This document shows positions 1 to 64,000 of a DNA stretch of 64,000 nt, piece after piece (the stretch's first letter is position 1; every line of letters begins with the position of its first letter). A program made the position numbers and the translations under genes. The notes under the pieces are model-generated. The model ran no database searches. It was given only the letters and a program-made list of their open reading frames with translations, and was not told where the DNA came from. Source of the stretch: Dactylosporangium siamense. GTDB lineage: Bacteria > Actinomycetota > Actinomycetes > Mycobacteriales > Micromonosporaceae. Location of the stretch: contig NZ_BONQ01000081.1 in NCBI RefSeq assembly GCF_016862795.1, positions 186,001 through 250,000 of the forward strand. Direction: 5' to 3'.

Positions 1-1
1 G

Positions 2-199
2 GTGATCGACGGGTTCTGCCATGATGGCCGGATCACCAGCCGGCTCATCGATGGGTCCGACCGGCCCGCAGCACGCGTGCGACTGGCGGACGCCGCTGCT
101 GCGACAGCCATGCCGGTGTACGCCGAGCAACGCCGCCCCCTGATGACCGCCGTGCTTCCCGACTCCGACGGAGTCCTGCGCGCCCGCTGGACCGCATAG
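2..199 (+). CDS. 3' end of an unidentified gene (cut by window start)
   Basis: An open frame enters from the left edge and stops with TAG at 197-199, giving 65 residues (C-terminus VLRARWTA). Most third codon positions are G or C, as in the neighbouring genes, so it is probably the tail of a real protein. No family could be recognised and no start codon can be chosen because the frame is open at the edge. It ends 18 bases before the stop of the convergent gene on the other strand. Confidence 0.4.
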   Translation: MIDGFCHDGRITSRLIDGSDRPAARVRLADAAAATAMPVYAEQRRPLMTAVLPDSDGVLRARWTA

Positions 200-217
200 C
201 CGGTAAGGACGCCGGTC

Positions 218-1423
218 TCAGCCCTGGCGGGCCGCGGACGGGGACGCCGGGGCGACCCGGCAGAGATGCGGCGGGACGCCCGTCACGGCCAGGGACTCGT
301 CGAGCAGCGCGGTCCAGAGCGGGCGCCAGCGTTCGGTGCGGGCGGCCGTCTCCTCGCGCAGCAACGCCAGGCTGACGGTGGGGTAGGGCGGCTGCCACCA
401 GCTGGGAGCGTGGTCGTAGGCCCGCTGCACCACCGCGTCGGGTCCGGTGGCGTCGATGCGCAGGTAGAGCCAGCGCCCCGAGTCGGGGGCGGCGTCGGCC
501 TCGCGGAGCGCCGTCACGAGGTCGGCGAGCGGGCCGGTGACCTGCTGGCCGGACTCGGTGCGAAACGCGGTGCGGTAGTGCGGGCCCCACTGCACGGTCA
601 GGACGTCGACGCCGTCGGTGCGCAGCTGTGCCGCGAGGTCCCGCAGCGCGTCGCCGCCGGTCGCCGGCCGGGGCTGTTCCGGCGCGTCGCGCATGACCCG
701 CTCGACGAGGCCGGCCTGCTGGTCGGGGCCGCTGAACGGCACCGTGCGCCCGGCCGGTTCGCCGTCGCCGGCGGGGTGTTCGGGCCAGGTGCTGCCCGGT
801 GCCAGCCCGGCCCGGCCCGCCGCCGCGAGGGCGGTGTCCGGGTCGATCGCCGGTTCGCGCGTGGCCGTGCGGGCCTGTTCCACGGCGGTGAACAGGGCCA
901 GGTCGGCGGCGCGGTCCCGGGCCGCGTCGCGCAGGCGGGCCAGCAGCTGCCGGCCGCCGGCCGGGTCGGTGGTGAGCTGCTCGGCCGCCTCGGCGAGGGC
1001 TCTCTCCGAGTCCGCGAGCAGGAACTGGCATCCGTCTTCGCGCAGTTCCGCCGGGTACGGGGCGCGGCTCCACCCGGCGCCGTCCCACCAGTACACGAAG
1101 CCGACCGGTTCGGCACCGGCGAGCAGCGCCTGGAGCCAGGACCACGGCAGCCACGCCGGGCCGCCCGCGAGCAGATCGACCGGCTCCCGGCACATCTCGA
1201 TCTCGCTGTTGTCCAGGTCCAGCCCGTAGAGCACCGCTCGGCCGCCGGTCACGGGCAGCAGCCCCCACCAGCCGTTGCCGATGTCGCGCATCCGCAGCCC
1301 GTCGGCGGTGACGTCGTAACCCGGCAGGCTGCTGGATGGTCGGCCGGCGGTCAGTGCGGCCAGCAGGGCCGGCTCGGCCCACAGGTCGCGCGGGTCCGGC
1401 AGGTCGGTTACGGGCACGGTCAT
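218..1423 (-). CDS. Hypothetical cytosolic protein, 401 aa
   Basis: The product begins MTVPVTDLPDPRDLW, with a GGGGGA ribosome binding site seven bases before the ATG; the frame stays open further upstream but that part lacks coding bias and overlaps the divergent GrpB-like gene. It is rich in Trp and acidic residues, with no signal peptide and no membrane segment. The N-terminal half (about residues 10-110) has patterns such as GNGWWGLLPV and WLPWSWLQALL, as in proteins that describe a ligand or tag by a beta-rich fold, but I could not assign a family. Not recognised; the coding call rests on length, codon bias and the ribosome binding site. Confidence 0.7.
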   Translation of the reverse strand: MTVPVTDLPDPRDLWAEPALLAALTAGRPSSSLPGYDVTADGLRMRDIGNGWWGLLPVTGGRAVLYGLDLDNSEIEMCREPVDLLAGGPAWLPWSWLQALLAGAEPVGFVYWWDGAGWSRAPYPAELREDGCQFLLADSERALAEAAEQLTTDPAGGRQLLARLRDAARDRAADLALFTAVEQARTATREPAIDPDTALAAAGRAGLAPGSTWPEHPAGDGEPAGRTVPFSGPDQQAGLVERVMRDAPEQPRPATGGDALRDLAAQLRTDGVDVLTVQWGPHYRTAFRTESGQQVTGPLADLVTALREADAAPDSGRWLYLRIDATGPDAVVQRAYDHAPSWWQPPYPTVSLALLREETAARTERWRPLWTALLDESLAVTGVPPHLCRVAPASPSAARQG

Positions 1424-1511
1424 CGTTGGTTCCCCCGTCTGGTCGCGTGCGTGACCGCCGCGAGTGTACGGCGACGCTGCCGCCCGTCGGTGATGTGGCA
1501 GCCTGGGATGT

Positions 1512-2072
1512 ATGCCGATCACCGTGGTGGCGTACGACCCGGACTGGCCGTCGCGCTTCGGGCGGGAACGTGCCGTGTTGGAGGAGGCGCTGGCTCCTTG
1601 GCTGATAGGTGGGGTACACCACGTCGGTTCGACGGCCGTGCCGGGTCTGGCGGCCAAGCCCATCATCGACATCGTGGCCGGCGTCCGGGACCTGGCCGGC
1701 GCGGCGCCGGCCATCGGGGTGCTGGCTGAGCACGGATACGTGCACGCGCCGCACCGCCCACGGGCCTACTGGTTCTACCGGACGGCGACGCGCTCGGCCG
1801 AGCACACCCACCACCTGCACCTGACCGAACCTGGCAGCGACCTGTGGCGCGAGCGGCTCGCCTTCCGTGACGCATTGCGCGGTGACCCCGCACTTCGCCA
1901 GGAGTACCAGGCGTTGAAGCTCAGCTTGGCGGAATCACACGACGTCGTTGACGGGTACACCGCAGACAAACGGGACTTCGTTGCACGGGTGCTCGCCTCC
2001 GCCGGCGTCACGCTGGCCCCACGTCCCGCCACCGCCGTGATCAACACGCTGGATCCTGGCGATCCCCGCTGA
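1512..2072 (+). CDS. GrpB family protein (UPF0157 nucleotidyltransferase fold)
   Basis: A 186-residue protein matching the GrpB/UPF0157 family, small proteins with a nucleotidyltransferase-like fold. The N-terminus ITVVAYDPDWPSRF is the usual family opening, followed by the signature HHVGSTAVPGLAAKPIIDI (about residues 35-53), in which GST and D are the conserved nucleotidyltransferase positions. A HTHHLHLT histidine-rich strand follows near residues 97-104, and the tail YTADKRDFVARVLASAG is typical of the family. Length is normal. The ATG at 1512 is the first in frame. It is transcribed away from the preceding minus-strand gene, with about 90 bases between starts. Cellular function is not established for most members. 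Confidence 0.88.
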   Translation: MPITVVAYDPDWPSRFGRERAVLEEALAPWLIGGVHHVGSTAVPGLAAKPIIDIVAGVRDLAGAAPAIGVLAEHGYVHAPHRPRAYWFYRTATRSAEHTHHLHLTEPGSDLWRERLAFRDALRGDPALRQEYQALKLSLAESHDVVDGYTADKRDFVARVLASAGVTLAPRPATAVINTLDPGDPR

Positions 2073-2080
2073 GCATTCGG

Positions 2081-2371
2081 CTACGGCGCCTCGTCCACGC
2101 CGTTGTCTGTGAGTGGAACCGAGAACATGCCCGGGATCCGCCGGTCATAGCGTTCGATCTCCAGCTCGGCCTTTCGCACCTCCAGCGCGCTCTGCCGGTT
2201 CTGCTCCTCAGCCAGCTTCGCCTTTGCCTGCTCCAACTTGGCCTTCTCCTTGGCCATCGCCAATTTGAACTCGTGCCGGCGGGACTGGAGATGCTTGACG
2301 AACCCGGCGGTGCTGCCGCCGAAGACGAACAAGAATATGACGATGTACCAGAACACGTCGTCGAACGTCAC
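2081..2371 (-). CDS. Small membrane-anchored coiled-coil protein, 96 aa
   Basis: GTG start at 2371 is preceded by GGAGG at five bases. Residues 4-25 (DVFWYIVIFLFVFGGSTAGFV) form one membrane segment. Residues 30-75 are a highly charged Lys/Glu/Ala-rich stretch (KLAMAKEKAKLEQAKAKLAEEQ) with heptad spacing, so a cytoplasmic coiled coil is likely. The tail is short and acidic. Architecture is like small actinobacterial phage-shock or envelope accessory proteins, but no specific family was recognised. It is convergent with the GrpB-like gene, nine bases away. Confidence 0.65.
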   Translation of the reverse strand: MTFDDVFWYIVIFLFVFGGSTAGFVKHLQSRRHEFKLAMAKEKAKLEQAKAKLAEEQNRQSALEVRKAELEIERYDRRIPGMFSVPLTDNGVDEAP

Positions 2372-2428
2372 AACGCCTCCATAGGCCGGGCGACTTTCCT
2401 GAACGAGTCGACGGAACCACGATGCGGC

Positions 2429-2845
2429 ATGGCCACCATACGGGGATGCGTCAAGTTCGATGGGGCGTCCTCATCGCCCGGGGAAACCCTGACCGAACCG
2501 ATCTCGTGCGACCGGTTGCCGCCGCCGCAGCAACGCTGCGGCTGGTTCGGCGACTTCGTCAGCGACGACGGCACGGTGGTGCGGCACCGGATGCAGCTGG
2601 ACGGGAGACTTCCGCAGGGCGCGACCGCCGGCGAGTCCATCCCGGCCCGCGACACCGGAGGCCTCGCGCAGATCTACCCGGCGACCGGCAGCCCGGAGTG
2701 GAAACCGTACGCCAAGATCCTCGCCGGGTCCGCTGTCGCGTTCCTCGTCGGCCTCGCCCTGCTGAGGCCGTGGTCATGGCGGCGCCGATGGCGGCAACGG
2801 CGCGCGGCTGCGGGTCGGGATACCGTCGGTGTAGCACCGCGGTGA
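2429..2845 (+). CDS. Putative single-pass membrane protein, 138 aa
   Basis: The frame is open from 2273, but the part before 2429 overlaps the divergent small membrane gene, so the ATG at 2429 (MATIRGCVKF) is preferred; no clear ribosome binding site precedes it. Residues 1-95 are a Cys-containing segment (CDRLPPPQQRCGWFGDF) likely outside the membrane. Residues 96-115 (AKILAGSAVAFLVGLALLRPW) make a membrane span, followed by a strongly basic tail (RRRWRQRR) that would stay in the cytosol, so the orientation is N-out/C-in without a classical signal peptide. Function unknown. Confidence 0.55.
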   Translation: MATIRGCVKFDGASSSPGETLTEPISCDRLPPPQQRCGWFGDFVSDDGTVVRHRMQLDGRLPQGATAGESIPARDTGGLAQIYPATGSPEWKPYAKILAGSAVAFLVGLALLRPWSWRRRWRQRRAAAGRDTVGVAPR

Positions 2846-2995
2846 TGCAGCGGCTTATGACGGCTGGTGATGCTCGGGAGGTCACTGTCGAGCTCGACGT
2901 CGATGTGAAGAGTCCGCACGCTGGAATACGTCGGCCGTCTGCGGTCCAGGTCAGGATCAGGTGAGCATTCACCTCACCCTGGGCTGGAGGCGGCC

Positions 2996-4240
2996 ATGGT
3001 TACCGCACGAGTCGACGACCTGGATGTGCCGACCAATCGCAAGGACGCCAAGGTCCTCGCGAGGATACCCGCGCTCACCGGACTGCGATGGTGGGCCGCG
3101 CTGGGCGTCTTCCTCTATCATGCCGTGACGCTGCCCGGCATCTTCGCGCCGTCGGCCACCATGAAACCGATCCAGTTCATCCTCGCCCCGGCCGGCAGCC
3201 TCGGCGTGTCCTTCTTCTTCGTCCTCAGTGGATTCGTGCTGACCTGGTCGGCCCGCCCGAAGGACACGCCGGTGTCGTTCTGGCGGCGCCGCGCGGTCCG
3301 CATCTACCCGAACCACTGGGCCGGTCTCCTGCTGGCCGTCGGCGTGATGGTGCTGGTCAGCGACTACACCCAGTTGCACGACGTCGTCCGGGTCGCGCTG
3401 CTCGTCCAGACCTGGACACCGAGCTTCATCGTCGCCACCGGCGTCAACGGGGTCAGCTGGACGCTCGCCTGCGAGATGTTCTTCTACCTCTGCTTCCCGC
3501 TGCTCATCCTGCTGATCCGCAAGATCGCACCGGCGCGCCTGTACTACTGGGCGGCCGGCATCGTCGCCGCCGTCTTCCTCTTCCCGGTGCTCACGTCGCT
3601 GCTGCCGGCCCAGCCGGTGATGCCCTACGGGCCGCCGGTCTCCGAGGCCGCCTCCTGGTTCGTCGAGCGGTTCCCGGTGACCAGGATGGCCGAATTCGCG
3701 CTGGGCATCGTGCTGGCCCGCATCGTGCTGGCCGGCCGCTGGTTCCGGCTCCCGTCGTGGATCGCCTGGGCCGTCCTGGCCGCCGGCTACGTCGTCGCCA
3801 TGTACAACCAGGGCAACCTGTACGGTCGGATCGCGATCACGCTGATCCCGGTCGCGGTGCTCGTGGCCAACGCCGCCACCTCCGACGTCGCCGGTCGGCC
3901 GTCGCTGGCCAGCCGGCCGACCATGGTGTTCCTGGGCAACGTCTCGTTCGCGTTCTACATCGTGCACCTGACCGTGCTCAGCAACATCGGCAGGCTGTTC
4001 CCGGCCGCCCGGACCACCGCGATCGGGTTCGGCATCATGGTGCTCGCCCTGGTCGTCACCTTCGCACTCGCGTGGCTGCTGCACGTGGCGGTCGAGAAGC
4101 CCGTGTACCGCCGGTTCGCCACGAGCCGGGCCGAACGCAACGCGGTCCCGGACGGTCCCACGGAAGGCCGCGACGCCCGCCAGGCGGAACACCACGAGGC
4201 CGGCCGCGACGCCCGTCAGACGCAAACACCGGTCAACTGA
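2996..4240 (+). CDS. Acyltransferase family 3 membrane protein
   Basis: A 414-residue multi-pass protein of the acyltransferase 3 family (OafA/YrhL/NodX type), which moves acetyl or other acyl groups from a cytosolic donor onto sugars or antibiotics at the membrane. The family opening IPALTGLRWWAALGVFLYH carries the catalytic-type His near residue 41, followed by GVSFFFVLSGFVL (about residues 72-84) and the RRRAVRIYP motif near residue 103. About ten hydrophobic segments follow up to residue 370. The last 45 residues are hydrophilic and His/Arg-rich. No substrate can be read from the neighbours, so it may act on a cell-wall polymer or a metabolite. Confidence 0.85.
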   Translation: MVTARVDDLDVPTNRKDAKVLARIPALTGLRWWAALGVFLYHAVTLPGIFAPSATMKPIQFILAPAGSLGVSFFFVLSGFVLTWSARPKDTPVSFWRRRAVRIYPNHWAGLLLAVGVMVLVSDYTQLHDVVRVALLVQTWTPSFIVATGVNGVSWTLACEMFFYLCFPLLILLIRKIAPARLYYWAAGIVAAVFLFPVLTSLLPAQPVMPYGPPVSEAASWFVERFPVTRMAEFALGIVLARIVLAGRWFRLPSWIAWAVLAAGYVVAMYNQGNLYGRIAITLIPVAVLVANAATSDVAGRPSLASRPTMVFLGNVSFAFYIVHLTVLSNIGRLFPAARTTAIGFGIMVLALVVTFALAWLLHVAVEKPVYRRFATSRAERNAVPDGPTEGRDARQAEHHEAGRDARQTQTPVN

Positions 4241-4249
4241 TCCGACCGA

Positions 4250-4295
4250 CCGCCGCCGTTCGGGATGCCTGTCCAGGGATCCCGGACGGCGGCGG
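4250..4295. terminator. Bidirectional hairpin terminator
   Basis: Arms 4250-4266 and 4279-4295 pair over 17 positions with a single G:U, leaving a 12-base loop. It lies between two convergent genes and can serve both strands. There is no U-tract, which is usual in actinomycetes. Confidence 0.75.
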
Positions 4296-4298
4296 AGG

Positions 4299-4511
4299 CT
4301 ATTGCGCCGAGTGTCCGAGCACCCGGTCGGGCGTCAGCAGGTTCTTCTCCTTGCGCCGGCCGGCCTGCGTCGAGACCAGCAGGTCGTCGCCGTCCCGCAG
4401 GACCCAGACGACGGAGGTCTGCGGCCCGCCGTCCGGGTTGAGGGTGCCCAGCACCGCGATGTTCGGGCCGTCGACGAGCGCTCGGGCGTTGGCACTCAGC
4501 GTCACGATCAT
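4299..4511 (-). CDS. Truncated PPOX-type (F420/FMN split-barrel) oxidoreductase, 70 aa
   Basis: The 70 residues match the N-terminal half of pyridoxamine-5'-phosphate-oxidase-like split-barrel proteins: an opening strand ending in IAVLGTLNPDGGPQTSVVWV, then LLVSTQAGRRKEKNL, the usual segment that binds the cofactor phosphate. Full members are about 130-150 residues. Here the frame changes to LLTPDRVLGHSAQ and stops right after the KEKNL motif, just before a strong terminator hairpin, so the second half of the barrel is missing. It is probably a decayed gene or a sequence shift; the start (ATG, 4511) is the normal family start. Confidence 0.5.
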   Translation of the reverse strand: MIVTLSANARALVDGPNIAVLGTLNPDGGPQTSVVWVLRDGDDLLVSTQAGRRKEKNLLTPDRVLGHSAQ

Positions 4512-4520
4512 CGCGCGAGC

Positions 4521-5897
4521 CTACCGGGGCAGGTCCGGACCGTTGGCTGGCCGCTCGGCTGAGGCGGCCGCGGCCGCGGCGTCGGCGGCGACGGCACGCG
4601 GCGCGAACGCCAGCCCCAGCCCGGTGACCGCGGCGGCAGCGACGACGTAGAGGGCCACCGACAGCGTGGTGCCGGTGGCGTCGATGAGCTTGATGGCGAC
4701 GATCGGGGCGAGGGCGCCACCGAAGATGCCGGAGATCTGGTACCCCATCGAGGCGCCGGAGTAGCGCAACCGGGTGGAGAACAGCTCGGCGATGAAGGCG
4801 GCCTGCGGGCCGTACATGGCGGCGTGGCCGACGAGCGCGACGACCACCGCGAGGACGATCGCGGGCCGGCTGCCGGTGTCCAGCAGCGGGAAGAACGCGA
4901 ACGCCCAGACGGCCGTGAGGAGGGTCCCGCCCGCGAACACGAGGCGCCGGCCGAACCGGTCCGACAGCACCCCGGACAGGGGGATGAGCGCCAGTTGCAG
5001 GGCCGAGCCGATGAGCACGGCGCTCAGCGCCGCACTGCGGGGCAGGTGGACGGTGTCGGTGACGTACGTCAGCACATACAGCGTGAACGTGTAGAACGAG
5101 ACATCGACGCCGATCCGGGTGGCCATCGCGGCGAGGAGGCTCCTCGGGTGCCGTGCCAGCACCGCCCGCAACGGCGCGCGGACCTTCGCCGCGGCCGCGG
5201 TGACCTCGGCGAACATCGGTGACTCGGTGACCGCGACCCGGATCCACAGGCCGACGACGACCAGCACGCCGGACAGCAGGAACGGGATCCGCCAGCCCCA
5301 CGACACGAAGGCCGCTTCGGACTGCACCGTGTTGAGCAGCCACAGCACGCCGGCGGCGAGGAGGTTGCCGGCCGGGACGCCGACCTGCGGCCAGGACGCG
5401 TTGAGCCCGCGCCGGGCGGTGCCGCCGTGCTCCATCGCCATCACCACCGCGCCGCCCCACTCCCCGCCGAGGCCGAACCCCTGCAGGAACCGAAGCACGA
5501 CGAGCAGGACGGGCGCCGCGGCGCCCCACTGCGCGTAGGTGGGCAGCAGCCCGATCAACAGGGTCGCGGTGCCCATCAGGATCAGCGTCGTCATGAGGAC
5601 GCTCTTGCGGCCGACCCGGTCGCCGAAGTGGCCGAACACGATGCCGCCGAGCGGCCGGGCGACGAACCCGACGGCGTACGTGGTGAACGCGAGCAGGGTG
5701 CCGGTGAGCGGGGAGAACGACGGGAAGAACAGCCGGCCGAAGACGAGGGCGGCGGCCGAGCCGTAGAGGAAGAAGTCGTACCACTCCAGCGAGGTGCCGA
5801 TGAGCGTGGCGACGATGACCCGGCGGGGCGCGGGCCGGTGGTCCGTCCGGGTCTCGATCGGCGGCCGGGTCGGTGCTTCGTGCGTCCGTGATGCCAT
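4521..5897 (-). CDS. MFS transporter, metabolite:H+ symporter (MHS) type
   Basis: A 458-residue major facilitator protein with about twelve membrane segments. The first loop IGTSLEWYDFFLYG and the inter-helix motif GHFGDRVGRKSVL (about residues 87-99) are signatures of the MHS subfamily (ProP, ShiA, KgtP), which imports organic acids, osmolytes or shikimate with protons. RFLQGFGLGGEWGGA near residues 138-152 is the second family signature. Residues 1-25 are a hydrophilic cytosolic tail. The last 25 residues are Ala-rich. Substrate cannot be inferred. It is transcribed alone on the minus strand; the region upstream (5898-5988) separates it from the ABC operon. Confidence 0.87.
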   Translation of the reverse strand: MASRTHEAPTRPPIETRTDHRPAPRRVIVATLIGTSLEWYDFFLYGSAAALVFGRLFFPSFSPLTGTLLAFTTYAVGFVARPLGGIVFGHFGDRVGRKSVLMTTLILMGTATLLIGLLPTYAQWGAAAPVLLVVLRFLQGFGLGGEWGGAVVMAMEHGGTARRGLNASWPQVGVPAGNLLAAGVLWLLNTVQSEAAFVSWGWRIPFLLSGVLVVVGLWIRVAVTESPMFAEVTAAAAKVRAPLRAVLARHPRSLLAAMATRIGVDVSFYTFTLYVLTYVTDTVHLPRSAALSAVLIGSALQLALIPLSGVLSDRFGRRLVFAGGTLLTAVWAFAFFPLLDTGSRPAIVLAVVVALVGHAAMYGPQAAFIAELFSTRLRYSGASMGYQISGIFGGALAPIVAIKLIDATGTTLSVALYVVAAAAVTGLGLAFAPRAVAADAAAAAASAERPANGPDLPR

Positions 5898-5988
5898 GGT
5901 GGGCTCCTTGCGGATCGTGAGAGGAAGCTCACCACCAAGCTATGGATTGTCGTGCGTCCCTGGCCCCTCCCAGGATGCGGCGCAGCCG

Positions 5989-7263
5989 TCAGGTGGTGCG
6001 GACCGACCGGTAGGCGCGCAGCGCGGGCGCCAGTCCGGTGAGCAGGCCGATGAGCAGCGTCAGCGCGACCGTCTGGGCGTACAGCGCCACCGGCACCTCC
6101 ATCCGGTCCAGCCGCACCTGCGGTATCTGGTTGAACAGGTCCGGGTTCAGGGAGCCGGCGGCGAGGCCGAGCCCGGCCGCCAGTACGGCGACGGTCGCGG
6201 CGGTGAAGAGGTTCTCCAGCAGCGCGATGGCGCCGATCGCCGACCGGGAGGCGCCCAGCGCGCGCAGCGTCGCGAACTGCGGCGCCCGGACCTCGATGAA
6301 GGCGGTCGCCACGAACGCCACCGCGAGCATGCCCAGGAGCACCACGATCGCCGCGAAGCGCTGCCCGTCGCGCCGTTGGGCGGTGAGGATGGGCAGGATC
6401 TGGTCGACGTTGTCGACCCGCTGGGGGTCCTGGGGGCGGCCGCCGACCACCTGGGCGGCGGTCCGGATCAGGCCGTAGGTGTCCGAGCAGCGGGTGGGCT
6501 CGCACCGCCAGGCGATCTGGACCGGTCGCGGCGTCGCCTGCGCCAGGCCGAGCACGTTCTGGTTGACCAGGCCGCCGGTGGTGAAGGCCTTGTTGAGCTC
6601 GCTGTACGTGCCGAACACCGGCACGTTCAGCAGCGCGATGCCGGCGCCGGTCCCACCGCCGCCGGTCCGGGACGCCGGGGGCGCGGCGGTGGCCGCGGAA
6701 CGGGCCGTGCGGCCGGGGTCCGTCCGGGCGGCCGGCTCGGCGGCGAGCAGCACGGTCACGGCGGCCGGGGTGGTCAGCCGGAGGCGCTCGGCGGTGGCCG
6801 ACTCCAGCAGGATCGCCGGGCCGAGCCGCTGGTCGCTCATCACGGTCCGCCACGCGTCGTCGTCCGCGATGGCCGGCGTCATGAGGCGCCAGGCCGGGGT
6901 GACCGCGCGCAGCTCCAGGGTGGGCGCGTCGGCGGGGTTCGTGCTCGGCGAGGTCCGCAGGCGCGCGCTCAGGCTGACCGACGTGGCCGGGCGGAACCAC
7001 GGGTAGCTGCGGCCGATCTCGTCGAGCCGCGCGTTGAACGTCCGCAGCTGCTCGACGCTCAGCGGCTCCTCCAGCCCGCTCGTGTACGTCTCGGCGTAGC
7101 CGAAGACCGCCGCGCCGTACCGCTCCACGGCGGTCTTCGAGGCCTCGGCGGACAGCGCGGTGAACAGCTGCACGCCGATGGAGAGCAGCAGGATGAGGCC
7201 GAAGATCGAGTTGCGGCGCCAGTTGTGCCGGAACTCGCGCAGGCCGAGCCGGACGACGCGCAT
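5989..7263 (-). CDS. FtsX-like (MacB-type) ABC transporter permease
   Basis: A 424-residue permease with one N-terminal membrane segment (SIFGLILLLSIGVQLFTALSA, about residues 18-38), a periplasm-like domain of about 220 residues, and three C-terminal segments around residues 280-410 in the FtsX arrangement. ATLRALGASRSAIGAIALLE near residue 325 is the typical coupling loop of MacB/LolC/FtsX proteins. These permeases do not pump small molecules through a channel but move or release envelope lipids, lipoproteins or peptides mechanically. Its start overlaps the stop of the ATPase gene by one base, so the two are translationally coupled. Last gene of the four-gene operon. Confidence 0.85.
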   Translation of the reverse strand: MRVVRLGLREFRHNWRRNSIFGLILLLSIGVQLFTALSAEASKTAVERYGAAVFGYAETYTSGLEEPLSVEQLRTFNARLDEIGRSYPWFRPATSVSLSARLRTSPSTNPADAPTLELRAVTPAWRLMTPAIADDDAWRTVMSDQRLGPAILLESATAERLRLTTPAAVTVLLAAEPAARTDPGRTARSAATAAPPASRTGGGGTGAGIALLNVPVFGTYSELNKAFTTGGLVNQNVLGLAQATPRPVQIAWRCEPTRCSDTYGLIRTAAQVVGGRPQDPQRVDNVDQILPILTAQRRDGQRFAAIVVLLGMLAVAFVATAFIEVRAPQFATLRALGASRSAIGAIALLENLFTAATVAVLAAGLGLAAGSLNPDLFNQIPQVRLDRMEVPVALYAQTVALTLLIGLLTGLAPALRAYRSVRTT

Positions 7264-7976
7264 CAGCCACCGCCCGCGGCGGCGGGCTCGTCGTCGTGGA
7301 GGGTGCCGCCGCCGAGCCGGACCCGGCGCCCGCAGCGGCCGGCGACGGCGTCGTCGTGGGTCACCAGCACCAGGGCCGCACCGAGGTCGGCGACCGAGGC
7401 CAGCAGCAGTTCGATGACGACGTCGGCCGTCTCGCCGTCGAGCGAGCCCGTCGGCTCGTCGGCGAGCACCAGGTCGGGCCGCTTGACCAGCGCCCGCGCG
7501 ATGGAGACCCGCTGCTGCTCGCCGCCGGACAGCTGCGCGGGCCGCGACCGGGCCCGGTCCGTGAGGCCGACCCGTTCGAGGGCCTCCCGGGCCGCCCTGG
7601 CCCCCTCGCGCGGGCCGAGGCCGGCCAGGAGGCAGCCGTATTCGACGTTCTGCTGCGCGGTGAGGTTCGGCAGCAGCCGGAAGTCCTGGAACACGAAGCC
7701 GATGGAGCGGGCCCGCAGTTTCGAGCAGCGCCGGTCGCCGGCGGCGCGGATGTCGACGCCGAGCATGTGGTGGCGACCCTCGTCGAACGGGATGAACAGG
7801 CCGAGCGCGCGCAGCAGCGTCGACTTGCCGGAGCCCGACCGGCCCTGGATCGCCACCGAGTCGCCGGCCGTGACGGTCAGGTCGACGCCGTTGAGCAGCC
7901 GCAGGTGCTCGCCGGACGGGAGGCGGAAACTCTTGCTGGCGCCCTCGACCTCGACCACGACGTCGTCAGCCGGCAA
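7263..7976 (-). CDS. ABC transporter ATP-binding protein (LolD/MacB type)
   Basis: A 237-residue ATPase: Walker A GRSGSGKSTLL (about residues 45-55), Q-loop FVFQDFRLLPNLTAQQNVEYG, signature LSGGEQQRVSIARALV (about 145-160), Walker B LVLADEPTGSLDG, switch His in VLVTHDDA. The spacing and QDFRLLPNLTAQQNV are typical of the MacB/LolD/FtsE group that partners FtsX-like permeases, which is the next gene. The gene begins 11 bases inside the 3' end of the adaptor gene. It powers an envelope efflux or release system whose cargo is unknown. Confidence 0.9.
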   Translation of the reverse strand: MPADDVVVEVEGASKSFRLPSGEHLRLLNGVDLTVTAGDSVAIQGRSGSGKSTLLRALGLFIPFDEGRHHMLGVDIRAAGDRRCSKLRARSIGFVFQDFRLLPNLTAQQNVEYGCLLAGLGPREGARAAREALERVGLTDRARSRPAQLSGGEQQRVSIARALVKRPDLVLADEPTGSLDGETADVVIELLLASVADLGAALVLVTHDDAVAGRCGRRVRLGGGTLHDDEPAAAGGG

Positions 7977-8877
7977 AGTCGGACTCCAGCGGGTAGAGCA
8001 CCACGTCGAGTGCCGGGTCGAGGCCGGTGACCTCGACGTACGCGTCGTCGGCGGCGCCGATCGTGACGCCCGCGGTGCGTTTCCGGCCGTCCGGCTCGAG
8101 GACCACGACCTGGCCGGACCCGGCCCGGCCGCGGACGGCGGACAGCGGCAGCGTCGGCACCTTGTCCTTGACGTTGGTGACGAAGACGACGACGGCGCGC
8201 AGGCCGGCGAAGGCGGGGACGTCGGCCGGGATCGACGCGTACACGTTCACGGCGCCGGAGTCCTTGACGTACACCAGGCTCTCGTAGGTCACCACGAACC
8301 CGGCCGGCCCGCCGATCAGCTCGGCCTTGCCCGTCTTCGGCGGGTTCTGGAAGCTGAACAGCGCCGCCGGCTCGACGACCGGCAGTTTGGCGTGGAAGCC
8401 CGGCGGCTGGACGGCGGCGACCGTTTGGCCGGCCGCGACGGTCTGCGGGTACAACCCGGACAGCAGGCCGCTCACCGGCGCGATGACGTTGGTGCGGGTG
8501 ATCGTGCACGGCGGCGGCCCCTCGGTCGCCGGAGACGGCGTGGCGGCCGGGGTGGCGGCGGGCGCGCAGACCTCGATCTTGCCGATGGTGTCGCCGACAC
8601 TCACTGGCCGCCCGTTGGCGAGGCCGGGGGTCGGGATGAAGTTCCCCGCCTTCGCGGCCGGCACCGGGACGGCGTCGTACGCCTCGACGATGCCCTCGAG
8701 GCGGATCGTGGAGTAGATGTCGCGCCGCTCGACCCTGATCGTCGCGGGCCGGCCCGAGCCGGAGGCGGTGATCGCGTCGGCCGGGCCGCCCGTGGGCGCC
8801 TGCGGGCCGGAGCAACCGGCGCTGAGCCCCGCGCCGAGCAGGACGGCCAACGCCACCCGCAGTGTTGCCGGATTCAA
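7966..8877 (-). CDS. Lipoprotein adaptor (HlyD/MacA-like) of the ABC system
   Basis: 303 residues. The N-terminus ends in a lipobox LSAGC (Cys about residue 22), so it is a lipid-anchored extracytoplasmic protein. The body resembles membrane-fusion/adaptor proteins of actinobacterial MacAB-like systems: a strand IRVERRDIYSTIRLEGIVE, a split lipoyl-like segment (VPVPAAKAGNFIPTPGLANGRPVSVGDTIGKIEVC, given here as positions about 73-107) and a C-terminal beta domain with LPLSAVRGRAGSGQVVVLEPDG. It overlaps the upstream lipoprotein gene by four bases (ATGA) and the downstream ATPase gene by eleven, so the order lipoprotein-adaptor-ATPase-permease is one operon. Confidence 0.75.
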   Translation of the reverse strand: MNPATLRVALAVLLGAGLSAGCSGPQAPTGGPADAITASGSGRPATIRVERRDIYSTIRLEGIVEAYDAVPVPAAKAGNFIPTPGLANGRPVSVGDTIGKIEVCAPAATPAATPSPATEGPPPCTITRTNVIAPVSGLLSGLYPQTVAAGQTVAAVQPPGFHAKLPVVEPAALFSFQNPPKTGKAELIGGPAGFVVTYESLVYVKDSGAVNVYASIPADVPAFAGLRAVVVFVTNVKDKVPTLPLSAVRGRAGSGQVVVLEPDGRKRTAGVTIGAADDAYVEVTGLDPALDVVLYPLESDFAG

Positions 8878-9434
8878 CCCGTGAAGCCCTTACCGCAGTC
8901 GTTCGCGGAGGCGAACTGGGTGGCGGACGTGATGCCGCCGAGCCGCGCCTCGCTGATCATCGGATCCAGCATCTGCTTGTAGTCACCGTCGGCCAGCTTA
9001 CCGAGGGCGGCGAGGTCCTGGTCCACCGGTTTGCGGCCCTTGGTGTCGTCGATGAGCTGCAACGTCCAGGCGCACACGTTCCAGATGGTCACCATGTCGA
9101 CGGCGTCCTGTTCGACGAACTTGACGTCCTTGGCCGGCTCCATGAACCGTGTGTAGATCGCGTCGGGAGTCAGCTTGTATCGATCCGGCCAGGTGACTTT
9201 GGTGTGCGCCTTCTCGACCCACGGAAGGACTTCGGCACGGTTGTTGGCGGGCGGCCGCGACGGATTGGCCTGCTCTTCCTTCTTCTTCGCCACGGCGGCG
9301 GGATCGTCCTGACCGCTGCTGCTGCCGTTGCTGCCGCCGTTGCCGCTGCCCTTGGCCGGGGGGCTCGAGGAGCATCCGGCGAGCAGCACGAACATCGCCG
9401 CGGCGATGGACAGGCCGGGTCGGCGCTTGAGCAT
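8874..9434 (-). CDS. Hypothetical lipoprotein, first gene of ABC operon
   Basis: The start ATG at 9434 (MLKRRPGLS) is preferred because GGGGGGA lies nine bases upstream; an earlier in-frame start exists at 9467. Residues 6-21 are hydrophobic and end in LLAGC, a lipobox with Cys about residue 20. A Gly/Ser/Asn-rich flexible linker of about 25 residues follows, then a mostly helical Lys/Asp-rich domain without recognised family. It contains CAW and CGKG cysteines that may form a disulfide. Because it is coupled to the adaptor gene by an ATGA overlap, it is likely an accessory surface component of the same export system. Confidence 0.7.
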   Translation of the reverse strand: MLKRRPGLSIAAAMFVLLAGCSSSPPAKGSGNGGSNGSSSGQDDPAAVAKKKEEQANPSRPPANNRAEVLPWVEKAHTKVTWPDRYKLTPDAIYTRFMEPAKDVKFVEQDAVDMVTIWNVCAWTLQLIDDTKGRKPVDQDLAALGKLADGDYKQMLDPMISEARLGGITSATQFASANDCGKGFTG

Positions 9435-9528
9435 GGCAATTCCCCCCGAGAGATGTCCGGACGGCACCGCGCCAGCGTCCCGTCCGGGCTGGCGCAGTGC
9501 CGGTTTACGATGGCGACGCGTTGGGACG

Positions 9529-9951
9529 CTACTCCATGTTGTAGTTCCACAGGGTCTCTCGGGTGAACGAGCCGGTCGCCTTGAATCCGCGGTACTGCAG
9601 TTTGAGGCAGGTGCCGGGGGCGAAGTTGGTGCCGATCATGCGGTGGTAGAGATCTTCCTTCATGATGTTGTACTGGATCTGGCCGACCACGTTCGCGTCG
9701 CTGCATTTCTGCCAGCGCGAGTCGACGGGCACACCGGCGGAGAGTCCCATGGCGATGTCGTCGCCGCTGTGGTTCTGGTAATACGAGGTCGCACCGGTGA
9801 AGAAGTTCCAGATGCTGTTCGTCGTTCCCGTGCCGACCGAGGAGTTGGCGAAGGCGGTGCCACCCCCGAACACGAGCGACGCGGCAACCGCGGTGACAGT
9901 GGCCGTTGTCAGTGTGATGGCGCGTTTGTACATCATTCCCCCCGATTTCAC
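9529..9951 (-). CDS. Small secreted protein, 134-140 aa
   Basis: A classical Sec signal peptide (MYKRAITLTTATVTAVAASLVFGGGTAFA) precedes a mature part of about 105 residues with few Cys and many aromatics (NSIWNFFTGATSYYQNHSGDDIAMG). Starts at 9951 (GTG), 9936 or 9933 (ATG ATG) are possible; GGGGGGA sits immediately before the ATG pair, so 9951 with GGTGG upstream or 9933 is plausible. No family recognised. It is upstream of, and in the same direction as, the lipoprotein-ABC operon, separated by about 95 bases. Confidence 0.65.
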   Translation of the reverse strand: MKSGGMMYKRAITLTTATVTAVAASLVFGGGTAFANSSVGTGTTNSIWNFFTGATSYYQNHSGDDIAMGLSAGVPVDSRWQKCSDANVVGQIQYNIMKEDLYHRMIGTNFAPGTCLKLQYRGFKATGSFTRETLWNYNME

Positions 9952-10061
9952 CCCACCGGAATCTCCGGTACTGACATCAAGTTAGATGGATGTCGCGATC
10001 CTGGGAAGGCTTCCGGGACGCCCGATCTGCGACTGTGTCAGGTGCGCAGGTTCCGCTGCAT

Positions 10062-11642
10062 TCAGCCCGTCAGCGCGGACCGGACCCGGAACGAGCTCTC
10101 GGTCCAGAACGTAGGGGTGCCGTTGGCCTGGTCGACCCAGAGCTGGTCGCCGCGGTGGTGCAGGTACCAGCCCGGGTAGATCTGCGCCTCCAGCAGGATG
10201 GTGCCCGCCGCCGCACCTGCCCGCGGGCAGAACGTGGCGTCGCCACGGAACAGTGCCGTTCCCTCGTCCCGGGACAGCTGGAACCGCCAGGACGAGTGCC
10301 GCAGGTACCGGCCGTCCTCGGCCCGGAAGGAGAAGCACGCGGCGTCCGCCAGCCCGGCGACCACCGAGAAGGTCGCCTGCTGCCGTGCCGCGGCGCTGCT
10401 GTCCGAGCGGACCGGAGCGAGCACGCCGAGGCTGTCGGCGGTGGTGACGAACAGCCCGGGCTGGTCCGCGGACTCGATCGACACCGGGCGGCCAGGGGTA
10501 AGGGTCTCGGTGCGCGGCACCGGTGAACTGGCCACGGAGCTGGGCGGCGGCTTCGGTGTCGAGGCGGCGACCGGAGGCGGTGCCGTGGACGGCGTCACCC
10601 GGGCCGCGGCGGGCGTCGACGGTGCCGCCTGCAGACCTTGTGCCGGTGGAGTGGCGGTGGGCAGGGCCGTCACGGTGACCGCCGCGCCGGCGGCGACCAC
10701 GGCCGCCACGGCCACGGTGACGGGGTGCGCCGCCACCGCTTGGACGAGCTGGCTGAACACGCCGGCCTTGACCGTCGCCCCGACCCCGCCGGAGGTGGTG
10801 GCCGCCGCCAGCGACCCGCTCGCCGTGACCGTGGCTCCGACGGCGATCTTGCCGGTCAGGGCCGCGCCGAGCGCGACCGGGACGGGCAGCAGGGCGAGCC
10901 CGACCAGCAGCCGTTCCGCCGTGATCAGGCCCTGCGCGGCGTGGCCGCAGACCGGGCAGGACCGGGTGTGCCGGGCGATGCGCTTGCGCCACAACGGACT
11001 GGGCGTGCCGTCCCAGTCGGCCACCAGGCCCTCGAGTTTCGCGCACCCGGGTGTGGCGGTCAGCGCGGCGACGAGCTCGCGGCACACGTCCAGCTGCTGG
11101 CGCATGCGCTGGATGCGCACGGCGGCGTGGGCGATGCTGACGTCCAGCGCCGTCGCCAGTTCGGTGCGGGTGAGCGCGCCGGCGGTCTCCAGCCACCACA
11201 GCGACAGCAGCGCCCGGTCGTCGGGGTCGAGCCAGCGGCTGGCCCGGGTCACCTGACGGCGCTGTGCGGACAGCTCCAGCTGCAGCACCGTGAGGTCTTC
11301 GAGCTCGGCGTCGGCGTCCGCCAGCCCGGCCGCCTCGTCCAGCGGGGCGGCCCGGTGCGCCGCGACGGAGCGGCGGTGCAGATGGGTGCTCACCTGGTGC
11401 ACGGCGATCGCCGCCAGCCAGGGGCGGAAGCTCTCCGGGTGTTGCAGGCCCGGAAGCTGCCGGATGGCGCGGAGCATGGTGTCCTGCACGACGTCGTCGG
11501 CGTCGGCGTGACCGTCCAGCGCACGGCGCACGATGGTGTACGCGAGCGGCAGGCCGGTCGCGACGATCTCGTCCAGGGCTCGGCGGTCCCCGGACTGTGC
11601 CGCGAGCACGAGGCCCGTCTCGTCCCTGCCGGTAGTTCGCAT
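10062..11642 (-). CDS. ECF sigma factor fused to membrane anchor and AbfB arabinose-binding domain
   Basis: 526 residues from ATG 11642 (MRTTGRDETG; no strong ribosome binding site). Region 2 of an ECF sigma factor covers about residues 5-95 (HADADDVVQDTMLRAIRQLPG is the region 2.2 signature), region 4 about 125-195 with the helix-turn-helix LTRTELATALDVSIAHAAVRIQRM. An anti-sigma-like H-x3-C-x2-C motif follows (H225, C229, C232), then a membrane span at about 305-327, a Pro/Thr/Ser linker (330-380) and a C-terminal beta-trefoil at about 382-526 (PGLFVTTADSLGVLAP; RYLRHSSWRFQLSRD; GWYLHHRGDQLWVD). The trefoil repeats match the AbfB domain (CBM42), which binds arabinofuranose side chains. The inferred role is a one-protein sensor that releases or activates sigma on arabinan/arabinoxylan outside. 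It is divergent from the xylan operon. Confidence 0.88.
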   Translation of the reverse strand: MRTTGRDETGLVLAAQSGDRRALDEIVATGLPLAYTIVRRALDGHADADDVVQDTMLRAIRQLPGLQHPESFRPWLAAIAVHQVSTHLHRRSVAAHRAAPLDEAAGLADADAELEDLTVLQLELSAQRRQVTRASRWLDPDDRALLSLWWLETAGALTRTELATALDVSIAHAAVRIQRMRQQLDVCRELVAALTATPGCAKLEGLVADWDGTPSPLWRKRIARHTRSCPVCGHAAQGLITAERLLVGLALLPVPVALGAALTGKIAVGATVTASGSLAAATTSGGVGATVKAGVFSQLVQAVAAHPVTVAVAAVVAAGAAVTVTALPTATPPAQGLQAAPSTPAAARVTPSTAPPPVAASTPKPPPSSVASSPVPRTETLTPGRPVSIESADQPGLFVTTADSLGVLAPVRSDSSAAARQQATFSVVAGLADAACFSFRAEDGRYLRHSSWRFQLSRDEGTALFRGDATFCPRAGAAAGTILLEAQIYPGWYLHHRGDQLWVDQANGTPTFWTESSFRVRSALTG

Positions 11643-12246
11643 CGTCACATCGCAGTCCGCAGTACCAACCCCGCAGCCGCCTTTCCCGCCGCTGCCGGAG
11701 CACCCGCGGGCATCTCCGGCACGGTCGTTGACCTTCACCGATGACCGGCCGCCGTGTCAAGCAGCTGGGCGAGTTTGATCAGCGCGACCATCTGGGCCTG
11801 CCGCGGATAACAGAAACGGCCCAGTCACAGCTGCGTGATCGTCCATTGATTTCCACGCGAGGGACCAGCCGTCTCGTCGTCGCGGCTCCGTTCCAGGGTC
11901 CGCCGCGGGGCGTCGTAGCGGTCCGGGAGAAGCGCCGTCGGCGGGCCGCACGATCGCTTTCGACGATGCGGCGGCAACAGGCGGATGGTCTGTCCACATT
12001 GGCGTGTTGCGGGTCTCCAAAGTGCGCGAAAGGAAGGACCGCGTCAAGGTCTGCACAACGTATTCCCGCCGGTGCGCGGCAACGACTCCGCCGCCGCCCG
12101 ACGGATAACGGAAAGTGCGCGAAGTGCTGCGGCGAAAATCGCGCGGATCGCCTTGAGCTGCCAGGACATGCCCGGTTGATTCACGGGAAAGCATTCGAGG
12201 AAAATGTTATACGACGGCCTCGGTGAAAGTCGCGTCATTTCGTTCG

Positions 12247-12257
12247 TGAAAATTTCG
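12247..12257. promoter_or_regulatory. CGAAA-N-TTTCG-like palindrome
   Basis: TGAAAATTTCG, a one-mismatch copy of the CGAAA-N-TTTCG element that I recall from Streptomyces xylanase promoters (bound by the LacI-type regulator BxlR in one species). The same one-mismatch form occurs before the convergent xylanase gene at 25158. Further single TGAAA/TTTCG halves lie within 60 bases. Confidence 0.45.
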
Positions 12258-12429
12258 GGCGGCCGTCGCAGTGTTGTCGCTGCCGCGTCGTCTCCGAATA
12301 TGCGGGTTGAAGTGCACAAAGGTGAGGCCGGCGTGCGGTGAAACGGGCGCGGCTCGATGGTTCAGGTCACATCGAATGTCGTGACGCACTTGAATGTTCG
12401 CGGCAGGTCTGGCAATCTCCCCGCCTAGA

Positions 12430-12443
12430 TGTGAGCGCTCCCG
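12430..12443. promoter_or_regulatory. CebR-type LacI operator
   Basis: TGTGAGCGCTCCCG differs at two positions from the 14-base CebR/CelR operator TGGGAGCGCTCCCA that controls cellulase and beta-glucan genes in actinomycetes. It lies about 165 bases before the GH43 start and 64 bases before a second LacI-type box. Confidence 0.55.
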
Positions 12444-12506
12444 CCCCCGCTCGCACGCTGCCGACCCGCCATTGAATCACCGGACAGCCCTCCGCCGGGC
12501 ACATCA

Positions 12507-12520
12507 TGTGAGCGTTAACA
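12507..12520. promoter_or_regulatory. LacI-family operator
   Basis: TGTGAGCGTTAACA fits all ten fixed positions of the LacI-family pattern TGTNANCGNTNACA. It lies 87 bases before the GH43 start, where a repressor would block transcription. The LacI gene at 25304-26332 is the nearest candidate regulator. Confidence 0.55.
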
Positions 12521-12606
12521 AGCAGTTCGGTCCGCCCCCCGCCGGCACGGACCGACGCCGTGTTCGGTCGATGGCCCGCGGCGCCCGCACGACTGAAGGA
12601 GAACCC

Positions 12607-17126
<4,520 letters not shown>

Positions 17127-17145
17127 CCCCCGCCCGTCCGTCCGA

Positions 17146-17177
17146 ACCGGCCGGCCACCCCACGGTGGCCGGCCGGT
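17146..17177 (+). terminator. Intra-operon hairpin
   Basis: Perfect 14-base arms (17146-17159 and 17164-17177) with a four-base loop, 20 bases after the GH10-GH62 stop and 34 before the esterase start. No U-tract. It may lower expression of the distal genes or stabilise the upstream message rather than end the operon. Confidence 0.6.
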
Positions 17178-17210
17178 GCGTCCCGGCAACCCGCCTCAGG
17201 AGGCACCGCC

Positions 17211-18326
17211 ATGCGCTCAGCACGACGATGGTTCAGCGCGGCCGCAGTGGCCGTCGCGCTGACCACCGCAGGCATCATCACCCTCACGACCGGCACCGCC
17301 GCGGCCGAGTCCAACGGCGGCGTGCGGATCATGCCCCTCGGCGACTCCATCACCGAGGGCACCCAGGTCCCCGGCGGCTACCGCATCGGCCTCTGGCAGC
17401 GCCTGGCCGCCGGCGGCTACCGCAACGACTTCGTCGGCTCCCAGTTCAACGGGCCCGGCTCCCTCGGCGACCACGACCACGAGGGCCACCCCGGCTGGCG
17501 GATCGACCAGATCGACGCCAACATCACCGGCTGGCTGGGCAACACCGGCCCGCGCACCGTCCTGCTGCACATCGGGACCAACGACGTCCTGCAGAACTTC
17601 AACGTCTCCGGCGCCCCCGGCCGGCTGTCCACGCTGATCGACCACATCACCGCCGCCGCACCGTCCGCGGACGTGTTCGTCGCCAGCATCATCCCGATCA
17701 GCAACGCCGGCCAGGAGTCCGCTGCCCGCACCTTCAACGCCACGATCCCCGGCATCGTGCAGGGCAAGGTCAACGCCGGCAAGCGCGTCCACTTCGTCGA
17801 CATGCACGCCGCGCTGACCACCGGCGACCTCATCGACGGCGTCCACCCGACGTCCGGCGGCTACGACAAGATGGCCGCCGCCTGGTACACGGCGCTGCGC
17901 GCGGTCCCCGGCAGCATCGGCGACCCGGGCACCCCCAGCACCCCGGGCACCGGCTCGGCACTGGCCAGCGCCGCGTCCGGGCGCTGCCTGGACGTGCCCA
18001 ACAGCAGCACCACCAACGGCGTCCAGCCGATCATCTACGACTGCAACGGCAACGCCAACCAGCGCTGGACCGCCAACGGCCAGGCCCTGCAGTCGCTCGG
18101 CAAGTGCCTCGACTCGCCGACCGGCGCCACCGCCGGCACCAAGGTCCAGCTGTGGGACTGCCACGGCGGCACCAACCAACGCTGGAACGTCAACTCGAAC
18201 GGCACGATCAGCAACGCCCAGTCGGGCCTGTGCCTCGACGTACGCGGCAACGCCTCCGCCAACGGCACCCTCGTGCAGCTGTACACCTGCACCGCCGCGG
18301 CGAACCAGCGCTGGACGAGGAGGTGA
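17211..18326 (+). CDS. Secreted SGNH esterase (CE3-like acetylxylan esterase) with ricin lectin
   Basis: 371 residues; CTCAGGAGG precedes ATG 17211. Signal peptide about 1-33. SGNH-hydrolase domain about 36-225: nucleophile S46 in MPLGDSITEG, block III IGTNDVL near 121-127, and D209/H212 in DGVHPTSGGY. This is the layout of CE3 acetylxylan esterases, which remove acetyl groups that block xylanases. A CxxC-rich ricin-type lectin (about 248-371) with GRCLDVPN, WDC and NQRW repeats follows; it belongs to a different lectin subtype from that in the two upstream genes. It ends two bases before the next ATG, which shares its AGGAGGTGACC ribosome binding site. Confidence 0.87.
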   Translation: MRSARRWFSAAAVAVALTTAGIITLTTGTAAAESNGGVRIMPLGDSITEGTQVPGGYRIGLWQRLAAGGYRNDFVGSQFNGPGSLGDHDHEGHPGWRIDQIDANITGWLGNTGPRTVLLHIGTNDVLQNFNVSGAPGRLSTLIDHITAAAPSADVFVASIIPISNAGQESAARTFNATIPGIVQGKVNAGKRVHFVDMHAALTTGDLIDGVHPTSGGYDKMAAAWYTALRAVPGSIGDPGTPSTPGTGSALASAASGRCLDVPNSSTTNGVQPIIYDCNGNANQRWTANGQALQSLGKCLDSPTGATAGTKVQLWDCHGGTNQRWNVNSNGTISNAQSGLCLDVRGNASANGTLVQLYTCTAAANQRWTRR

Positions 18327-18328
18327 CC

Positions 18329-19954
18329 ATGCGACGGCTCGTCACCGTGCTCACCGTCGGCGTGCTCCTGCTGGCCGGCGCCGTCGGCGTCCTGCGCGCT
18401 CCCTCCGCCGAGGCCCTGGACAACGGCGTGGCCCGCACCCCGCCGATGGGCTGGAACAGCTGGAACACGTTCGGCTGCAACATCAACGAGACCCTGATCC
18501 GGCAGATGGCCGACGCGATCGTCAGCAGCGGGATGCGGGACCTCGGGTATCAGTACGTCGTCGTCGACGACTGCTGGTTCAACCCCAACCGGGACAGCGC
18601 CGGCAACCTGCAGGGTGACCCGAGCCGCTTCCCCAGCGGCATGAAGTCGCTCGGCGACTACCTGCACGCGCGCGGGTTGAAGTTCGGCATCTACCAGGGC
18701 CCGCTCGACAAGACCTGCGCGCAGTACTTCAACAGCTACCCAGGTGCGACGGGGAGTCTCGGGCACGAGGCGCAGGACGCCCGCCAGTTCGCCGCGTGGG
18801 GCGTGGACTACCTCAAGTACGACTGGTGCTCGCCCAGCGGCTCTATCTCCGAGCAGGTCACCACGTTCGCGAAGATGCGTGACGCGCTCGCCGCGACCGG
18901 CCGGCCGATCGTCTACAGCATCAACCCCAACAGCATCCACGCCAAGACCGGCCCGCAACGCAACTGGGGCGACGTCGCGAACCTGTGGCGGACCACCGAG
19001 GACATCACCAACGCCTGGGACACCGGCCAGAGCAACGGCTACCCGATGGGCATCCAGAACATCGTCAACGTCACCGTGCCGCTCGCCTCATACGCCGCGC
19101 CGGGCCGGTTCAACGACCCCGACATGCTGGAGGTCGGCCGCGGTGGCATGAACGACACCGAGATGCGCAGCCACTTCGCGCTGTGGGCGATGCTCGCCTC
19201 GCCGCTCATCGCCGGCAACGACATCCGCTCACAGAACGCGGCCACCGCGACGATCCTGAAAAACCAGCAGCTGATCGCGATCAACCAGGACACCCTCGGC
19301 CTGCAGGCGACGCAGGTGTCGAACGACGGCACCCGCCGGGTCCTGGCCAAGCGGCTCGCCAACGGTGACGTCGCGGTCGCCCTGTTCAACCAGGGCGGAT
19401 CGACCACGACGATCAGCACCACCGCGGCGGCGGCCGGCAAGTCCGGCAGTTCGTTCACGCTGCGCGACGCCTGGACGAACACCACCAGCACGACGACGGG
19501 TGCCATCAGCGCCACCGTGCCCGCGCACGGCACCGTGGTGTACCGGGTCAGCGGCGGCGGCACCACGACCCCGCCGACGGGCTCGACGTTCGTCAGCGCG
19601 GCCTCCGGGCGCTGCCTCGACGTGCCGAACGGCACCACCGCCAACGGCACCCAGCCGGTCATCTGGGACTGCAACGGCGGCACCAACCAGCGCTGGACGG
19701 TCAACGGCGCCTCGCTGCAGATCCTCGGCAAGTGCCTGGACGCGCCGCTCGGCGCCACCGCCGGCGCCAAGGTCCAGCTGTGGGACTGCAACGGCGGCGC
19801 CAACCAGCAGTGGACCCTCAACGCCGACGGCACCGTCCGCGGCGCCGCGTCCGGGCTGTGCCTGGACGTCGACCACAACCTCACCGCCAACGGCACCGTC
19901 GTCCTGCTGTGGACCTGCACCGCCGCGGCGAACCAGCGCTGGACGAGAGGATGA
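18329..19954 (+). CDS. Secreted GH27 alpha-galactosidase with ricin lectin
   Basis: 541 residues from ATG 18329 (AGGAGG eight bases before); an open frame extends far upstream inside the esterase gene but is only a shadow. Signal peptide about 1-30. GH27 barrel about 34-390: opening TPPMGWNSWNTFGCNINE, nucleophile D165 in YLKYDWC, acid/base D225 in LWRTTEDITNAW (aligned to human alpha-galactosidase D231), plus RFNDPDMLEVG near 260. A C-terminal beta-sandwich (about 320-405) and a Cys-rich ricin lectin (about 412-541) follow. It releases alpha-galactose (possibly also beta-L-arabinopyranose) from galactomannan or arabinogalactan side chains. Confidence 0.92.
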   Translation: MRRLVTVLTVGVLLLAGAVGVLRAPSAEALDNGVARTPPMGWNSWNTFGCNINETLIRQMADAIVSSGMRDLGYQYVVVDDCWFNPNRDSAGNLQGDPSRFPSGMKSLGDYLHARGLKFGIYQGPLDKTCAQYFNSYPGATGSLGHEAQDARQFAAWGVDYLKYDWCSPSGSISEQVTTFAKMRDALAATGRPIVYSINPNSIHAKTGPQRNWGDVANLWRTTEDITNAWDTGQSNGYPMGIQNIVNVTVPLASYAAPGRFNDPDMLEVGRGGMNDTEMRSHFALWAMLASPLIAGNDIRSQNAATATILKNQQLIAINQDTLGLQATQVSNDGTRRVLAKRLANGDVAVALFNQGGSTTTISTTAAAAGKSGSSFTLRDAWTNTTSTTTGAISATVPAHGTVVYRVSGGGTTTPPTGSTFVSAASGRCLDVPNGTTANGTQPVIWDCNGGTNQRWTVNGASLQILGKCLDAPLGATAGAKVQLWDCNGGANQQWTLNADGTVRGAASGLCLDVDHNLTANGTVVLLWTCTAAANQRWTRG

Positions 19955-19956
19955 CC

Positions 19957-21762
19957 ATGCGACGACTCGCCGGCCTGCTGCTCCTGATCGGGACCGCCGT
20001 GTTCGTGGCCGGCCCGATGCCGCCGGCGCGGGCGGACAACCCGATCGTGCAGACCGTCTACACCGCCGACCCGGCACCACTCGTGTACAACGGCCGGGTC
20101 TACCTGTACACCGGCCACGACGAGGACAACTCGACCTACTTCACGATGAAGGAGTGGCGGGTCTACTCGACGACCGACATGGTGAACTGGACCGACCACG
20201 GCTCGCCGATGAGCCTCACCACGTTCAGCTGGGCGAGCGCCAACGCGTGGGCCGGGCAGGTCGTCAACCGCAACGGCAGGTTCTACTGGTACGTCCCAGT
20301 GACGAACCGCGCGACCGGCCGGATGGCCATCGGCGTCGGCGTGTCCAACAGCCCTACCGGACCGTTCACCGACGCCATCGGCCGGCCGCTCGTGGAGAAC
20401 AACGAGATCGACCCGACCGTGTTCGTCGACGACACCGGCCAGGCCTACCTGTACTGGGGCAACCCCAACCTCTGGTACGTGCGGCTGAACACCGACATGA
20501 CCTCCTACTCCGGCGGCGTGACCCAGATCCCGCTCACCACCGCCGGGTTCGGCACCCGCAGCGGCAACGCCAGCCGCCCGACGCTGTATGAGGAAGGGCC
20601 GTGGGTCTACAAGCGCAACGGCCTCTACTACAACGTGTTCGCCGCGAAGTGCTGCTCGGAGTTCATCGGCTACTCCACCGCCACCGGCCCGACCGGACCG
20701 TGGACCTACCGTGGCACCGTCATGCCCACCCAGGGCGGCAGCTTCACCAACCACGCCGGCGTCATCGACTACAACGGCGGCTCGTACTTCTTCTACCACA
20801 ACGGGGCGCTGCCGGGCGGCGGCGGCTACACCCGGTCCGTCGCGGTGGAGAGGTTCAGCTACAACGCCGACGGCACCATCCCGACGCTCACGATGAGCAG
20901 CACCGGCGCGCCGCAGGTCGGCACCCTCAACCCGTACGTGCGCCAGGAGGCCGAGACGATCGCCTGGGAGACCGGCGTCGAGACCGAACCGTCCAGCGAG
21001 GGCGGCATGAACGTCGGCTGGATCGAGAACAACGACTCGATCAAGGTCAAGGGCGTCGCGTTCGGCGGCGGTGCCACGTCGTTCACGGCCAGAGTCGCCT
21101 CCGCCACCAGCGGCGGCCGCATCGAGCTGCACCTGGACAACGCCAACGGGACGCTCGTGGGGACCTGCACCGTCGCCGGCACCGGCGGCTGGCAGACCTG
21201 GACGAGCGTCACCTGCCCGGTGAGCGGCGCGACCGGCACCCACGACCTGCACCTGAAGTTCACCGGCGGCAGCGGCAACCTGTTCAACGTCAACTGGTGG
21301 CAGTTCGGCCCGACCGGCGGCGGCGGTGACCTGATCACCAACGGCTCCATGGAGAACGGCACCACGGGGTGGACGGTGTTCGGCAGCGGCACCCTGGCGT
21401 CGAGCCCGACCGCCCACGCCGGCAGCGGTTCCCTGCAGCTGACCGGCCGCACCGCGGCGTGGAACGGCCCCGCGCAGGACATGACGTCGAAGCTGACGAA
21501 CGGCAGGAGCTACGCGGTGAGCGCCTGGGTCCGCAGCCAGAGCGGGACACCCAGCGCGAAGGCCATGCTGGCGGTGACCGCCAACGGCACGACCAGCTAC
21601 GTCCAGCTGGCCCCGGCGACCGCGGTCAACGCCAACGGCTGGACCCAGCTGACCGGCACGGCCACCGTGTCGTGGACCGGCGCCCTGACCGGCGCCACCT
21701 TCTACGTCGAGACGACGAGCGGCACCGACGGCCTCCTCGTCGACGACGTCTCCCTGCGGTAG
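19957..21762 (+). CDS. Secreted GH43 glycosidase with CBM6-like and CBM4/9-like modules
   Basis: Two ATGs are possible: 19951, overlapping the previous stop, and 19957, which has GAGAGG at six bases and mirrors the preceding junction; 19957 is preferred (601 aa). Signal peptide about 1-27. GH43 propeller about 29-315: base D38 in VYTADPAPLVYNGRVYLYTG, D152 in NNEIDPTVFVDD, acid E213 in YEEGPWVYKRNG. Residues about 318-448 are a CBM6-like sandwich (RQEAETIAWETGVETE, ending NVNWWQF), then after GGGG a CBM4/9-like module (about 457-601; LITNGSMENGTTGWTV). Likely an exo-acting xylosidase or arabinofuranosidase. Distal gene of the secreted operon. Confidence 0.87.
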   Translation: MRRLAGLLLLIGTAVFVAGPMPPARADNPIVQTVYTADPAPLVYNGRVYLYTGHDEDNSTYFTMKEWRVYSTTDMVNWTDHGSPMSLTTFSWASANAWAGQVVNRNGRFYWYVPVTNRATGRMAIGVGVSNSPTGPFTDAIGRPLVENNEIDPTVFVDDTGQAYLYWGNPNLWYVRLNTDMTSYSGGVTQIPLTTAGFGTRSGNASRPTLYEEGPWVYKRNGLYYNVFAAKCCSEFIGYSTATGPTGPWTYRGTVMPTQGGSFTNHAGVIDYNGGSYFFYHNGALPGGGGYTRSVAVERFSYNADGTIPTLTMSSTGAPQVGTLNPYVRQEAETIAWETGVETEPSSEGGMNVGWIENNDSIKVKGVAFGGGATSFTARVASATSGGRIELHLDNANGTLVGTCTVAGTGGWQTWTSVTCPVSGATGTHDLHLKFTGGSGNLFNVNWWQFGPTGGGGDLITNGSMENGTTGWTVFGSGTLASSPTAHAGSGSLQLTGRTAAWNGPAQDMTSKLTNGRSYAVSAWVRSQSGTPSAKAMLAVTANGTTSYVQLAPATAVNANGWTQLTGTATVSWTGALTGATFYVETTSGTDGLLVDDVSLR

Positions 21763-21816
21763 GCGACGACCACCGCACGTCTCGGTACGCTGAGCCGGCG
21801 ATCAGGAGGAGGACGC

Positions 21817-23331
21817 ATGCTGTTCGCCGGCATCACCGTCGACCCGGCCTTCGTCGTCGGGCCGGTCCGCAGACGGACCTTCGGCTCGTTCGTCGAGCAC
21901 CTCGGCCGGTGCGTCTACTCGGGGCTGCACGACCCCGGGCATCCGACCGCCGACGCGGACGGCTTCCGGGGTGACGTCGTCGACCTGGTCCGCGAGCTCG
22001 GCGTCAGCGCGGTGCGGTATCCGGGCGGGAACTTCGTGTCCGGATACCGGTGGGAGGACGGCGTCGGCGCGCGGGCGCAGCGACCGACGCGGCTCGACCT
22101 CGCCTGGCACTCCACCGAACCGAACACGGTCGGCGTCGACGAGTTCGTCCGCTGGGCGCGCCGCGCCGGCGTCGAGCCCATGATGGCGGTCAACCTCGGC
22201 ACCCGCGGCATCCAGGAGGCGCTGGACCTCCTGGAGTACTGCAACGTGCGCGGCGGCACCGCCTGGTCGGACCTGCGGCGGGCCAACGGCGCCGAGGAGC
22301 CGCACGCCATCCGGATGTGGTGCCTCGGCAACGAGATGGACGGGCCGTGGCAGATCGGGCACAAGACGGCACAGGAATACGGGCGGCTCGCCGCGGAGAC
22401 CGCCAGGGCGATGCGGCAGCTCCAGCCCGACCTCGAACTGGTCGCCTGCGGGTCGTCCGGCTCCGGCATGCCCACGTTCGGGGAATGGGAACGCGTCGTC
22501 CTCGGCGAGGCCTACGACGTCGTCGACCTGATCTCGGCGCACGCCTACTACTGCGAGGAGGACGGGGACCTCGCGTCGTTCCTCGCCTCGGCGCTCGACA
22601 TGGACCAGTTCATCGAGTCGGTGGTCGCCACCGCCGACGCCGTGCGCGCCGCCCGGAAGGCGACCCGACGCATCAACCTCTCGTTCGACGAGTGGAACGT
22701 CTGGTACGTCAAGCGCGCCGAGTCCCGACCGCCGACCGGTGACGACTGGCCGATCGCTCCGGTGCTGCTCGAGGACCGGTACAACGTCGCCGACGCCGTC
22801 GTCGTCGGCAGCCTGCTGATCTCGCTGCTGCGGCACACCGACCGGGTCCACGCGGCGTCGCTCGCCCAGCTGGTCAACGTCATCGCACCGATCATGACCG
22901 AGCCCGGCGGCCGGTCCTGGCGGCAGACGACCTTCCATCCGTTCGCGTTGACCGCCCGGCACGCCGCCGGTGAGGTGCTGCGGATCGTGGTCGACGCACC
23001 GGTGCACGACACGGCCCGGTTCGGTGAGGTACCGGCCGTCGACGCCGTCGCCACGTACGAGCCGGACACGGGCGGGCTGGTGCTGTTCGCCGTCAACCGT
23101 TCGACGACCGAGCCGGTCGGGTTGACGGTCGACCTGCGGGGCTTCCCGCGGCTGCGGATCGTCGAGGCGGTGACCCTGGCCAATCCCGACCACACGTGGT
23201 CCGCGACGGCGGACGACGCGACGACGGTCCTGCCCCGCCCGAACACCTCGGCGGCGCAGGACGAGGATGGGGTACGGGTCGAACTGCCGCCCGTGTCGTG
23301 GACGATGCTCCGCCTCGACGCCACGGTGTGA
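21817..23331 (+). CDS. GH51 alpha-L-arabinofuranosidase (cytosolic)
   Basis: 504 residues from ATG 21817 with AGGAGGAGG five bases before it. No signal peptide, so it works inside the cell on imported arabino-oligosaccharides, as usual for GH51. Catalytic barrel: acid/base E173 in CLGNEMDGPWQ, nucleophile E292 in SFDEWNVWY; RYPGGNFVSGYRWEDG (about 67-82) and NLGTRG are family signatures. C-terminal beta-domain about 390-504. It completes the operon logic: secreted GH10, GH62 and GH43 enzymes make short sugars, GH51 finishes them in the cytosol. The 54-base gap after the GH43 gene could hold its own promoter. Confidence 0.93.
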   Translation: MLFAGITVDPAFVVGPVRRRTFGSFVEHLGRCVYSGLHDPGHPTADADGFRGDVVDLVRELGVSAVRYPGGNFVSGYRWEDGVGARAQRPTRLDLAWHSTEPNTVGVDEFVRWARRAGVEPMMAVNLGTRGIQEALDLLEYCNVRGGTAWSDLRRANGAEEPHAIRMWCLGNEMDGPWQIGHKTAQEYGRLAAETARAMRQLQPDLELVACGSSGSGMPTFGEWERVVLGEAYDVVDLISAHAYYCEEDGDLASFLASALDMDQFIESVVATADAVRAARKATRRINLSFDEWNVWYVKRAESRPPTGDDWPIAPVLLEDRYNVADAVVVGSLLISLLRHTDRVHAASLAQLVNVIAPIMTEPGGRSWRQTTFHPFALTARHAAGEVLRIVVDAPVHDTARFGEVPAVDAVATYEPDTGGLVLFAVNRSTTEPVGLTVDLRGFPRLRIVEAVTLANPDHTWSATADDATTVLPRPNTSAAQDEDGVRVELPPVSWTMLRLDATV

Positions 23332-23367
23332 CGGCGTCAGGTACCGCCGCCACACCGCGATCGCCGG

Positions 23368-25303
<1,936 letters not shown>

Positions 25304-26332
25304 TCAGCGCGCCGGCGCGGCGGTGCTGTGCCGGACGACCAGGGACGGGGCGACGACCGGATCCGCAGCTGAACGCGCCGGGCCCTCCAGCCGGTCCGCC
25401 TCGATGAGCCGCAGCAGCGCCGCCATGCAGCGCCGGCCGACCTCGTCGAAGTCCTGGCGGACCGTCGTCAGCGGTGGGGAGAGATACGCCGCCTCGGGGA
25501 TGTCGTCGAACCCGACGATGCTCACGTCGTCCGGGACCCGGATCCCGCGTTCGTGGAAGGCGCTCATCATGCCGAGGGCCATCTGGTCGTTGCCGGCGAA
25601 CACGGCTGTCACGTCGCCCCGCGCCGCCAGCCGCATCCCCGCCTCATGACCTGACCGGGCGCTCCAGTCTCCGGTCATCAACGGCGGGACGGGCGAGCCC
25701 GCCGCCACGAGTGCCGCCCGCCAGCCGTCGATCCGGCCCCGGGTCTCCAGCCAGTCACGTGGCCCCGACAGGTGCCACACCGTCCGGTGCCCGAGCCGCA
25801 GCAGGTGCTCCACCGCCATCCGCGCGCCGGCGATCTGATTGACCGAGATCGTCGGGATGGCACCGCCGGTGTCGGCCTCCACCGCAACGGCCGGCATGCC
25901 CGCGGGCATGTTGCGCAAGGCCGCCGTGGCAGCTGTCTGCGGCGCGATGACCACGACCCCGGCGACCGACTGCTCCGCGAGCGCCCCGGTCGCCGACATC
26001 ACCGCGGGGCGATCGATCCGTTCGACGGTGGCGATACTGACGCCATACCCGGCGGTGCGGGCCGCGCGCTCGACGCCGAGCAGGGTCGCCGCGGGCCCGT
26101 ACAGGAGCGTGTCGAAGCTGACCACCCCGACGATCCGCGACCGGCGCCCCGCCAGCCCCCGTGCCATCGCGTTGGGTCGATAGCCAAGCTGGCGGACCGC
26201 GTCCAGCACGCGCTGCCGGGTGGTCTGGCTGACGCTCGGGTGGTCGTTGAGCACCCGCGACACCGTCTGATGCGACACCCCGGCGAGGCGCGCGACGTCG
26301 TACACGACCGCCGGACGACGCTGCACCATCAC
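25304..26332 (-). CDS. LacI/GalR family transcriptional regulator
   Basis: 342 residues (GTG 26332 or ATG 26329). N-terminal helix-turn-helix VYDVARLAGVSHQTVSRVLNDHPSVSQTTRQRVLDAV (about residues 10-46 of the protein, hinge to residue 60 with RPNAMARGLAGRRS), then a periplasmic-binding-protein-like sugar domain with VFAGNDQMALGMMSA and IVGFDDIPEAAYLSPPLTTVRQD near the C-terminus. The last motif is the usual effector/dimer region. Its place between two xylanolytic units, and LacI-type boxes in both leaders, suggest it represses them until a xylo- or arabino-oligosaccharide is present. BxlR-like function is an inference. Confidence 0.9.
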   Translation of the reverse strand: MMVQRRPAVVYDVARLAGVSHQTVSRVLNDHPSVSQTTRQRVLDAVRQLGYRPNAMARGLAGRRSRIVGVVSFDTLLYGPAATLLGVERAARTAGYGVSIATVERIDRPAVMSATGALAEQSVAGVVVIAPQTAATAALRNMPAGMPAVAVEADTGGAIPTISVNQIAGARMAVEHLLRLGHRTVWHLSGPRDWLETRGRIDGWRAALVAAGSPVPPLMTGDWSARSGHEAGMRLAARGDVTAVFAGNDQMALGMMSAFHERGIRVPDDVSIVGFDDIPEAAYLSPPLTTVRQDFDEVGRRCMAALLRLIEADRLEGPARSAADPVVAPSLVVRHSTAAPAR

Positions 26333-26572
26333 GCCGGACCGGTCTTCATGGATGCCGATGCTAACGGTGCCGCAACACGCTTGCGGCGCGCCGTTCGGCC
26401 CCTCTTCACCAACCGGGACATGGCCCGAAATCCGCCGAAAAACGTGTTATAGCGCGGGCCTGTCGGGAGTCGCCGGCCGCTGTCCCCGACTCCCGGGACC
26501 GCGGGAACTCCTCCCGGCGCGCGGGAATCGATGCCCTGGCCTGGCTCCGCTGCCCGGTCGCAGGCTTGGCCC

Positions 26573-27268
26573 ATGCACACACTGACACAGACAGATATGC
26601 ACGCACCGGCCGACCGGCACGACATCCGGCTGCGGCGATACGGACTCGCCGCGGCCGCGCTCGTCGCTCCGTGGCTCATCGTCGCCTGCAACACCGGGTG
26701 GGCGATGGCGCAGGCGGCCGGCGCGAGCGACGAGACCGGCGCCGACGCCCTCGCGGCCGCGGCGGCGCACCCGGCCCTGCTGCGCAACGTGGTCCTGTTC
26801 GGCATGCTCGGCGCGCTGCTCATGGTTCCCGCCACGCTGGGTGCCGCCCGCGTGGCCGGGCGCGGCGCGGCCAGGCTGGCGTTCGTCGCCGGCACGCTGA
26901 CGGCCGCCGGCTACGCCTGCTACCAGGCCGTGCTGCTCACCGATCTCACCACGTTGGCGATGGTGCGGGTCGGTGGGCCGATGGCCGGCTTCGCCGCCGT
27001 GCTGGACACGCGGCAGCAGGACGCGGCCGGGACCTGGGTGTTCCTGCTGTTCGTGCTCGGCAACATCGTCGGCACGTTCCTGCTCGGCCTGGCGCTGTGG
27101 CGGTCGCGGTCGGTCGCCCGCTGGGCCGCCGCCGCGGTCATGCTCTGGCCTCCGATGCACGTCGCCGGTCTCGTCGCCGGCGTCGAGTGGTTCGAGGTCG
27201 CCGGGGCAGCGGTCCAGGGAATCGGCTTCGCCGCGGTGGGCGTACACCTCCTGCGCCGCACCGGCTGA
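26573..27268 (+). CDS. Multi-pass membrane protein of unknown function
   Basis: 231 residues from ATG 26573 (MHTLTQTDMHAPADRHDI); an earlier ATG at 26531 is in frame but less likely. About six hydrophobic segments, beginning LAAAALVAPWLIVACNTGWAM (about 22-42) and including VVLFGMLGALLMVPATLG and TWVFLLFVLGNIVGTFLLGLAL. No recognised transporter or enzyme motif; the pattern is like DUF4386-type or other small actinobacterial membrane proteins. It is convergent with the second sigma factor gene, whose stop is three bases away, so the pair may share a terminator further along either gene. Confidence 0.7.
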   Translation: MHTLTQTDMHAPADRHDIRLRRYGLAAAALVAPWLIVACNTGWAMAQAAGASDETGADALAAAAAHPALLRNVVLFGMLGALLMVPATLGAARVAGRGAARLAFVAGTLTAAGYACYQAVLLTDLTTLAMVRVGGPMAGFAAVLDTRQQDAAGTWVFLLFVLGNIVGTFLLGLALWRSRSVARWAAAAVMLWPPMHVAGLVAGVEWFEVAGAAVQGIGFAAVGVHLLRRTG

Positions 27269-27270
27269 GG

Positions 27271-28908
27271 TCAGCGGCGGGCGCACGGGTTCGGAGCAGT
27301 CCTGTTGCCGCTGCTCAGCGACCGGCCGTCGGCCAGGGTCGCGGTGACCGACCAGGTGACCTGGGACGCGGTCAGACCGGTGACGGTCGAGGTGGCCCGG
27401 GTCGGCCCCACCGACATGGACCGGGTCGCACCGGCGCCGGCCTGCCAGTGCAGCGTGGCACCGCGGAACTGTCCACTGTCGATGGTCGCGGTCACGGACA
27501 GCGCGTAGGTCCGCCCGTCCGGGCACGCCGCCCTCCCGTCGACGTTCAGGCGGGGGAGCGGCACGGTGCGGGCGGGCGGCGGTGTGGATGCCCGGGTTGC
27601 CGCAGGCGTCGTCGTCCGGGGCGCGGGGCCGGTCGCGCTCGGCGGTGCGCCGGCCCGGTCGTTCATGCCCGGATCACCAAGCCCGGACGGTGTCGCCGCC
27701 GGCGTCGTGCCGGTGGCGGAGACCTCTGTGGCGGCAACGCCGTTGGGAGTGATGCTGCTGGACGCCGGCGTCACCGCGGGGCCGGCTGCGACGGGTGCGG
27801 CAGTCGCGTCGCGGGGCGCGGCGACGGCGTCGCCGGGCGCCTCGGACCGGGCCAGGGCCGCGCCGAGGCAGGCCAGCACCAGGGTCGCCGTCAGGACCAT
27901 CGTCCGGCCCCGCCGGCGCGCGCTCGGCCGATGCTCCCGTGCGGCCGCCGACTGCGCGGCCCCGGGCGTCGGTTGGGCCGGGCCGGGCGTCGGTTGGGCG
28001 GGGCCGGGCGTCGGCTGGGTCGCGTCGGACGTTGGTCTGGCGGGGCCGGGCGTTGGCTGGGTGGCGCCGGGCGTTGGTTGGGCGGGGCCGGGTGTCGGTT
28101 GGGTGGCGTCGGGCGTTGGCTGGGCTGCGGTCAGTTGCAGGTCCGGTCCGGCGGACGGGATCGTCGCGGTGGCCGCGCCCAGGGCGGCCAGCGCCGCCAG
28201 CACCGAAACGGCCCGCAGCTGCCGGTCGCGGCGCCCGGTGCACGCCGCGCACCCGCGCAGATGCCGGTTGATCCGCTTGCGCAGCAACGGGTCCAGCCGC
28301 CCGTCCCACCCCGGCAGCAGCGCCGACAGCGCCGGGCACGCGGCCGCGGTCCGCGCCGTCAGCAGCGCGCCGAGCGACGACCGGAACTGCTCCCGCGCCC
28401 GCGACAACCGGGCGTGCGCATGGTCGGTGCTCACGCGCAGCACCGCCGCGAGCTCCGCCGCCGACGCGTCGCCGGCCACGGACAGCGCGAGCACCGCCCG
28501 ATCCGCCTCGCCGAGCCCGTCGAGGACGGCCCGCACCAACGCCTTCGCGTCGACGGACCGCACCGCCGCGTCGATCTCGTCCCGGGTCGACGGAGGCTCC
28601 ACCCCAAGGGGAACGGTCGCCGTGCGCCGGCGGAGACCGGCGAGGCACTCGCGCCGGGCGATCGTGAAGAGCCACGGCCGGAGCCGGTCCGGATCGCGCA
28701 ACTGCCCGGCGTGCTCGGCGGCGATGACGAACGTGTCGTGCACGACGTCGTCGGCGGCGTCCGCGTCGCGGAGCAGGGCCGCGGCGAAGGCACGCAGCGC
28801 CGGGGCGTAGCGGCGGTACGCGCCCTCGAGTCCCCGCAGGTCACCCGCCACCATCGCGGCGACCAGCGCACGGTCGCCGGGCGTGGTGACAGGCTCCGTC
28901 GCGTCCAT
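27271..28908 (-). CDS. ECF sigma factor with zinc motif, repeat linker, membrane span and C-terminal extracellular domain
   Basis: 545 residues. Sigma region 2 about 12-97 (AADDVVHDTFVIAAEHAG) and region 4 about 122-185 (ASAAELAAVLRVSTDHAHARLSRA). The zinc-type motif H216-x3-C220-x2-C223 aligns with the other two sigma-fusion proteins in the window (shared GWDG...LRKRI.RH.R.C..C). A weak hydrophobic stretch (232-250) precedes eight 7-residue repeats (QPTPGPA type, 263-318), a basic RRRGR, a clear membrane span (337-354), a Thr/Pro/Ala linker and a terminal beta-rich domain (about 455-545) with two Cys and the pattern of an immunoglobulin-like fold. By the positive-inside rule the C-terminal domain is outside. 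Ligand unknown. Confidence 0.8.
   Translation of the reverse strand: MDATEPVTTPGDRALVAAMVAGDLRGLEGAYRRYAPALRAFAAALLRDADAADDVVHDTFVIAAEHAGQLRDPDRLRPWLFTIARRECLAGLRRRTATVPLGVEPPSTRDEIDAAVRSVDAKALVRAVLDGLGEADRAVLALSVAGDASAAELAAVLRVSTDHAHARLSRAREQFRSSLGALLTARTAAACPALSALLPGWDGRLDPLLRKRINRHLRGCAACTGRRDRQLRAVSVLAALAALGAATATIPSAGPDLQLTAAQPTPDATQPTPGPAQPTPGATQPTPGPARPTSDATQPTPGPAQPTPGPAQPTPGAAQSAAAREHRPSARRRGRTMVLTATLVLACLGAALARSEAPGDAVAAPRDATAAPVAAGPAVTPASSSITPNGVAATEVSATGTTPAATPSGLGDPGMNDRAGAPPSATGPAPRTTTPAATRASTPPPARTVPLPRLNVDGRAACPDGRTYALSVTATIDSGQFRGATLHWQAGAGATRSMSVGPTRATSTVTGLTASQVTWSVTATLADGRSLSSGNRTAPNPCARR
27955..28122 (-). repeat. Eight 21-base tandem repeats coding PT-rich linker
   Basis: Eight imperfect 21-base units, each coding seven residues of the form QPTPG(P/A)(A/T), with DAT variants in units 1 and 5. 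They form a 56-residue spacer inside the second sigma-fusion protein and are likely to vary in number between strains. Confidence 0.85.
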
Positions 28909-29061
28909 GGCGGCGAACGTAGCCGAGTCGCGCTGTCAGATCATGGTCTGTCGATCGGTGCCACCACCGGCCTGGTGTCGGGTTCCGGTCACCGGCGAAG
29001 CGTTGGTCCCCGCCCCCGCGCCGCCTCGTAGGGGACAGCACCCTACGAGAGGAGCGTGGCA

Positions 29062-30900
29062 ATGCACCGCAGCACAGCAGCCGCACTGGTCGGCGTCGTG
29101 ATCGCCGGGACCGTGCTGGGCACCGCGGCGCCGGCCGCCGCGGCGGCCGTCCCCGACCCCGAGCGGTACTCCGTCGAGCCGGCCGGTTGGGGGTGGAAGT
29201 TCAGCGCGGACAAGGCCACCATCAACGCCTGGGCGGACCGCAACGACATGCGCATCACCGACGTCGAGGTCCTCACCCCGTCGACGTTCACCGTGGTGAT
29301 GGTCCGCAACGCCGGGGTGTTCAAGCGGGGGCTCAGCGGCACCCAGTCGTGGACGACCGACCTGACCGAGGGGCAGCTCGTGGAGCTGCCCGGCAATCGG
29401 CCGCTGGACATCGAGCGGTACACGTCCGACGGGCAGACGCGGTTCGCCGCCGCGCTCGTGGACAACAGCGGCGCGAACCACCACGACTACAAGATCTACC
29501 TGAACAGCACGAAGTCCTACATCGACGGCAAGGTCGCGTCCTGGAACGGACGGGTCACCGACATCGACCCGACGACGCCCGAACGGTTCGACACCATCCT
29601 GCTGAAGAACGCCGGTGTCGACGCGATGCCGACCTGGTGGTACCCGGCGCAGACCGCCGAACAGATCGGCAAGCTCCTGGAGACCAACAAGGCCCGGCTG
29701 GTCGACATCGAACCGGACGGCAAGGACACGTTCACCGTCGTGATGGTCGCCGCCAAGGGCGAATACTGGTGGTGGCACCCGGCGGCCACCCAGCAGCAGG
29801 TCCTCGACCTGCAGGCACAGAACGGGATGCGCATCATCCACCTGAAGCGGTACACGGCCGGCACCGGCGACACCCGCTACGCCGTCATCTACCTCGACAC
29901 GCTCGACCCGGCGTCGGTACAGGCGCGCCAGGCGATGTGGCCGGCGGCCGGTGACGCGGCGTTCGGCTTCTACCTCAAGCGGGTCGACGGTGCCGTGTAC
30001 AACTCGCTGCAGGCGGACAAGACGTTCGAGCCGGCGAGCATGCTGAAGGCCCTGCACCACATCACCGCCATGCTCGCCGTACACGACGGCAACATGGCAC
30101 TGGCGGCCGGCGTCAGCTGGTACCGCAACCCGAACGACCCCGACAACAAGGACGTGTGCGCCTACGACGACAACGGCGCGGCCCTGACGTCCCTGCCCGT
30201 CGCGGACACGCTGTCGATGGTGCTGCAGGGCATGATGCAGGTGTCCGACAACCGCAAGACCGACGCGATCTACGACTTCTTCGGCCCGGCCGCGATCAAC
30301 CAGACCGCGGCGACCCTCGGGATGACGGGCACCACCCTCAACCATCGCATCGGCTGCACCTGGAAGGCGCCCGGTCAGGTCGCCGCGGCCAACGAACTCA
30401 CGCTCACCGACGAGGGCCGGCTGTTCGAGTCGGTGTACCGCGCGAACAACCCGGTCCTCGGCACCGGCGCCGACCGCGACGCCTTCGCCGCGCTGATGTC
30501 CAGCGGCCTGGGCTCCTTCCTGCCGGTCGTGGACGAGGAGGCGGCGAAGCTGGGCAAGTCCGCGGCCGTGGCGCAGGCGTTCAAGGACGCGATGCGTGGG
30601 GCGTACAAGAACGGCGGCTACGTCAACGGCGCACCCAACGCCGCCTGCGACGACACCGGCTGCACCGCGCTGCTGATGCGCAGCACCGGAGGCGGCGCCG
30701 TCTCCCTGCCCGTCAAGCAGAACAACACCACCGCATACCGCACCTTCGTCTACGGCGCGTTCTTCGACGGCGTCTGGGACTGCGGCCCCGGCGACGACAA
30801 GAACTGCGGGCCGGAATGGGACGCGCTCGGCCCGGCGCGCGGGGCGGCCTACCAGGCGATGCTCAGAGCCCACATCAATGCCGCCCTGTCGACCTGGTGA
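29062..30900 (+). CDS. Secreted SxxK/SDN serine hydrolase with N-terminal repeat domain
   Basis: The GTG at 29056 is too close to GAGAGGAG; ATG 29062 has it at seven bases. 612 residues, signal peptide about 1-29. Residues about 35-285 hold four related units of about 55-60 residues, each with a W-x-x-R/N start, M-R-I/R-L-V-D-I and FTVVMV-type strands. Residues 300-612 are a beta-lactamase-like fold: S326-M-L-K329, and S395-D-N397 as in class A enzymes and DD-peptidases. The architecture resembles polyglycine hydrolases and related serine hydrolases with the same repeat domain. Likely an extracellular peptidase or amidase; substrate unknown. A weak chance remains that it is a penicillin-binding-type enzyme. 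Confidence 0.8.
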   Translation: MHRSTAAALVGVVIAGTVLGTAAPAAAAAVPDPERYSVEPAGWGWKFSADKATINAWADRNDMRITDVEVLTPSTFTVVMVRNAGVFKRGLSGTQSWTTDLTEGQLVELPGNRPLDIERYTSDGQTRFAAALVDNSGANHHDYKIYLNSTKSYIDGKVASWNGRVTDIDPTTPERFDTILLKNAGVDAMPTWWYPAQTAEQIGKLLETNKARLVDIEPDGKDTFTVVMVAAKGEYWWWHPAATQQQVLDLQAQNGMRIIHLKRYTAGTGDTRYAVIYLDTLDPASVQARQAMWPAAGDAAFGFYLKRVDGAVYNSLQADKTFEPASMLKALHHITAMLAVHDGNMALAAGVSWYRNPNDPDNKDVCAYDDNGAALTSLPVADTLSMVLQGMMQVSDNRKTDAIYDFFGPAAINQTAATLGMTGTTLNHRIGCTWKAPGQVAAANELTLTDEGRLFESVYRANNPVLGTGADRDAFAALMSSGLGSFLPVVDEEAAKLGKSAAVAQAFKDAMRGAYKNGGYVNGAPNAACDDTGCTALLMRSTGGGAVSLPVKQNNTTAYRTFVYGAFFDGVWDCGPGDDKNCGPEWDALGPARGAAYQAMLRAHINAALSTW

Positions 30901-30920
30901 CCCGCGTTTAAGATCGGCCG

Positions 30921-32255
30921 ATGGTCATCGAGCCGCTGCACGACCCGGACGCCTGGCGTCCCTTCGTGGCGGCGCTGCTGCGCAGCGCCCCGCCCGGCGT
31001 CCGGGAGACCGAGTTCGTCGGCACCCTGTCGCCGGGCGGGTTCGGCGGTTCGACGGTGCACGACGGCGACCGGCAGCTGAGTGGGCTGGACCTCGACCGG
31101 GGCGACCGGCCGATGGACGCGCTCCGCCCGCTCGCCAAGCTGACCGACGGGCGGGAGGTGGCGATCCGGGTCGTGGCAAGGAGTGCCGGCGACGGGCTGG
31201 TCAGCGTCGTGGCCGCGGCGCCGCAGGTCACGTTCGGGATGGGCAACCCGGTCCTGGAAGCGCTTCTGCTCGTGCCCGGCGCGGACCCCGAGCCGTTCCG
31301 GCGCACCCCGGTGCACCACGACGGCGTGGCCGTGTCGCCGGACGCCGACGCGGCCGCGGTCACGGCGCTGGTGCGTGAGCTGCTGCCGGACGCACAGCCG
31401 GCGAGCCCAGCGGCGCTGGCGGAGGCCGAGTCGCGGCTGGGCGCCGCGCTGCCCGACGACGTGCGGGCGCTGTACCTCGCTGCGGACTCCGGTGAGCTGA
31501 TCCTGCCGCCACGCGACAAGAACCGCTTCTACGGCCTGCAGATCGTCGGCCTGGAGGATGCGGCGGCCCGGGCCTACCTCGAGCCGAAGGCGCGGTATCT
31601 GTCGTGGACCCACGGTGCGACCGAGGTCGTCGGGCCCGATCCGCACGGGCGGGTGCAGGCCCTTGCGTCGTCGCCGGCCTGGTTCGTCGTCGGCGACGAC
31701 TGGGGCGGCAATCTGTACGTCGTCGACCTCGCACCGGGACCGCGCGGCACCGTCGGTCAGGTGCTGTTCGTCGACCACGAGCTGAGTTCGGGAGCGCAGT
31801 GGGTCGCGCCGTCGCTGACCGAGCTGCTCCTCCGACGTCCCGCCGACATCGCAGGGCAGGGCCCTGAAGGCGGGCTGCTGGTCCGGGTTGGACGGCGCAC
31901 CGGCGTGACCCTCGCCGCGGTCCGCCCGGAGACCGAGGTCCTGTACGTCCGCGGCGGACCGGTCGATCTGGCGCCACTGGCCGGCCACTCGCGGATCCGT
32001 ACCCTGGCAACCTCGTCGGATGCGGTCACCGACCTGTCCGCGGTCACCGGGTTGCCCGCCCTGGAATTCCTCGAGCTCGACGTCGCCGGATGGCAGCAGT
32101 TGCTGCGCGCGGGACGCGTCCCGCCGACGCTGTTGGCGGCCGGGCTGCGCGGCCATGCCGACTGGCAGGCCACCGTGGAGGTGGTCAACGGCCTGCTCAC
32201 ACTGCGTGGCCAGCCGGTGTTGGACGTGACCGAGATCCCGGTCAGCTCACCGTGA
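30921..32255 (+). CDS. SMI1/KNR4 (SUKH) domain protein
   Basis: 444 residues. Residues about 165-300 match the SUKH/SMI1-KNR4 fold: LAEAESRLGAALPDDVRALYLAADSGEL, then WTHGATEVVGPDPHG and WFVVGDDWGGNLYVVDLAPG, the usual last two strands. SUKH proteins often act as immunity proteins to contact-dependent toxins, or as housekeeping adaptors. Residues 330-420 have a leucine-rich-like pattern (LAPLAGHSRIRTLATSSDAVTDLSAVTGL broken into 20-24 residue turns). No toxin gene lies beside it, so a non-immunity role is as likely. Its 3' end overlaps the convergent lipoprotein gene by 14 bases. Confidence 0.78.
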   Translation: MVIEPLHDPDAWRPFVAALLRSAPPGVRETEFVGTLSPGGFGGSTVHDGDRQLSGLDLDRGDRPMDALRPLAKLTDGREVAIRVVARSAGDGLVSVVAAAPQVTFGMGNPVLEALLLVPGADPEPFRRTPVHHDGVAVSPDADAAAVTALVRELLPDAQPASPAALAEAESRLGAALPDDVRALYLAADSGELILPPRDKNRFYGLQIVGLEDAAARAYLEPKARYLSWTHGATEVVGPDPHGRVQALASSPAWFVVGDDWGGNLYVVDLAPGPRGTVGQVLFVDHELSSGAQWVAPSLTELLLRRPADIAGQGPEGGLLVRVGRRTGVTLAAVRPETEVLYVRGGPVDLAPLAGHSRIRTLATSSDAVTDLSAVTGLPALEFLELDVAGWQQLLRAGRVPPTLLAAGLRGHADWQATVEVVNGLLTLRGQPVLDVTEIPVSSP

Positions 32256-33330
32256 CCGTGAGGACGCAGTGCTGATCGCCGCGCTGGGTGAAGTGCGGCA
32301 GGACCAGCTTCCACGTGATGCTGAGCTTCCGGCCGGACGCCATCGCCGCGGGCACGTCGGTCACCATCTCGAACACCGCGCTGCCGCCGGCCGGGATGCC
32401 GGTGAGCGGTCGGCAGTTCAGCCGGTACAGCTGGGACGTGTTCACGGCATCGTGCTTCGCGTCGCCCTGGGAGAACCGTTCCAGCAGGTAGCCCGGGCAC
32501 GGGTCCAGGGCCAGCGGGCTCTTGGTGGGGTTGGCGAGCGTGACCCGGAAGGCGATCCGCTCACCCGCCGCGGCGCTCGACGGGCCCTTGACGGAAACGG
32601 TCAACTGGTCCAGCGGCGAGGCGGCCGGCGTCGACACGGCGACGGGCTCGGTGAACCCGCTCGCCGACAGCGTCGGCCGGGCGTTCGGGTTGACCCACTC
32701 GCCCTGCGGGCACTTCGGGGTGTCGGCGACGGCGACCGAGGCGCGCAGCGTGCCACCGCCGTGCGGGACCTGGATCGCGAGCTCCAGCGCGCCGTCGGTC
32801 GGCTGGCAGAACGGACCCGACCAGTCCAGGCGCTGGCTCGCGTGCCCACCGGCGGGCACGGCGACCACCCGGCTGCGGCCTTCTTCGTTGATGTCGTGGG
32901 TGTACAGCATGGGAATCTCACGCCCGCCGGCGAGCATCGTCGTCGGGACCTCGCCCTGCAGGGTGCACTCGACCGCTGAGGTGTTCAGGACGTCGACCTC
33001 GCCGATGAGCTTGCCGATGGCGGCGTCCCAGCCCCTCGGCGTCTCACCGCCGGTGCCGGGGCGCACCCAGGAGGCGAGCCGGCCGGACAGCTGCTCCGCC
33101 CGGCACGGCTTGCTGCCCGGCGCCGGGGTCCGCGGGCCGGGCGGCTTGCCGTTGAGGTCCTCGTCCTTGATCCGCAGGTCGGCCCAGGGGACGGTGCCGT
33201 CGGCGAGCAGGGAGGCGGGTGCCGTCTGCTCGCTCGTCGTCTCCGGCCGGCCGGGGCCGGCGTCGGGGTCGGCGCAGGCCGAGGCGGCGGCGAGCACGGT
33301 CAGCAGCATGAGCAGCGGCATTCGGCGCAT
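32242..33330 (-). CDS. Hypothetical lipoprotein, 362 aa
   Basis: Signal peptide MRRMPLLMLLTVLAAASAC ends with a lipobox (A-S-A-C, Cys about residue 19). A Pro/Thr linker leads to two beta-sandwich-like parts, each with Cys pairs (PCRAEQLSG...VECTLQGEV; PCPGYLLERF...LNCRPLTGI) and the phrases GGHASQRLDW and IPAGGSAVFEM, as in DUF4232-type actinobacterial surface proteins. Catalytic motifs are not seen. Probably an envelope protein of unknown role. Confidence 0.75.
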   Translation of the reverse strand: MRRMPLLMLLTVLAAASACADPDAGPGRPETTSEQTAPASLLADGTVPWADLRIKDEDLNGKPPGPRTPAPGSKPCRAEQLSGRLASWVRPGTGGETPRGWDAAIGKLIGEVDVLNTSAVECTLQGEVPTTMLAGGREIPMLYTHDINEEGRSRVVAVPAGGHASQRLDWSGPFCQPTDGALELAIQVPHGGGTLRASVAVADTPKCPQGEWVNPNARPTLSASGFTEPVAVSTPAASPLDQLTVSVKGPSSAAAGERIAFRVTLANPTKSPLALDPCPGYLLERFSQGDAKHDAVNTSQLYRLNCRPLTGIPAGGSAVFEMVTDVPAAMASGRKLSITWKLVLPHFTQRGDQHCVLTVTVS

Positions 33331-33411
33331 GCCGCCACCCTGACACGGTGTTGCGGACGGGGGCCTGAGTAGGCCGACTCAGATGCCACTAGGTCGACAA
33401 CGCGGGTCCGG

Positions 33412-34464
33412 TTACTGGATGTCCTCGATGAACGGGGTGCCGGGGCAGCGGACGCAGACGAAGATCCGCATCGCGCCGTAGTGGCCGATCAGGACGCCGG
33501 TCGGCTCGTCCGGCTCCCGGTCGCCGCTCGACCAGCCGCCGCCGCACTCGGAGGTGGCGATGACCAGGGCAAGCCTGGTGCGGCCGGCGCACGTCGAGCA
33601 CGGCGTCGGCCGGAACCCGGTCGTCGGCCACGTCGTGTAGCCGCCGGCCTTCCAGCCCGGGGCGACAGCCAGCGCGTCGTAGTTGGCGTTCCACGACTCG
33701 ACCTCTTGGCGTAGCCGGGGCGGCAGCTCGGCGAGCGGCGCATGCTCCACGACCCGCTCCGGCGACAGCCGGCACGTTCGCAGCGCGTACCGCGGGTGGT
33801 CCACCTCCGACACCGGCTGGACGGTGAGCGGGTCGATGACGTCGGCCTGGCGGCGCCAGCGCAGGCGAACCACCGGACCCCAGGGCGGGCCCTTGTGCTG
33901 CGCCGGGCACCACAGCACCTGCAGTAGATCGACGCCCTTCGGTCGGGGCAGGTCCGGCACGTCGGCGGCGCGTAGCTGCGCCACCGGCAGCAGCGGGTTG
34001 CGCGGCTGGTGGCGGCGCCACAGCGTCCGCTGCCCGACGGTCCGGCCGTCTGCCGTCTCGATCCAGCCGGTGTACCCGCCGCCGACCGCGCGTCGCAGAT
34101 CCCGGTCCAGGGCGGGACCGTCGTCAACCGGCTGCCCGGCGCGCCGGCTCGCGGCGGCGGCACGCATCCGCTCGACGAGGTCGTCCGGCAGCGGCACCTG
34201 GTCCTCGACCTCGCGCTTGTCGCCGCATGTCGGCCACGGCTCGTCCGCCGGCCACAGCAGGGGTCCGCCCACGTGACTGTCGTGCATCGTCACGTCGGCG
34301 GGCCGCGGATGCAGCCGGGTCGCGGTGCGGGAATGCCGGGCCAGCGCCGGGAACCGCTGCAGGGCCTCGGCGGACGGCGGCGACGTGATCACCACGGCAT
34401 CGTAATCCGGATGATCGGCGTCGCCGCGCTGCAGTGTCGACCATGATGGCCTGACGGCGACCAC
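33412..34464 (-). CDS. DUF1963-like protein with CxxC pairs
   Basis: 350 residues from GTG 34464. The N-terminal segment HVGGPLLWPADEPWPTC (about 65-82) and the later LLQVLWCPAQH and GGYTTWPT patterns resemble DUF1963 (YwqG-like) proteins, which have a GG-x-P-x6-WP opening. The C-terminal 70 residues contain CSTC and CVRC, likely a zinc site. No membrane segment. Function of this family is not known. The call is a pattern judgement and could be wrong in detail. Confidence 0.6.
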   Translation of the reverse strand: MVAVRPSWSTLQRGDADHPDYDAVVITSPPSAEALQRFPALARHSRTATRLHPRPADVTMHDSHVGGPLLWPADEPWPTCGDKREVEDQVPLPDDLVERMRAAAASRRAGQPVDDGPALDRDLRRAVGGGYTGWIETADGRTVGQRTLWRRHQPRNPLLPVAQLRAADVPDLPRPKGVDLLQVLWCPAQHKGPPWGPVVRLRWRRQADVIDPLTVQPVSEVDHPRYALRTCRLSPERVVEHAPLAELPPRLRQEVESWNANYDALAVAPGWKAGGYTTWPTTGFRPTPCSTCAGRTRLALVIATSECGGGWSSGDREPDEPTGVLIGHYGAMRIFVCVRCPGTPFIEDIQ

Positions 34465-34482
34465 CTCGTGGAGCGGAGCGGA

Positions 34483-34734
34483 TCAGGCGCTCGTCATCGT
34501 CGGCGCCGGTTCGACCTTCGGCGCGACCTCCGCCGGCATGATGATCCACAAGATCGGGTAGATGAAGAACTGCGTGCCGGGGATGGCCAGCAGCAGCAGG
34601 ACGAACAGCAGCCGGGCCGGCCACGGGTCGATGCCGAAGCGGCGCCCCAGCCCGGCGCAGACGCCGCCGAGCACCCGTCCGTGCACCGGCCGCACCAGGT
34701 CGTGCTGGCGCATCGTGCCGTGAACGGTGTCCAT
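34483..34734 (-). CDS. PspC domain membrane protein
   Basis: 83 residues from ATG 34734; GAAGGAG lies nine bases upstream. LVRPVHGRVLGGVCAGLGRRFGIDPWPARLLFVLLLLAIPGTQFFIYPILWIIMP (positions about 13-67) is the PspC fold: an amphipathic Gly-rich part then one or two membrane helices. PspC-domain proteins bind partners at the membrane under envelope stress. The long frame around it is a shadow of the neighbouring kinase-like gene. It stands between the DUF1963-like gene and a divergent kinase-like gene. Confidence 0.85.
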   Translation of the reverse strand: MDTVHGTMRQHDLVRPVHGRVLGGVCAGLGRRFGIDPWPARLLFVLLLLAIPGTQFFIYPILWIIMPAEVAPKVEPAPTMTSA

Positions 34735-34854
34735 GATGTCTTCTCCTTCGCTCGTGTTCGATGGTTCAACTGTCGCGGCTGCGGGGTGCCCGGGCATCGG
34801 GGAACGCCCCGGGCCGTCCCCGGATCCGGACCACCTACGGGTCGACCGCGCTCT

Positions 34855-35538
34855 ATGATCGATGCCGTGACGGCGCCGGAACCGCAGTCTGACCATCGGG
34901 ACGTCGAGGCGGCGCTGCGGCGGGAGGGGTGGACCCCGTGCGGGGCAGGTGACTGGGCGATCGCGCTCCGCTCGCCCGACGGCGCGACGGCCGCGCGGAT
35001 CAGCCCGTTCGACCCGACCGGTCCATACGCGGCGGCCCTGTACACGCAGGCCGCGCCGACCCGCCAGGTCCCGGCACTGTTCGCGCACCGCCGGCTGCTC
35101 GGCGGCGGCGACCTGCAACTCCTGGAATGGCTCGAACCCGTCGCCGGGGCGGAGGCCGCCGCGTTCCACCGGGCGATCGCCGAGCGCGCCCCGGAGGTCG
35201 CCGACCTGGCCGACATCGTGCACCGGGTCCACGAGCAGGCCCGGCGCGAGCTGCCGTGGTGCGGGCCGCTGGACGACAACCCGGCCAACGTCATGCGCGC
35301 CGCGGACGGTCGGCTCGTCGTCATCGACCTGTTCTACGCCGACGGCCCGAACCTGTACGCGACCGCGGAAACCGACCCCGATCTGGTCGTCGCCCGGATT
35401 CCCGAGGCCGAGCGCCGGTTCATGACCGAGATCCCCCTAACCGGCTCCGGCCCGTGGGATCCCGCGGCGCGAGCGGCGCTGCGCGCGAGGCTCGCGGCCG
35501 CCGACGCCCGCAATCCTCAGGGCGTCTCGTCCGCCTGA
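34855..35538 (+). CDS. Aminoglycoside-phosphotransferase-like kinase fold protein
   Basis: 227 residues from ATG 34855 (GTG 34867 is an alternative). The C-terminal lobe contains PLDDNPANVMRAADGRLVVIDLF, the catalytic-loop and DFG-like pattern of choline/aminoglycoside kinases (here D-x4-N then ID). The N-terminal lobe has WAIALRSPDGATAARISPF and LQLLEWLEPV as beta-strands and hinge. Short for the family (usually 260-330) and its first Asp is shifted, so activity is uncertain. Substrate unknown. The last 22 bases overlap the convergent TetR gene. Confidence 0.65.
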   Translation: MIDAVTAPEPQSDHRDVEAALRREGWTPCGAGDWAIALRSPDGATAARISPFDPTGPYAAALYTQAAPTRQVPALFAHRRLLGGGDLQLLEWLEPVAGAEAAAFHRAIAERAPEVADLADIVHRVHEQARRELPWCGPLDDNPANVMRAADGRLVVIDLFYADGPNLYATAETDPDLVVARIPEAERRFMTEIPLTGSGPWDPAARAALRARLAAADARNPQGVSSA

Positions 35539-36152
35539 GGTGGTGCGGGAGGCGCGAGAGTGTCCCAGGCGGCCATTGCGCAGCTGACGACCGTTTCCAG
35601 CTCGGCGCGGGTGGCGCCGTCCCGGGCCTGGACGGACAGGCCCTGCACCATCGTCGTGTAGTAGCGCGCGATGCCGTCGAGGGTGTCGGGCGGCGCGGTG
35701 AGGTCGCCGTCGGTGATGCCGCGGGCGAGCCGGTGCTTGATGGTGTCGTGCATGTCGCGCCGGCGGTCGGCCAGAAACTCGCGGACCGTGTGGTTTTCCA
35801 CGGTGCCGGTGGCCGCGGCGAGGATGAGCATGCAGTAGTGCGGCGTGTCGGGTCCGGTGATCTGGTCGGCGGTGGCGCGGAGCATGGCGTGGACCGCTTC
35901 GCGGGCGGTCGGCTGTTCGCGCAGCGCCCGCCGGGGCGGCTCGCCGGCGGTTGCGCCGTACAGCGCCATGACCCGGCGGAACAGTTCCTCCTTGCTGCCG
36001 AAGCAGGCATAGATGCTGGGGGAGGCGATGCCCATGGCCTGGGCCAGGTCGTTGATCGAGGTGCCCTCGTAGCCGCGCTCCCAGAACAGGTCGAGCGCCT
36101 GGCGCAGGGCGGTGTCCGGATCGAAGGTGCGTGGGCGGCCGCGGGTGGCCAT
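35517..36152 (-). CDS. TetR family repressor
   Basis: 211 residues. N-terminal helix-turn-helix: ALDLFWERGYEGTSINDLAQAMGIASPSIYACFGSKEELF (about residues 19-58). The C-terminal ligand domain has the AefR/TetR_C-type pattern (HYCMLILAAATGTVENHTVREFLADRR), often found in regulators of oxidoreductases and efflux pumps. It is divergent from the oxidoreductase gene, with an operator-like palindrome before each gene, so it most likely represses both itself and that gene. Confidence 0.9.
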   Translation of the reverse strand: MATRGRPRTFDPDTALRQALDLFWERGYEGTSINDLAQAMGIASPSIYACFGSKEELFRRVMALYGATAGEPPRRALREQPTAREAVHAMLRATADQITGPDTPHYCMLILAAATGTVENHTVREFLADRRRDMHDTIKHRLARGITDGDLTAPPDTLDGIARYYTTMVQGLSVQARDGATRAELETVVSCAMAAWDTLAPPAPPQADETP

Positions 36153-36169
36153 TCGGTCTGCCTCCAGCT

Positions 36170-36193
36170 TTTGTTTGGCGTTCGATCAACTTT
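36170..36193. promoter_or_regulatory. TetR operator, imperfect copy before tetR gene
   Basis: TTTGTTTGG and ATCAACTTT flank a six-base spacer ending GTTCG; an imperfect copy of the palindrome at 36226, 18 bases before the TetR start. Confidence 0.55.
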
Positions 36194-36225
36194 AGCTTGA
36201 CCGGTGCGGCGGAGCGATGGCATCG

Positions 36226-36249
36226 TTTGTTTATTGTTCGATAAACAAA
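36226..36249. promoter_or_regulatory. TetR operator, perfect palindrome before oxidoreductase gene
   Basis: Perfect 9-base arms TTTGTTTAT (36226-36234) and ATAAACAAA (36241-36249) with spacer TGTTCG, ten bases before the oxidoreductase ATG. AT-rich in a GC-rich region, and repeated in weaker form before tetR. Confidence 0.75.
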
Positions 36250-36258
36250 GGAGCCGGC

Positions 36259-37239
36259 ATGCGTGCCTTGCAGCAGACGTCAGTGGACGGCCCACAGGAT
36301 CTGCGCCTGATCCCTGACGCGCCGGTGCCGACCCCGGGTGCCGGCGAACTGCTGCTCCGGGTCACCGCCGCCGGCGTCAACTATGTCGACGTCTCGCAGG
36401 CCCGCGGCACGTTCGCCGGTGGGCCGCAGCCGCCGTATCTGGCCGGCATCGAGGGTGTCGGCGAGGTCGTCGCCGTCGGCGAGGCGGTGACCAGCGCGGC
36501 GCTCGGTGACCACGTCGTCGGCGTGGCCATCGGCGGCGGCGCGTTCGCCGAGTACCTGCTGCTGCCTGCGCCGGCCGCGGTGCCCGTACCCACCGGATGG
36601 ACCGACGAGCAGGCGCTGGGTCTGCTGGTGAACTGGCCGACCGCACTGGCCGCCCTCCGGCCGCTGGGCGGGATCACCGCGGGCCAGACCGTGCTGATCC
36701 ACGCCGCGGCCGGCGGGACCGGCCAGGCCGCGATGCGCGTGGCGAAGCACTACGGCGCGACGGTGATCGCCGCGGCGTCGCCGGCCAAGCACGAGACGGT
36801 CCGCGCGCTGGGCGCCGACCACGTCATCGACTCCCGCGCGACCGGCATCGCCGCCGAGGTGCTGCGGTTGACCGGCGGTGCGGGTGCCGATCTGGTGCTC
36901 GAGTCGGGCGGCGGTGCCACCCTGGAGGCCAGCCTGGCCGCGGCCAAGCGGGTCACCGGCCGGGTCGTCGTCTACGGCCTGGCCGGCGGGGAGGCCGCGA
37001 TCACCAACTGGGACCTGGTCTACAGGCACCAGGTCCACGTCATCGGCCTGAACATCGGCGTGCTGATGCAGACGGCACCACAGATCTTCGGAGCGCTCAT
37101 GGGCGAGCTGTTCGAGCTCATCGGTGCCGGCGTCCTCGTCCCCGCCCGGCCCACCGTCTATGACCTGGCCGACGGACCGAAGGCGCTCGCGGAACTGGAG
37201 GCGCGGGCCACGATTGGCAAGCTGGCGCTGCGGCCCTGA
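36259..37239 (+). CDS. NADPH:quinone oxidoreductase-like (MDR superfamily) dehydrogenase
   Basis: 326 residues from ATG 36259 (AAAGGAGCC upstream). Medium-chain dehydrogenase fold: GroES-like part with PTPGAGELLLRVTAAGVNYVDVSQARG (about 23-49), then a Rossmann fold beginning TVLIHAAAGGTGQAAMRVAKHYGATVIAAAS (about 141-171). It lacks the zinc-site cysteines, so it belongs with the quinone oxidoreductase/enoyl reductase subgroup. Expression is probably released when the neighbouring TetR binds an electrophile or similar inducer. Confidence 0.9.
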   Translation: MRALQQTSVDGPQDLRLIPDAPVPTPGAGELLLRVTAAGVNYVDVSQARGTFAGGPQPPYLAGIEGVGEVVAVGEAVTSAALGDHVVGVAIGGGAFAEYLLLPAPAAVPVPTGWTDEQALGLLVNWPTALAALRPLGGITAGQTVLIHAAAGGTGQAAMRVAKHYGATVIAAASPAKHETVRALGADHVIDSRATGIAAEVLRLTGGAGADLVLESGGGATLEASLAAAKRVTGRVVVYGLAGGEAAITNWDLVYRHQVHVIGLNIGVLMQTAPQIFGALMGELFELIGAGVLVPARPTVYDLADGPKALAELEARATIGKLALRP

Positions 37240-37278
37240 CGCCCTCCTGGGCTTGCGGCCATGGTCGATGATCGACCC

Positions 37279-37509
37279 ATGAAGTACAGCGGTGTGTGCA
37301 CCAAGTGCCGTGCGTCGGACATCGTTCGTATCCCAGGACAGACAGGTGCCTATGGATCTGGCAACAACATCCAGATCGGAGTCTGGAGCACCCCCATCCC
37401 GGTCTCCCGCTATGTCTGCCTGAACTGTGGCTTCGCCGAGGAGTGGGTGGACGCGCCACAGCACCTCGCCAAGCTCCGCGAGAAGTTCGGGCCAACCAGC
37501 AGGCAGTAA
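37279..37509 (+). CDS. Small zinc-ribbon protein, 76 aa
   Basis: ATG 37279 (MKYSGVCTKC) is preferred; an in-frame ATG at 37261 would add six residues, but a small hairpin (GGTCGA-TGA-TCGACC) lies just before 37279. Two CxxC knuckles (C7-x2-C10 and C48-x2-C51) suggest one zinc ribbon around a short beta-sheet (VSRYVCLNCGFAEEWV). Similar small proteins exist in many actinobacteria without known function. Confidence 0.65.
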   Translation: MKYSGVCTKCRASDIVRIPGQTGAYGSGNNIQIGVWSTPIPVSRYVCLNCGFAEEWVDAPQHLAKLREKFGPTSRQ

Positions 37510-37522
37510 TGGTCGCGGCCGG

Positions 37523-37906
37523 TCAGGCGACGGCGATGGCTTCGATCTCCAGGAGCCATTCCTCGGCGTAGATGTCAGCGATGATGATGGTGATGGCCGG
37601 GGTGTGGTCGCCGAGGACTTCGGCGCGGATGCGGGAGTTCTCCGCGCGGTAGCGGCGGTCGGCGAGGTAGGTCGTGACCTTCGCGAGGTGCCGGGTGGTC
37701 AGGCCGGCCTCGTGCAGCACCGCCGCGATGTGCTCCCACACCAGGCGGCACTGCGTGGTGAAGTCCTCGGGGACCTTGCCGTCGCGGTCGGCCCACGGGA
37801 CCTGGCCACTGACGAAGACGAGCCGCTGGGCGGCGGTGACCAGGGTGCCGTGGGTGTAGTTGCCGGTCGGTGCGGGCAGGCCCGGCGGGTTGAGCGGCGC
37901 GATCAC
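37523..37906 (-). CDS. RidA family protein (enamine/imine deaminase type)
   Basis: GTG 37906 with GAGGAGG five bases upstream; 127 residues. The fold is the YjgF/RidA trimer: LVTAAQRLVFVSGQVPWADRDGKV, VWEHIAAVLHEAGLTTRHLAKVTTYLAD and a C-terminal AITIIIADIYAEEWLLEIEAIAVA. Position of the usual catalytic Arg (R-x-A near the C-terminus) is replaced here by an acidic-rich strand, so deaminase activity is doubtful. The start is shared with the stop of the XRE gene (GTGA overlap), so the two are one operon. Confidence 0.82.
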   Translation of the reverse strand: MIAPLNPPGLPAPTGNYTHGTLVTAAQRLVFVSGQVPWADRDGKVPEDFTTQCRLVWEHIAAVLHEAGLTTRHLAKVTTYLADRRYRAENSRIRAEVLGDHTPAITIIIADIYAEEWLLEIEAIAVA

Positions 37907-38496
37907 GTGGCCTCCTCGGGCCTCAGGTGGTGCGGGGGTCCGGCGACCTGCATCGCGGTGTAGTACACACATTCGGTCGGGCCGTGGTTGGCGAAGGCGT
38001 GGACGCAGTCGCCCGCGTAGTACAGCGCGTCGCCCCGGGCGAGCCGGTGCTCGACGCCGTCCAGGGTCACGGTCAGCTCGCCGGTCTCGACCGCGATGTA
38101 CTCGCGCGATCCGGTGGCGTGCGCGGCGAAGCTGCCGATGACGGCGCCCGCGGCCGCGGTCGTGCGGATGAGCTCGAACTCGACGCCGGGCAGGACGGGG
38201 GAGAGGATCCTGCGCTGCCAGCCGTCGGGGTGGTCGATGGCGTGCTGCTCGGCGTGCCGCAGCAGGATCGTGCGGGCCGGCTGGTCCTCGCCGAGGAGCC
38301 GGGACACGGTCGTGCCGAGCGCGGTCGCGAGGCGGGCCAGCACGAGCACGGTCGGCGAGCGGGCGCCGCGTTCGACGTCGGAGATCATGCTCCGGCTGAC
38401 GCCGCTGGCCGTGGCGAGCGCCTCGAGGCTGAGTCCCCGCACCCGCCGCAGCTCGCGCAGCCGCTCCCCGAGCCGCTCGGTGAAGTCATCACGCAC
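37903..38496 (-). CDS. XRE family regulator with C-terminal cupin
   Basis: 197 residues from GTG 38496. Helix-turn-helix (RELRRVRGLSLEALATASGVSRSMISDVERG, about 13-43) joined to a cupin (about 105-185; YIAVETGELTVTLDGVEHRLARGDALYYAGDCVHAFAN). This is the SutR/PuuR-like layout that senses small metabolites, with the RidA gene as target. A perfect 13-base palindrome ends four bases before the start, and its TATGCT is six bases before GTG, placing a -10 box for a leaderless transcript inside the operator; the gene is probably autoregulated. Confidence 0.88.
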   Translation of the reverse strand: MRDDFTERLGERLRELRRVRGLSLEALATASGVSRSMISDVERGARSPTVLVLARLATALGTTVSRLLGEDQPARTILLRHAEQHAIDHPDGWQRRILSPVLPGVEFELIRTTAAAGAVIGSFAAHATGSREYIAVETGELTVTLDGVEHRLARGDALYYAGDCVHAFANHGPTECVYYTAMQVAGPPHHLRPEEAT

Positions 38497-38500
38497 CCGT

Positions 38501-38531
38501 CCAGCATAGCGGAGAGATTCCGCTATGCTGG
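38501..38531 (-). promoter_or_regulatory. XRE operator with embedded -10 box
   Basis: Perfect 13-base arms (38501-38513 and 38519-38531; CCAGCATAGCGGA and its complement) with a five-base spacer. On the minus strand the proximal arm ends TATGCTGG, where TATGCT fits a -10 element six bases before the GTG start. Confidence 0.75.
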
Positions 38532-38551
38532 ATGCAGTGCGCTTGCCATCT

Positions 38552-38565
38552 CTAAACCGGTTTAG
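38552..38565. promoter_or_regulatory. Perfect 14-base palindrome CTAAACCGGTTTAG
   Basis: Symmetric LacI-type operator shape (AAACCGGTTT core). It lies between the XRE promoter and the end of a decayed mannanase, so it may be a relic operator of a lost sugar-degradation gene. No intact gene is positioned to be controlled by it. Confidence 0.5.
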
Positions 38566-38570
38566 CGGGT

Positions 38571-38716
38571 TCACGGCTGGCCGTTGCAGTCCCAGATCTG
38601 CGCCTTGGTGCCCGGGGCGGTGCTCTGGTTGTCGACGTCGAGGCACTGGCCGCGCATGGCGAAGTCGTTGCCGTTGGCGTCGTACAGCCGGCCGTCGCTG
38701 ACGGAGAAGCCGGCGT
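38571..38716 (-). pseudogene. Remnant of GH5 mannanase with ricin lectin
   Basis: The frame reads AGFSVSDGRLYDANGNDFAMRG, the mature N-terminus of GH5 endo-mannanases, and then jumps without a stop to QCLDVDNQSTAPGTK and AQIWDCNGQP, the first part of a Cys-rich ricin lectin, ending at TGA 38571-38573. The whole barrel (about 300 residues) and the signal peptide are missing. It is therefore an internal-deletion relic of a secreted mannanase. Upstream residues of the same frame are not coding-like. Confidence 0.7.
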
Positions 38717-38818
38717 CTGTGCGTCGTCGTCGGGTCAGGGGCGGATTTCTGTAATGGGCGGGGGTCGGCGAGCATCTCTTCAGGCAGACCAGACTGCACG
38801 TCACCTGGAGGGACCCGG

Positions 38819-40897
38819 ATGTCGGAGGTTCATGCCCGCGCTCAGCGGCCGGTTGCCGACCTGGTGCACGCTGCCCGCGCCGGTGACCGGGAGGCGCTCG
38901 GCGAGCTCGTGGCGGGTGAGCTGCCCCGCGTGTACAACGTCATCGGGCGGGCGCTGGCCGGGCATGCCGATGTCGACGACGTGGTGCAGGAGACGCTGAT
39001 TCAGATCGTGCGCGGGCTTCCCGGACTGCGCGAGCCGGACCGGTTCAGGGTCTGGGTGCTCGCCATCGCGAACCGGCAGGTCCAGCTGTACCTGCGGACC
39101 CGCCGGCGCAACGACCGGCGCCGGCAGGAGCTGACGCCCGAGCTGCCCGACCCCGAGGACGACTTCGCCGACCGGGCCGTGGACGGGATCGTCCTCGCGG
39201 GGCAGCGCGGAGAGCTGGCCGAGGCGGCGCGGTGGCTGCAGGACGACGACCGGGTGCTGCTGTCGCTGTGGTGGCAGGAGATGCTCGGCGAGCTGACCCG
39301 CGCGGAGGTGGCGGCCGCGCTCGGCGTCACCGTCGGGCATGCCGGGGTGCGGGTGAAGCGGATGCGCGACCAGCTCGACGCGGCCCGGCTCGTCGTGCGG
39401 GCGCTGCACCTGCGGGACTGCGAGGAGCTGACGCACCTGGTGCGCGGCTGGGACGGTGTCGCCGACTCGGTGTGGCGCAAGCGGCTGGTCCGGCACACGC
39501 GGGACTGCCCGCGCTGCGCCCCGCGGCGTGAGGACCTCGTCCCGGCCGGGCGGCTCATGCTCGGGCTGCAACCGCTGCCGCTGCCGCTGGCGGTCGCCGC
39601 GGCCGGTCAGGCCATCGCGGCCGGCTACCAGCCCGCCGCCGCGACGCTCGGAGGGAAGGCCGTCGCGCTCGTGGCCGCCGCCCTCCTCGCCGGTGGCGGG
39701 GCCGTGATCGTGGCCCTGGAGGATCCGCCGTCCACCGGTCCGGCGGTGGGCGCCGCCAGCCAGCCGCCGCCCGAGGCGCCGACCGCACCGAGGACCGCGC
39801 CGGCCACCGGCGCCGCGGGTGCCACCCCGGGCGCGTCGCCGGCCGGGCGGCCGGTGACCGGGGTGACACGAGCTGACATCTTCGTCGCGCCGGACGGTTC
39901 CGACGCGGCCGACGGCAGCCTGGAGCGGCCGTACGCCACGATCGCCAAGGCCGTCGCCGTGGTGCGTCCCGGCCAGACGATCGCGCTGCGGGGCGGGGTT
40001 CACCGGCCGGCAACCGCGCTGGAGATCGGGACCAGCGGCGACGCGGCACACCGGATCACGCTGAGCAGCTACCGCGATGAGCGTCCCGTCCTGGACGGCT
40101 CGGCGGTGCCGGCCGACGAGTGGCTGGTCACGCAGAAGGCGAGTTACTGGACGGTGCAGGGCCTCGAGATCCGCAACGCGGCCAGAGCGGGTTACGTGTG
40201 CCTGTCGTGCAAGCAGAGCGTGTTCCGGTGGCTCACCGTGCACGGCAACGGCCGGGTAGGGCTGATGCTGCGCGGCGACGGCACCGCCGACAACCAGGTC
40301 CTCGACAGTGACTTCTTCGCCAACCGGGGCGGCGACGGTGTCGGCCTGGGGCTTGGCGTCAAGTTCGGCGGCGGCGCCGGCAACGTGGTGCGCGGTGTCC
40401 GGGCCTACGGCAACGGCGAGAGCGGCATCGACGTCGGCGAGTTCGCGGGAGCGGTCGCGGTGGAGCACTCCTGGTCCTGGGGCAATGCCGGCAACGGCTT
40501 CACGCTCGGCGGTGGCGCGCCGGCCACGGCGGCGGCGCATGTCCTGCACGACAACGCGGCGTGGGACAACGCCGGCGACGGGTTCTCCGACGACGGCAAT
40601 GCCGGCGGTATCCGGCTGACCGGCAACACGGCGTGGCGCAACGGCGACGCCGGATTCACCTGTACCGCCGGCGCCGCCGTGTTGCAGCGCAACGTCGCCG
40701 TGGCGAACCGCCGGACCCAGGCGGTGCGCCGTGCGGACGGCACGTCGTGGGATGCGGAGGCGGTGACGACGTCGGCGACCTTCCGGTCCACCGACGCCGC
40801 CACCGCCCAGGGTGCCCGGCAGCCGGACGGGCGGCTTCCCGTCACGGACTTCCTCGGCGGTGCCGCCGGCTCCGGGGCCGCCATGCGGGCGCCGTGA
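38819..40897 (+). CDS. ECF sigma factor fused to membrane anchor and pectate-lyase-like beta-helix
   Basis: 692 residues. Sigma region 2 about 12-98 (HADVDDVVQETLIQIVRGLPG), region 4 about 128-190 (LTRAEVAAALGVTVGHAGVRVKRM), zinc-type H226-x3-C230-x2-C233, a membrane span about 280-300 (AVALVAAALLAGGGAVIVAL), a Pro/Thr/Ala linker to 350, and a right-handed parallel beta-helix (about 353-660). The helix opens IFVAPDGSDAADGSLERPYATIAKAVAVVRPGQTIAL, the start of PL9/polysaccharide-lyase-like folds, with coil repeats rich in N-x-V and D-N-G-x-G. The domain would be outside and could bind pectin. The neighbour on the other strand is a secreted pectate lyase, four bases from its stop, a functional pairing. 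Confidence 0.88.
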   Translation: MSEVHARAQRPVADLVHAARAGDREALGELVAGELPRVYNVIGRALAGHADVDDVVQETLIQIVRGLPGLREPDRFRVWVLAIANRQVQLYLRTRRRNDRRRQELTPELPDPEDDFADRAVDGIVLAGQRGELAEAARWLQDDDRVLLSLWWQEMLGELTRAEVAAALGVTVGHAGVRVKRMRDQLDAARLVVRALHLRDCEELTHLVRGWDGVADSVWRKRLVRHTRDCPRCAPRREDLVPAGRLMLGLQPLPLPLAVAAAGQAIAAGYQPAAATLGGKAVALVAAALLAGGGAVIVALEDPPSTGPAVGAASQPPPEAPTAPRTAPATGAAGATPGASPAGRPVTGVTRADIFVAPDGSDAADGSLERPYATIAKAVAVVRPGQTIALRGGVHRPATALEIGTSGDAAHRITLSSYRDERPVLDGSAVPADEWLVTQKASYWTVQGLEIRNAARAGYVCLSCKQSVFRWLTVHGNGRVGLMLRGDGTADNQVLDSDFFANRGGDGVGLGLGVKFGGGAGNVVRGVRAYGNGESGIDVGEFAGAVAVEHSWSWGNAGNGFTLGGGAPATAAAHVLHDNAAWDNAGDGFSDDGNAGGIRLTGNTAWRNGDAGFTCTAGAAVLQRNVAVANRRTQAVRRADGTSWDAEAVTTSATFRSTDAATAQGARQPDGRLPVTDFLGGAAGSGAAMRAP

Positions 40898-40901
40898 CGG
40901 G

Positions 40902-42362
40902 CTACATGACGATGGCTGCCTGCGGCCCGGCGTACGTCCTGACCAGGTTCGGCACGGCCGATGCCGGGTCGAGGGTGTAGGCGTAGAAGCTGCCGGGGTT
41001 GAACGCGGAACCCCTCGTCTCCTGCCGGCCGCTGCTGTTGACCACGATGCTGCCGGACTGCTTCAGCTGCGCGCCGCTGTCCGGGTAGTACGGGTTGGTG
41101 ACGTGGTCGAAGTAGCTGTTCTCGAGGACCATCTTCGTGGCTCCCCGGGCGTAGTTGCCGTAGCTGGTGACGTTCTGCAGGTAGTTGTTGTACAGGTGGG
41201 CGTAGGCGAGGTTGTCCGCGCTCGGGTTGCGCTGGGCGGTGTCGTGCAGCCAGTTGTGGTGGATCGTCATGCGGGCGACCACGTTGTCGGTCCAGCCGAT
41301 GCCGAACGTCTTGTTGTGGTTGCCCAGGACGTTCCAGGACACGGTGACGTTGCTGGTGTCCTTGCGGGAGTCGATGTAGCCGTCGTTGATGTTCGTGAAC
41401 GTGTTGTGGTCGATCCACACGTGGTCGGCGGTGTCCATCTGGATGCCGTCGTAGTCGAAGTCCTTGTCGTCAGGGTCGTCGGAGGCCACCGCCGTGTCCC
41501 CGATCGTCAGGTTCCGGATGATGACGTTGCGCACGCCGGCGCCGAGGAAGAACCCGCCGTTCTTGATCCGGCCGGTCGTCCCGAGACCGACCAGGGTCTT
41601 GTTCGACGCGACCGGGATCTCGTAGCCGTAGGTCGGCACGGTGATCGTCCCACCGATGCGGATGACGTACGCCGCCGACGCCGTCGCGTACCTGAGCAGG
41701 TCGGCGTACGAGGTGACGGTGACCGTCGTGCCGCCGGCGCCGCCGGTCGTGCCCTGCGCGAACCCGTCGGCCGTGTTCGACCAGGTGCGCCCGCCCTGGG
41801 TGGGCGTCGCCGTCGGGCCGGACACGGCGTTGAAGGCCCATTGCATTCGGGCGATGTCGGCGCAGGGTTCCTGGATGATGGGGTTGTTGCCGGCGGTGGA
41901 GCCGTCCTTGTTGGCGGCGCAGAGGCCGTTGGCGGTGCTCTTGATGAGGTATTTGCCGGTGGCGGCGGTGCTGGTGGTGAACTGCCAGGTCTGGTTGGCC
42001 GACGCGCCGCAGGTCCACTGCCACAGCTGGGTGCCGGTGGTGGTGGTCGAGTAGGGCACGTCGGCGCATTTGCCGCTGCCGGTGTTGACGAGGCCGTACG
42101 CGCCGTTCTGCGCGACGACGGTGAACCGCTGCCCGGCCGCCGCGGCGTTGCAGGCGACCTGGGTGAGCAGCCCGCCGTTGCCGGTGCCGGACACGACAAC
42201 GCACTTGCCGCTGGAGCCGGACGCGAGCGTGTACACACCCCCACCGACGGGAACGACGGCCGCCTCCGACGGCCACACCGTCAGCGCGACCACCCCGATC
42301 GGCACCGCGGCGGCGAACGCGACGAGCCCGGCACGCAGCCGGATTCCTGGGCGTCTTCCCAC
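40902..42362 (-). CDS. Secreted PL1 pectate lyase with N-terminal ricin lectin
   Basis: 486 residues from GTG 42362 with GGGAG six bases before. Signal peptide about 1-35. Ricin-type lectin about 38-182 with GKCVVVSG, ADVPY and MQWAFN repeats. A PL1 parallel beta-helix spans about 195-486: DYDGIQMDTADHVWIDHNTF and DGYIDSRKDTSNVTVSWNVL provide the calcium-binding Asp set, and RMTIHHNWLHDTAQRNP contains the catalytic-type Arg. It cleaves polygalacturonate with calcium. Stop is four bases from that of the beta-helix sigma factor. Confidence 0.92.
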   Translation of the reverse strand: MGRRPGIRLRAGLVAFAAAVPIGVVALTVWPSEAAVVPVGGGVYTLASGSSGKCVVVSGTGNGGLLTQVACNAAAAGQRFTVVAQNGAYGLVNTGSGKCADVPYSTTTTGTQLWQWTCGASANQTWQFTTSTAATGKYLIKSTANGLCAANKDGSTAGNNPIIQEPCADIARMQWAFNAVSGPTATPTQGGRTWSNTADGFAQGTTGGAGGTTVTVTSYADLLRYATASAAYVIRIGGTITVPTYGYEIPVASNKTLVGLGTTGRIKNGGFFLGAGVRNVIIRNLTIGDTAVASDDPDDKDFDYDGIQMDTADHVWIDHNTFTNINDGYIDSRKDTSNVTVSWNVLGNHNKTFGIGWTDNVVARMTIHHNWLHDTAQRNPSADNLAYAHLYNNYLQNVTSYGNYARGATKMVLENSYFDHVTNPYYPDSGAQLKQSGSIVVNSSGRQETRGSAFNPGSFYAYTLDPASAVPNLVRTYAGPQAAIVM

Positions 42363-42455
42363 GGGACACTCCCTTCAACGATCATGAACCCGCATGTCGT
42401 TGAGGAGGTGCGCCCCGCGGCGGGGCGATTACACAATCCCGGGCAAGTTCCTGGG

Positions 42456-42632
42456 ATGCCGCCGGCGCCCGTGAAACTTCCACCGGCCGCGTCGACGGCC
42501 ACGCAGGCGCAGGCTCAGGTCGACATCGATGCGTTGACCGCTGGCCAGATCCTGACTGTGAGCGCAAACGACCTCACCAACATGGTGTTGTCCAGTGCCG
42601 ACTTCGAGGCGACCGCGAAGCGGCGCTGCTGA
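42456..42632 (+). CDS. Possible small protein, 58 aa
   Basis: ATG 42456 to TGA 42632 (or GTG 42471). Sequence has an Ala/Gln-rich middle and a plausible helix (LTAGQILTVSANDLTNMVLSSADF), ending RRC. No ribosome binding site and no family. It stands alone between the divergent pectate lyase and the end of the propeller gene, so it is a weak call; it may be a small peptide or only open frame. Confidence 0.3.
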   Translation: MPPAPVKLPPAASTATQAQAQVDIDALTAGQILTVSANDLTNMVLSSADFEATAKRRC

Positions 42633-42644
42633 CCGTTCGCCAGG

Positions 42645-43709
42645 TCACGGGGCGGTGAGCTCCCACCGGTACAGCAGGCTGCCGTCGGTGGTCAGCCATG
42701 TGCCGTCCCCGAGCGACGCCACGTGCTCAGTCACCGGCACCGGATACGCCACCGCGCCGAGCGGGTGCAGCGCCGGCCAGGCGCAGAGGTGGTGCGTCCA
42801 CGTGGCGTCGCCGCGGAACCGCCGGAGCGACACGACGACGTACGCGTCGCCGACCCGCCGTGCGGTGCCCAGCTCGTCGTCCGGCTCGCCACCCAACGCG
42901 GCGAGCTCGACCAGCGCCACCTGCCGGTCCGCGGCGCCGTCCTGCACCGCGATGTCGTGCACCGCCACGTCGTCGTGCTCGTCGTCGTGCGTCATTCCTT
43001 CGGCCCGGCGGACCGACAGGACCCGTCCCGGCTTCGAGCCGAGATCGGTGACCTCCCGGTAGGCCGGGCCGCCGGTGACCTTGCATCCCTCCGGGCGGAC
43101 CGTGACCCGGTACATCGCCCAGCTGTACCACGCCGTCCAGCAGGAGATGACCAGTTCGGTGCCGTCGGGACTCCAGCGCTGCGCAACGGTCGAGGAGACC
43201 GCGGTGACCGGTCGTTCACCATGGATCCTGCCGGTCGTGGCATCCACGAGCACCAGGCGGTCGTTGGTGTACCGGCGGCGCGGCTCGCTGTCGTACACCA
43301 GCAGCGCCGGCTCGCCGTCACGGGCGAGGCATGGCAGCACGACGCTCACGAACCGGCCGTCCGGGCTCACCGCGGGAGCGCACGGCGGGCGGGGCTCACG
43401 GTGCCCGCCGTGCCACGGATCGTGCGGCAGCTCCCAGCGGAGCGCACCGCTCGGGTCGACCGCGCGCACGGCACTGCCCTCGGCGATGACGACGAGGCCA
43501 TCGCTGGGCGAGAGCGTGGCCCTCGCGTGCGCCGGCAGCACCATTCGCCGCGCCGGCTCGGGCACCCCGGCGAGCACGGCGGCCCGCTCGTACGCCAGCA
43601 GACGGTCGGCGTCCTGGACGGTGACGACGGCGCCTTCCCAGGAGGCGGTGAGCACCGGGCCGAGCGGCGCGGGCGCGGTGCCGACCAGCCGTACGTCGAC
43701 GGGCGTCAT
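42645..43709 (-). CDS. Beta-propeller protein of unknown function
   Basis: 354 residues from ATG 43709 (MTPVDVRLVG); the frame continues upstream without coding bias. Repeating PQQ/WD-type motifs are spaced 40-50 residues apart: AVRAVDPSGALRWELP, APAVSPDGRFVSVVL, RLVLVDATTGRIHGERPVTAV, RWSPDGTELVISCW. No signal peptide. Such cytosolic propellers are frequent in actinobacteria and act as scaffolds or sensors. The region 43710-44033 then separates it from the divergent mannanase. Confidence 0.7.
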   Translation of the reverse strand: MTPVDVRLVGTAPAPLGPVLTASWEGAVVTVQDADRLLAYERAAVLAGVPEPARRMVLPAHARATLSPSDGLVVIAEGSAVRAVDPSGALRWELPHDPWHGGHREPRPPCAPAVSPDGRFVSVVLPCLARDGEPALLVYDSEPRRRYTNDRLVLVDATTGRIHGERPVTAVSSTVAQRWSPDGTELVISCWTAWYSWAMYRVTVRPEGCKVTGGPAYREVTDLGSKPGRVLSVRRAEGMTHDDEHDDVAVHDIAVQDGAADRQVALVELAALGGEPDDELGTARRVGDAYVVVSLRRFRGDATWTHHLCAWPALHPLGAVAYPVPVTEHVASLGDGTWLTTDGSLLYRWELTAP

Positions 43710-44033
43710 GGGGCGCGATGGCACAACGGCGTCCTCTCGAAGCGGCCGGGCGGGGTTCCATGGTGGCACGGACCGCGCCGGAGCGGTGTCTCGAAGTCGC
43801 CCCAGTTGGTGCTGGTCCGCACCATCACGTCCGCCGGATCGGTCACGGCTCCCAAGCCTACGGTGTGCGGCACCTGAAACGGATAAGCGCATCGAGGCAT
43901 GCCGCTTGACGGTGCGCCCATGCCGCCGTAGCGTGAGGCCTGCTTAAGCGGTTACGCGATCCGCTGTACACCGCCGCGCGCCGGCGCCGGCCGCGTGGCG
44001 CACACCCCGCCCGATCGGCATCAAAGGAACCCG
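43710..44033. other. 324-base intergenic region before the GH5 gene
   Basis: No gene seen. The segment CTTAAGCGGTTACG at about 43942-43955 fits seven of ten fixed positions of the LacI-family pattern TGTNANCGNTNACA and lies about 80 bases before the GH5 start. Otherwise nothing distinctive. Confidence 0.35.
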
Positions 44034-45662
44034 ATGAGCCAATCGCCCAGAACACCCCGCAACCGGCTGCTGGCGGCCCTCGCCGCCGTGCTCATGGCGG
44101 CAGTCGGTGCCGTCGTCGTGCTGACCGGTGTCAACCAGGCCGCCGCTGCCACCGCCTTCGTGCAGCGTTGCGGCATCCGCTTCTGTCTCGGCGGCAAGAG
44201 CTTCTACTTCGCCGGGACCAACACCTACGACCTGTTCACCTACGGTGCCGGCTCCGGTGACACGGAGACGCAGTACATGGACAAGGCGAAGATCGACACG
44301 CACCTGGCGAACCTCGCCGCCGACAAGGTGACCGTGCTGCGCCTGTGGATGTTCAGCATGGAGAGCTGGCACGGCTTCGAGACCGCCAAGGGCGTCTACA
44401 ACGAGCAGCAGTTCGCCCTGTTCGACTACGTCATCGAGTCGGCGCGCCGGAACAACATCCGGCTGATCCCGGTCTTCGACAACTACTGGGAGGCGTACGG
44501 CGGCATCGACCGGCGCCTGCAGTGGGAAGGCCTGTCCGGCGGGCAGCCGGGCCGCGGCCAGTTCTTCAACAAGTCCAAGTGCCCCGGCTGTTTCACCAGC
44601 TACAAGAACTACGTGTCGCACGCGCTGCACCGCACCAACCACTACAGCGGCGTGCAGTACAAGGACGACCCGACCATCATGGCGTGGGAGCTGATGAACG
44701 AGCCCCGCTACGAGAACCAGACCCCGAACGAGAACACCAGCGGCACCACCCTGCGCGCGTGGGTGGACGAGATGGGCGCGTTCATCAAGGGCATCGACCC
44801 CAACCACCTGCTCGGCACCGGCCTGGAGGGGCACGAGACGCGGTACGGCTTCGGCGGCGACGAGGGCAACCCGTTCGTCTACATCCACCAGTCGCCGTAC
44901 ATCGACTTCACCTCCGCGCACCCGTATCCGACCGAGTCGTGGGCGAACCTCGGCATCGAGCAGACCAAGACGCTGGTCCGGGCCTGGATCAACGACTCGC
45001 ACAACGCCGTCGGCAAGCCGTTCTTCATGGGCGAGTTCAACGTCCACAACGTCGACCGGACCGCCTGGTTCACCGCGCTGTTCAGCGACTTCGAGGCCGC
45101 CGGCGGCGACGGCAGCGCCTTCTGGTGGTACTCGGCCACCAACGTCGACGGCAAGTTCGGCGTCATGCGGGGCGCGCCGGAGCTCGCGCCGTTCCGCACC
45201 CACTCCGCCAACATGATCACAAAGAGCGGGGGAGTCGCGCCGAGCGTCACCGTGTCGGCGAGCCCGTCAACGAGCCCGAGTGCCAGCCCGAGTGCCAGTC
45301 CGAGTGCCAGTCCGAGTGCCAGCAGCCCGCCGCCGGCCGGGACTTGCACCGTCCACTATGGCCTGTCCGACTGGGGCAGCACCTTCAACGGCGACGTGAC
45401 GATCCGCAACACCGGCGCCACGGCGATCAACGGTTGGGCGCTGCGCTGGACGTTCCCCGGCAACCAGGTCATCACCAACATGTGGAACGCCGTGCCCACC
45501 CAGAGCGGGAGGCAGGTCACCGCCACCAACCCGGCGAGTTACAACACCACCATCCCAGCCGGCGGGAGCCTCAACTTCGGCTTCAGTGCCACCTCCGTCG
45601 CCGGCACCAACGGGGTCCCGGCAACGTTCACCCTCAACGGCGCCACCTGTTCCAACGTCTGA
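44034..45662 (+). CDS. Secreted GH5 endo-beta-mannanase with CBM2
   Basis: 542 residues from ATG 44034 (AAAGGAAC six bases before). Signal peptide about 1-39. GH5 barrel about 43-410, subfamily 7-like opening GKSFYFAGTNTYDLFTY; acid/base E223 in AWELMNEPRYE, nucleophile E334 in PFFMGEFNVHN; WYSATNVDG and HPYPTESW are substrate-site motifs. A Ser/Pro repeat linker (about 414-436) leads to a CBM2 (about 438-542; CTVHYGLSDWGSTFNGDVTIRNTG) that binds crystalline cellulose. It acts on mannans at the surface of plant fibre. It is a different subfamily from the decayed mannanase at 38571. Confidence 0.9.
   Translation: MSQSPRTPRNRLLAALAAVLMAAVGAVVVLTGVNQAAAATAFVQRCGIRFCLGGKSFYFAGTNTYDLFTYGAGSGDTETQYMDKAKIDTHLANLAADKVTVLRLWMFSMESWHGFETAKGVYNEQQFALFDYVIESARRNNIRLIPVFDNYWEAYGGIDRRLQWEGLSGGQPGRGQFFNKSKCPGCFTSYKNYVSHALHRTNHYSGVQYKDDPTIMAWELMNEPRYENQTPNENTSGTTLRAWVDEMGAFIKGIDPNHLLGTGLEGHETRYGFGGDEGNPFVYIHQSPYIDFTSAHPYPTESWANLGIEQTKTLVRAWINDSHNAVGKPFFMGEFNVHNVDRTAWFTALFSDFEAAGGDGSAFWWYSATNVDGKFGVMRGAPELAPFRTHSANMITKSGGVAPSVTVSASPSTSPSASPSASPSASPSASSPPPAGTCTVHYGLSDWGSTFNGDVTIRNTGATAINGWALRWTFPGNQVITNMWNAVPTQSGRQVTATNPASYNTTIPAGGSLNFGFSATSVAGTNGVPATFTLNGATCSNV
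45273..45320 (+). repeat. Four 12-base tandem repeats in mannanase linker
   Basis: Four units of AG(C/T)CCGAGTGCC coding Ser-Pro-Ser-Ala; a slippage-prone flexible linker between catalytic and binding modules. Confidence 0.85.
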
Positions 45663-45677
45663 TCGCTTCGCAGCTGT

Positions 45678-46874
45678 CTACGCCCCCGGCATCCAGGCGC
45701 GCGCCGCCGCGGTCAGCGCCTGGATGCCGGCGGGCACGGCGAGGGTGGCCTGCGGCGCGAACCTCGGCGAGTGGTTGCCGGGGATCTCGGTGAACCTGCC
45801 GGCCGCCGCCCGCCACTGCGCCGGTCCGGTCACCCCGAGCATCCAGTACGCGGTCGGCACCCCGTCGGCGGCGAACGCGGCGAAGTCGTCGGCGGCCAGC
45901 GACGGCGGCCAGCCGCTGACCCGGGCGGCACCGAACGCGTCGACGTGCGCCGCGTGCACCGCCGCGGCGACGTGTGGGTCGGGACGGTTGGCCGGGGTCT
46001 GGGCGAGGACGCTGATGCGGGGCTCGCCCGGGGTGCCGGCCGCGGCGCAGGTGGCCCGCGCGATCCGTTCGACGGCCTCGCGCATGCGGGTCAGGGTCGC
46101 GGCCGAGTGGGCCCGCATGGTGACACCGATGGTCGCGCTGTCGGCGATGACGTTGGCGCGGGCGCCGGCGGACAACCGGCCGACGGTGAGCACCGCCGGC
46201 TCCGACGGGTCGACCTGCTGGGCGCGGACGGTCTGCAGCTGCACCACGGTGAGGGCCGCGGCGAGCAGCGGGTCGACCCCGAGGTGTGGCATCGCGGTGT
46301 GCCCGCCGACGCCGTCGATCGTGATCTCCAGGGTCACGCAGGCGGCCGTCATCAGCGCGCCGTGTGCGACCATCCCGGCCGGCAGCGGCGCGCAGTGCTG
46401 GGCGAGGGCCAGGTCGGGGCGGCCCCACCGGCGGAGCAGGCCGTCGGCGATCATCGCCGCCGCGCCGGTCAGGGTCTCCTCGGCGGGCTGGCCGACCACG
46501 AGCAGCGTGCCCCGCCATCCGGCGCGGTCGGCCGAGAAGGTCTCGGCCGCGCCGGCGAGCGCGGCCAGGTGCAGGTCGTGGCCGCAGGCGTGCATCACCG
46601 GAGCCGTGCCGGCCGCGTCGCTGGCGTAGGGCAGGCCGGTGCGTTCGGCAATGGGCAGCGCGTCCAGCTCGGCGCGCAGGAGGACCGTGGGTCCGGCACC
46701 GTTGACGAGCCGGCCGACGACCCCGTGGCCGCCGATGCCGGTGGCGACGTCGAACCCCGCCCGGAGCAGCGTGTCGGCGAACACCGCCGCGGTGCGCTCC
46801 TCGGCGCCGGACAGCTCCGGGTCGGCGTGCAGCCGCCGGTACAGCGCCAGCGCGTCCCGCGCGATCTGGTCCAT
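45678..46874 (-). CDS. M20 family amidohydrolase/peptidase
   Basis: 398 residues from ATG 46874. M20D-type amidohydrolase: LRAELDALPI (first metal Asp/Glu strand, about 67-76), HACGHDLH (about 94-101), VGQPAEETLTGAAAMI (about 126-141, catalytic Glu) and GNHSPRF near the C-terminus. Such enzymes cleave N-acyl amino acids, hippurate or indole conjugates in the cytosol. It is divergent from the RiPP precursor gene, whose promoter region it shares, but nothing else ties it to peptide maturation; leader removal would need an endopeptidase. Convergent with the GH5 gene, 15 bases apart. Confidence 0.87.
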   Translation of the reverse strand: MDQIARDALALYRRLHADPELSGAEERTAAVFADTLLRAGFDVATGIGGHGVVGRLVNGAGPTVLLRAELDALPIAERTGLPYASDAAGTAPVMHACGHDLHLAALAGAAETFSADRAGWRGTLLVVGQPAEETLTGAAAMIADGLLRRWGRPDLALAQHCAPLPAGMVAHGALMTAACVTLEITIDGVGGHTAMPHLGVDPLLAAALTVVQLQTVRAQQVDPSEPAVLTVGRLSAGARANVIADSATIGVTMRAHSAATLTRMREAVERIARATCAAAGTPGEPRISVLAQTPANRPDPHVAAAVHAAHVDAFGAARVSGWPPSLAADDFAAFAADGVPTAYWMLGVTGPAQWRAAAGRFTEIPGNHSPRFAPQATLAVPAGIQALTAAARAWMPGA

Positions 46875-46895
46875 CAGTGGGAGGCTGCCGGGTGG

Positions 46896-46925
46896 CGCTC
46901 ACAGATCGCTCACATCCCGCTGTCG
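46896..46925 (+). promoter_or_regulatory. SARP-type direct repeats before the RiPP precursor
   Basis: CGCTCACA at 46896 and again at 46907, with a weaker third copy (CGCTGTCG) at 46918: an exact 11-base period. Heptamer or octamer repeats with 11-base spacing are the usual binding sites of SARP activators, and a SARP gene follows at 47442. Confidence 0.6.
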
Positions 46926-47042
46926 CCCGGCGTCGCCGGAGTGGAGTCGATGTGTGACGCCGGCGCGGTGGACTGGGCCGGCACGGGTGATCCGTGCACC
47001 GGTAGGACAGCCCGGCCGGGGAAGACACAAGGGAGTACACCC

Positions 47043-47240
47043 ATGATGCAGGACCGCACCGAGCTCGACCTCATCGCCGCGGAGATCCTCGCGCTGGAGA
47101 CCGAGACCTTCGCGATCGCCGACTACACCGACGTCACCGAGGCGATCCTCGCCTCGACGTCCAGCTCGGCCACCACGTCGACCACCAGCAGCACCACCTC
47201 GAGCACGAGCAGCGCCTCGACGACGTCCTGCTGCGGCTGA
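47043..47240 (+). CDS. RiPP (thiazolylpeptide-like) precursor peptide, 65 aa
   Basis: ATG 47043 (or 47046) with AAGGGAG seven bases before. Leader about 1-37: acidic helix LIAAEILALE then ETFAIADYTDVTEAILA, which resembles the F-x-(I/L)-A-D motif of thiopeptide leaders such as FEIAD/FELAD. Core about 38-65: 13 Ser, 10 Thr, two Ala, and the end C63-C64-G65, so 25 of 28 residues can be dehydrated or cyclised. I recall annotated thiazolylpeptide-type precursors with ETFEI-type leaders and Ser/Thr/Cys-rich cores, but this core has only two Cys. The substrate assignment follows from location, leader motif and the adjacent cyclodehydratase/dehydratase genes. The exact leader/core boundary is inferred. 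Confidence 0.85.
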   Translation: MMQDRTELDLIAAEILALETETFAIADYTDVTEAILASTSSSATTSTTSSTTSSTSSASTTSCCG

Positions 47241-47267
47241 CCCTGCACCTGGGCGCACCCGCGGGCT

Positions 47268-47300
47268 GACGACCGCCGCCGGGCTCCGGCGGCGGTCGTC
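47268..47300 (+). terminator. Strong hairpin after the RiPP precursor
   Basis: Perfect 14-base arms (47268-47281 and 47287-47300; GACGACCGCCGCCG) with a five-base loop, 27 bases after the precursor stop. No U-tract. It probably ends or attenuates transcription so that precursor is made in excess over the enzymes. Confidence 0.75.
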
Positions 47301-47441
47301 GCGTACCGCCGGGTAGCCCGCGGGTAGACGGTTCTGCGTACTTGCCACTGATTGATGGCGGTCGAAAGATACAGCCATGGATCACTTGGTCGCCACCGCG
47401 CGAGTGTCCACATCGGACTGTGCTGCCCCCGGCGGCGACAC

Positions 47442-49175
47442 ATGATTTTCCGGGTGCTCGGGCCGCTGTCGCTCGCCCGCGGCGAGGAGGCGGTGGTGCT
47501 GCCGCCGTCGAAGGTCGCCAGTCTCCTCGCGGCGCTGCTGGTCCGCCCCAACGAGGTCGTCTCGATCGGGACGCTGCAGGAGGCCGTCTGGGGCGACGAC
47601 CAGCCGGCCGCCGCCAGGGCGGCCCTGCAGACCTGCGCGATGCGGCTGCGTCAGCTGTTCGTCCGCCACGCGATCGGCGCTTCCTCCATCGAGACGGTGC
47701 CCGGCGGATACCGGTTCAACGCGTCGGGGGAGACAGCCGATCTGCTCCGCTTCCGCGAGCTGGCCCGGGCGGCCGAAGCGCAGAGCGACCCCGACCGGCA
47801 ACTGGTGCTGCTGGAGGACGCCCTGGCGCTCTGGCGCGGCCCGCTGCTGGCCAACGTGCCGTCCGGCAGCCTGCACCGCGACGTCGTGCCCCGGCTCGCC
47901 GAGGAGCGCCTGCGGGTCCTGGAACGGCTCTGCGACCTGAAGATCCGCCAAGGTCTGGCCGCGTCGGCGCTGGCGCAGCTCTGGGACGCCACCCGCGCGC
48001 ACCTGGGCAACGAACGGCTGGCGGAGCTGCTCATCGAGGCGCTGTACCGGACCGGGCGACAGGCCGACGCACTGGCCGAATACCGCCGGGTGAAACAGTT
48101 TCTCGCCGGCGAGCTCGGCGTGGATCCCGGCCCCCGGCTGCGCCAACTCGAGCTGAGCATCCTCGTGGGTGAGTCCCGGGCCGAACCGGTGAAGGCCGTC
48201 GCGGTCGCGGGCCCGGCCGAGTCCGCGCACCCCGGCGTCGAGCCGCCGCAGGGATTCCTCGGGCGCTCGGCGATCGCCGCATCCGTCGCCTCCCGGTTGC
48301 GCGCCGGGGCGGGGGTCGTGGTCCTGACCGGCCCGCTGGGCGCCGGCAAGACAGCCCTTGCCTGCCACCTGGCGGCCGCGGTGCGCGACGACTTCCCCGG
48401 TGGTCAGCTCCGGCTCGACATGCACCGGGCCGACGGCACGCCGGTGAGCGTCGAGGAGCTGACCGACCGGCTGGCCCGCCGGCCGCGCCCCGACCCGTCG
48501 CGGCGCGGCCTGCTGATCCTCGACGACGTCGCCGACGTGCGGCAGGCCCTCGCCGGCGCGCCGTTCTGGCCGCCCGGCGATGCGGTGCTGCTCACCAGCC
48601 GGTTCGGCCTCGCCGGGGTGATCGCGCGGTTCGGCGGGTCCATCGAGCGCGTCGGCGGGTTCACCCCGGCCGAGTCCGTCTCCCTGCTGTCAGCCATCCT
48701 CGGCCGCGAGAGGGTCGAGGCGGAGCCGGCGGCGACACAGGCCCTCGCCGAACTCTGCGACCACCTGCCGCTCGCGCTGCGCATCGCCGCCGCCAGGCTG
48801 CTGACCAGGACGGCGAGCCTGGCCGCGTCGGTCGCGTGGCTGCACGGCAACCCGATCGGCCGGCTGGCGCTGCCCGGCGACCCGGACATGACGCTGCTGG
48901 GCCGGTTGGACCGGGCGGTGCACCGGCTGGCGCCGCCGCTCGTCACCGCACTGCTCAGCCTCGGCACCCTCGACCGGGACCCGCTCGACCTGGCCGGCGT
49001 GGCACATCGTCTGCAGGTCACGCCCGACGCCGCCGAGGCAGTCCTGGACCAGCTCGCCGACGCCAGCCTGATCGAGGACCAGGCCGGGCAGTTCCGGATC
49101 CCGGGACTGCTGCGGCTCTACGCCCAGGCCTGCGCCGAGAACCTGCGATCCGACCCCACCCTCACTGCCGTCTGA
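47442..49175 (+). CDS. SARP (BTAD) family regulator with NB-ARC-like ATPase domain
   Basis: 577 residues from ATG 47442 (MIFRVLGPLS, the standard SARP start); the frame is open upstream from 47352. OmpR-like winged helix about 1-93, BTAD about 98-243 (LEDALALWRGPLL; ALYRTGRQADALAEYRRVKQFLAGELGVDPG), then a STAND-type NTPase with Walker A GPLGAGKT (297-304) and Walker B LLILDDV. It lacks the tetratricopeptide end of AfsR. It most likely activates the RiPP operon through 11-base repeats at 46896. Confidence 0.93.
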   Translation: MIFRVLGPLSLARGEEAVVLPPSKVASLLAALLVRPNEVVSIGTLQEAVWGDDQPAAARAALQTCAMRLRQLFVRHAIGASSIETVPGGYRFNASGETADLLRFRELARAAEAQSDPDRQLVLLEDALALWRGPLLANVPSGSLHRDVVPRLAEERLRVLERLCDLKIRQGLAASALAQLWDATRAHLGNERLAELLIEALYRTGRQADALAEYRRVKQFLAGELGVDPGPRLRQLELSILVGESRAEPVKAVAVAGPAESAHPGVEPPQGFLGRSAIAASVASRLRAGAGVVVLTGPLGAGKTALACHLAAAVRDDFPGGQLRLDMHRADGTPVSVEELTDRLARRPRPDPSRRGLLILDDVADVRQALAGAPFWPPGDAVLLTSRFGLAGVIARFGGSIERVGGFTPAESVSLLSAILGRERVEAEPAATQALAELCDHLPLALRIAAARLLTRTASLAASVAWLHGNPIGRLALPGDPDMTLLGRLDRAVHRLAPPLVTALLSLGTLDRDPLDLAGVAHRLQVTPDAAEAVLDQLADASLIEDQAGQFRIPGLLRLYAQACAENLRSDPTLTAV

Positions 49176-49188
49176 AACGGAGCCTCCA

Positions 49189-51279
49189 TTGAGCACTGCG
49201 TTCGAATCGGTTGCCGGCACCAGACCACGGATCCGGCGCGACACCCTGTTCACCGCGGCCTACGACGGCGTGCTGTTCCACAACTCCTCCGGCGGCTTCA
49301 AGATCACATCGTCGAGCGCCTATCGGCTGGCCGCGCTGCTGGTGCCGTTCCTCGACGGGTCCCGCACCGTGGCCGAGCTGTGCGCGAAGCTGCCCGACCC
49401 GCAACGCACCATGGTCGGCGAGCTGGTCGGCGCGCTGCTGTCGCGTGGCTTCGCCCGCGACATCCCCGCCGGCGAGGCCGATCCCGCCGCTGTCCTCGGC
49501 GCGGACGTGGCCAAGCGGTTCGCCGCGCAGATCGGTTACATCGACCACTACACCGACGGCGCACCGCACCGGTTCGCCGCGTTCCGCAACACCACCGCCG
49601 TGGTCGTCGGCGACGGCCCGATCGCGGAAGCGTGCGTCCTGGGCCTGGTCCGCAACGGGATGGCGCGGGTCGCCGTCACCGGTCACCACGACGGCAGGGC
49701 CGCCGCGGAGGCGGCAGAGCTGGACGCCGTGGTGCTGGACCGGCGGTGTCCCGAGCCCACCTGGGCAGACCTGGCCGACGCCGACATCGTGCTCGTGGCC
49801 GGGGGAGCGGACGCCGCACGGCGGACGCACCGCCTCCTCGCGGCCGGGATTCCCGCGGGCAAGACGCTGCTACCGGCGTGGACGTTCGGCCGCCGGGCCG
49901 TCGTCGGCCCGGCGGGAGGCGCCGGTCGCCGCGGCTGCTGGTACTGCGCCATGCTGCGGCTCACCGCCAACGACGACAGTGACGCCGCGGCTGAGATCTG
50001 GCGTGGCGTCGCGGTCGGCGGCCCGGCACCGGACACCGCGGCGGGTCCCCTCGCGGCGATGATCGGCAACCTGCTCGCCTTCGAGGTGTTCCGGCTCTCG
50101 ACCGGCGCCCTGCCGGCCGAGACCGATGGGCGGCTCATCGTGCAGGACCTCGAGTCCCTCGACGTCGTCAGCGAGGAGCTGCTGCCGCACCCGCGGTGCG
50201 TGTACTGCCCGACGGAGCCCGCGCCGGAGCTGCCGCGGCAGATCACCCTGGACGGGCCGCGGCCCGCCGCCGATGACGGCACCGACGCCGGGACCGATGC
50301 CGCCGCCGAGCAGCTGTCCGCCCGGGACCGCCTGGTCCAGCCGAGGATCGGGGTGTTCCAGCGGTACCAGGACGAGGACTGGGACCAGCTGCCGGTGAAG
50401 ATCGCGACCCTGGTGTTCACCGACCCGGACGGGACAGCACGACAGGTCAACGCCTTCGACGTGCACCACCTCGTCGGCGCGCGGACCCGGGCCCTGGCGC
50501 ACGCCGCCGTCACCTACGCCGACCGGCTCGGCGCGCCGCGATCCGGCATCGGTGCGACGGTCACCGGTGCGACGGTCACCGGCCGGTCGCTGATCCACCA
50601 CGGGCCGGTGGACGTGCCGCGCGCCCAGGTGGAGCCGTTCGGCGCGGCCAACGCGGGGCGGGTCGCCGAGCCGACCCGGGCCGGCGCCGGTGCCGGCTTC
50701 GACGCCGCCGCGGCGATCGCCGACGGGCTCTCCTCCGCGCTCGCCTACGCCGCGCTGCAGGGCGCCATCTGCGGTGCGGCGCCGTCGCGGGTGCCGCTGG
50801 CCGGCCTCGGCGAGGACCCGGAGCTGCGCTTCCTGACCAGGGCAGCGGTCAACCTCGGGGTCACCGCCGACCTGCTCGACCTCGCCGCGAGCGCCCCCGG
50901 CGGCGTCCACGTCCTGCTGGCCCGGTGCACCGAGCCGCGGGCCGGCGCGAAACTGTGGGCGCTCGCCGCCGGCCCGTCGTGGCGGGAAGCGGCCGTGCGG
51001 GCCCTCTGCGACCTGGTCGGGCAGGTCCAGCTGCGGCAGCAGTCGCCCGACCCGCAGGCCACCGATGGTCGCGACGAGTTCCTGACGGACTTCGACCCCG
51101 ACACCCTCGCGACGGCCGGCGTGGCCGCGGCGAGGATCGACGCCGTCGGCGCCTGGCAGGACGTCCTGGCCGCCCTTGCCGCGGCCGGGACGGACGTCGT
51201 CGTCGTCCCGACCGGCGGCGCCGACCTGCCGGCATACGGCCTGCACACGGTGCGCGTCGTGCTCACGGACCGGGCCTGA
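49189..51279 (+). CDS. RiPP E1-like/leader-binding partner with degenerate YcaO-like C-terminal half
   Basis: TTG 49189 (ACGGAG seven bases before), 696 residues. Residues about 18-92 form a winged-helix RRE (GFKITSSSAYRLAALLVPFLDG; TVAELCAKLP). About 135-345 is an E1/ThiF-like fold with two zinc knuckles, C250-x2-C253 and C337-x2-C340. This layout fits TOMM leader-binding partners (TIGR03882 or ocin-ThiF-like). Residues about 380-696 follow the order of a YcaO domain (RIGVFQRYQDEDWDQLPVKIATLVF; ... AAGTDVVVVPTGGADLPAYGLHTVRVVL) but the Glu/Arg ATP motifs are absent and the PxPxP tail is missing. It should deliver the precursor to the active YcaO enzymes. First gene of the operon proper. Confidence 0.82.
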   Translation: MSTAFESVAGTRPRIRRDTLFTAAYDGVLFHNSSGGFKITSSSAYRLAALLVPFLDGSRTVAELCAKLPDPQRTMVGELVGALLSRGFARDIPAGEADPAAVLGADVAKRFAAQIGYIDHYTDGAPHRFAAFRNTTAVVVGDGPIAEACVLGLVRNGMARVAVTGHHDGRAAAEAAELDAVVLDRRCPEPTWADLADADIVLVAGGADAARRTHRLLAAGIPAGKTLLPAWTFGRRAVVGPAGGAGRRGCWYCAMLRLTANDDSDAAAEIWRGVAVGGPAPDTAAGPLAAMIGNLLAFEVFRLSTGALPAETDGRLIVQDLESLDVVSEELLPHPRCVYCPTEPAPELPRQITLDGPRPAADDGTDAGTDAAAEQLSARDRLVQPRIGVFQRYQDEDWDQLPVKIATLVFTDPDGTARQVNAFDVHHLVGARTRALAHAAVTYADRLGAPRSGIGATVTGATVTGRSLIHHGPVDVPRAQVEPFGAANAGRVAEPTRAGAGAGFDAAAAIADGLSSALAYAALQGAICGAAPSRVPLAGLGEDPELRFLTRAAVNLGVTADLLDLAASAPGGVHVLLARCTEPRAGAKLWALAAGPSWREAAVRALCDLVGQVQLRQQSPDPQATDGRDEFLTDFDPDTLATAGVAAARIDAVGAWQDVLAALAAAGTDVVVVPTGGADLPAYGLHTVRVVLTDRA
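50551..50580 (+). repeat. Two 15-base tandem repeats
   Basis: GGTGCGACGGTCACC twice, coding GATVT twice, inside the degenerate YcaO-like half of the E1-like protein. Confidence 0.85.
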
Positions 51280-51280
51280 G

Positions 51281-53140
51281 ATGAGCCTGCGCATCACCGG
51301 GGCGCTCAGCGCGCTGCTGACCGACGACGCGCGGACCGGCGCCGTGCACGCGCTCGGGGTCAGCGACGAACGGACCACACCGGCGTCCGCGCTCGGGGTC
51401 GGGGTGAGCGACGAACGGGCCACGCCGGGGACCGCGCCCGCGCAGCTGCTGGTGTACGGCCGGCACGCGCTGCTGCTCGCACCGGCGGGCCCGCGCGGAT
51501 GCACCCGGTGCCTGGCCCGCCGGTGGCAGGCGGTCCGGCCGCCGGACCTGCGCGACGCGCTGGAACTGGGCGGCGACACGGTGGCGGCCGGGGACTGGCC
51601 GTACGCCGTCGCGTTCGTGGCCGACGCCGTGCGGGCACTGAACGCCGCGACCGTCGCCCAGACCGGCCCGCCCACCGTCTACGACCTGAACGTGGAGACG
51701 CTGCAGGTCGGCCGGGTCCCGCTTGTGCCGGACCCCGACTGCCCGCACTGCGGCCGGCGGACGCCGGACACGCCGACGGCACCGCGGCTCACCCCGACGC
51801 CCAAGCGGGCGCCGGACGCGTTCCGGACCCGCGACGCCGCCGACTACCCGCTGTCGCCGGCCGCGTTCGTCAACCCCGTCTGCGGCCCGCTGGGCGCGTC
51901 AGCGTGGCCCGACCACACGTCGACGTCGACGGCACCGGTGCACGGGGCCTTCCACCCCAGGGCCGGAAACCACCTGCGCGAGATGCTCTGGGGCGGGCAC
52001 GCGAACAGCTACAGTCGCAGCGTCCGGCTCGGCGTGCTGGAAGGGCTCGAACGCACCGCGGGGCTGCGCCCGGCGCACACCGCTGTGACCGCGACCCTGG
52101 ACGAGCTCGGCCCCGACGCGCTCGACCCGCGCACCTGCGGGTCCTACTCCGAGGAGTTCCACCGGCAGCACCCGCACATCAGGCGGTTCGCGCCGGACCG
52201 GCCGATCCCGTGGGTGCGGGGCTGGTCGCTGCGCGACGACCGGCCGATCCTGGTCCCCGAGGTCCTCGCCTACTACTTCTCCGCGCCGGTCGAGGAGCGC
52301 TTCGTCCAGGAGAACTCCAGCGGCTGCGCGTCCGGTGGCAGCCTGGTCGAGGCGGTCTACCACGGGCTGATGGAGGCGATCGAACGCGACGCCTTCGTGC
52401 TGGCCTGGTACGGCCGGCGGACCCTGCCCGAGATCGACCCCGCCACCAGCGGCCGCGTACAGACCCGGGTCATGGTGGACCGGCTGGAGATGTACGGCTA
52501 CCGCGCCCGGTTCTTCGACGCCCGGTGCACGTTCGACATCCCGGTCGTCACGGCCGTCGCCGAACGCATCGACGGCGGCTTCGGCACCCTGGCCTTCGGC
52601 GGCGGGGCGAGCCTCGACCCGGAGACCGCCATCGCGGCGGCCCTGTGCGAGATCGCCTCCGACGCGGTCATGGTCGGCGTCCGGGCCGCCGCCGACGAGG
52701 CGCGGCTCCGCGCGATGGTCGACGACTACGACCTGGTGTGGGGCCTGCACGACCATCCGCTGCTGTACGGCCTGCCGCAGATGCGCCGGCACGCGTCGTT
52801 CCTGCTGGACGCCCCGGCGCCGGCGCGCCCGGTCGGCGAGACCTACGCCGGGACCCGCCCGGCGCTCGACCTGCTCGACGACCTCGACCGTTGCGTGCGG
52901 ATGGTGACCGCGCAGGGGTTCGACGTGATCGTCGTGGACCAGACCACGCCGGAGCAACGCGACCTCGGCCTGCACACGGCCGGGGTGACGGTGCCCGGAC
53001 TGCTGCCGATCGACTTCGGCTGGCAGCGCCAGCGGGCCCTGAACATGCCGCGCCTGCGCACCGCCGCCCGCGACGCCGGCCTGGCCGGCAGTGCCCTGCG
53101 CGACGGCGACATCCACCGAGTTCCGCACCCCTATCCGTGA
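51281..53140 (+). CDS. YcaO cyclodehydratase 1
   Basis: ATG 51281, one base after the previous stop; 619 residues. N-terminal part about 50-165 carries a zinc ribbon (C74-x2-C77 and C154-x2-C157). The YcaO fold, about 180-619, has both ATP-site motifs intact: SVRLGVLEGLERTAG near 247-261 and EAVYHGLMEAIERDAF near 357-372 (E365, E368, R369). It ends VPHPYP, the PxPxP-type C-terminus needed by azoline-forming YcaO enzymes. The enzyme phosphorylates the amide backbone and forms azolines from Cys, Ser or Thr of the precursor. Residues 25-52 hold an imperfect internal duplication (GVSDER twice). Confidence 0.92.
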   Translation: MSLRITGALSALLTDDARTGAVHALGVSDERTTPASALGVGVSDERATPGTAPAQLLVYGRHALLLAPAGPRGCTRCLARRWQAVRPPDLRDALELGGDTVAAGDWPYAVAFVADAVRALNAATVAQTGPPTVYDLNVETLQVGRVPLVPDPDCPHCGRRTPDTPTAPRLTPTPKRAPDAFRTRDAADYPLSPAAFVNPVCGPLGASAWPDHTSTSTAPVHGAFHPRAGNHLREMLWGGHANSYSRSVRLGVLEGLERTAGLRPAHTAVTATLDELGPDALDPRTCGSYSEEFHRQHPHIRRFAPDRPIPWVRGWSLRDDRPILVPEVLAYYFSAPVEERFVQENSSGCASGGSLVEAVYHGLMEAIERDAFVLAWYGRRTLPEIDPATSGRVQTRVMVDRLEMYGYRARFFDARCTFDIPVVTAVAERIDGGFGTLAFGGGASLDPETAIAAALCEIASDAVMVGVRAAADEARLRAMVDDYDLVWGLHDHPLLYGLPQMRRHASFLLDAPAPARPVGETYAGTRPALDLLDDLDRCVRMVTAQGFDVIVVDQTTPEQRDLGLHTAGVTVPGLLPIDFGWQRQRALNMPRLRTAARDAGLAGSALRDGDIHRVPHPYP

Positions 53141-53149
53141 GGTGAGGCG

Positions 53150-54772
53150 TTGACGACCACCGCGATGACCGATACCGACTACACGTACGCGTACGCGTCG
53201 ATGATCCTGCACCGCAACCGGATCCCCATGCCGTCGGCCGACTTCGTGCCGAACTGGCCGGACAAGCCCCGGGCGACGAAGCACTACCCGGGCGCCCTGA
53301 CCTTCCCACTGCCGGACGACCCGGAGCCGGCCGCGACCACCGGCGACGACCAGCCGTTCACGCTGCCGGCACTGGGCGCGATGCTGCGCGACTCATACGG
53401 GCTGACCGGCCGGCGGCTCGCCATCCAGGCCAACACCGACGTGCACGGCTACCCGTTCTACACCCGGGCGAACTGGAGCCGGGGCACCGCGTCCGGCGGC
53501 GGGCTCTACCCGTGCAGCGTCTACTGGATCGCCGGTCCGGGCGCCGGCGTCTGCCCTGGCGTCTACCACTACGCCTGCCGGACCCACGCGATGCAGCGGC
53601 TGCTCGCCGGTGACGTCACGCACCGGGTCCGCGCCGCGCTCGGCGTGGACACCGGCGCGTCGCAGTTCCTGGTCGTCGGCGTCAAGTACTGGGCGAACGC
53701 GTTCAAGTACAACACCTTCGCCTACCACGCCGTCTCGATGGACGTGGGCACGCTCGTGCAGACGTGGCGGCTGCTGGCCGGTGGGCGGCGGATCGACCCG
53801 CACTTCTGGTTCGACCAGGCGGCCCTGGCCCGGCTCCTGGGCCTGCCGGGCGACGAGGAGGGCCTGTTCGCCGTCGTCCCGCTGACCTGGACAACCCCGC
53901 CACCGACCGCCGACCCCGGCCCGGTCCCACCGGCGACCGCACATCCGGGCCGGCCCGGCACGGTGGCCGCACCTCCGGGCCGGCCCGGCACGGTGGCGGT
54001 GCGCCGGCGCGACCAGGAACGGTCGCGGGTCGTGCGGACCTTCGACGCGGTGCGCCGCGTCCACCACGCGACCGCGCAGGCGGCCGGCGACCGCCCGGCC
54101 GCGGGGTCACTCGCCGCGGCGGCGGCCACACCGTCGACCGGTGGCGGGGACCGGATCACCCTGCCCCCGGCCACACCGCCGGACGTGCCGGTCCGCACCG
54201 CGCTGACCCGCCGCCGCAGCAGCTTCGGCCGGTTCGACGCGAGCATGCCGATGACGACCGCGGACCTCGCGAGCCTCCTGGTCGCGGCCCAGGCCGCACA
54301 GCTGCCCACCGAGGTCGCCGCGCCCGGCGACGGTCACCTCGTCAAGCTCTACGCCTTCGTCAACCACGTGCGCGGGATCCCGGCCGGCAGCTACGAGTAC
54401 GACCCGGCGCACCACCAGCTGCGCACCGTCAGGACCGGCTCGCCCGCCATCTTCCTGCAGCGCAACTACTTCCTGCCCAACTACAACCTCGAGCAGGCCG
54501 CCGCGGTCGTGGTCCCCACCGTCCGGGTCAACGCCGTGCTGGACGCGACCGGACCGCGTGGCTACAACGTGGTCAACGCCACGATCGGCGCGGTGGCGCA
54601 GACGTTCTACACCACCGCCGCGGCGCTCGGCCTCGGCTGCGGCGTGGCGCTCGGCTTCGACGGCGTCTCCTACATCGAGGAGCTCGGCCTGACCGGCGAG
54701 ACACCCATGCTCATCATGCTGGCCGGCCACGAGCGGGCACTGGCCAGCGACTACCGATACGAACTGCGGTGA
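53150..54772 (+). CDS. SagB-type azoline dehydrogenase (double nitroreductase)
   Basis: TTG 53150 with GAGGTGAGG directly before it, or ATG 53165; 540 residues. Two nitroreductase-like halves: about 50-250 (SGGGLYPCSVYWIA, typical SagB) and about 330-540 (TRRRSSFGRFDASMPMTTADLASLL; YNVVNATIGAVAQTFYTTAAALGLGCGVALGF). FMN-dependent oxidation of azolines to azoles is the known role of this family. The halves are joined by an unusually Pro/Gly-rich linker with a 30-base duplication at 53940. It is transcribed between YcaO 1 and the dehydratase. Confidence 0.9.
   Translation: MTTTAMTDTDYTYAYASMILHRNRIPMPSADFVPNWPDKPRATKHYPGALTFPLPDDPEPAATTGDDQPFTLPALGAMLRDSYGLTGRRLAIQANTDVHGYPFYTRANWSRGTASGGGLYPCSVYWIAGPGAGVCPGVYHYACRTHAMQRLLAGDVTHRVRAALGVDTGASQFLVVGVKYWANAFKYNTFAYHAVSMDVGTLVQTWRLLAGGRRIDPHFWFDQAALARLLGLPGDEEGLFAVVPLTWTTPPPTADPGPVPPATAHPGRPGTVAAPPGRPGTVAVRRRDQERSRVVRTFDAVRRVHHATAQAAGDRPAAGSLAAAAATPSTGGGDRITLPPATPPDVPVRTALTRRRSSFGRFDASMPMTTADLASLLVAAQAAQLPTEVAAPGDGHLVKLYAFVNHVRGIPAGSYEYDPAHHQLRTVRTGSPAIFLQRNYFLPNYNLEQAAAVVVPTVRVNAVLDATGPRGYNVVNATIGAVAQTFYTTAAALGLGCGVALGFDGVSYIEELGLTGETPMLIMLAGHERALASDYRYELR
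53940..53999 (+). repeat. Two 30-base tandem repeats in SagB linker
   Basis: Two copies differing at two positions, each coding (H/P)PGRPGTVA plus one residue. Recent slippage in the linker. Confidence 0.85.
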
Positions 54773-54779
54773 ACCGGCG

Positions 54780-57497
54780 ATGACTACGATGCTCCCCGCG
54801 ACCCGAACGCCCGCACAGACATCCACCCGGCTGCTGGGCCGGTACTTCGCCGTGCGGGTCGGCGGCCTGCCCTACGACACCGTCGCGGCGCTGCGATGCG
54901 AGCAGGCCACCGGCTGCGCCGCGGAGATCCTGGACCTGGAGGCGCAACTCGCCGCCGCCGCCGAGCCGATCGGCGACCTGCTGCACGACCTGATCGGCGC
55001 GAACGACGACAGCGGATCCCGCCGTGACCTGCTCGCGCTGCGCCGGAAGATCTTCCAGGGCAGGCTCCCGGCCGACCCCGACGCCGCGCTCGCCGCGGTC
55101 CTCGCGGTCGACCCGGCGGCGGCCGCGCAGGTCCGGGACTGGCTGACCCGCCGCCGGCACCTCACCGACCGGCAGCGGGACCTCGGCGCGCTGCTCGACA
55201 CCGACGTCGCCGCGACCCGCGCCGAGCTGTGGCGGCTGTGCGACGACCCGCGGCTGCGCGCCGGGATGCAGGTCGCCTCGCCGGCGCTGGACGAGCAGCT
55301 GGTGGCGTTGACCGGCCGCACCACCGCGTCGCCGGCGAAGAAGCTGCGCCGGGTGGAGCGTTCGGTGCTGTCCTATCTGTACCGGACCGCCTGCAAGACG
55401 AGCCCGTTCAGCTGGTTCACGGGCATCGGCGTGGGTGAGTTCAGCACCACCGCGGGCGGCGACGTCGAGTTGGCCGTGCCGACGACCTGGCGCAGCCACG
55501 TCCGGCTCAACGTGGTCGCGCTGACCCGGATCGTGGACGCCATCTGCGCCGACCCCACCCGCCGCGGTGACCTGCCGATGGTCCTGAGCCCGGGCCTGCG
55601 ACAGGACCCGGAGCGGATCCGCTACGTGCGCCGCTGGGTCACGCAAGGCGACGACCGGGCCCCCGTCAGCTTCGACTCGATCCAGGACGGCCTGTTCTAC
55701 CTGCGCCGCAGCGGCCTGCTCGACGGGCTCACCGGCCTGCTGCAGCGCGGCGGGACCTGGCGGTGCGCGGACCTGACCGCCTGGCTGCGCGGGCAGACCC
55801 AGGCGGACCCGCAGCGCTGCGACGAGTACGTGTCGATCCTGCTGCGGCTCGGCGTCCTGCAGATCGACGGGTTCGCCGTCGACGTGCACACCCCCGACCC
55901 GCTGCGGCAGCTGCGCCACTTCCTCACCACCCTCGACCGGCCGTGGGCCGGCAATCTGGCGCTGCGGCTGGCCGAGCCGATCGCCCTCGTCGAGGCGTTC
56001 CGCGACGGTGGACTCACCGACCGCCGCGCGGCGACGCACCGGCTGCAGGAGGCGCTCCGCGACGTCCTGGACCACCTGGGCGCCGGGGCGGTCAAGCTGC
56101 CGCCGGCGCTGCTGTACGAGGACTGCCGCGTCGGCGGTGACCTGTCCCTGCCGGCCGGTCCGTGGCGCCGGTTCGCCGAACACGAGCTGGCCGCCGCCGA
56201 GGCGGTGCTGCCGGCGTTCGACCTGACGCTGCCGCACCGGATCATGTTCCACGGCTTCTTCGCCGCGCGGTACGGCGCCGGCGGGCGCTGCGACGACCTG
56301 CTGCGCCTGGTCGAGGACTTCCACGAGGACCTGTACGACCAGTACCTGATCAGCACCGCCGACATCAGGCCGTTCGCCGAGGACGGCACCTACCGGCCGG
56401 AGGAGAACTGGCTGGGCCGCACCGAGCTGTCCCGGCTCGACCGGGTCCGGCAGGACCTCGCCGATCACCTGCGCTCGGCCGTGCAGGCGGCGCCCGGCGC
56501 GGCGGAGCTCCGGCTGGATCCCATGGCGCTGCACGGGATCGGCGCCGGTCTGCAGGACCTGTTCGGCGGTTTCCGGCCGCAGAGCCACCTCGTCCAGGTG
56601 GTGCCACGGGCCGAAGGGCCGCTGCTGGTGCTCAACCAGTCGCTGGGTGGGGTGTCGTTCCCGTTCAGCCGGTTCACGCACTGCTTCGACGACACCGCTC
56701 CGTCAGTGGGGCAGCTGCGGGCCCAGGCCGCCGACGTGGCCCCGGCCGGCGCCGTGTTCGCCGAGGTGACCGGCGGCCCGGTGACCACCAACCTCAACCT
56801 GCACGGGCAGCTCACCGACTACGTCATTGTCTGCCCGGGTGAGACCAGCCTCGCGCCGCCGGAGTGCCAGATCCCGCTGTCGGACCTGTACCTGCTGCAC
56901 GACGCGGCCAGCGACCGGGTGGTGCTGCGCTCCGCGCGGCTGGGCCGGGAGGTGGTCCCGGTCTACCTGGGTTACCTGGTGCCGATGGCGCTGCCGCAGC
57001 TGCACCGCACCCTGCTGTTGCTGTCGCCGACGTCGCTGGCCACGTTCGACGTGTGGCGCGGCGTGCCCGCGCCCCCGCCGGTCGACGGCGTGGTCGCGCG
57101 CCCCCGGGTCCTGATCGGCGACCTGGTGGTGAGCCGGCGCAGCTGGTCCACGACGGTCGCGGTGCTGCCCCGCCGCGGTGAGGGCGACACCGACGCCGCC
57201 TGGTTCCTGCGGTGGCAGCGGTGGCAGCGGGCGCACCGGCTCCCGGCGCAGCTGTTCGCGACGGTCCACAGTGGATTCGGCGGCCGGCCGAAGCCGCAGT
57301 ACGTCGACTGCGGCAGCTACCTGTCGCTGGTCGCGCTCGAGTCGTCGCTGGACGCGAACGCCGACCGCGTCGTGTTCCGCGAGATGCTGCCGGCCGGCGA
57401 CCAGCTGACCGCCGGATCGGCCCAGGGGCGGCACGTCACCGAGTTCGTCATCGAGACCTTCCCTTCCCCCCACCGTGCTGGAGCCGACGATGAGTAG
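54780..57497 (+). CDS. Lantibiotic dehydratase N-terminal (glutamylating) protein
   Basis: 905 residues. Lant_dehydr_N-type: RYFAVRVGGLPYDTVAALR opening, KKLRRVERSVLSYLYRTACKTSPFSWFTGIGVGEF (about 187-221), and Lys/Arg-rich glutamyl-tRNA contact motifs, then a long helical body ending NPDRVVFREML-like. In split LanB systems (TbtB, GodF) this protein activates Ser/Thr with glutamate from Glu-tRNA; the elimination is made by the next gene. Its last eight bases overlap the start of that gene. Confidence 0.9.
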   Translation: MTTMLPATRTPAQTSTRLLGRYFAVRVGGLPYDTVAALRCEQATGCAAEILDLEAQLAAAAEPIGDLLHDLIGANDDSGSRRDLLALRRKIFQGRLPADPDAALAAVLAVDPAAAAQVRDWLTRRRHLTDRQRDLGALLDTDVAATRAELWRLCDDPRLRAGMQVASPALDEQLVALTGRTTASPAKKLRRVERSVLSYLYRTACKTSPFSWFTGIGVGEFSTTAGGDVELAVPTTWRSHVRLNVVALTRIVDAICADPTRRGDLPMVLSPGLRQDPERIRYVRRWVTQGDDRAPVSFDSIQDGLFYLRRSGLLDGLTGLLQRGGTWRCADLTAWLRGQTQADPQRCDEYVSILLRLGVLQIDGFAVDVHTPDPLRQLRHFLTTLDRPWAGNLALRLAEPIALVEAFRDGGLTDRRAATHRLQEALRDVLDHLGAGAVKLPPALLYEDCRVGGDLSLPAGPWRRFAEHELAAAEAVLPAFDLTLPHRIMFHGFFAARYGAGGRCDDLLRLVEDFHEDLYDQYLISTADIRPFAEDGTYRPEENWLGRTELSRLDRVRQDLADHLRSAVQAAPGAAELRLDPMALHGIGAGLQDLFGGFRPQSHLVQVVPRAEGPLLVLNQSLGGVSFPFSRFTHCFDDTAPSVGQLRAQAADVAPAGAVFAEVTGGPVTTNLNLHGQLTDYVIVCPGETSLAPPECQIPLSDLYLLHDAASDRVVLRSARLGREVVPVYLGYLVPMALPQLHRTLLLLSPTSLATFDVWRGVPAPPPVDGVVARPRVLIGDLVVSRRSWSTTVAVLPRRGEGDTDAAWFLRWQRWQRAHRLPAQLFATVHSGFGGRPKPQYVDCGSYLSLVALESSLDANADRVVFREMLPAGDQLTAGSAQGRHVTEFVIETFPSPHRAGADDE

Positions 57498-58530
57498 CCC
57501 GACGGCCGAGCCCGGATCGTGGCTCGGCATGCACATCTTCTACGGCGCCAACGCCCGGCCGATGGTGCTCGAGTGCGTCCGGCCGCTGGTGGACGAGCTG
57601 ACCACCCTGGGCCTGCTGGACTCGTACTTCTACCTGAACTACTGGCAGGAGGGCCCGCACGTCCGGCTGCGCCTCAAGCCCCGCACCGCCGCCGACGAGC
57701 CCGCGGTGCGGGCGGCCGCCGAAGCCGCCGTCCAGCGGTTCCTGGCCGACCGCCCGGCCCTGTACGAGATGAACGCCGGCTTCCGCGGTGAGCTGCACGA
57801 GATGCTGTTCCGCCTGGAATACCCCAACGGTGGTCCGCCGGAGCTGCTCGCCGCCGACGGCACCGCGGCGATGCAGCCCAACAACTCCTTCGCCTACCGG
57901 CCCTACGAGCCGGAGTTCGGCAAGTACGGCGGCGCGCCGGGGGTCGCACTGGCGGAGTGGCACTTCCGCCACTCCAGCGATCTGGTCATCGACCTGGTCG
58001 CGACGATGAACCTGCACCTGCGCCCGGTGGTCCTCGGCATCGCCAGCCAGCTGATGCTGGTGATGGCGGGCACGTTCCTGCCCGGCCGCGACGACCTGGC
58101 CACCTTCTTCGACGCCTACCACCAGTTCTGGCGGCACGCGTTCGGCGGCGCCGGCTTCGTGGACAACATCGACTACGACAGCATGTACGAACGCTCCGCC
58201 GCCGACCTGGACCGGCGCTTCCGGCCCATCCTGACCGCACTGGAGCAGGGCGAGCCGCAGCGGCTGCCGGTGTTCCTGCGCGGCTGGGCCGAGCACGCCG
58301 CGCAGCTTCGCGACCGCGCGTCGGCGCTGGCCGGATCGGGTGCGCTGACCTTCGCCTACCCCGAGGGCGCCGAGCCGGTCACCGTCACCGACCCGCACCA
58401 GGCGCTGATCCGGCTGCTGTCGCCGTACCTGCACATGACCAACAACCGGCTGTACGTCACGCTGCGCGACGAGGCGTACCTGGCGTACCTGATCGGCCGG
58501 GCGCTGCGCGAGACGGTGCCGGCGCGGTGA
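57490..58530 (+). CDS. Thiopeptide-type elimination domain protein (SpaB C-terminal-like)
   Basis: 346 residues from ATG 57490 (frame opens at 57475). Matches the thiopeptide-type bacteriocin biosynthesis family: GSWLGMHIFYGANARPMVLECVRPLV, YFYLNYWQEGPHVRLRLKP (about 45-63) and LLSPYLHMTNNRLYVTLRDE near the end. It should remove glutamate to give dehydroalanine and dehydrobutyrine. In cyclic thiopeptides a second, related protein makes the six-membered ring; only this one is present here. GTGA-type overlap with the next gene. Confidence 0.88.
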   Translation: MSSPTAEPGSWLGMHIFYGANARPMVLECVRPLVDELTTLGLLDSYFYLNYWQEGPHVRLRLKPRTAADEPAVRAAAEAAVQRFLADRPALYEMNAGFRGELHEMLFRLEYPNGGPPELLAADGTAAMQPNNSFAYRPYEPEFGKYGGAPGVALAEWHFRHSSDLVIDLVATMNLHLRPVVLGIASQLMLVMAGTFLPGRDDLATFFDAYHQFWRHAFGGAGFVDNIDYDSMYERSAADLDRRFRPILTALEQGEPQRLPVFLRGWAEHAAQLRDRASALAGSGALTFAYPEGAEPVTVTDPHQALIRLLSPYLHMTNNRLYVTLRDEAYLAYLIGRALRETVPAR

Positions 58531-59702
58531 CCGCCACGACCGGTGTCACCGGCGACCCCCAGGACCTGCTGGACGCGCGCCCGCGAGTGCGGCCCGACCT
58601 GCTGATCTCCGCGGCGATGCGGCGCGGCCCCGCGGAGATCCACCTGGTGAAGATCCGCGGCGGCCAGGTGTTCGAGGTCGCGGCGAAGGAGTGCTTCCTG
58701 ATCCGCCACCTCGACGGGCACCGCTCCGTGGCCGACGTCGGCGACCTGTACGCGGCCCGGTTCGGGCGGCGGCTCGGCCCGGCGCAGTGGTCGCAGCTGC
58801 TGTGGCTGCTGCACCAGCGGGACCTGCTGGCCGCGGACGGCCAGAGCCGGCCCCGGCCGGTGCCCCGGCCGGGACTGCGCCGGCTCGCCGGAGCGTTCCG
58901 GTGGGCGTTCTCGGTGCCGGCCGGCCTCGCCGCCACGGCCGCGCTGCTGGCCCTGTACACCGCCGTCGGGGTGCGGTCACCGCACCTGTGGCAGGCCGCG
59001 CGGCCGGCGCTGCACGACTGGCGTTCGATCGCCGGGGTCGTCGCGGTCTGCTACCTCAGCGCGATGCTGCACGAACTGGCGCACGGCGTCGCCGCCACCC
59101 ACTACGGCTGCGCCGTGGTGCGGATCAACCTGTTCCGGTTGACCTGCCAGGTCGAGGACTACCAGTACCTGCCGGCCCGGGCCCACCGCGTCGCCGTCGC
59201 GGCGGTGGGCGGCGTGCTGAACGCGCTCGTCACGGCGCCCTTCGTCCTGGCCTGGGCGCTGAGCGCACCCGGGTCGGCCGGGCACCGGTTCGCGGCCGCG
59301 GTCGCCCTGGCCGGCACGGCGCAGAGCCTCGTCAACTACGTGCCGATCGCACCGCTGGACGGCTACAAGATGCTCAGCCACCAGCTCGGCATGCTCGCCC
59401 TCGGCCCGGAGAGCCGCCGCTACCTGTGGTCGCGCCCGCACCGGTGGGTGACGCGCCGGGGACCGGTGTACCCCGGCCCGGCCCGGATCGCGCTCGGCCT
59501 GTACGGCACCGCGTGGCACGCGGCCGCGGCGGCCGCCGGCACCACCGCCGCCGTCGCGGGCGGCCGGCTGCTCGAGCCGGCACTCGGCCGGGCCGCCTAC
59601 GCCGCGTCGGCGGCGGCGGTCGTCCTGACGTTCACCCTGTGGCTCGCCAGTCAACCCGGACTACGCCCGGCACGCAGCCGGACCCACCAACCCGTCACAT
59701 GA
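58527..59702 (+). CDS. M50-like membrane protease with N-terminal PqqD/RRE-like domain
   Basis: GTG 58527 overlaps the previous stop; 391 residues. About 28-105 is a small winged-helix (LVKIRGGQVFEVAAKECFLIRHLDGHRSVADVGDLYAARFG) like PqqD, the fold that binds RiPP leaders. A membrane segment (128-147) leads to the active site: H182-E-L-A-H186 and the second metal ligand D278 in PIAPLDGY, as in site-2-type and peptide zinc metalloproteases. Several further membrane spans follow. It is a good candidate for leader removal, or for immunity; no other peptidase is present in the operon. Confidence 0.83.
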   Translation: MTATTGVTGDPQDLLDARPRVRPDLLISAAMRRGPAEIHLVKIRGGQVFEVAAKECFLIRHLDGHRSVADVGDLYAARFGRRLGPAQWSQLLWLLHQRDLLAADGQSRPRPVPRPGLRRLAGAFRWAFSVPAGLAATAALLALYTAVGVRSPHLWQAARPALHDWRSIAGVVAVCYLSAMLHELAHGVAATHYGCAVVRINLFRLTCQVEDYQYLPARAHRVAVAAVGGVLNALVTAPFVLAWALSAPGSAGHRFAAAVALAGTAQSLVNYVPIAPLDGYKMLSHQLGMLALGPESRRYLWSRPHRWVTRRGPVYPGPARIALGLYGTAWHAAAAAAGTTAAVAGGRLLEPALGRAAYAASAAAVVLTFTLWLASQPGLRPARSRTHQPVT

Positions 59703-59713
59703 GAGGCGCGGCG

Positions 59714-60652
59714 TTGAAGACAAAGGCAATGCAGGCAGCGACTTCGCGGACAGCCGCGGAGACAGCCATCGAGGTCGAGCGGCTGCACAAGTCCTACGGC
59801 GCGGTCCAGGCCGTGACCGACGTGTCCCTGACCGTGCCGCGCGGCGAGTTCATCGGGCTGCTCGGGCCCAACGGCGCCGGCAAGACCACCCTCATCGAGA
59901 TGATCGAAGGTCTCCGGGTGCCCGACAGCGGGACGGTGACCGTGCTCGGTCGCCGCCCGTACCCGCGCGATCCGGCGCTCCTGCCGCTGATCGGTGTGCA
60001 GACGCAGAAGTCGGCGTTCTTCCCGCACCTGACCGCCGTCGAGCATCTGGAGACGGTGGCCGCGTTCTACGGCCTCGACCGCGGCGCCGCGCAACGGGCC
60101 CTCGCGCAGGTCGGCCTCACCGACTCGGCCGGCGTCCGGGTGTCGAAGGTGTCCGGCGGGCAGCGGCAGCGCCTCGCGATCGCCACCGCGCTGGTGCACC
60201 AGCCCGAGGTCATCTTCCTCGACGAGCCGACCGGGGCGCTCGACCCGCAGGCCCGCCGCGATCTGTGGACGATGCTGCGGCAGCTCAAGGCGGCCGGCCG
60301 GACCATCGTGTACACCACCCACCACCTCGACGAGGCCGAGGAGCTCTGCGACCGGGTCGCCATCCTGCACCAGGGCCGGATCCTGACGCTCGGCACCCCG
60401 CACGAGCTCATCGGCCGGTCCGGGGTCGGCAGCCGGGTGCTGCTGCCGGCCACGGCGATGTCCGCCGAACAGGCCCGCACCCTGGACGGCGTCGACGACG
60501 CGACCGTCGGCACGGACCTGCTCACCCTGCACACCCGGCACCTGGCCCGGGTCCTGGCGGCCCTGGGCGACCACGGCGGCCTGGACGGCGTCCAGACCAG
60601 GTCGGCCACCCTCGAAGACGCGTACCTGGAACTGATCGGAGCACAGTCGTGA
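59714..60652 (+). CDS. ABC transporter ATP-binding protein (DrrA-like)
   Basis: TTG 59714 has GAGAGG seven bases before; ATG 59699, overlapping the previous stop, is the alternative. About 312 residues. Walker A LGPNGAGKTTLIEMIEG, Q-loop VQTQKSAFFPHLTAVEHLETV, signature VSGGQRQRLAIATALV, Walker B VIFLDEPTGALDP, switch His in YTTHHLDEAEELCD. The C-terminal DrrA-like extension (VLLPATAMSAEQARTLDGVDD) is typical of antibiotic exporters. Pairs with the next permease for export or self-protection from the RiPP. Confidence 0.92.
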   Translation: MKTKAMQAATSRTAAETAIEVERLHKSYGAVQAVTDVSLTVPRGEFIGLLGPNGAGKTTLIEMIEGLRVPDSGTVTVLGRRPYPRDPALLPLIGVQTQKSAFFPHLTAVEHLETVAAFYGLDRGAAQRALAQVGLTDSAGVRVSKVSGGQRQRLAIATALVHQPEVIFLDEPTGALDPQARRDLWTMLRQLKAAGRTIVYTTHHLDEAEELCDRVAILHQGRILTLGTPHELIGRSGVGSRVLLPATAMSAEQARTLDGVDDATVGTDLLTLHTRHLARVLAALGDHGGLDGVQTRSATLEDAYLELIGAQS

Positions 60653-61404
60653 CCGCGTTCGCGGCCCTCACCCGGGCCTCCTTCAAAGCCAACACCCGCG
60701 ACACCGCGACGATCTTCTTCACCTTCGCCTTCCCGCTGATCTTCCTGACCATCTTCGGCCTGATCTTCAAGGGCCAGCGGGTCGAGGAGACCGGCAACGG
60801 CTACATCGACTTCATCGCCCCCGGCGTCCTGGCGTGGGGGCAGGCCAACGCGGCCTCGTTCGGGGTCGCCTTCTCCCTGATGCAGTGGCGCAAGGACGAC
60901 CTGCTGCGCCTGATCCGGCACACTCCCGCCCCGCTGAGCGATGTGGTGCTGGCGCGGCTGGCGATCGCGGTCGGCGTCGGCGTCGCCCAGTGCGTGCTGT
61001 TCATCGGGGTGGCGACCATCCCCCTGTTCGGCATGCACGTGTCCGCGCGCTGGCCGCTCGTGCTGCCCGTGATGCTGCTGGGCATCGCGGCGTTCCTCGG
61101 GCTCGGGCTCATCATCGGTGCCGTGTCGAAGACCCCCGAGGCGGTCAGCGCCATCGGCAACTGCGTCGTGATCCCGATGGCGTTCCTGTCCGGCGCGTTC
61201 ATCCCCGTGGAGCTCATGCCCGCCTGGCTGCAGGACGTGTCGTACACGATGCCGCTGCGCTACCTCCTCGACGGCCTCGTCTACGCCCTGGCCGGCGCGG
61301 GTGAGGCCCGCGACTACTGGATCGCCTGCGGGGTGCTCACCGGTTTCGCCGTGGTGTTCACGGCGATCGGGCTGCGCCTGTTCAAGTGGAGCAACGAGGA
61401 GTGA
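60649..61404 (+). CDS. ABC-2 type transporter permease (DrrB-like)
   Basis: GTG 60649 overlaps the ATPase stop; 251 residues with six membrane segments. Family pattern FFTFAFPLIFLTIFGLIFKG (about 25-44), LRLIRHTPAPLSDVVLARL (about 85-103, the coupling helix of ABC-2 permeases), and FLSGAFIPVELMPAWLQDVSYTMPLRYLLDGL near 184-215. Exporter half for the RiPP. Its 3' end overlaps the second YcaO gene by four bases (GTGA). Confidence 0.9.
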   Translation: MTAFAALTRASFKANTRDTATIFFTFAFPLIFLTIFGLIFKGQRVEETGNGYIDFIAPGVLAWGQANAASFGVAFSLMQWRKDDLLRLIRHTPAPLSDVVLARLAIAVGVGVAQCVLFIGVATIPLFGMHVSARWPLVLPVMLLGIAAFLGLGLIIGAVSKTPEAVSAIGNCVVIPMAFLSGAFIPVELMPAWLQDVSYTMPLRYLLDGLVYALAGAGEARDYWIACGVLTGFAVVFTAIGLRLFKWSNEE

Positions 61405-63344
61405 CGACGTCAGCGACCCGGCCGGCCGCGCAGGCAGCGAACCGGCCGGCAACGACCACGGCCGCGGCGGCCCCGCTCAGCGCCGCCGCGGCCCGGCTCC
61501 GGCGGGCACTCGACGCCCGCTGGCTCGCGGATCCTCGTGACGGTGGGCGGCGACCGGCCGTGGTGACCCTCGGCGCCACCGACCTCACGAACGATCCCGA
61601 CCCGGCCCGCCGGGACGCCAACGTGCACCTGTCCGCGGGCAGCGTCGTCATCGGCCCCTGGGGAGGGCCCGCCGGGCCGGACGGCGCGTGTGGGCACTGC
61701 TTCGGGGTGCGGTGGCAGCGGATGCGCGGGCGCACCGAGCGTGACGCGCTGGAGACCGGCCGGCACCTCACCGCCGTGGGCGACTGGCCGGAGCTGCCGC
61801 CGTACCTCGTCGACGCCGTGTGGCAACTGTTCCGCGCGATCGCCGGCACGCCACCGACGGCCGGCCGCTACCTCGATCCGGACAGCGACGCGCTGGCCCG
61901 GGTCACCTCGCTGGACCTCGCCAGCCTGCGCACGGTGACCGTGCCGCTGCTGCCGGAGCCGCTGTGCCCGAGCTGCGGCCGCGTCGAGACCGACCGCCCG
62001 GCCCGCTGGAGCGCCCTGCAGCCGCGCCCGAAACCGGCACCGGACACCTACCGCCTGCACGACGCGCACGAGTACCGGCTCCCGGTCGGTGCGCTGGTCA
62101 ACCCGGTCAGCGGTGCCATCGGCGCCGGGGCGCTGATGAACCCGGCCATGCCCACGACGTCGCCGGTCACCGGGGGCGTGTTCATCCGCGGCTACGCCGG
62201 CCTGCTCGACGTCGCCTGGAGCGGGCACGCCGCCGGCTTCGGCGACAGCCTGCGGCTGGCCTACCTGGAAGGGCTGGAACGGTACGCGGGCACGCACCGC
62301 CGCCGCGCCGGGCCACCGCTGGTCGCTGCCTACGCCGACGTCGCCGACCGGGCGCTGGACCCGGCCAGCTGCGGCGTCTACCCGGACGAGACCTACGACG
62401 TCGACCCGCTCGTGCAACGCTTCGACCCGACCCGACCGATCCCGTGGGTGTGGGGGCACGTCGTCGGCACCGGCGAACCGATCATGGTGCCGCGGCGGCT
62501 GTGCTTCTACAGCTCCGGGGCACCCCACGACAACTTCGTGCTCAGCTCCTCCAACGGCTGCGCCACCGGCGGCTGCCTGGAGGAGGCCATCCTGTACGGC
62601 CTGCTGGAGCTGATCGAACGCGACGCGTTCCTGCTCGGCTGGTACACCCGGCAGCCGTTGCGCCGCATCGACCTCGACACGTGCGCGAGCACCCACGTCC
62701 GGTCCATGATCGACCGCAGTTCGCTGGCCGGCTACGAGGTGCTCGCGTTCGACAACCGCACCGACCTGACCGTGCCCGTGGTCACGACCCTGGCCGTCCG
62801 GCACGACGGTGGCCCGGGACTGCTCGCCTTCGCGGCGGGCGCGCACCTCGACCCCGCCCGGGCGGTCGCCGCCGCACTGTCCGAGACCCTGTCCTACATC
62901 CCGGTCAAGGCCCGCACGACCCGCCGGCGGCGGGCCCAACTCGACGCGATGGCCGACGACTACACCCTCGTGCAGACCGTGCACGACCACGCCGACCTGT
63001 TCGGCCTGCCGAGGATGCGCGAGCACGCCGCGGACTACCTCGCCGACCGGCCGCTCGAGGCGATGAGCGACGTCTACGGCGCGCCCCGCACCCCGACCCA
63101 TGACCTGCTGCACGACCTGCAGCAGGTGCTGGACGAGCTGCACGCCAAGGGCCTCGACGTCATCGTCGTCGACCAGAGCACCCCCGAGCAGCACGCGATG
63201 GGCCTGCGCACGGTGTGCACGATCGTGCCCGGCCTGCTGCCGATCGACTTCGGGTGGCTGCGGCAGCGGGCGCTGAGCCTGCCCCGGCTGCGGGAGCGGC
63301 TGGCCGGTGCCGAGCCCCGGCTCGTCCCGCACCCGTTTCCGTGA
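61401..63344 (+). CDS. YcaO cyclodehydratase 2
   Basis: GTG 61401; 647 residues. N-terminal zinc ribbon C97-x2-C100 and C189-x2-C192, then a YcaO fold (about 212-647) with intact ATP motifs SLRLAYLEGLERYAG (about 283-297) and EEAILYGLLELIERDAF (E403, E406, R407), and a C-terminus VPHPFP. It parallels YcaO 1 over its whole length, including DVIVVDQ(S/T)TPEQ and GLLPIDFGW, so it arose by duplication. The separate location after the transporter genes suggests a different step or residue class, for example oxazolines from Ser/Thr versus thiazolines from Cys. Confidence 0.92.
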   Translation: MTTSATRPAAQAANRPATTTAAAAPLSAAAARLRRALDARWLADPRDGGRRPAVVTLGATDLTNDPDPARRDANVHLSAGSVVIGPWGGPAGPDGACGHCFGVRWQRMRGRTERDALETGRHLTAVGDWPELPPYLVDAVWQLFRAIAGTPPTAGRYLDPDSDALARVTSLDLASLRTVTVPLLPEPLCPSCGRVETDRPARWSALQPRPKPAPDTYRLHDAHEYRLPVGALVNPVSGAIGAGALMNPAMPTTSPVTGGVFIRGYAGLLDVAWSGHAAGFGDSLRLAYLEGLERYAGTHRRRAGPPLVAAYADVADRALDPASCGVYPDETYDVDPLVQRFDPTRPIPWVWGHVVGTGEPIMVPRRLCFYSSGAPHDNFVLSSSNGCATGGCLEEAILYGLLELIERDAFLLGWYTRQPLRRIDLDTCASTHVRSMIDRSSLAGYEVLAFDNRTDLTVPVVTTLAVRHDGGPGLLAFAAGAHLDPARAVAAALSETLSYIPVKARTTRRRRAQLDAMADDYTLVQTVHDHADLFGLPRMREHAADYLADRPLEAMSDVYGAPRTPTHDLLHDLQQVLDELHAKGLDVIVVDQSTPEQHAMGLRTVCTIVPGLLPIDFGWLRQRALSLPRLRERLAGAEPRLVPHPFP

Positions 63345-63350
63345 CCGGCT

Positions 63351-64000
63351 TCAGTTGGTCGGCGGGGTGGCGTTCGGCCCGGGCAGCCGCTCGCGGCCGA
63401 GCGCGTCCTCGCGGATGCGCTCGCCGTACTGGCCACGGTGCCGGATCGGCCGGCCGACCTCGGCATACTTCTGCTTCGCCCGCTCCAGATGGGTCCGCAC
63501 CGTGCCCGGGGCGATGCCCAGCTGGCGGCCGACCGCGTCCACGGTCATCCCGCGGCCGTACGCCACCAGCACCTCGTGCTCGCGGGGAGTGAGCTCCGGC
63601 CGGTCCGGCCGGTCGTCGCGGCCCAACCAGAACGCGTGTTCCGTCGTCATCGGCGAGTCGCCCCGCGCGACCGCCCGGATGACGTCGGCGAGCGACGTGA
63701 GGTTGGCGGTCTTCGCCACGTAGGCCACCGCGCCGGCCTCGGTCGTCGTCAGGATGTAGGACAGGTCGGGCACCACCGTGATGACGATGACGGTGAAGCC
63801 CGCATTGACCAGCCGCACCACGTTGTCCACCGGGTCGGAGAAGTCCTCCAGGTTGAGGTCCAGCAGCACGATCCGGGCCGAGACGGTCTGGCTGAGGAAG
63901 TCGTCGACCGACGACGCGGTCGCCGCCAGCCGGATGTCGGGCATCCCCGAGATCCAGGTCGCCATGCCCTCCAGGAGCATCCGGTCGTTGTCGATCGCCG
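63351..64000 (-). CDS. LuxR-type response regulator, N-terminus cut by window
   Basis: The frame runs through the right edge; the receiver begins AIDNDRMLLEGM there, so the real start lies outside. Receiver domain: phosphoacceptor D in ARIVLLDLNLEDF, and a Thr/Lys end AYVAKTANLTSL. The C-terminal NarL-type helix-turn-helix is LTPREHEVLVAYGRGMTVDAVGRQLGIAPGTVRTHLERAKQKYAEVGR. The ATG at 63980 is inside the receiver and is not the start. It is convergent with the RiPP operon, six bases away; a histidine kinase, if any, is beyond the edge. Confidence 0.88.
   Translation of the reverse strand, partial: AIDNDRMLLEGMATWISGMPDIRLAATASSVDDFLSQTVSARIVLLDLNLEDFSDPVDNVVRLVNAGFTVIVITVVPDLSYILTTTEAGAVAYVAKTANLTSLADVIRAVARGDSPMTTEHAFWLGRDDRPDRPELTPREHEVLVAYGRGMTVDAVGRQLGIAPGTVRTHLERAKQKYAEVGRPIRHRGQYGERIREDALGRERLPGPNATPPTN

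Follow-up and report, generated by a model that had tools for sequence, protein, structure and literature searches.

A recurrent actinomycete RiPP cluster with two YcaO cyclodehydratases and a Ser/Thr-dominated precursor peptide, probably making a linear, dehydrated polyazole

Organization of the locus

The stretch of DNA analysed (the window) comprises 64,000 nucleotides of a Dactylosporangium siamense contig. Positions 47043-63344 within it are taken up by a tightly packed operon preceded by the genes for a precursor peptide and a SARP regulator (Table 1). The operon encodes, in order, an F protein, a first YcaO enzyme (YcaO1), a SagB-type dehydrogenase, LanB glutamylation (LanBN) and elimination (LanBC) proteins, an M50-type protease with an RRE, an ABC pair and a second YcaO enzyme (YcaO2). 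A preliminary description had claimed a coupled operon of thiopeptide/goadsporin-type RiPP enzymes, and ORF and profile scans place all of the claimed gene types on the forward strand. The coupling is borne out by the junctions: F protein and YcaO1 are separated by 1 base, YcaO1 and SagB by 9, and SagB and LanBN by 7, LanBN and LanBC overlap by 8, and a GTGA overlap occurs at LanBC/M50, ATPase/permease and permease/YcaO2. The domain profile matches agree with the RiPP assignment and confirm the SARP, E1-like partner, SagB, split LanB, PqqD-M50 and ABC pair genes.

Table 1. Features of the cluster and its flank, in window coordinates.
Feature	Position	Strand	Evidence
Precursor peptide gene, 65 aa	47043..47240 (ATG 47043 or 47046)	+	TIGR03892 29.5 bits (cut-off 25)
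SARP-type regulator	47442..49175 (start possibly upstream from 47352)	+	BTAD PF03704 3.7e-36
F protein (ocin-ThiF-like): N-terminal RRE, E1-like middle, C-terminal pseudo-YcaO	49189..51279	+	TIGR03693, TIGR03882
Pseudo-YcaO domain of F protein	50572..51261	+	34.4 bits, E 6e-8; profile alignment
YcaO1 cyclodehydratase, fused E1-like C domain + YcaO, ends PHPYP	51281..53140	+	TIGR03604 293 bits; TIGR03882 84 bits
SagB-type azoline dehydrogenase	53150..54772 (start TTG 53150 or ATG 53165)	+	TIGR03605 131 bits; PF00881
LanB N-terminal (glutamylation) protein	54780..57497	+	PF04738 140 bits
LanB C-terminal (elimination) protein, read as no pyridine synthase	57490..58530	+	PF14028 135 bits
RRE + M50-type intramembrane metalloprotease, HELAH + LDGY	58527..59702	+	NF041824 75 bits (under cut-off 300)
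ABC ATPase	59714..60652 (start 59714 or 59729)	+	DrrA-like TIGR01188 225 bits (under cut-off 312)
ABC-2 permease	60649..61404	+	PF01061 107 bits
YcaO2 cyclodehydratase, fused C domain + YcaO, ends PHPFP	61401..63344 (alternative start 61386)	+	TIGR03604 313.5 bits; TIGR03882 92 bits
LuxR-type response regulator	63351..64000	-	PF00196 over cut-off, PF00072 under

The SARP, whose NB-ARC match lies under its cut-off, is the first cluster gene in relatives. A histidine kinase gene (HATPase_c), lying outside the window, follows that of the LuxR-type regulator; counterparts of the two, 86% and 73% identical, adjoin YcaO2 in one related locus (L048), and no match to the pair was found in 10 other loci, one of which (L074) covers only 0.6 kb past YcaO2. 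The LuxR-type protein is possibly an extra regulator of the subclade formed by the window and M. matsumotoense.

The precursor peptide

The precursor ORF also scores 23 bits against NF033400, below the cut-off of 30, and has no match in Pfam. Its leader carries LETETF, an instance of the Lx4F pattern which is described as the leader motif for actinobacterial thiopeptide RREs in a passage of PMC12710340 and which was found in 14 of 14 leaders from hand-picked representatives. The tail, ASTSSSATTSTTSSTTSSTSSASTTSCCG, consists of 29 residues (13 Ser, 10 Thr, 2 Cys, 3 Ala and 1 Gly). Its calculated unmodified mass is 2636.055 Da, a value that would shift with the cleavage site. This peptide is the telling element of the locus and was absent from the text of the preliminary description. 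An 83% identical match occupies the same position in M. matsumotoense (L068), and of the 29 core codons 19 are identical, 8 are synonymous and 2 are changed, both by Ser/Thr swaps; the core is evidently under purifying selection. A chance ORF or chance run of Ser and Thr is ruled out by the TIGR03892 match, the M. matsumotoense match and the codon pattern.

The F protein and the protease

The F protein has the N-terminal RRE and E1-like region of the TOMM F protein (ocin-ThiF) family, with a whole-protein TIGR03693 score under the cut-off (78 bits against 561.9) and a TIGR03882 score over it (65.8 bits). The best structural match of its RRE profile is the PbtF structure 8t19, at 2e-16, and the profile of the whole protein matches TruD, LynD and YcaO structures. 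A second RRE was identified in the M50 protease by hhalign against that of the F protein (probability 95.7), so that, at the level of profile matches, a leader-binding fold is present on both the E1-like protein and the protease, as had been proposed. The protease scores 20.7 against Pfam M50, below the threshold of 27.2, and its key residues are invariant across 12 sequences.

At its C terminus the F protein has a domain that matches YcaO by profile-profile comparison (hhalign probability 98.1, E 1.2e-13, compared with 0.1 for a LanBC control). PF02624 is not listed by hmmscan of the F protein, and in the alignment other residues stand in place of the Glu/Arg motifs seen in YcaO1 and YcaO2. 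The RRE and pseudo-YcaO folds are predictions from profiles. The preliminary description had counted this region as a third, eroded YcaO copy; the YcaO homology is genuine, but a separate decayed gene is excluded by the alignment and by the profile-profile and structure-profile matches. Since the same domain is also found in F proteins of single-YcaO sister clusters, it is not an extra copy undergoing decay within this operon.

The two YcaO enzymes

Both YcaO proteins exceed the cut-off of 219 bits for TIGR03604, the SagD-type cyclodehydratase model. All five YcaO motif patterns are passed by 31 of 32 YcaO1 and YcaO2 sequences, including both window copies, the exception being one YcaO1 (L076) which misses a single pattern; the motifs thus agree with the earlier reading of two full-length, active-looking enzymes. 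No RRE was found within either protein by hhalign, which gave probabilities of 0.1-0.4 for their N-termini against the F or M50 RRE; these N-termini instead match the E1-like part of the F protein (94.8 and 66.8).

Inside one cluster the two proteins are 42-46% identical. In an unrooted tree they group separately, with 16 rows each and support of 99/100 and 94/99, and the branching of the two groups is largely mirrored; their identity matrices for 15 clusters are correlated with r 0.93, a value reached in 0 of 5000 permutations. A recent duplication is excluded by the within-cluster identity together with the two old tree groups, and YcaO1 and YcaO2 are, as judged from their sequences, old paralogues that have long been inherited together.

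Such co-inheritance and matching divergence would also be produced by an obligate heterodimer of one catalyst and one structural partner in which ring types are not split, and the pseudo-YcaO already serving in the F protein provides a precedent. This arrangement is nevertheless unlikely, because loss of the motifs, as in the F domain, would be expected of a partner without catalytic function, whereas both proteins retain their catalytic motifs and a PxP-type tail at the C terminus (31/32 sequences). We infer instead a division of labour between YcaO1 and YcaO2. Some YcaOs are known to carry out thioamide or amidine backbone changes, and both proteins give matches to the thioamidation model for McrA that fall far short of the cut-off. 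However, a split in which azolines come from one YcaO and a thioamide or amidine from the other is highly improbable, given that both lie over the SagD-type cut-off and have a fused C domain and a PHP(F/Y)P tail, that a TfuA-type gene is absent among the cluster genes scanned, and that the second YcaO of the lactazolicins is, by contrast, described without a PxP motif in a passage of PMC7136475.

The PF14028 protein and the pyridine synthase question

In NCBIfam the PF14028 protein is matched best by the TbtD/PbtD pyridine synthase model and in the PDB by TbtD itself, and the precursor matches a thiopeptide precursor model, all of which would suit a thiopeptide pathway with this protein as the pyridine synthase. 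Against this, the NCBIfam score of 99 bits is far below the cut-off of 325, the protein reads RLR where TbtD has RIY, and an HMTNNR stretch is aligned with NisB H961. Lys150 at the position of NisB Arg826 counts against the elimination reading. Elimination would also be left without an enzyme if the sole PF14028 gene encoded a pyridine synthase: the 12.7 Mb genome yielded one PF14028 match, the cluster copy, and no second one, and among two-YcaO genomes exactly one lies inside the cluster in 20 of 20 and is the sole genome copy in 8 of 20. Because the only PF14028 protein has elimination-type residues, the pathway would have no pyridine synthase and would not make a classical thiopeptide; on balance of these residues and counts the pyridine synthase identity is rejected, and a thiopeptide product has very little probability. 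A silent or decayed cluster is less credible still, as the frames are all open, the motifs are kept and the core is under purifying selection.

Occurrence in other genomes

The gene order from the F protein to YcaO2 was found in 20 further loci (6 + 9 + 5), so the layout is not an isolated case. In one genus, inferred to be Micromonospora, the YcaO pair occurs in 18 of 160 genomes, and in all 18 of its genomes with a YcaO2-type match of at least 670 bits a second copy lies 10-12 kb away. With a class survey included, the layout recurs in Micromonospora, Streptomyces and other actinomycete families. It is also carried, with two YcaOs, by an Actinomyces oris plasmid, whose YcaO1 joins the YcaO1 rows (99/99) and whose YcaO2 is nearest to the YcaO2 rows on a very long branch, by a smaller tree and BLAST medians, the support for the YcaO2 grouping in that tree being only 57/12. 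These placements make a shared old pair likelier than an independent origin.

The claim that the layout is uncharacterised stands in so far as no described product of the cluster was found in the open-licence literature searched, in which no paper contains the core or leader strings and no passage found describes the gene order. Brevibacterium LAP clusters that contain either one YcaO or two are mentioned in passages of PMC5719810 that do not refer to LanB.

Relation to known pathways

The closest kin of the cluster are the goadsporin, sulfomycin and coryneazolisin pathways, and it is identical to none of those compared. Like goadsporin, a linear azole/Dha peptide (excerpts of PMC5303826, PMC4603692), it combines YcaO, a dehydrogenase and split LanB without a pyridine synthase. 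However, the goadsporin pathway has a 19-residue core and a single YcaO (GodD), together with the peptidase-ABC protein GodB and the acetyltransferase GodH, whereas the window cluster has two YcaOs, an F protein and M50 plus ABC-2 proteins, and a scan of the cluster and its neighbouring genes showed no acetyltransferase. The LAP spongiicolazolicin A, of Streptomyces sp. CWH03, is 29 residues long (an excerpt of PMC8838263), the tail length here, and its pattern has been likened to blocks with one unmodified residue per three (an excerpt of PMC11583998).

Sulfomycin biosynthesis likewise employs a pair of cyclodehydratases, SulC and SulD, within a single pathway (in part of PMC10634744), and two distinct motif-intact YcaOs, with predicted catalysis, are present here. 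The sulfomycin and berninamycin pathways, however, make pyridine macrocycles, 35-membered in the sulfomycin type, while the PF14028 genome search gave no second such protein, and in the related geninthiocin and berninamycin clusters the G and E proteins are split (a passage of PMC6306032), while both window YcaOs are C-D fusions. The coryneazolisins, known only as predictions, are similar in their two D proteins, LanB-like dehydratases, lack of a [4+2] enzyme and Cys/Ser/Thr core (described in part of PMC4603692); by the same description they are set apart by one discrete D protein beside a fused one and by an Ile-split core, whereas both window YcaOs carry TIGR03882 and the core has no Ile. 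An RRE-bearing ocin-ThiF scaffold is shared with the TbtF, PbtF, TclI and HcaF systems, as is the Lx4F leader with TbtF (passages of PMC12710340), but in the passages found these thiopeptide and heterocycloanthracin F systems are described with one cyclodehydratase per scaffold against two here. The thiopeptide set of YcaO, dehydrogenase, F protein and split LanB is complete, but no [4+2] pyridine synthase accompanies the elimination protein, whose nearest models are nonetheless pyridine synthases, under cut-off.

Proposed pathway

The cluster probably makes a linear, dehydrated polyazole RiPP. The SARP would switch the operon on, and the F protein would bind the leader, its E1-like and pseudo-YcaO parts presenting the core to YcaO1 and YcaO2. 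The azolines formed by the two would differ in ring type, perhaps mainly thiazoline from one and (methyl)oxazoline from the other, or in the residues used, and SagB would oxidise them. The remaining Ser and Thr would be converted to Dha and Dhb by the LanB pair after azole formation, and the leader, bound also by the M50 protease, would be cut off by it, and the ABC pair would export the product. More tentatively, the clusters may constitute a distinct, widespread actinomycete RiPP class in which a pseudo-YcaO scaffold and two non-redundant catalytic YcaOs form a three-YcaO-fold synthetase, nearly every core residue becomes an azole or dehydro-residue, and the product is an almost side-chain-free linear polyazole.

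Pathways that install both azoles and dehydro-residues must sort which Ser/Thr goes which way. The window cluster, which should turn a short Ser/Thr/Cys-dominated peptide into a heavily ringed, dehydrated natural product, offers hardly any other residues and one scaffold for two YcaOs. Two-YcaO clusters (24 distinct cores) have a median core Cys fraction of 0.14 and Thr fraction of 0.29, compared with 0.26 and 0.16 in single-YcaO sisters (18 distinct cores), for sequences that are related by descent and not independent; the Cys fractions overlap (0.07-0.39 and 0.14-0.32), and one two-YcaO genome (L043) runs against the trend with Cys 0.39. The family is common in culturable Micromonospora and Streptomyces and so workable at once, and its natural core variants, with Cys/Thr swaps at some positions and invariant Ser at others, are a ready test of the Ser/Thr sorting rule.

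Organization of the cluster

The cluster lies in a genome of 12.7 Mb (296 contigs) in which PF02624 has three matches (E ≤ 0.001), every one inside the cluster, and PF14028 has one. The preliminary description proposed that the genes form a coupled operon, and the junctions bear this out: the F and YcaO1 genes are separated by 1 base, LanBN and LanBC overlap by 8 bases, and three further junctions, all 3' of LanBN/LanBC, are GTGA overlaps. The starts of YcaO1, LanBC and YcaO2 in the table were chosen from the junctions and the relatives.

Positions of the cluster, its components and neighbouring features
Feature	Positions	Strand
Cluster, in order: precursor, SARP, F protein, YcaO1, SagB, LanB N, LanB C, RRE-M50 protease, ABC ATPase, ABC-2 permease, YcaO2	47043-63344	+
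F protein	49189-51279	+
Pseudo-YcaO tail of F	50572-51261	+
YcaO1	51281-53140	+
LanBC (start)	57490	+
YcaO2	61401-63344	+
Left flank: M20 peptidase, cellulase with CBM2		
Right flank: LuxR response regulator	63351-64000	-
Right flank: histidine kinase	L004 4352-6198	
Sigma-70 region 2/beta-helix ORF	38819-40897	+
Xylan/arabinan degradation locus	12394-23331	+
Actinomyces oris plasmid cluster	L080 8490-21839	

Leader-binding domains and the F protein tail

Leader-binding domains (RREs) had been assigned to both the E1-like protein and the protease, and both assignments hold: the N-terminus of F matches the PbtF RRE structure 8t19 (2e-16), and that of the M50 protease matches the F RRE (95.7, E 9e-9), its match to PqqD being weak (E 0.17). 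The E1-like part of F is matched by the N-terminus of YcaO1 (94.8) and by that of YcaO2 (66.8); comparison of both N-termini with RREs detected none (0.1-0.4).

The C-terminal third of F is a YcaO homologue, matched by PF02624 when the genome was searched in six frames (34.4 bits, E 6e-8) and by hhalign comparison of six F tails with six YcaO domains (98.1, E 1.2e-13; control, 0.1), while the F profile matched YcaO structure 6ci7 in the PDB (6.6e-5). Plain hmmscan did not list PF02624 in the window's F protein and listed it in one of the six members scanned. The Glu/Arg stretches of real YcaOs are substituted in the tail. Because single-YcaO clusters (L045-L047) carry the same tail in their F proteins, it is taken to be a feature of the F family. 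The “third, eroded YcaO” of the preliminary description is thus real as homology, but it is the tail of the F protein, shared with these three single-YcaO clusters.

The PF14028 protein

The predicted function of the PF14028 protein is dehydration, not [4+2] cycloaddition. Its top NCBIfam model is a pyridine synthase, but the 99 bits fall short of the 325 needed; for the broader TIGR03891 its 77.7 bits exceed the cut-off of 48.45. Alignments place R64, R66 and H320 at NisB R784, R786 and H961, and K150 at NisB R826, four positions which we take to have a role in elimination, and HVRLR in this protein corresponds to HLRIY in TbtD. All 20 two-YcaO genomes searched have one PF14028 gene in the cluster; extra copies, if any, lie outside it, and eight of the 20 have none.

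Precursor peptides and core pattern

The 65-residue precursor has LETETF in its leader and a 29-residue tail of 13 Ser, 10 Thr, 2 Cys, 3 Ala and 1 Gly; of two thiopeptide precursor models, it exceeds the cut-off of TIGR03892 (29.5 bits against 25) but not that of NF033400 (23 bits against 30). The precursor gene likewise lies 5' of the SARP in M. matsumotoense (core ASTSSSATTSTTSSTTSSTSTASSTSCCG), where 19 of the 29 core codons are identical to those of the window, 8 synonymous and 2 changed, and it also precedes the SARP in locus L084 (genome G577). Many relatives have a 23-residue core, such as AGSTSCSSTSTCSSTTSTTSCCA, encoded tail-to-tail with YcaO2, and in a further lineage (L081, L082, L083) three to four precursors sit between the permease and YcaO2. 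All three of these loci have a SARP-like gene past YcaO2 on the opposite strand. No precursor turned up in a sequence-pattern search of L037, L073 and the incomplete loci L044 and L048.

Among 10 distinct 23-residue cores, in which columns 2-8 may be misaligned, columns 9, 12, 15, 16 and 18 are Cys or Thr (the Cys at 9, 15, 16 and 18 stemming from a single core, L043), columns 5, 10, 13, 17 and 20 are Ser in all 10, column 21 is always Cys, and column 22 is Cys or Ser. Since LanB enzymes do not dehydrate Cys, which is open to cyclisation, the Cys/Thr-swapping columns are read as putative ring sites and the invariant Ser columns as likely Dha sites. Two-YcaO cores contain less Cys and more Thr than single-YcaO cores (24 vs 18 distinct cores; p ~2e-5 each), in a comparison of clusters akin to one another in which the two sets overlap and L043 goes the opposite way. 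The single-YcaO sisters comprise L045, L046, L047 and loci among L016-L025; L045-L047 have several tandem precursors, with cores likewise almost only Ser, Thr and Cys.

Distribution and history

An order-level search with YcaO2 matched 22 of 298 genomes at E ≤ 1e-60; in seven, the window's included, a single contig carries both copies with about 10 kb between them, and an eighth pair (G008) is on separate contigs. A pattern-limited scan gave 20 loci, of which 17 extend to YcaO1, L055, L058 and L064 being cut; among the relatives with names are M. matsumotoense, M. chokoriensis, Streptomyces globisporus, S. parvus and S. niveus. In the genus of G260, taken to be Micromonospora because G283 and G358 share contigs with M. 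chokoriensis and M. matsumotoense, 43 of 160 genomes match, and all 18 with the YcaO2 type carry the pair. A class survey found the pair within about 12 kb in 14 of 394 genomes, the window's included. The second copy is interrupted by TGA in G488, and S. eurocidicus has two such clusters (L073, L074).

Besides the window, 20 loci show the order from F to YcaO2; of these, L068 stops within YcaO2, with L048 supplying the remainder. Some tblastn matches are split or partial: M50 (L042, L069), SagB (L073, L074), SARP (L075) and SARP/F/YcaO1 (L085).

In the tree, YcaO1 and YcaO2 each form a group of 16 rows (support 99/100 and 94/99), and the single-YcaO sequences stand beside YcaO1 (14 rows, two pairs of which are one gene each; 99/93), with three distant rows (L026-L028) outside these groups. 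The YcaO1 and YcaO2 identity matrices of 15 clusters correlate at 0.93.

A similar enzyme set with two YcaOs occurs on an Actinomyces oris plasmid (NZ_CP116225.1, 415 kb): F, YcaO, a nitroreductase-family protein, LanB, a PF14028-type protein, a hypothetical HELCH-motif protein, four precursors with Ser-rich cores and a second YcaO. In a 32-row tree its YcaO1 groups with the YcaO1 rows (99/99) and its YcaO2 has no clear placement, support for the YcaO2 grouping falling to 57/12.

Proposed scheme and known pathways

The scheme probably runs from F to rings to dehydration. The leader motif LETETF would be bound by F; PMC12710340 reports Lx4F as the motif for thiopeptide RREs of actinobacteria. 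Both YcaOs should depend on F, because neither has an RRE; in the TclI study, an F protein hands the core to the cyclodehydratase and then to the dehydrogenase (PMC10634744). Ring formation would precede dehydration, because in goadsporin glutamylation was observed solely on azole-bearing peptide (PMC5303826). YcaO2 may extend the pathway to oxazolines, with which the Cys-poor, Thr-rich composition of two-YcaO cores fits.

As far as the dehydration step, the cluster would work like the goadsporin and F-protein thiopeptide pathways. Judged by its enzymes it is not a thiopeptide pathway, as no [4+2] pyridine synthase accompanies the elimination protein; its gene set separates it from goadsporin, and it also departs from the sulfomycin (SulC/SulD) and predicted coryneazolisin pathways. 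PMC10676384 also predicts a dehydrazole cluster that has two YcaO/dehydrogenase pairs and a LanM-type dehydratase.

Surrounding genes

The LuxR regulator and histidine kinase adjoining YcaO2 are 86% and 73% identical to counterparts in M. matsumotoense (L048); the pair had no matches in 10 other related loci, L074 covering just 0.6 kb past YcaO2. Elsewhere in the window, one ORF is an odd fusion of sigma-70 region 2 (1.5e-10) and a right-handed beta-helix (2.5e-10). The xylan/arabinan locus encodes a GH43, a GH10-lectin-GH62 fusion, a GDSL lipase with ricin-type lectin, a GH43-CBM6 and an alpha-L-arabinofuranosidase C-terminal domain protein.
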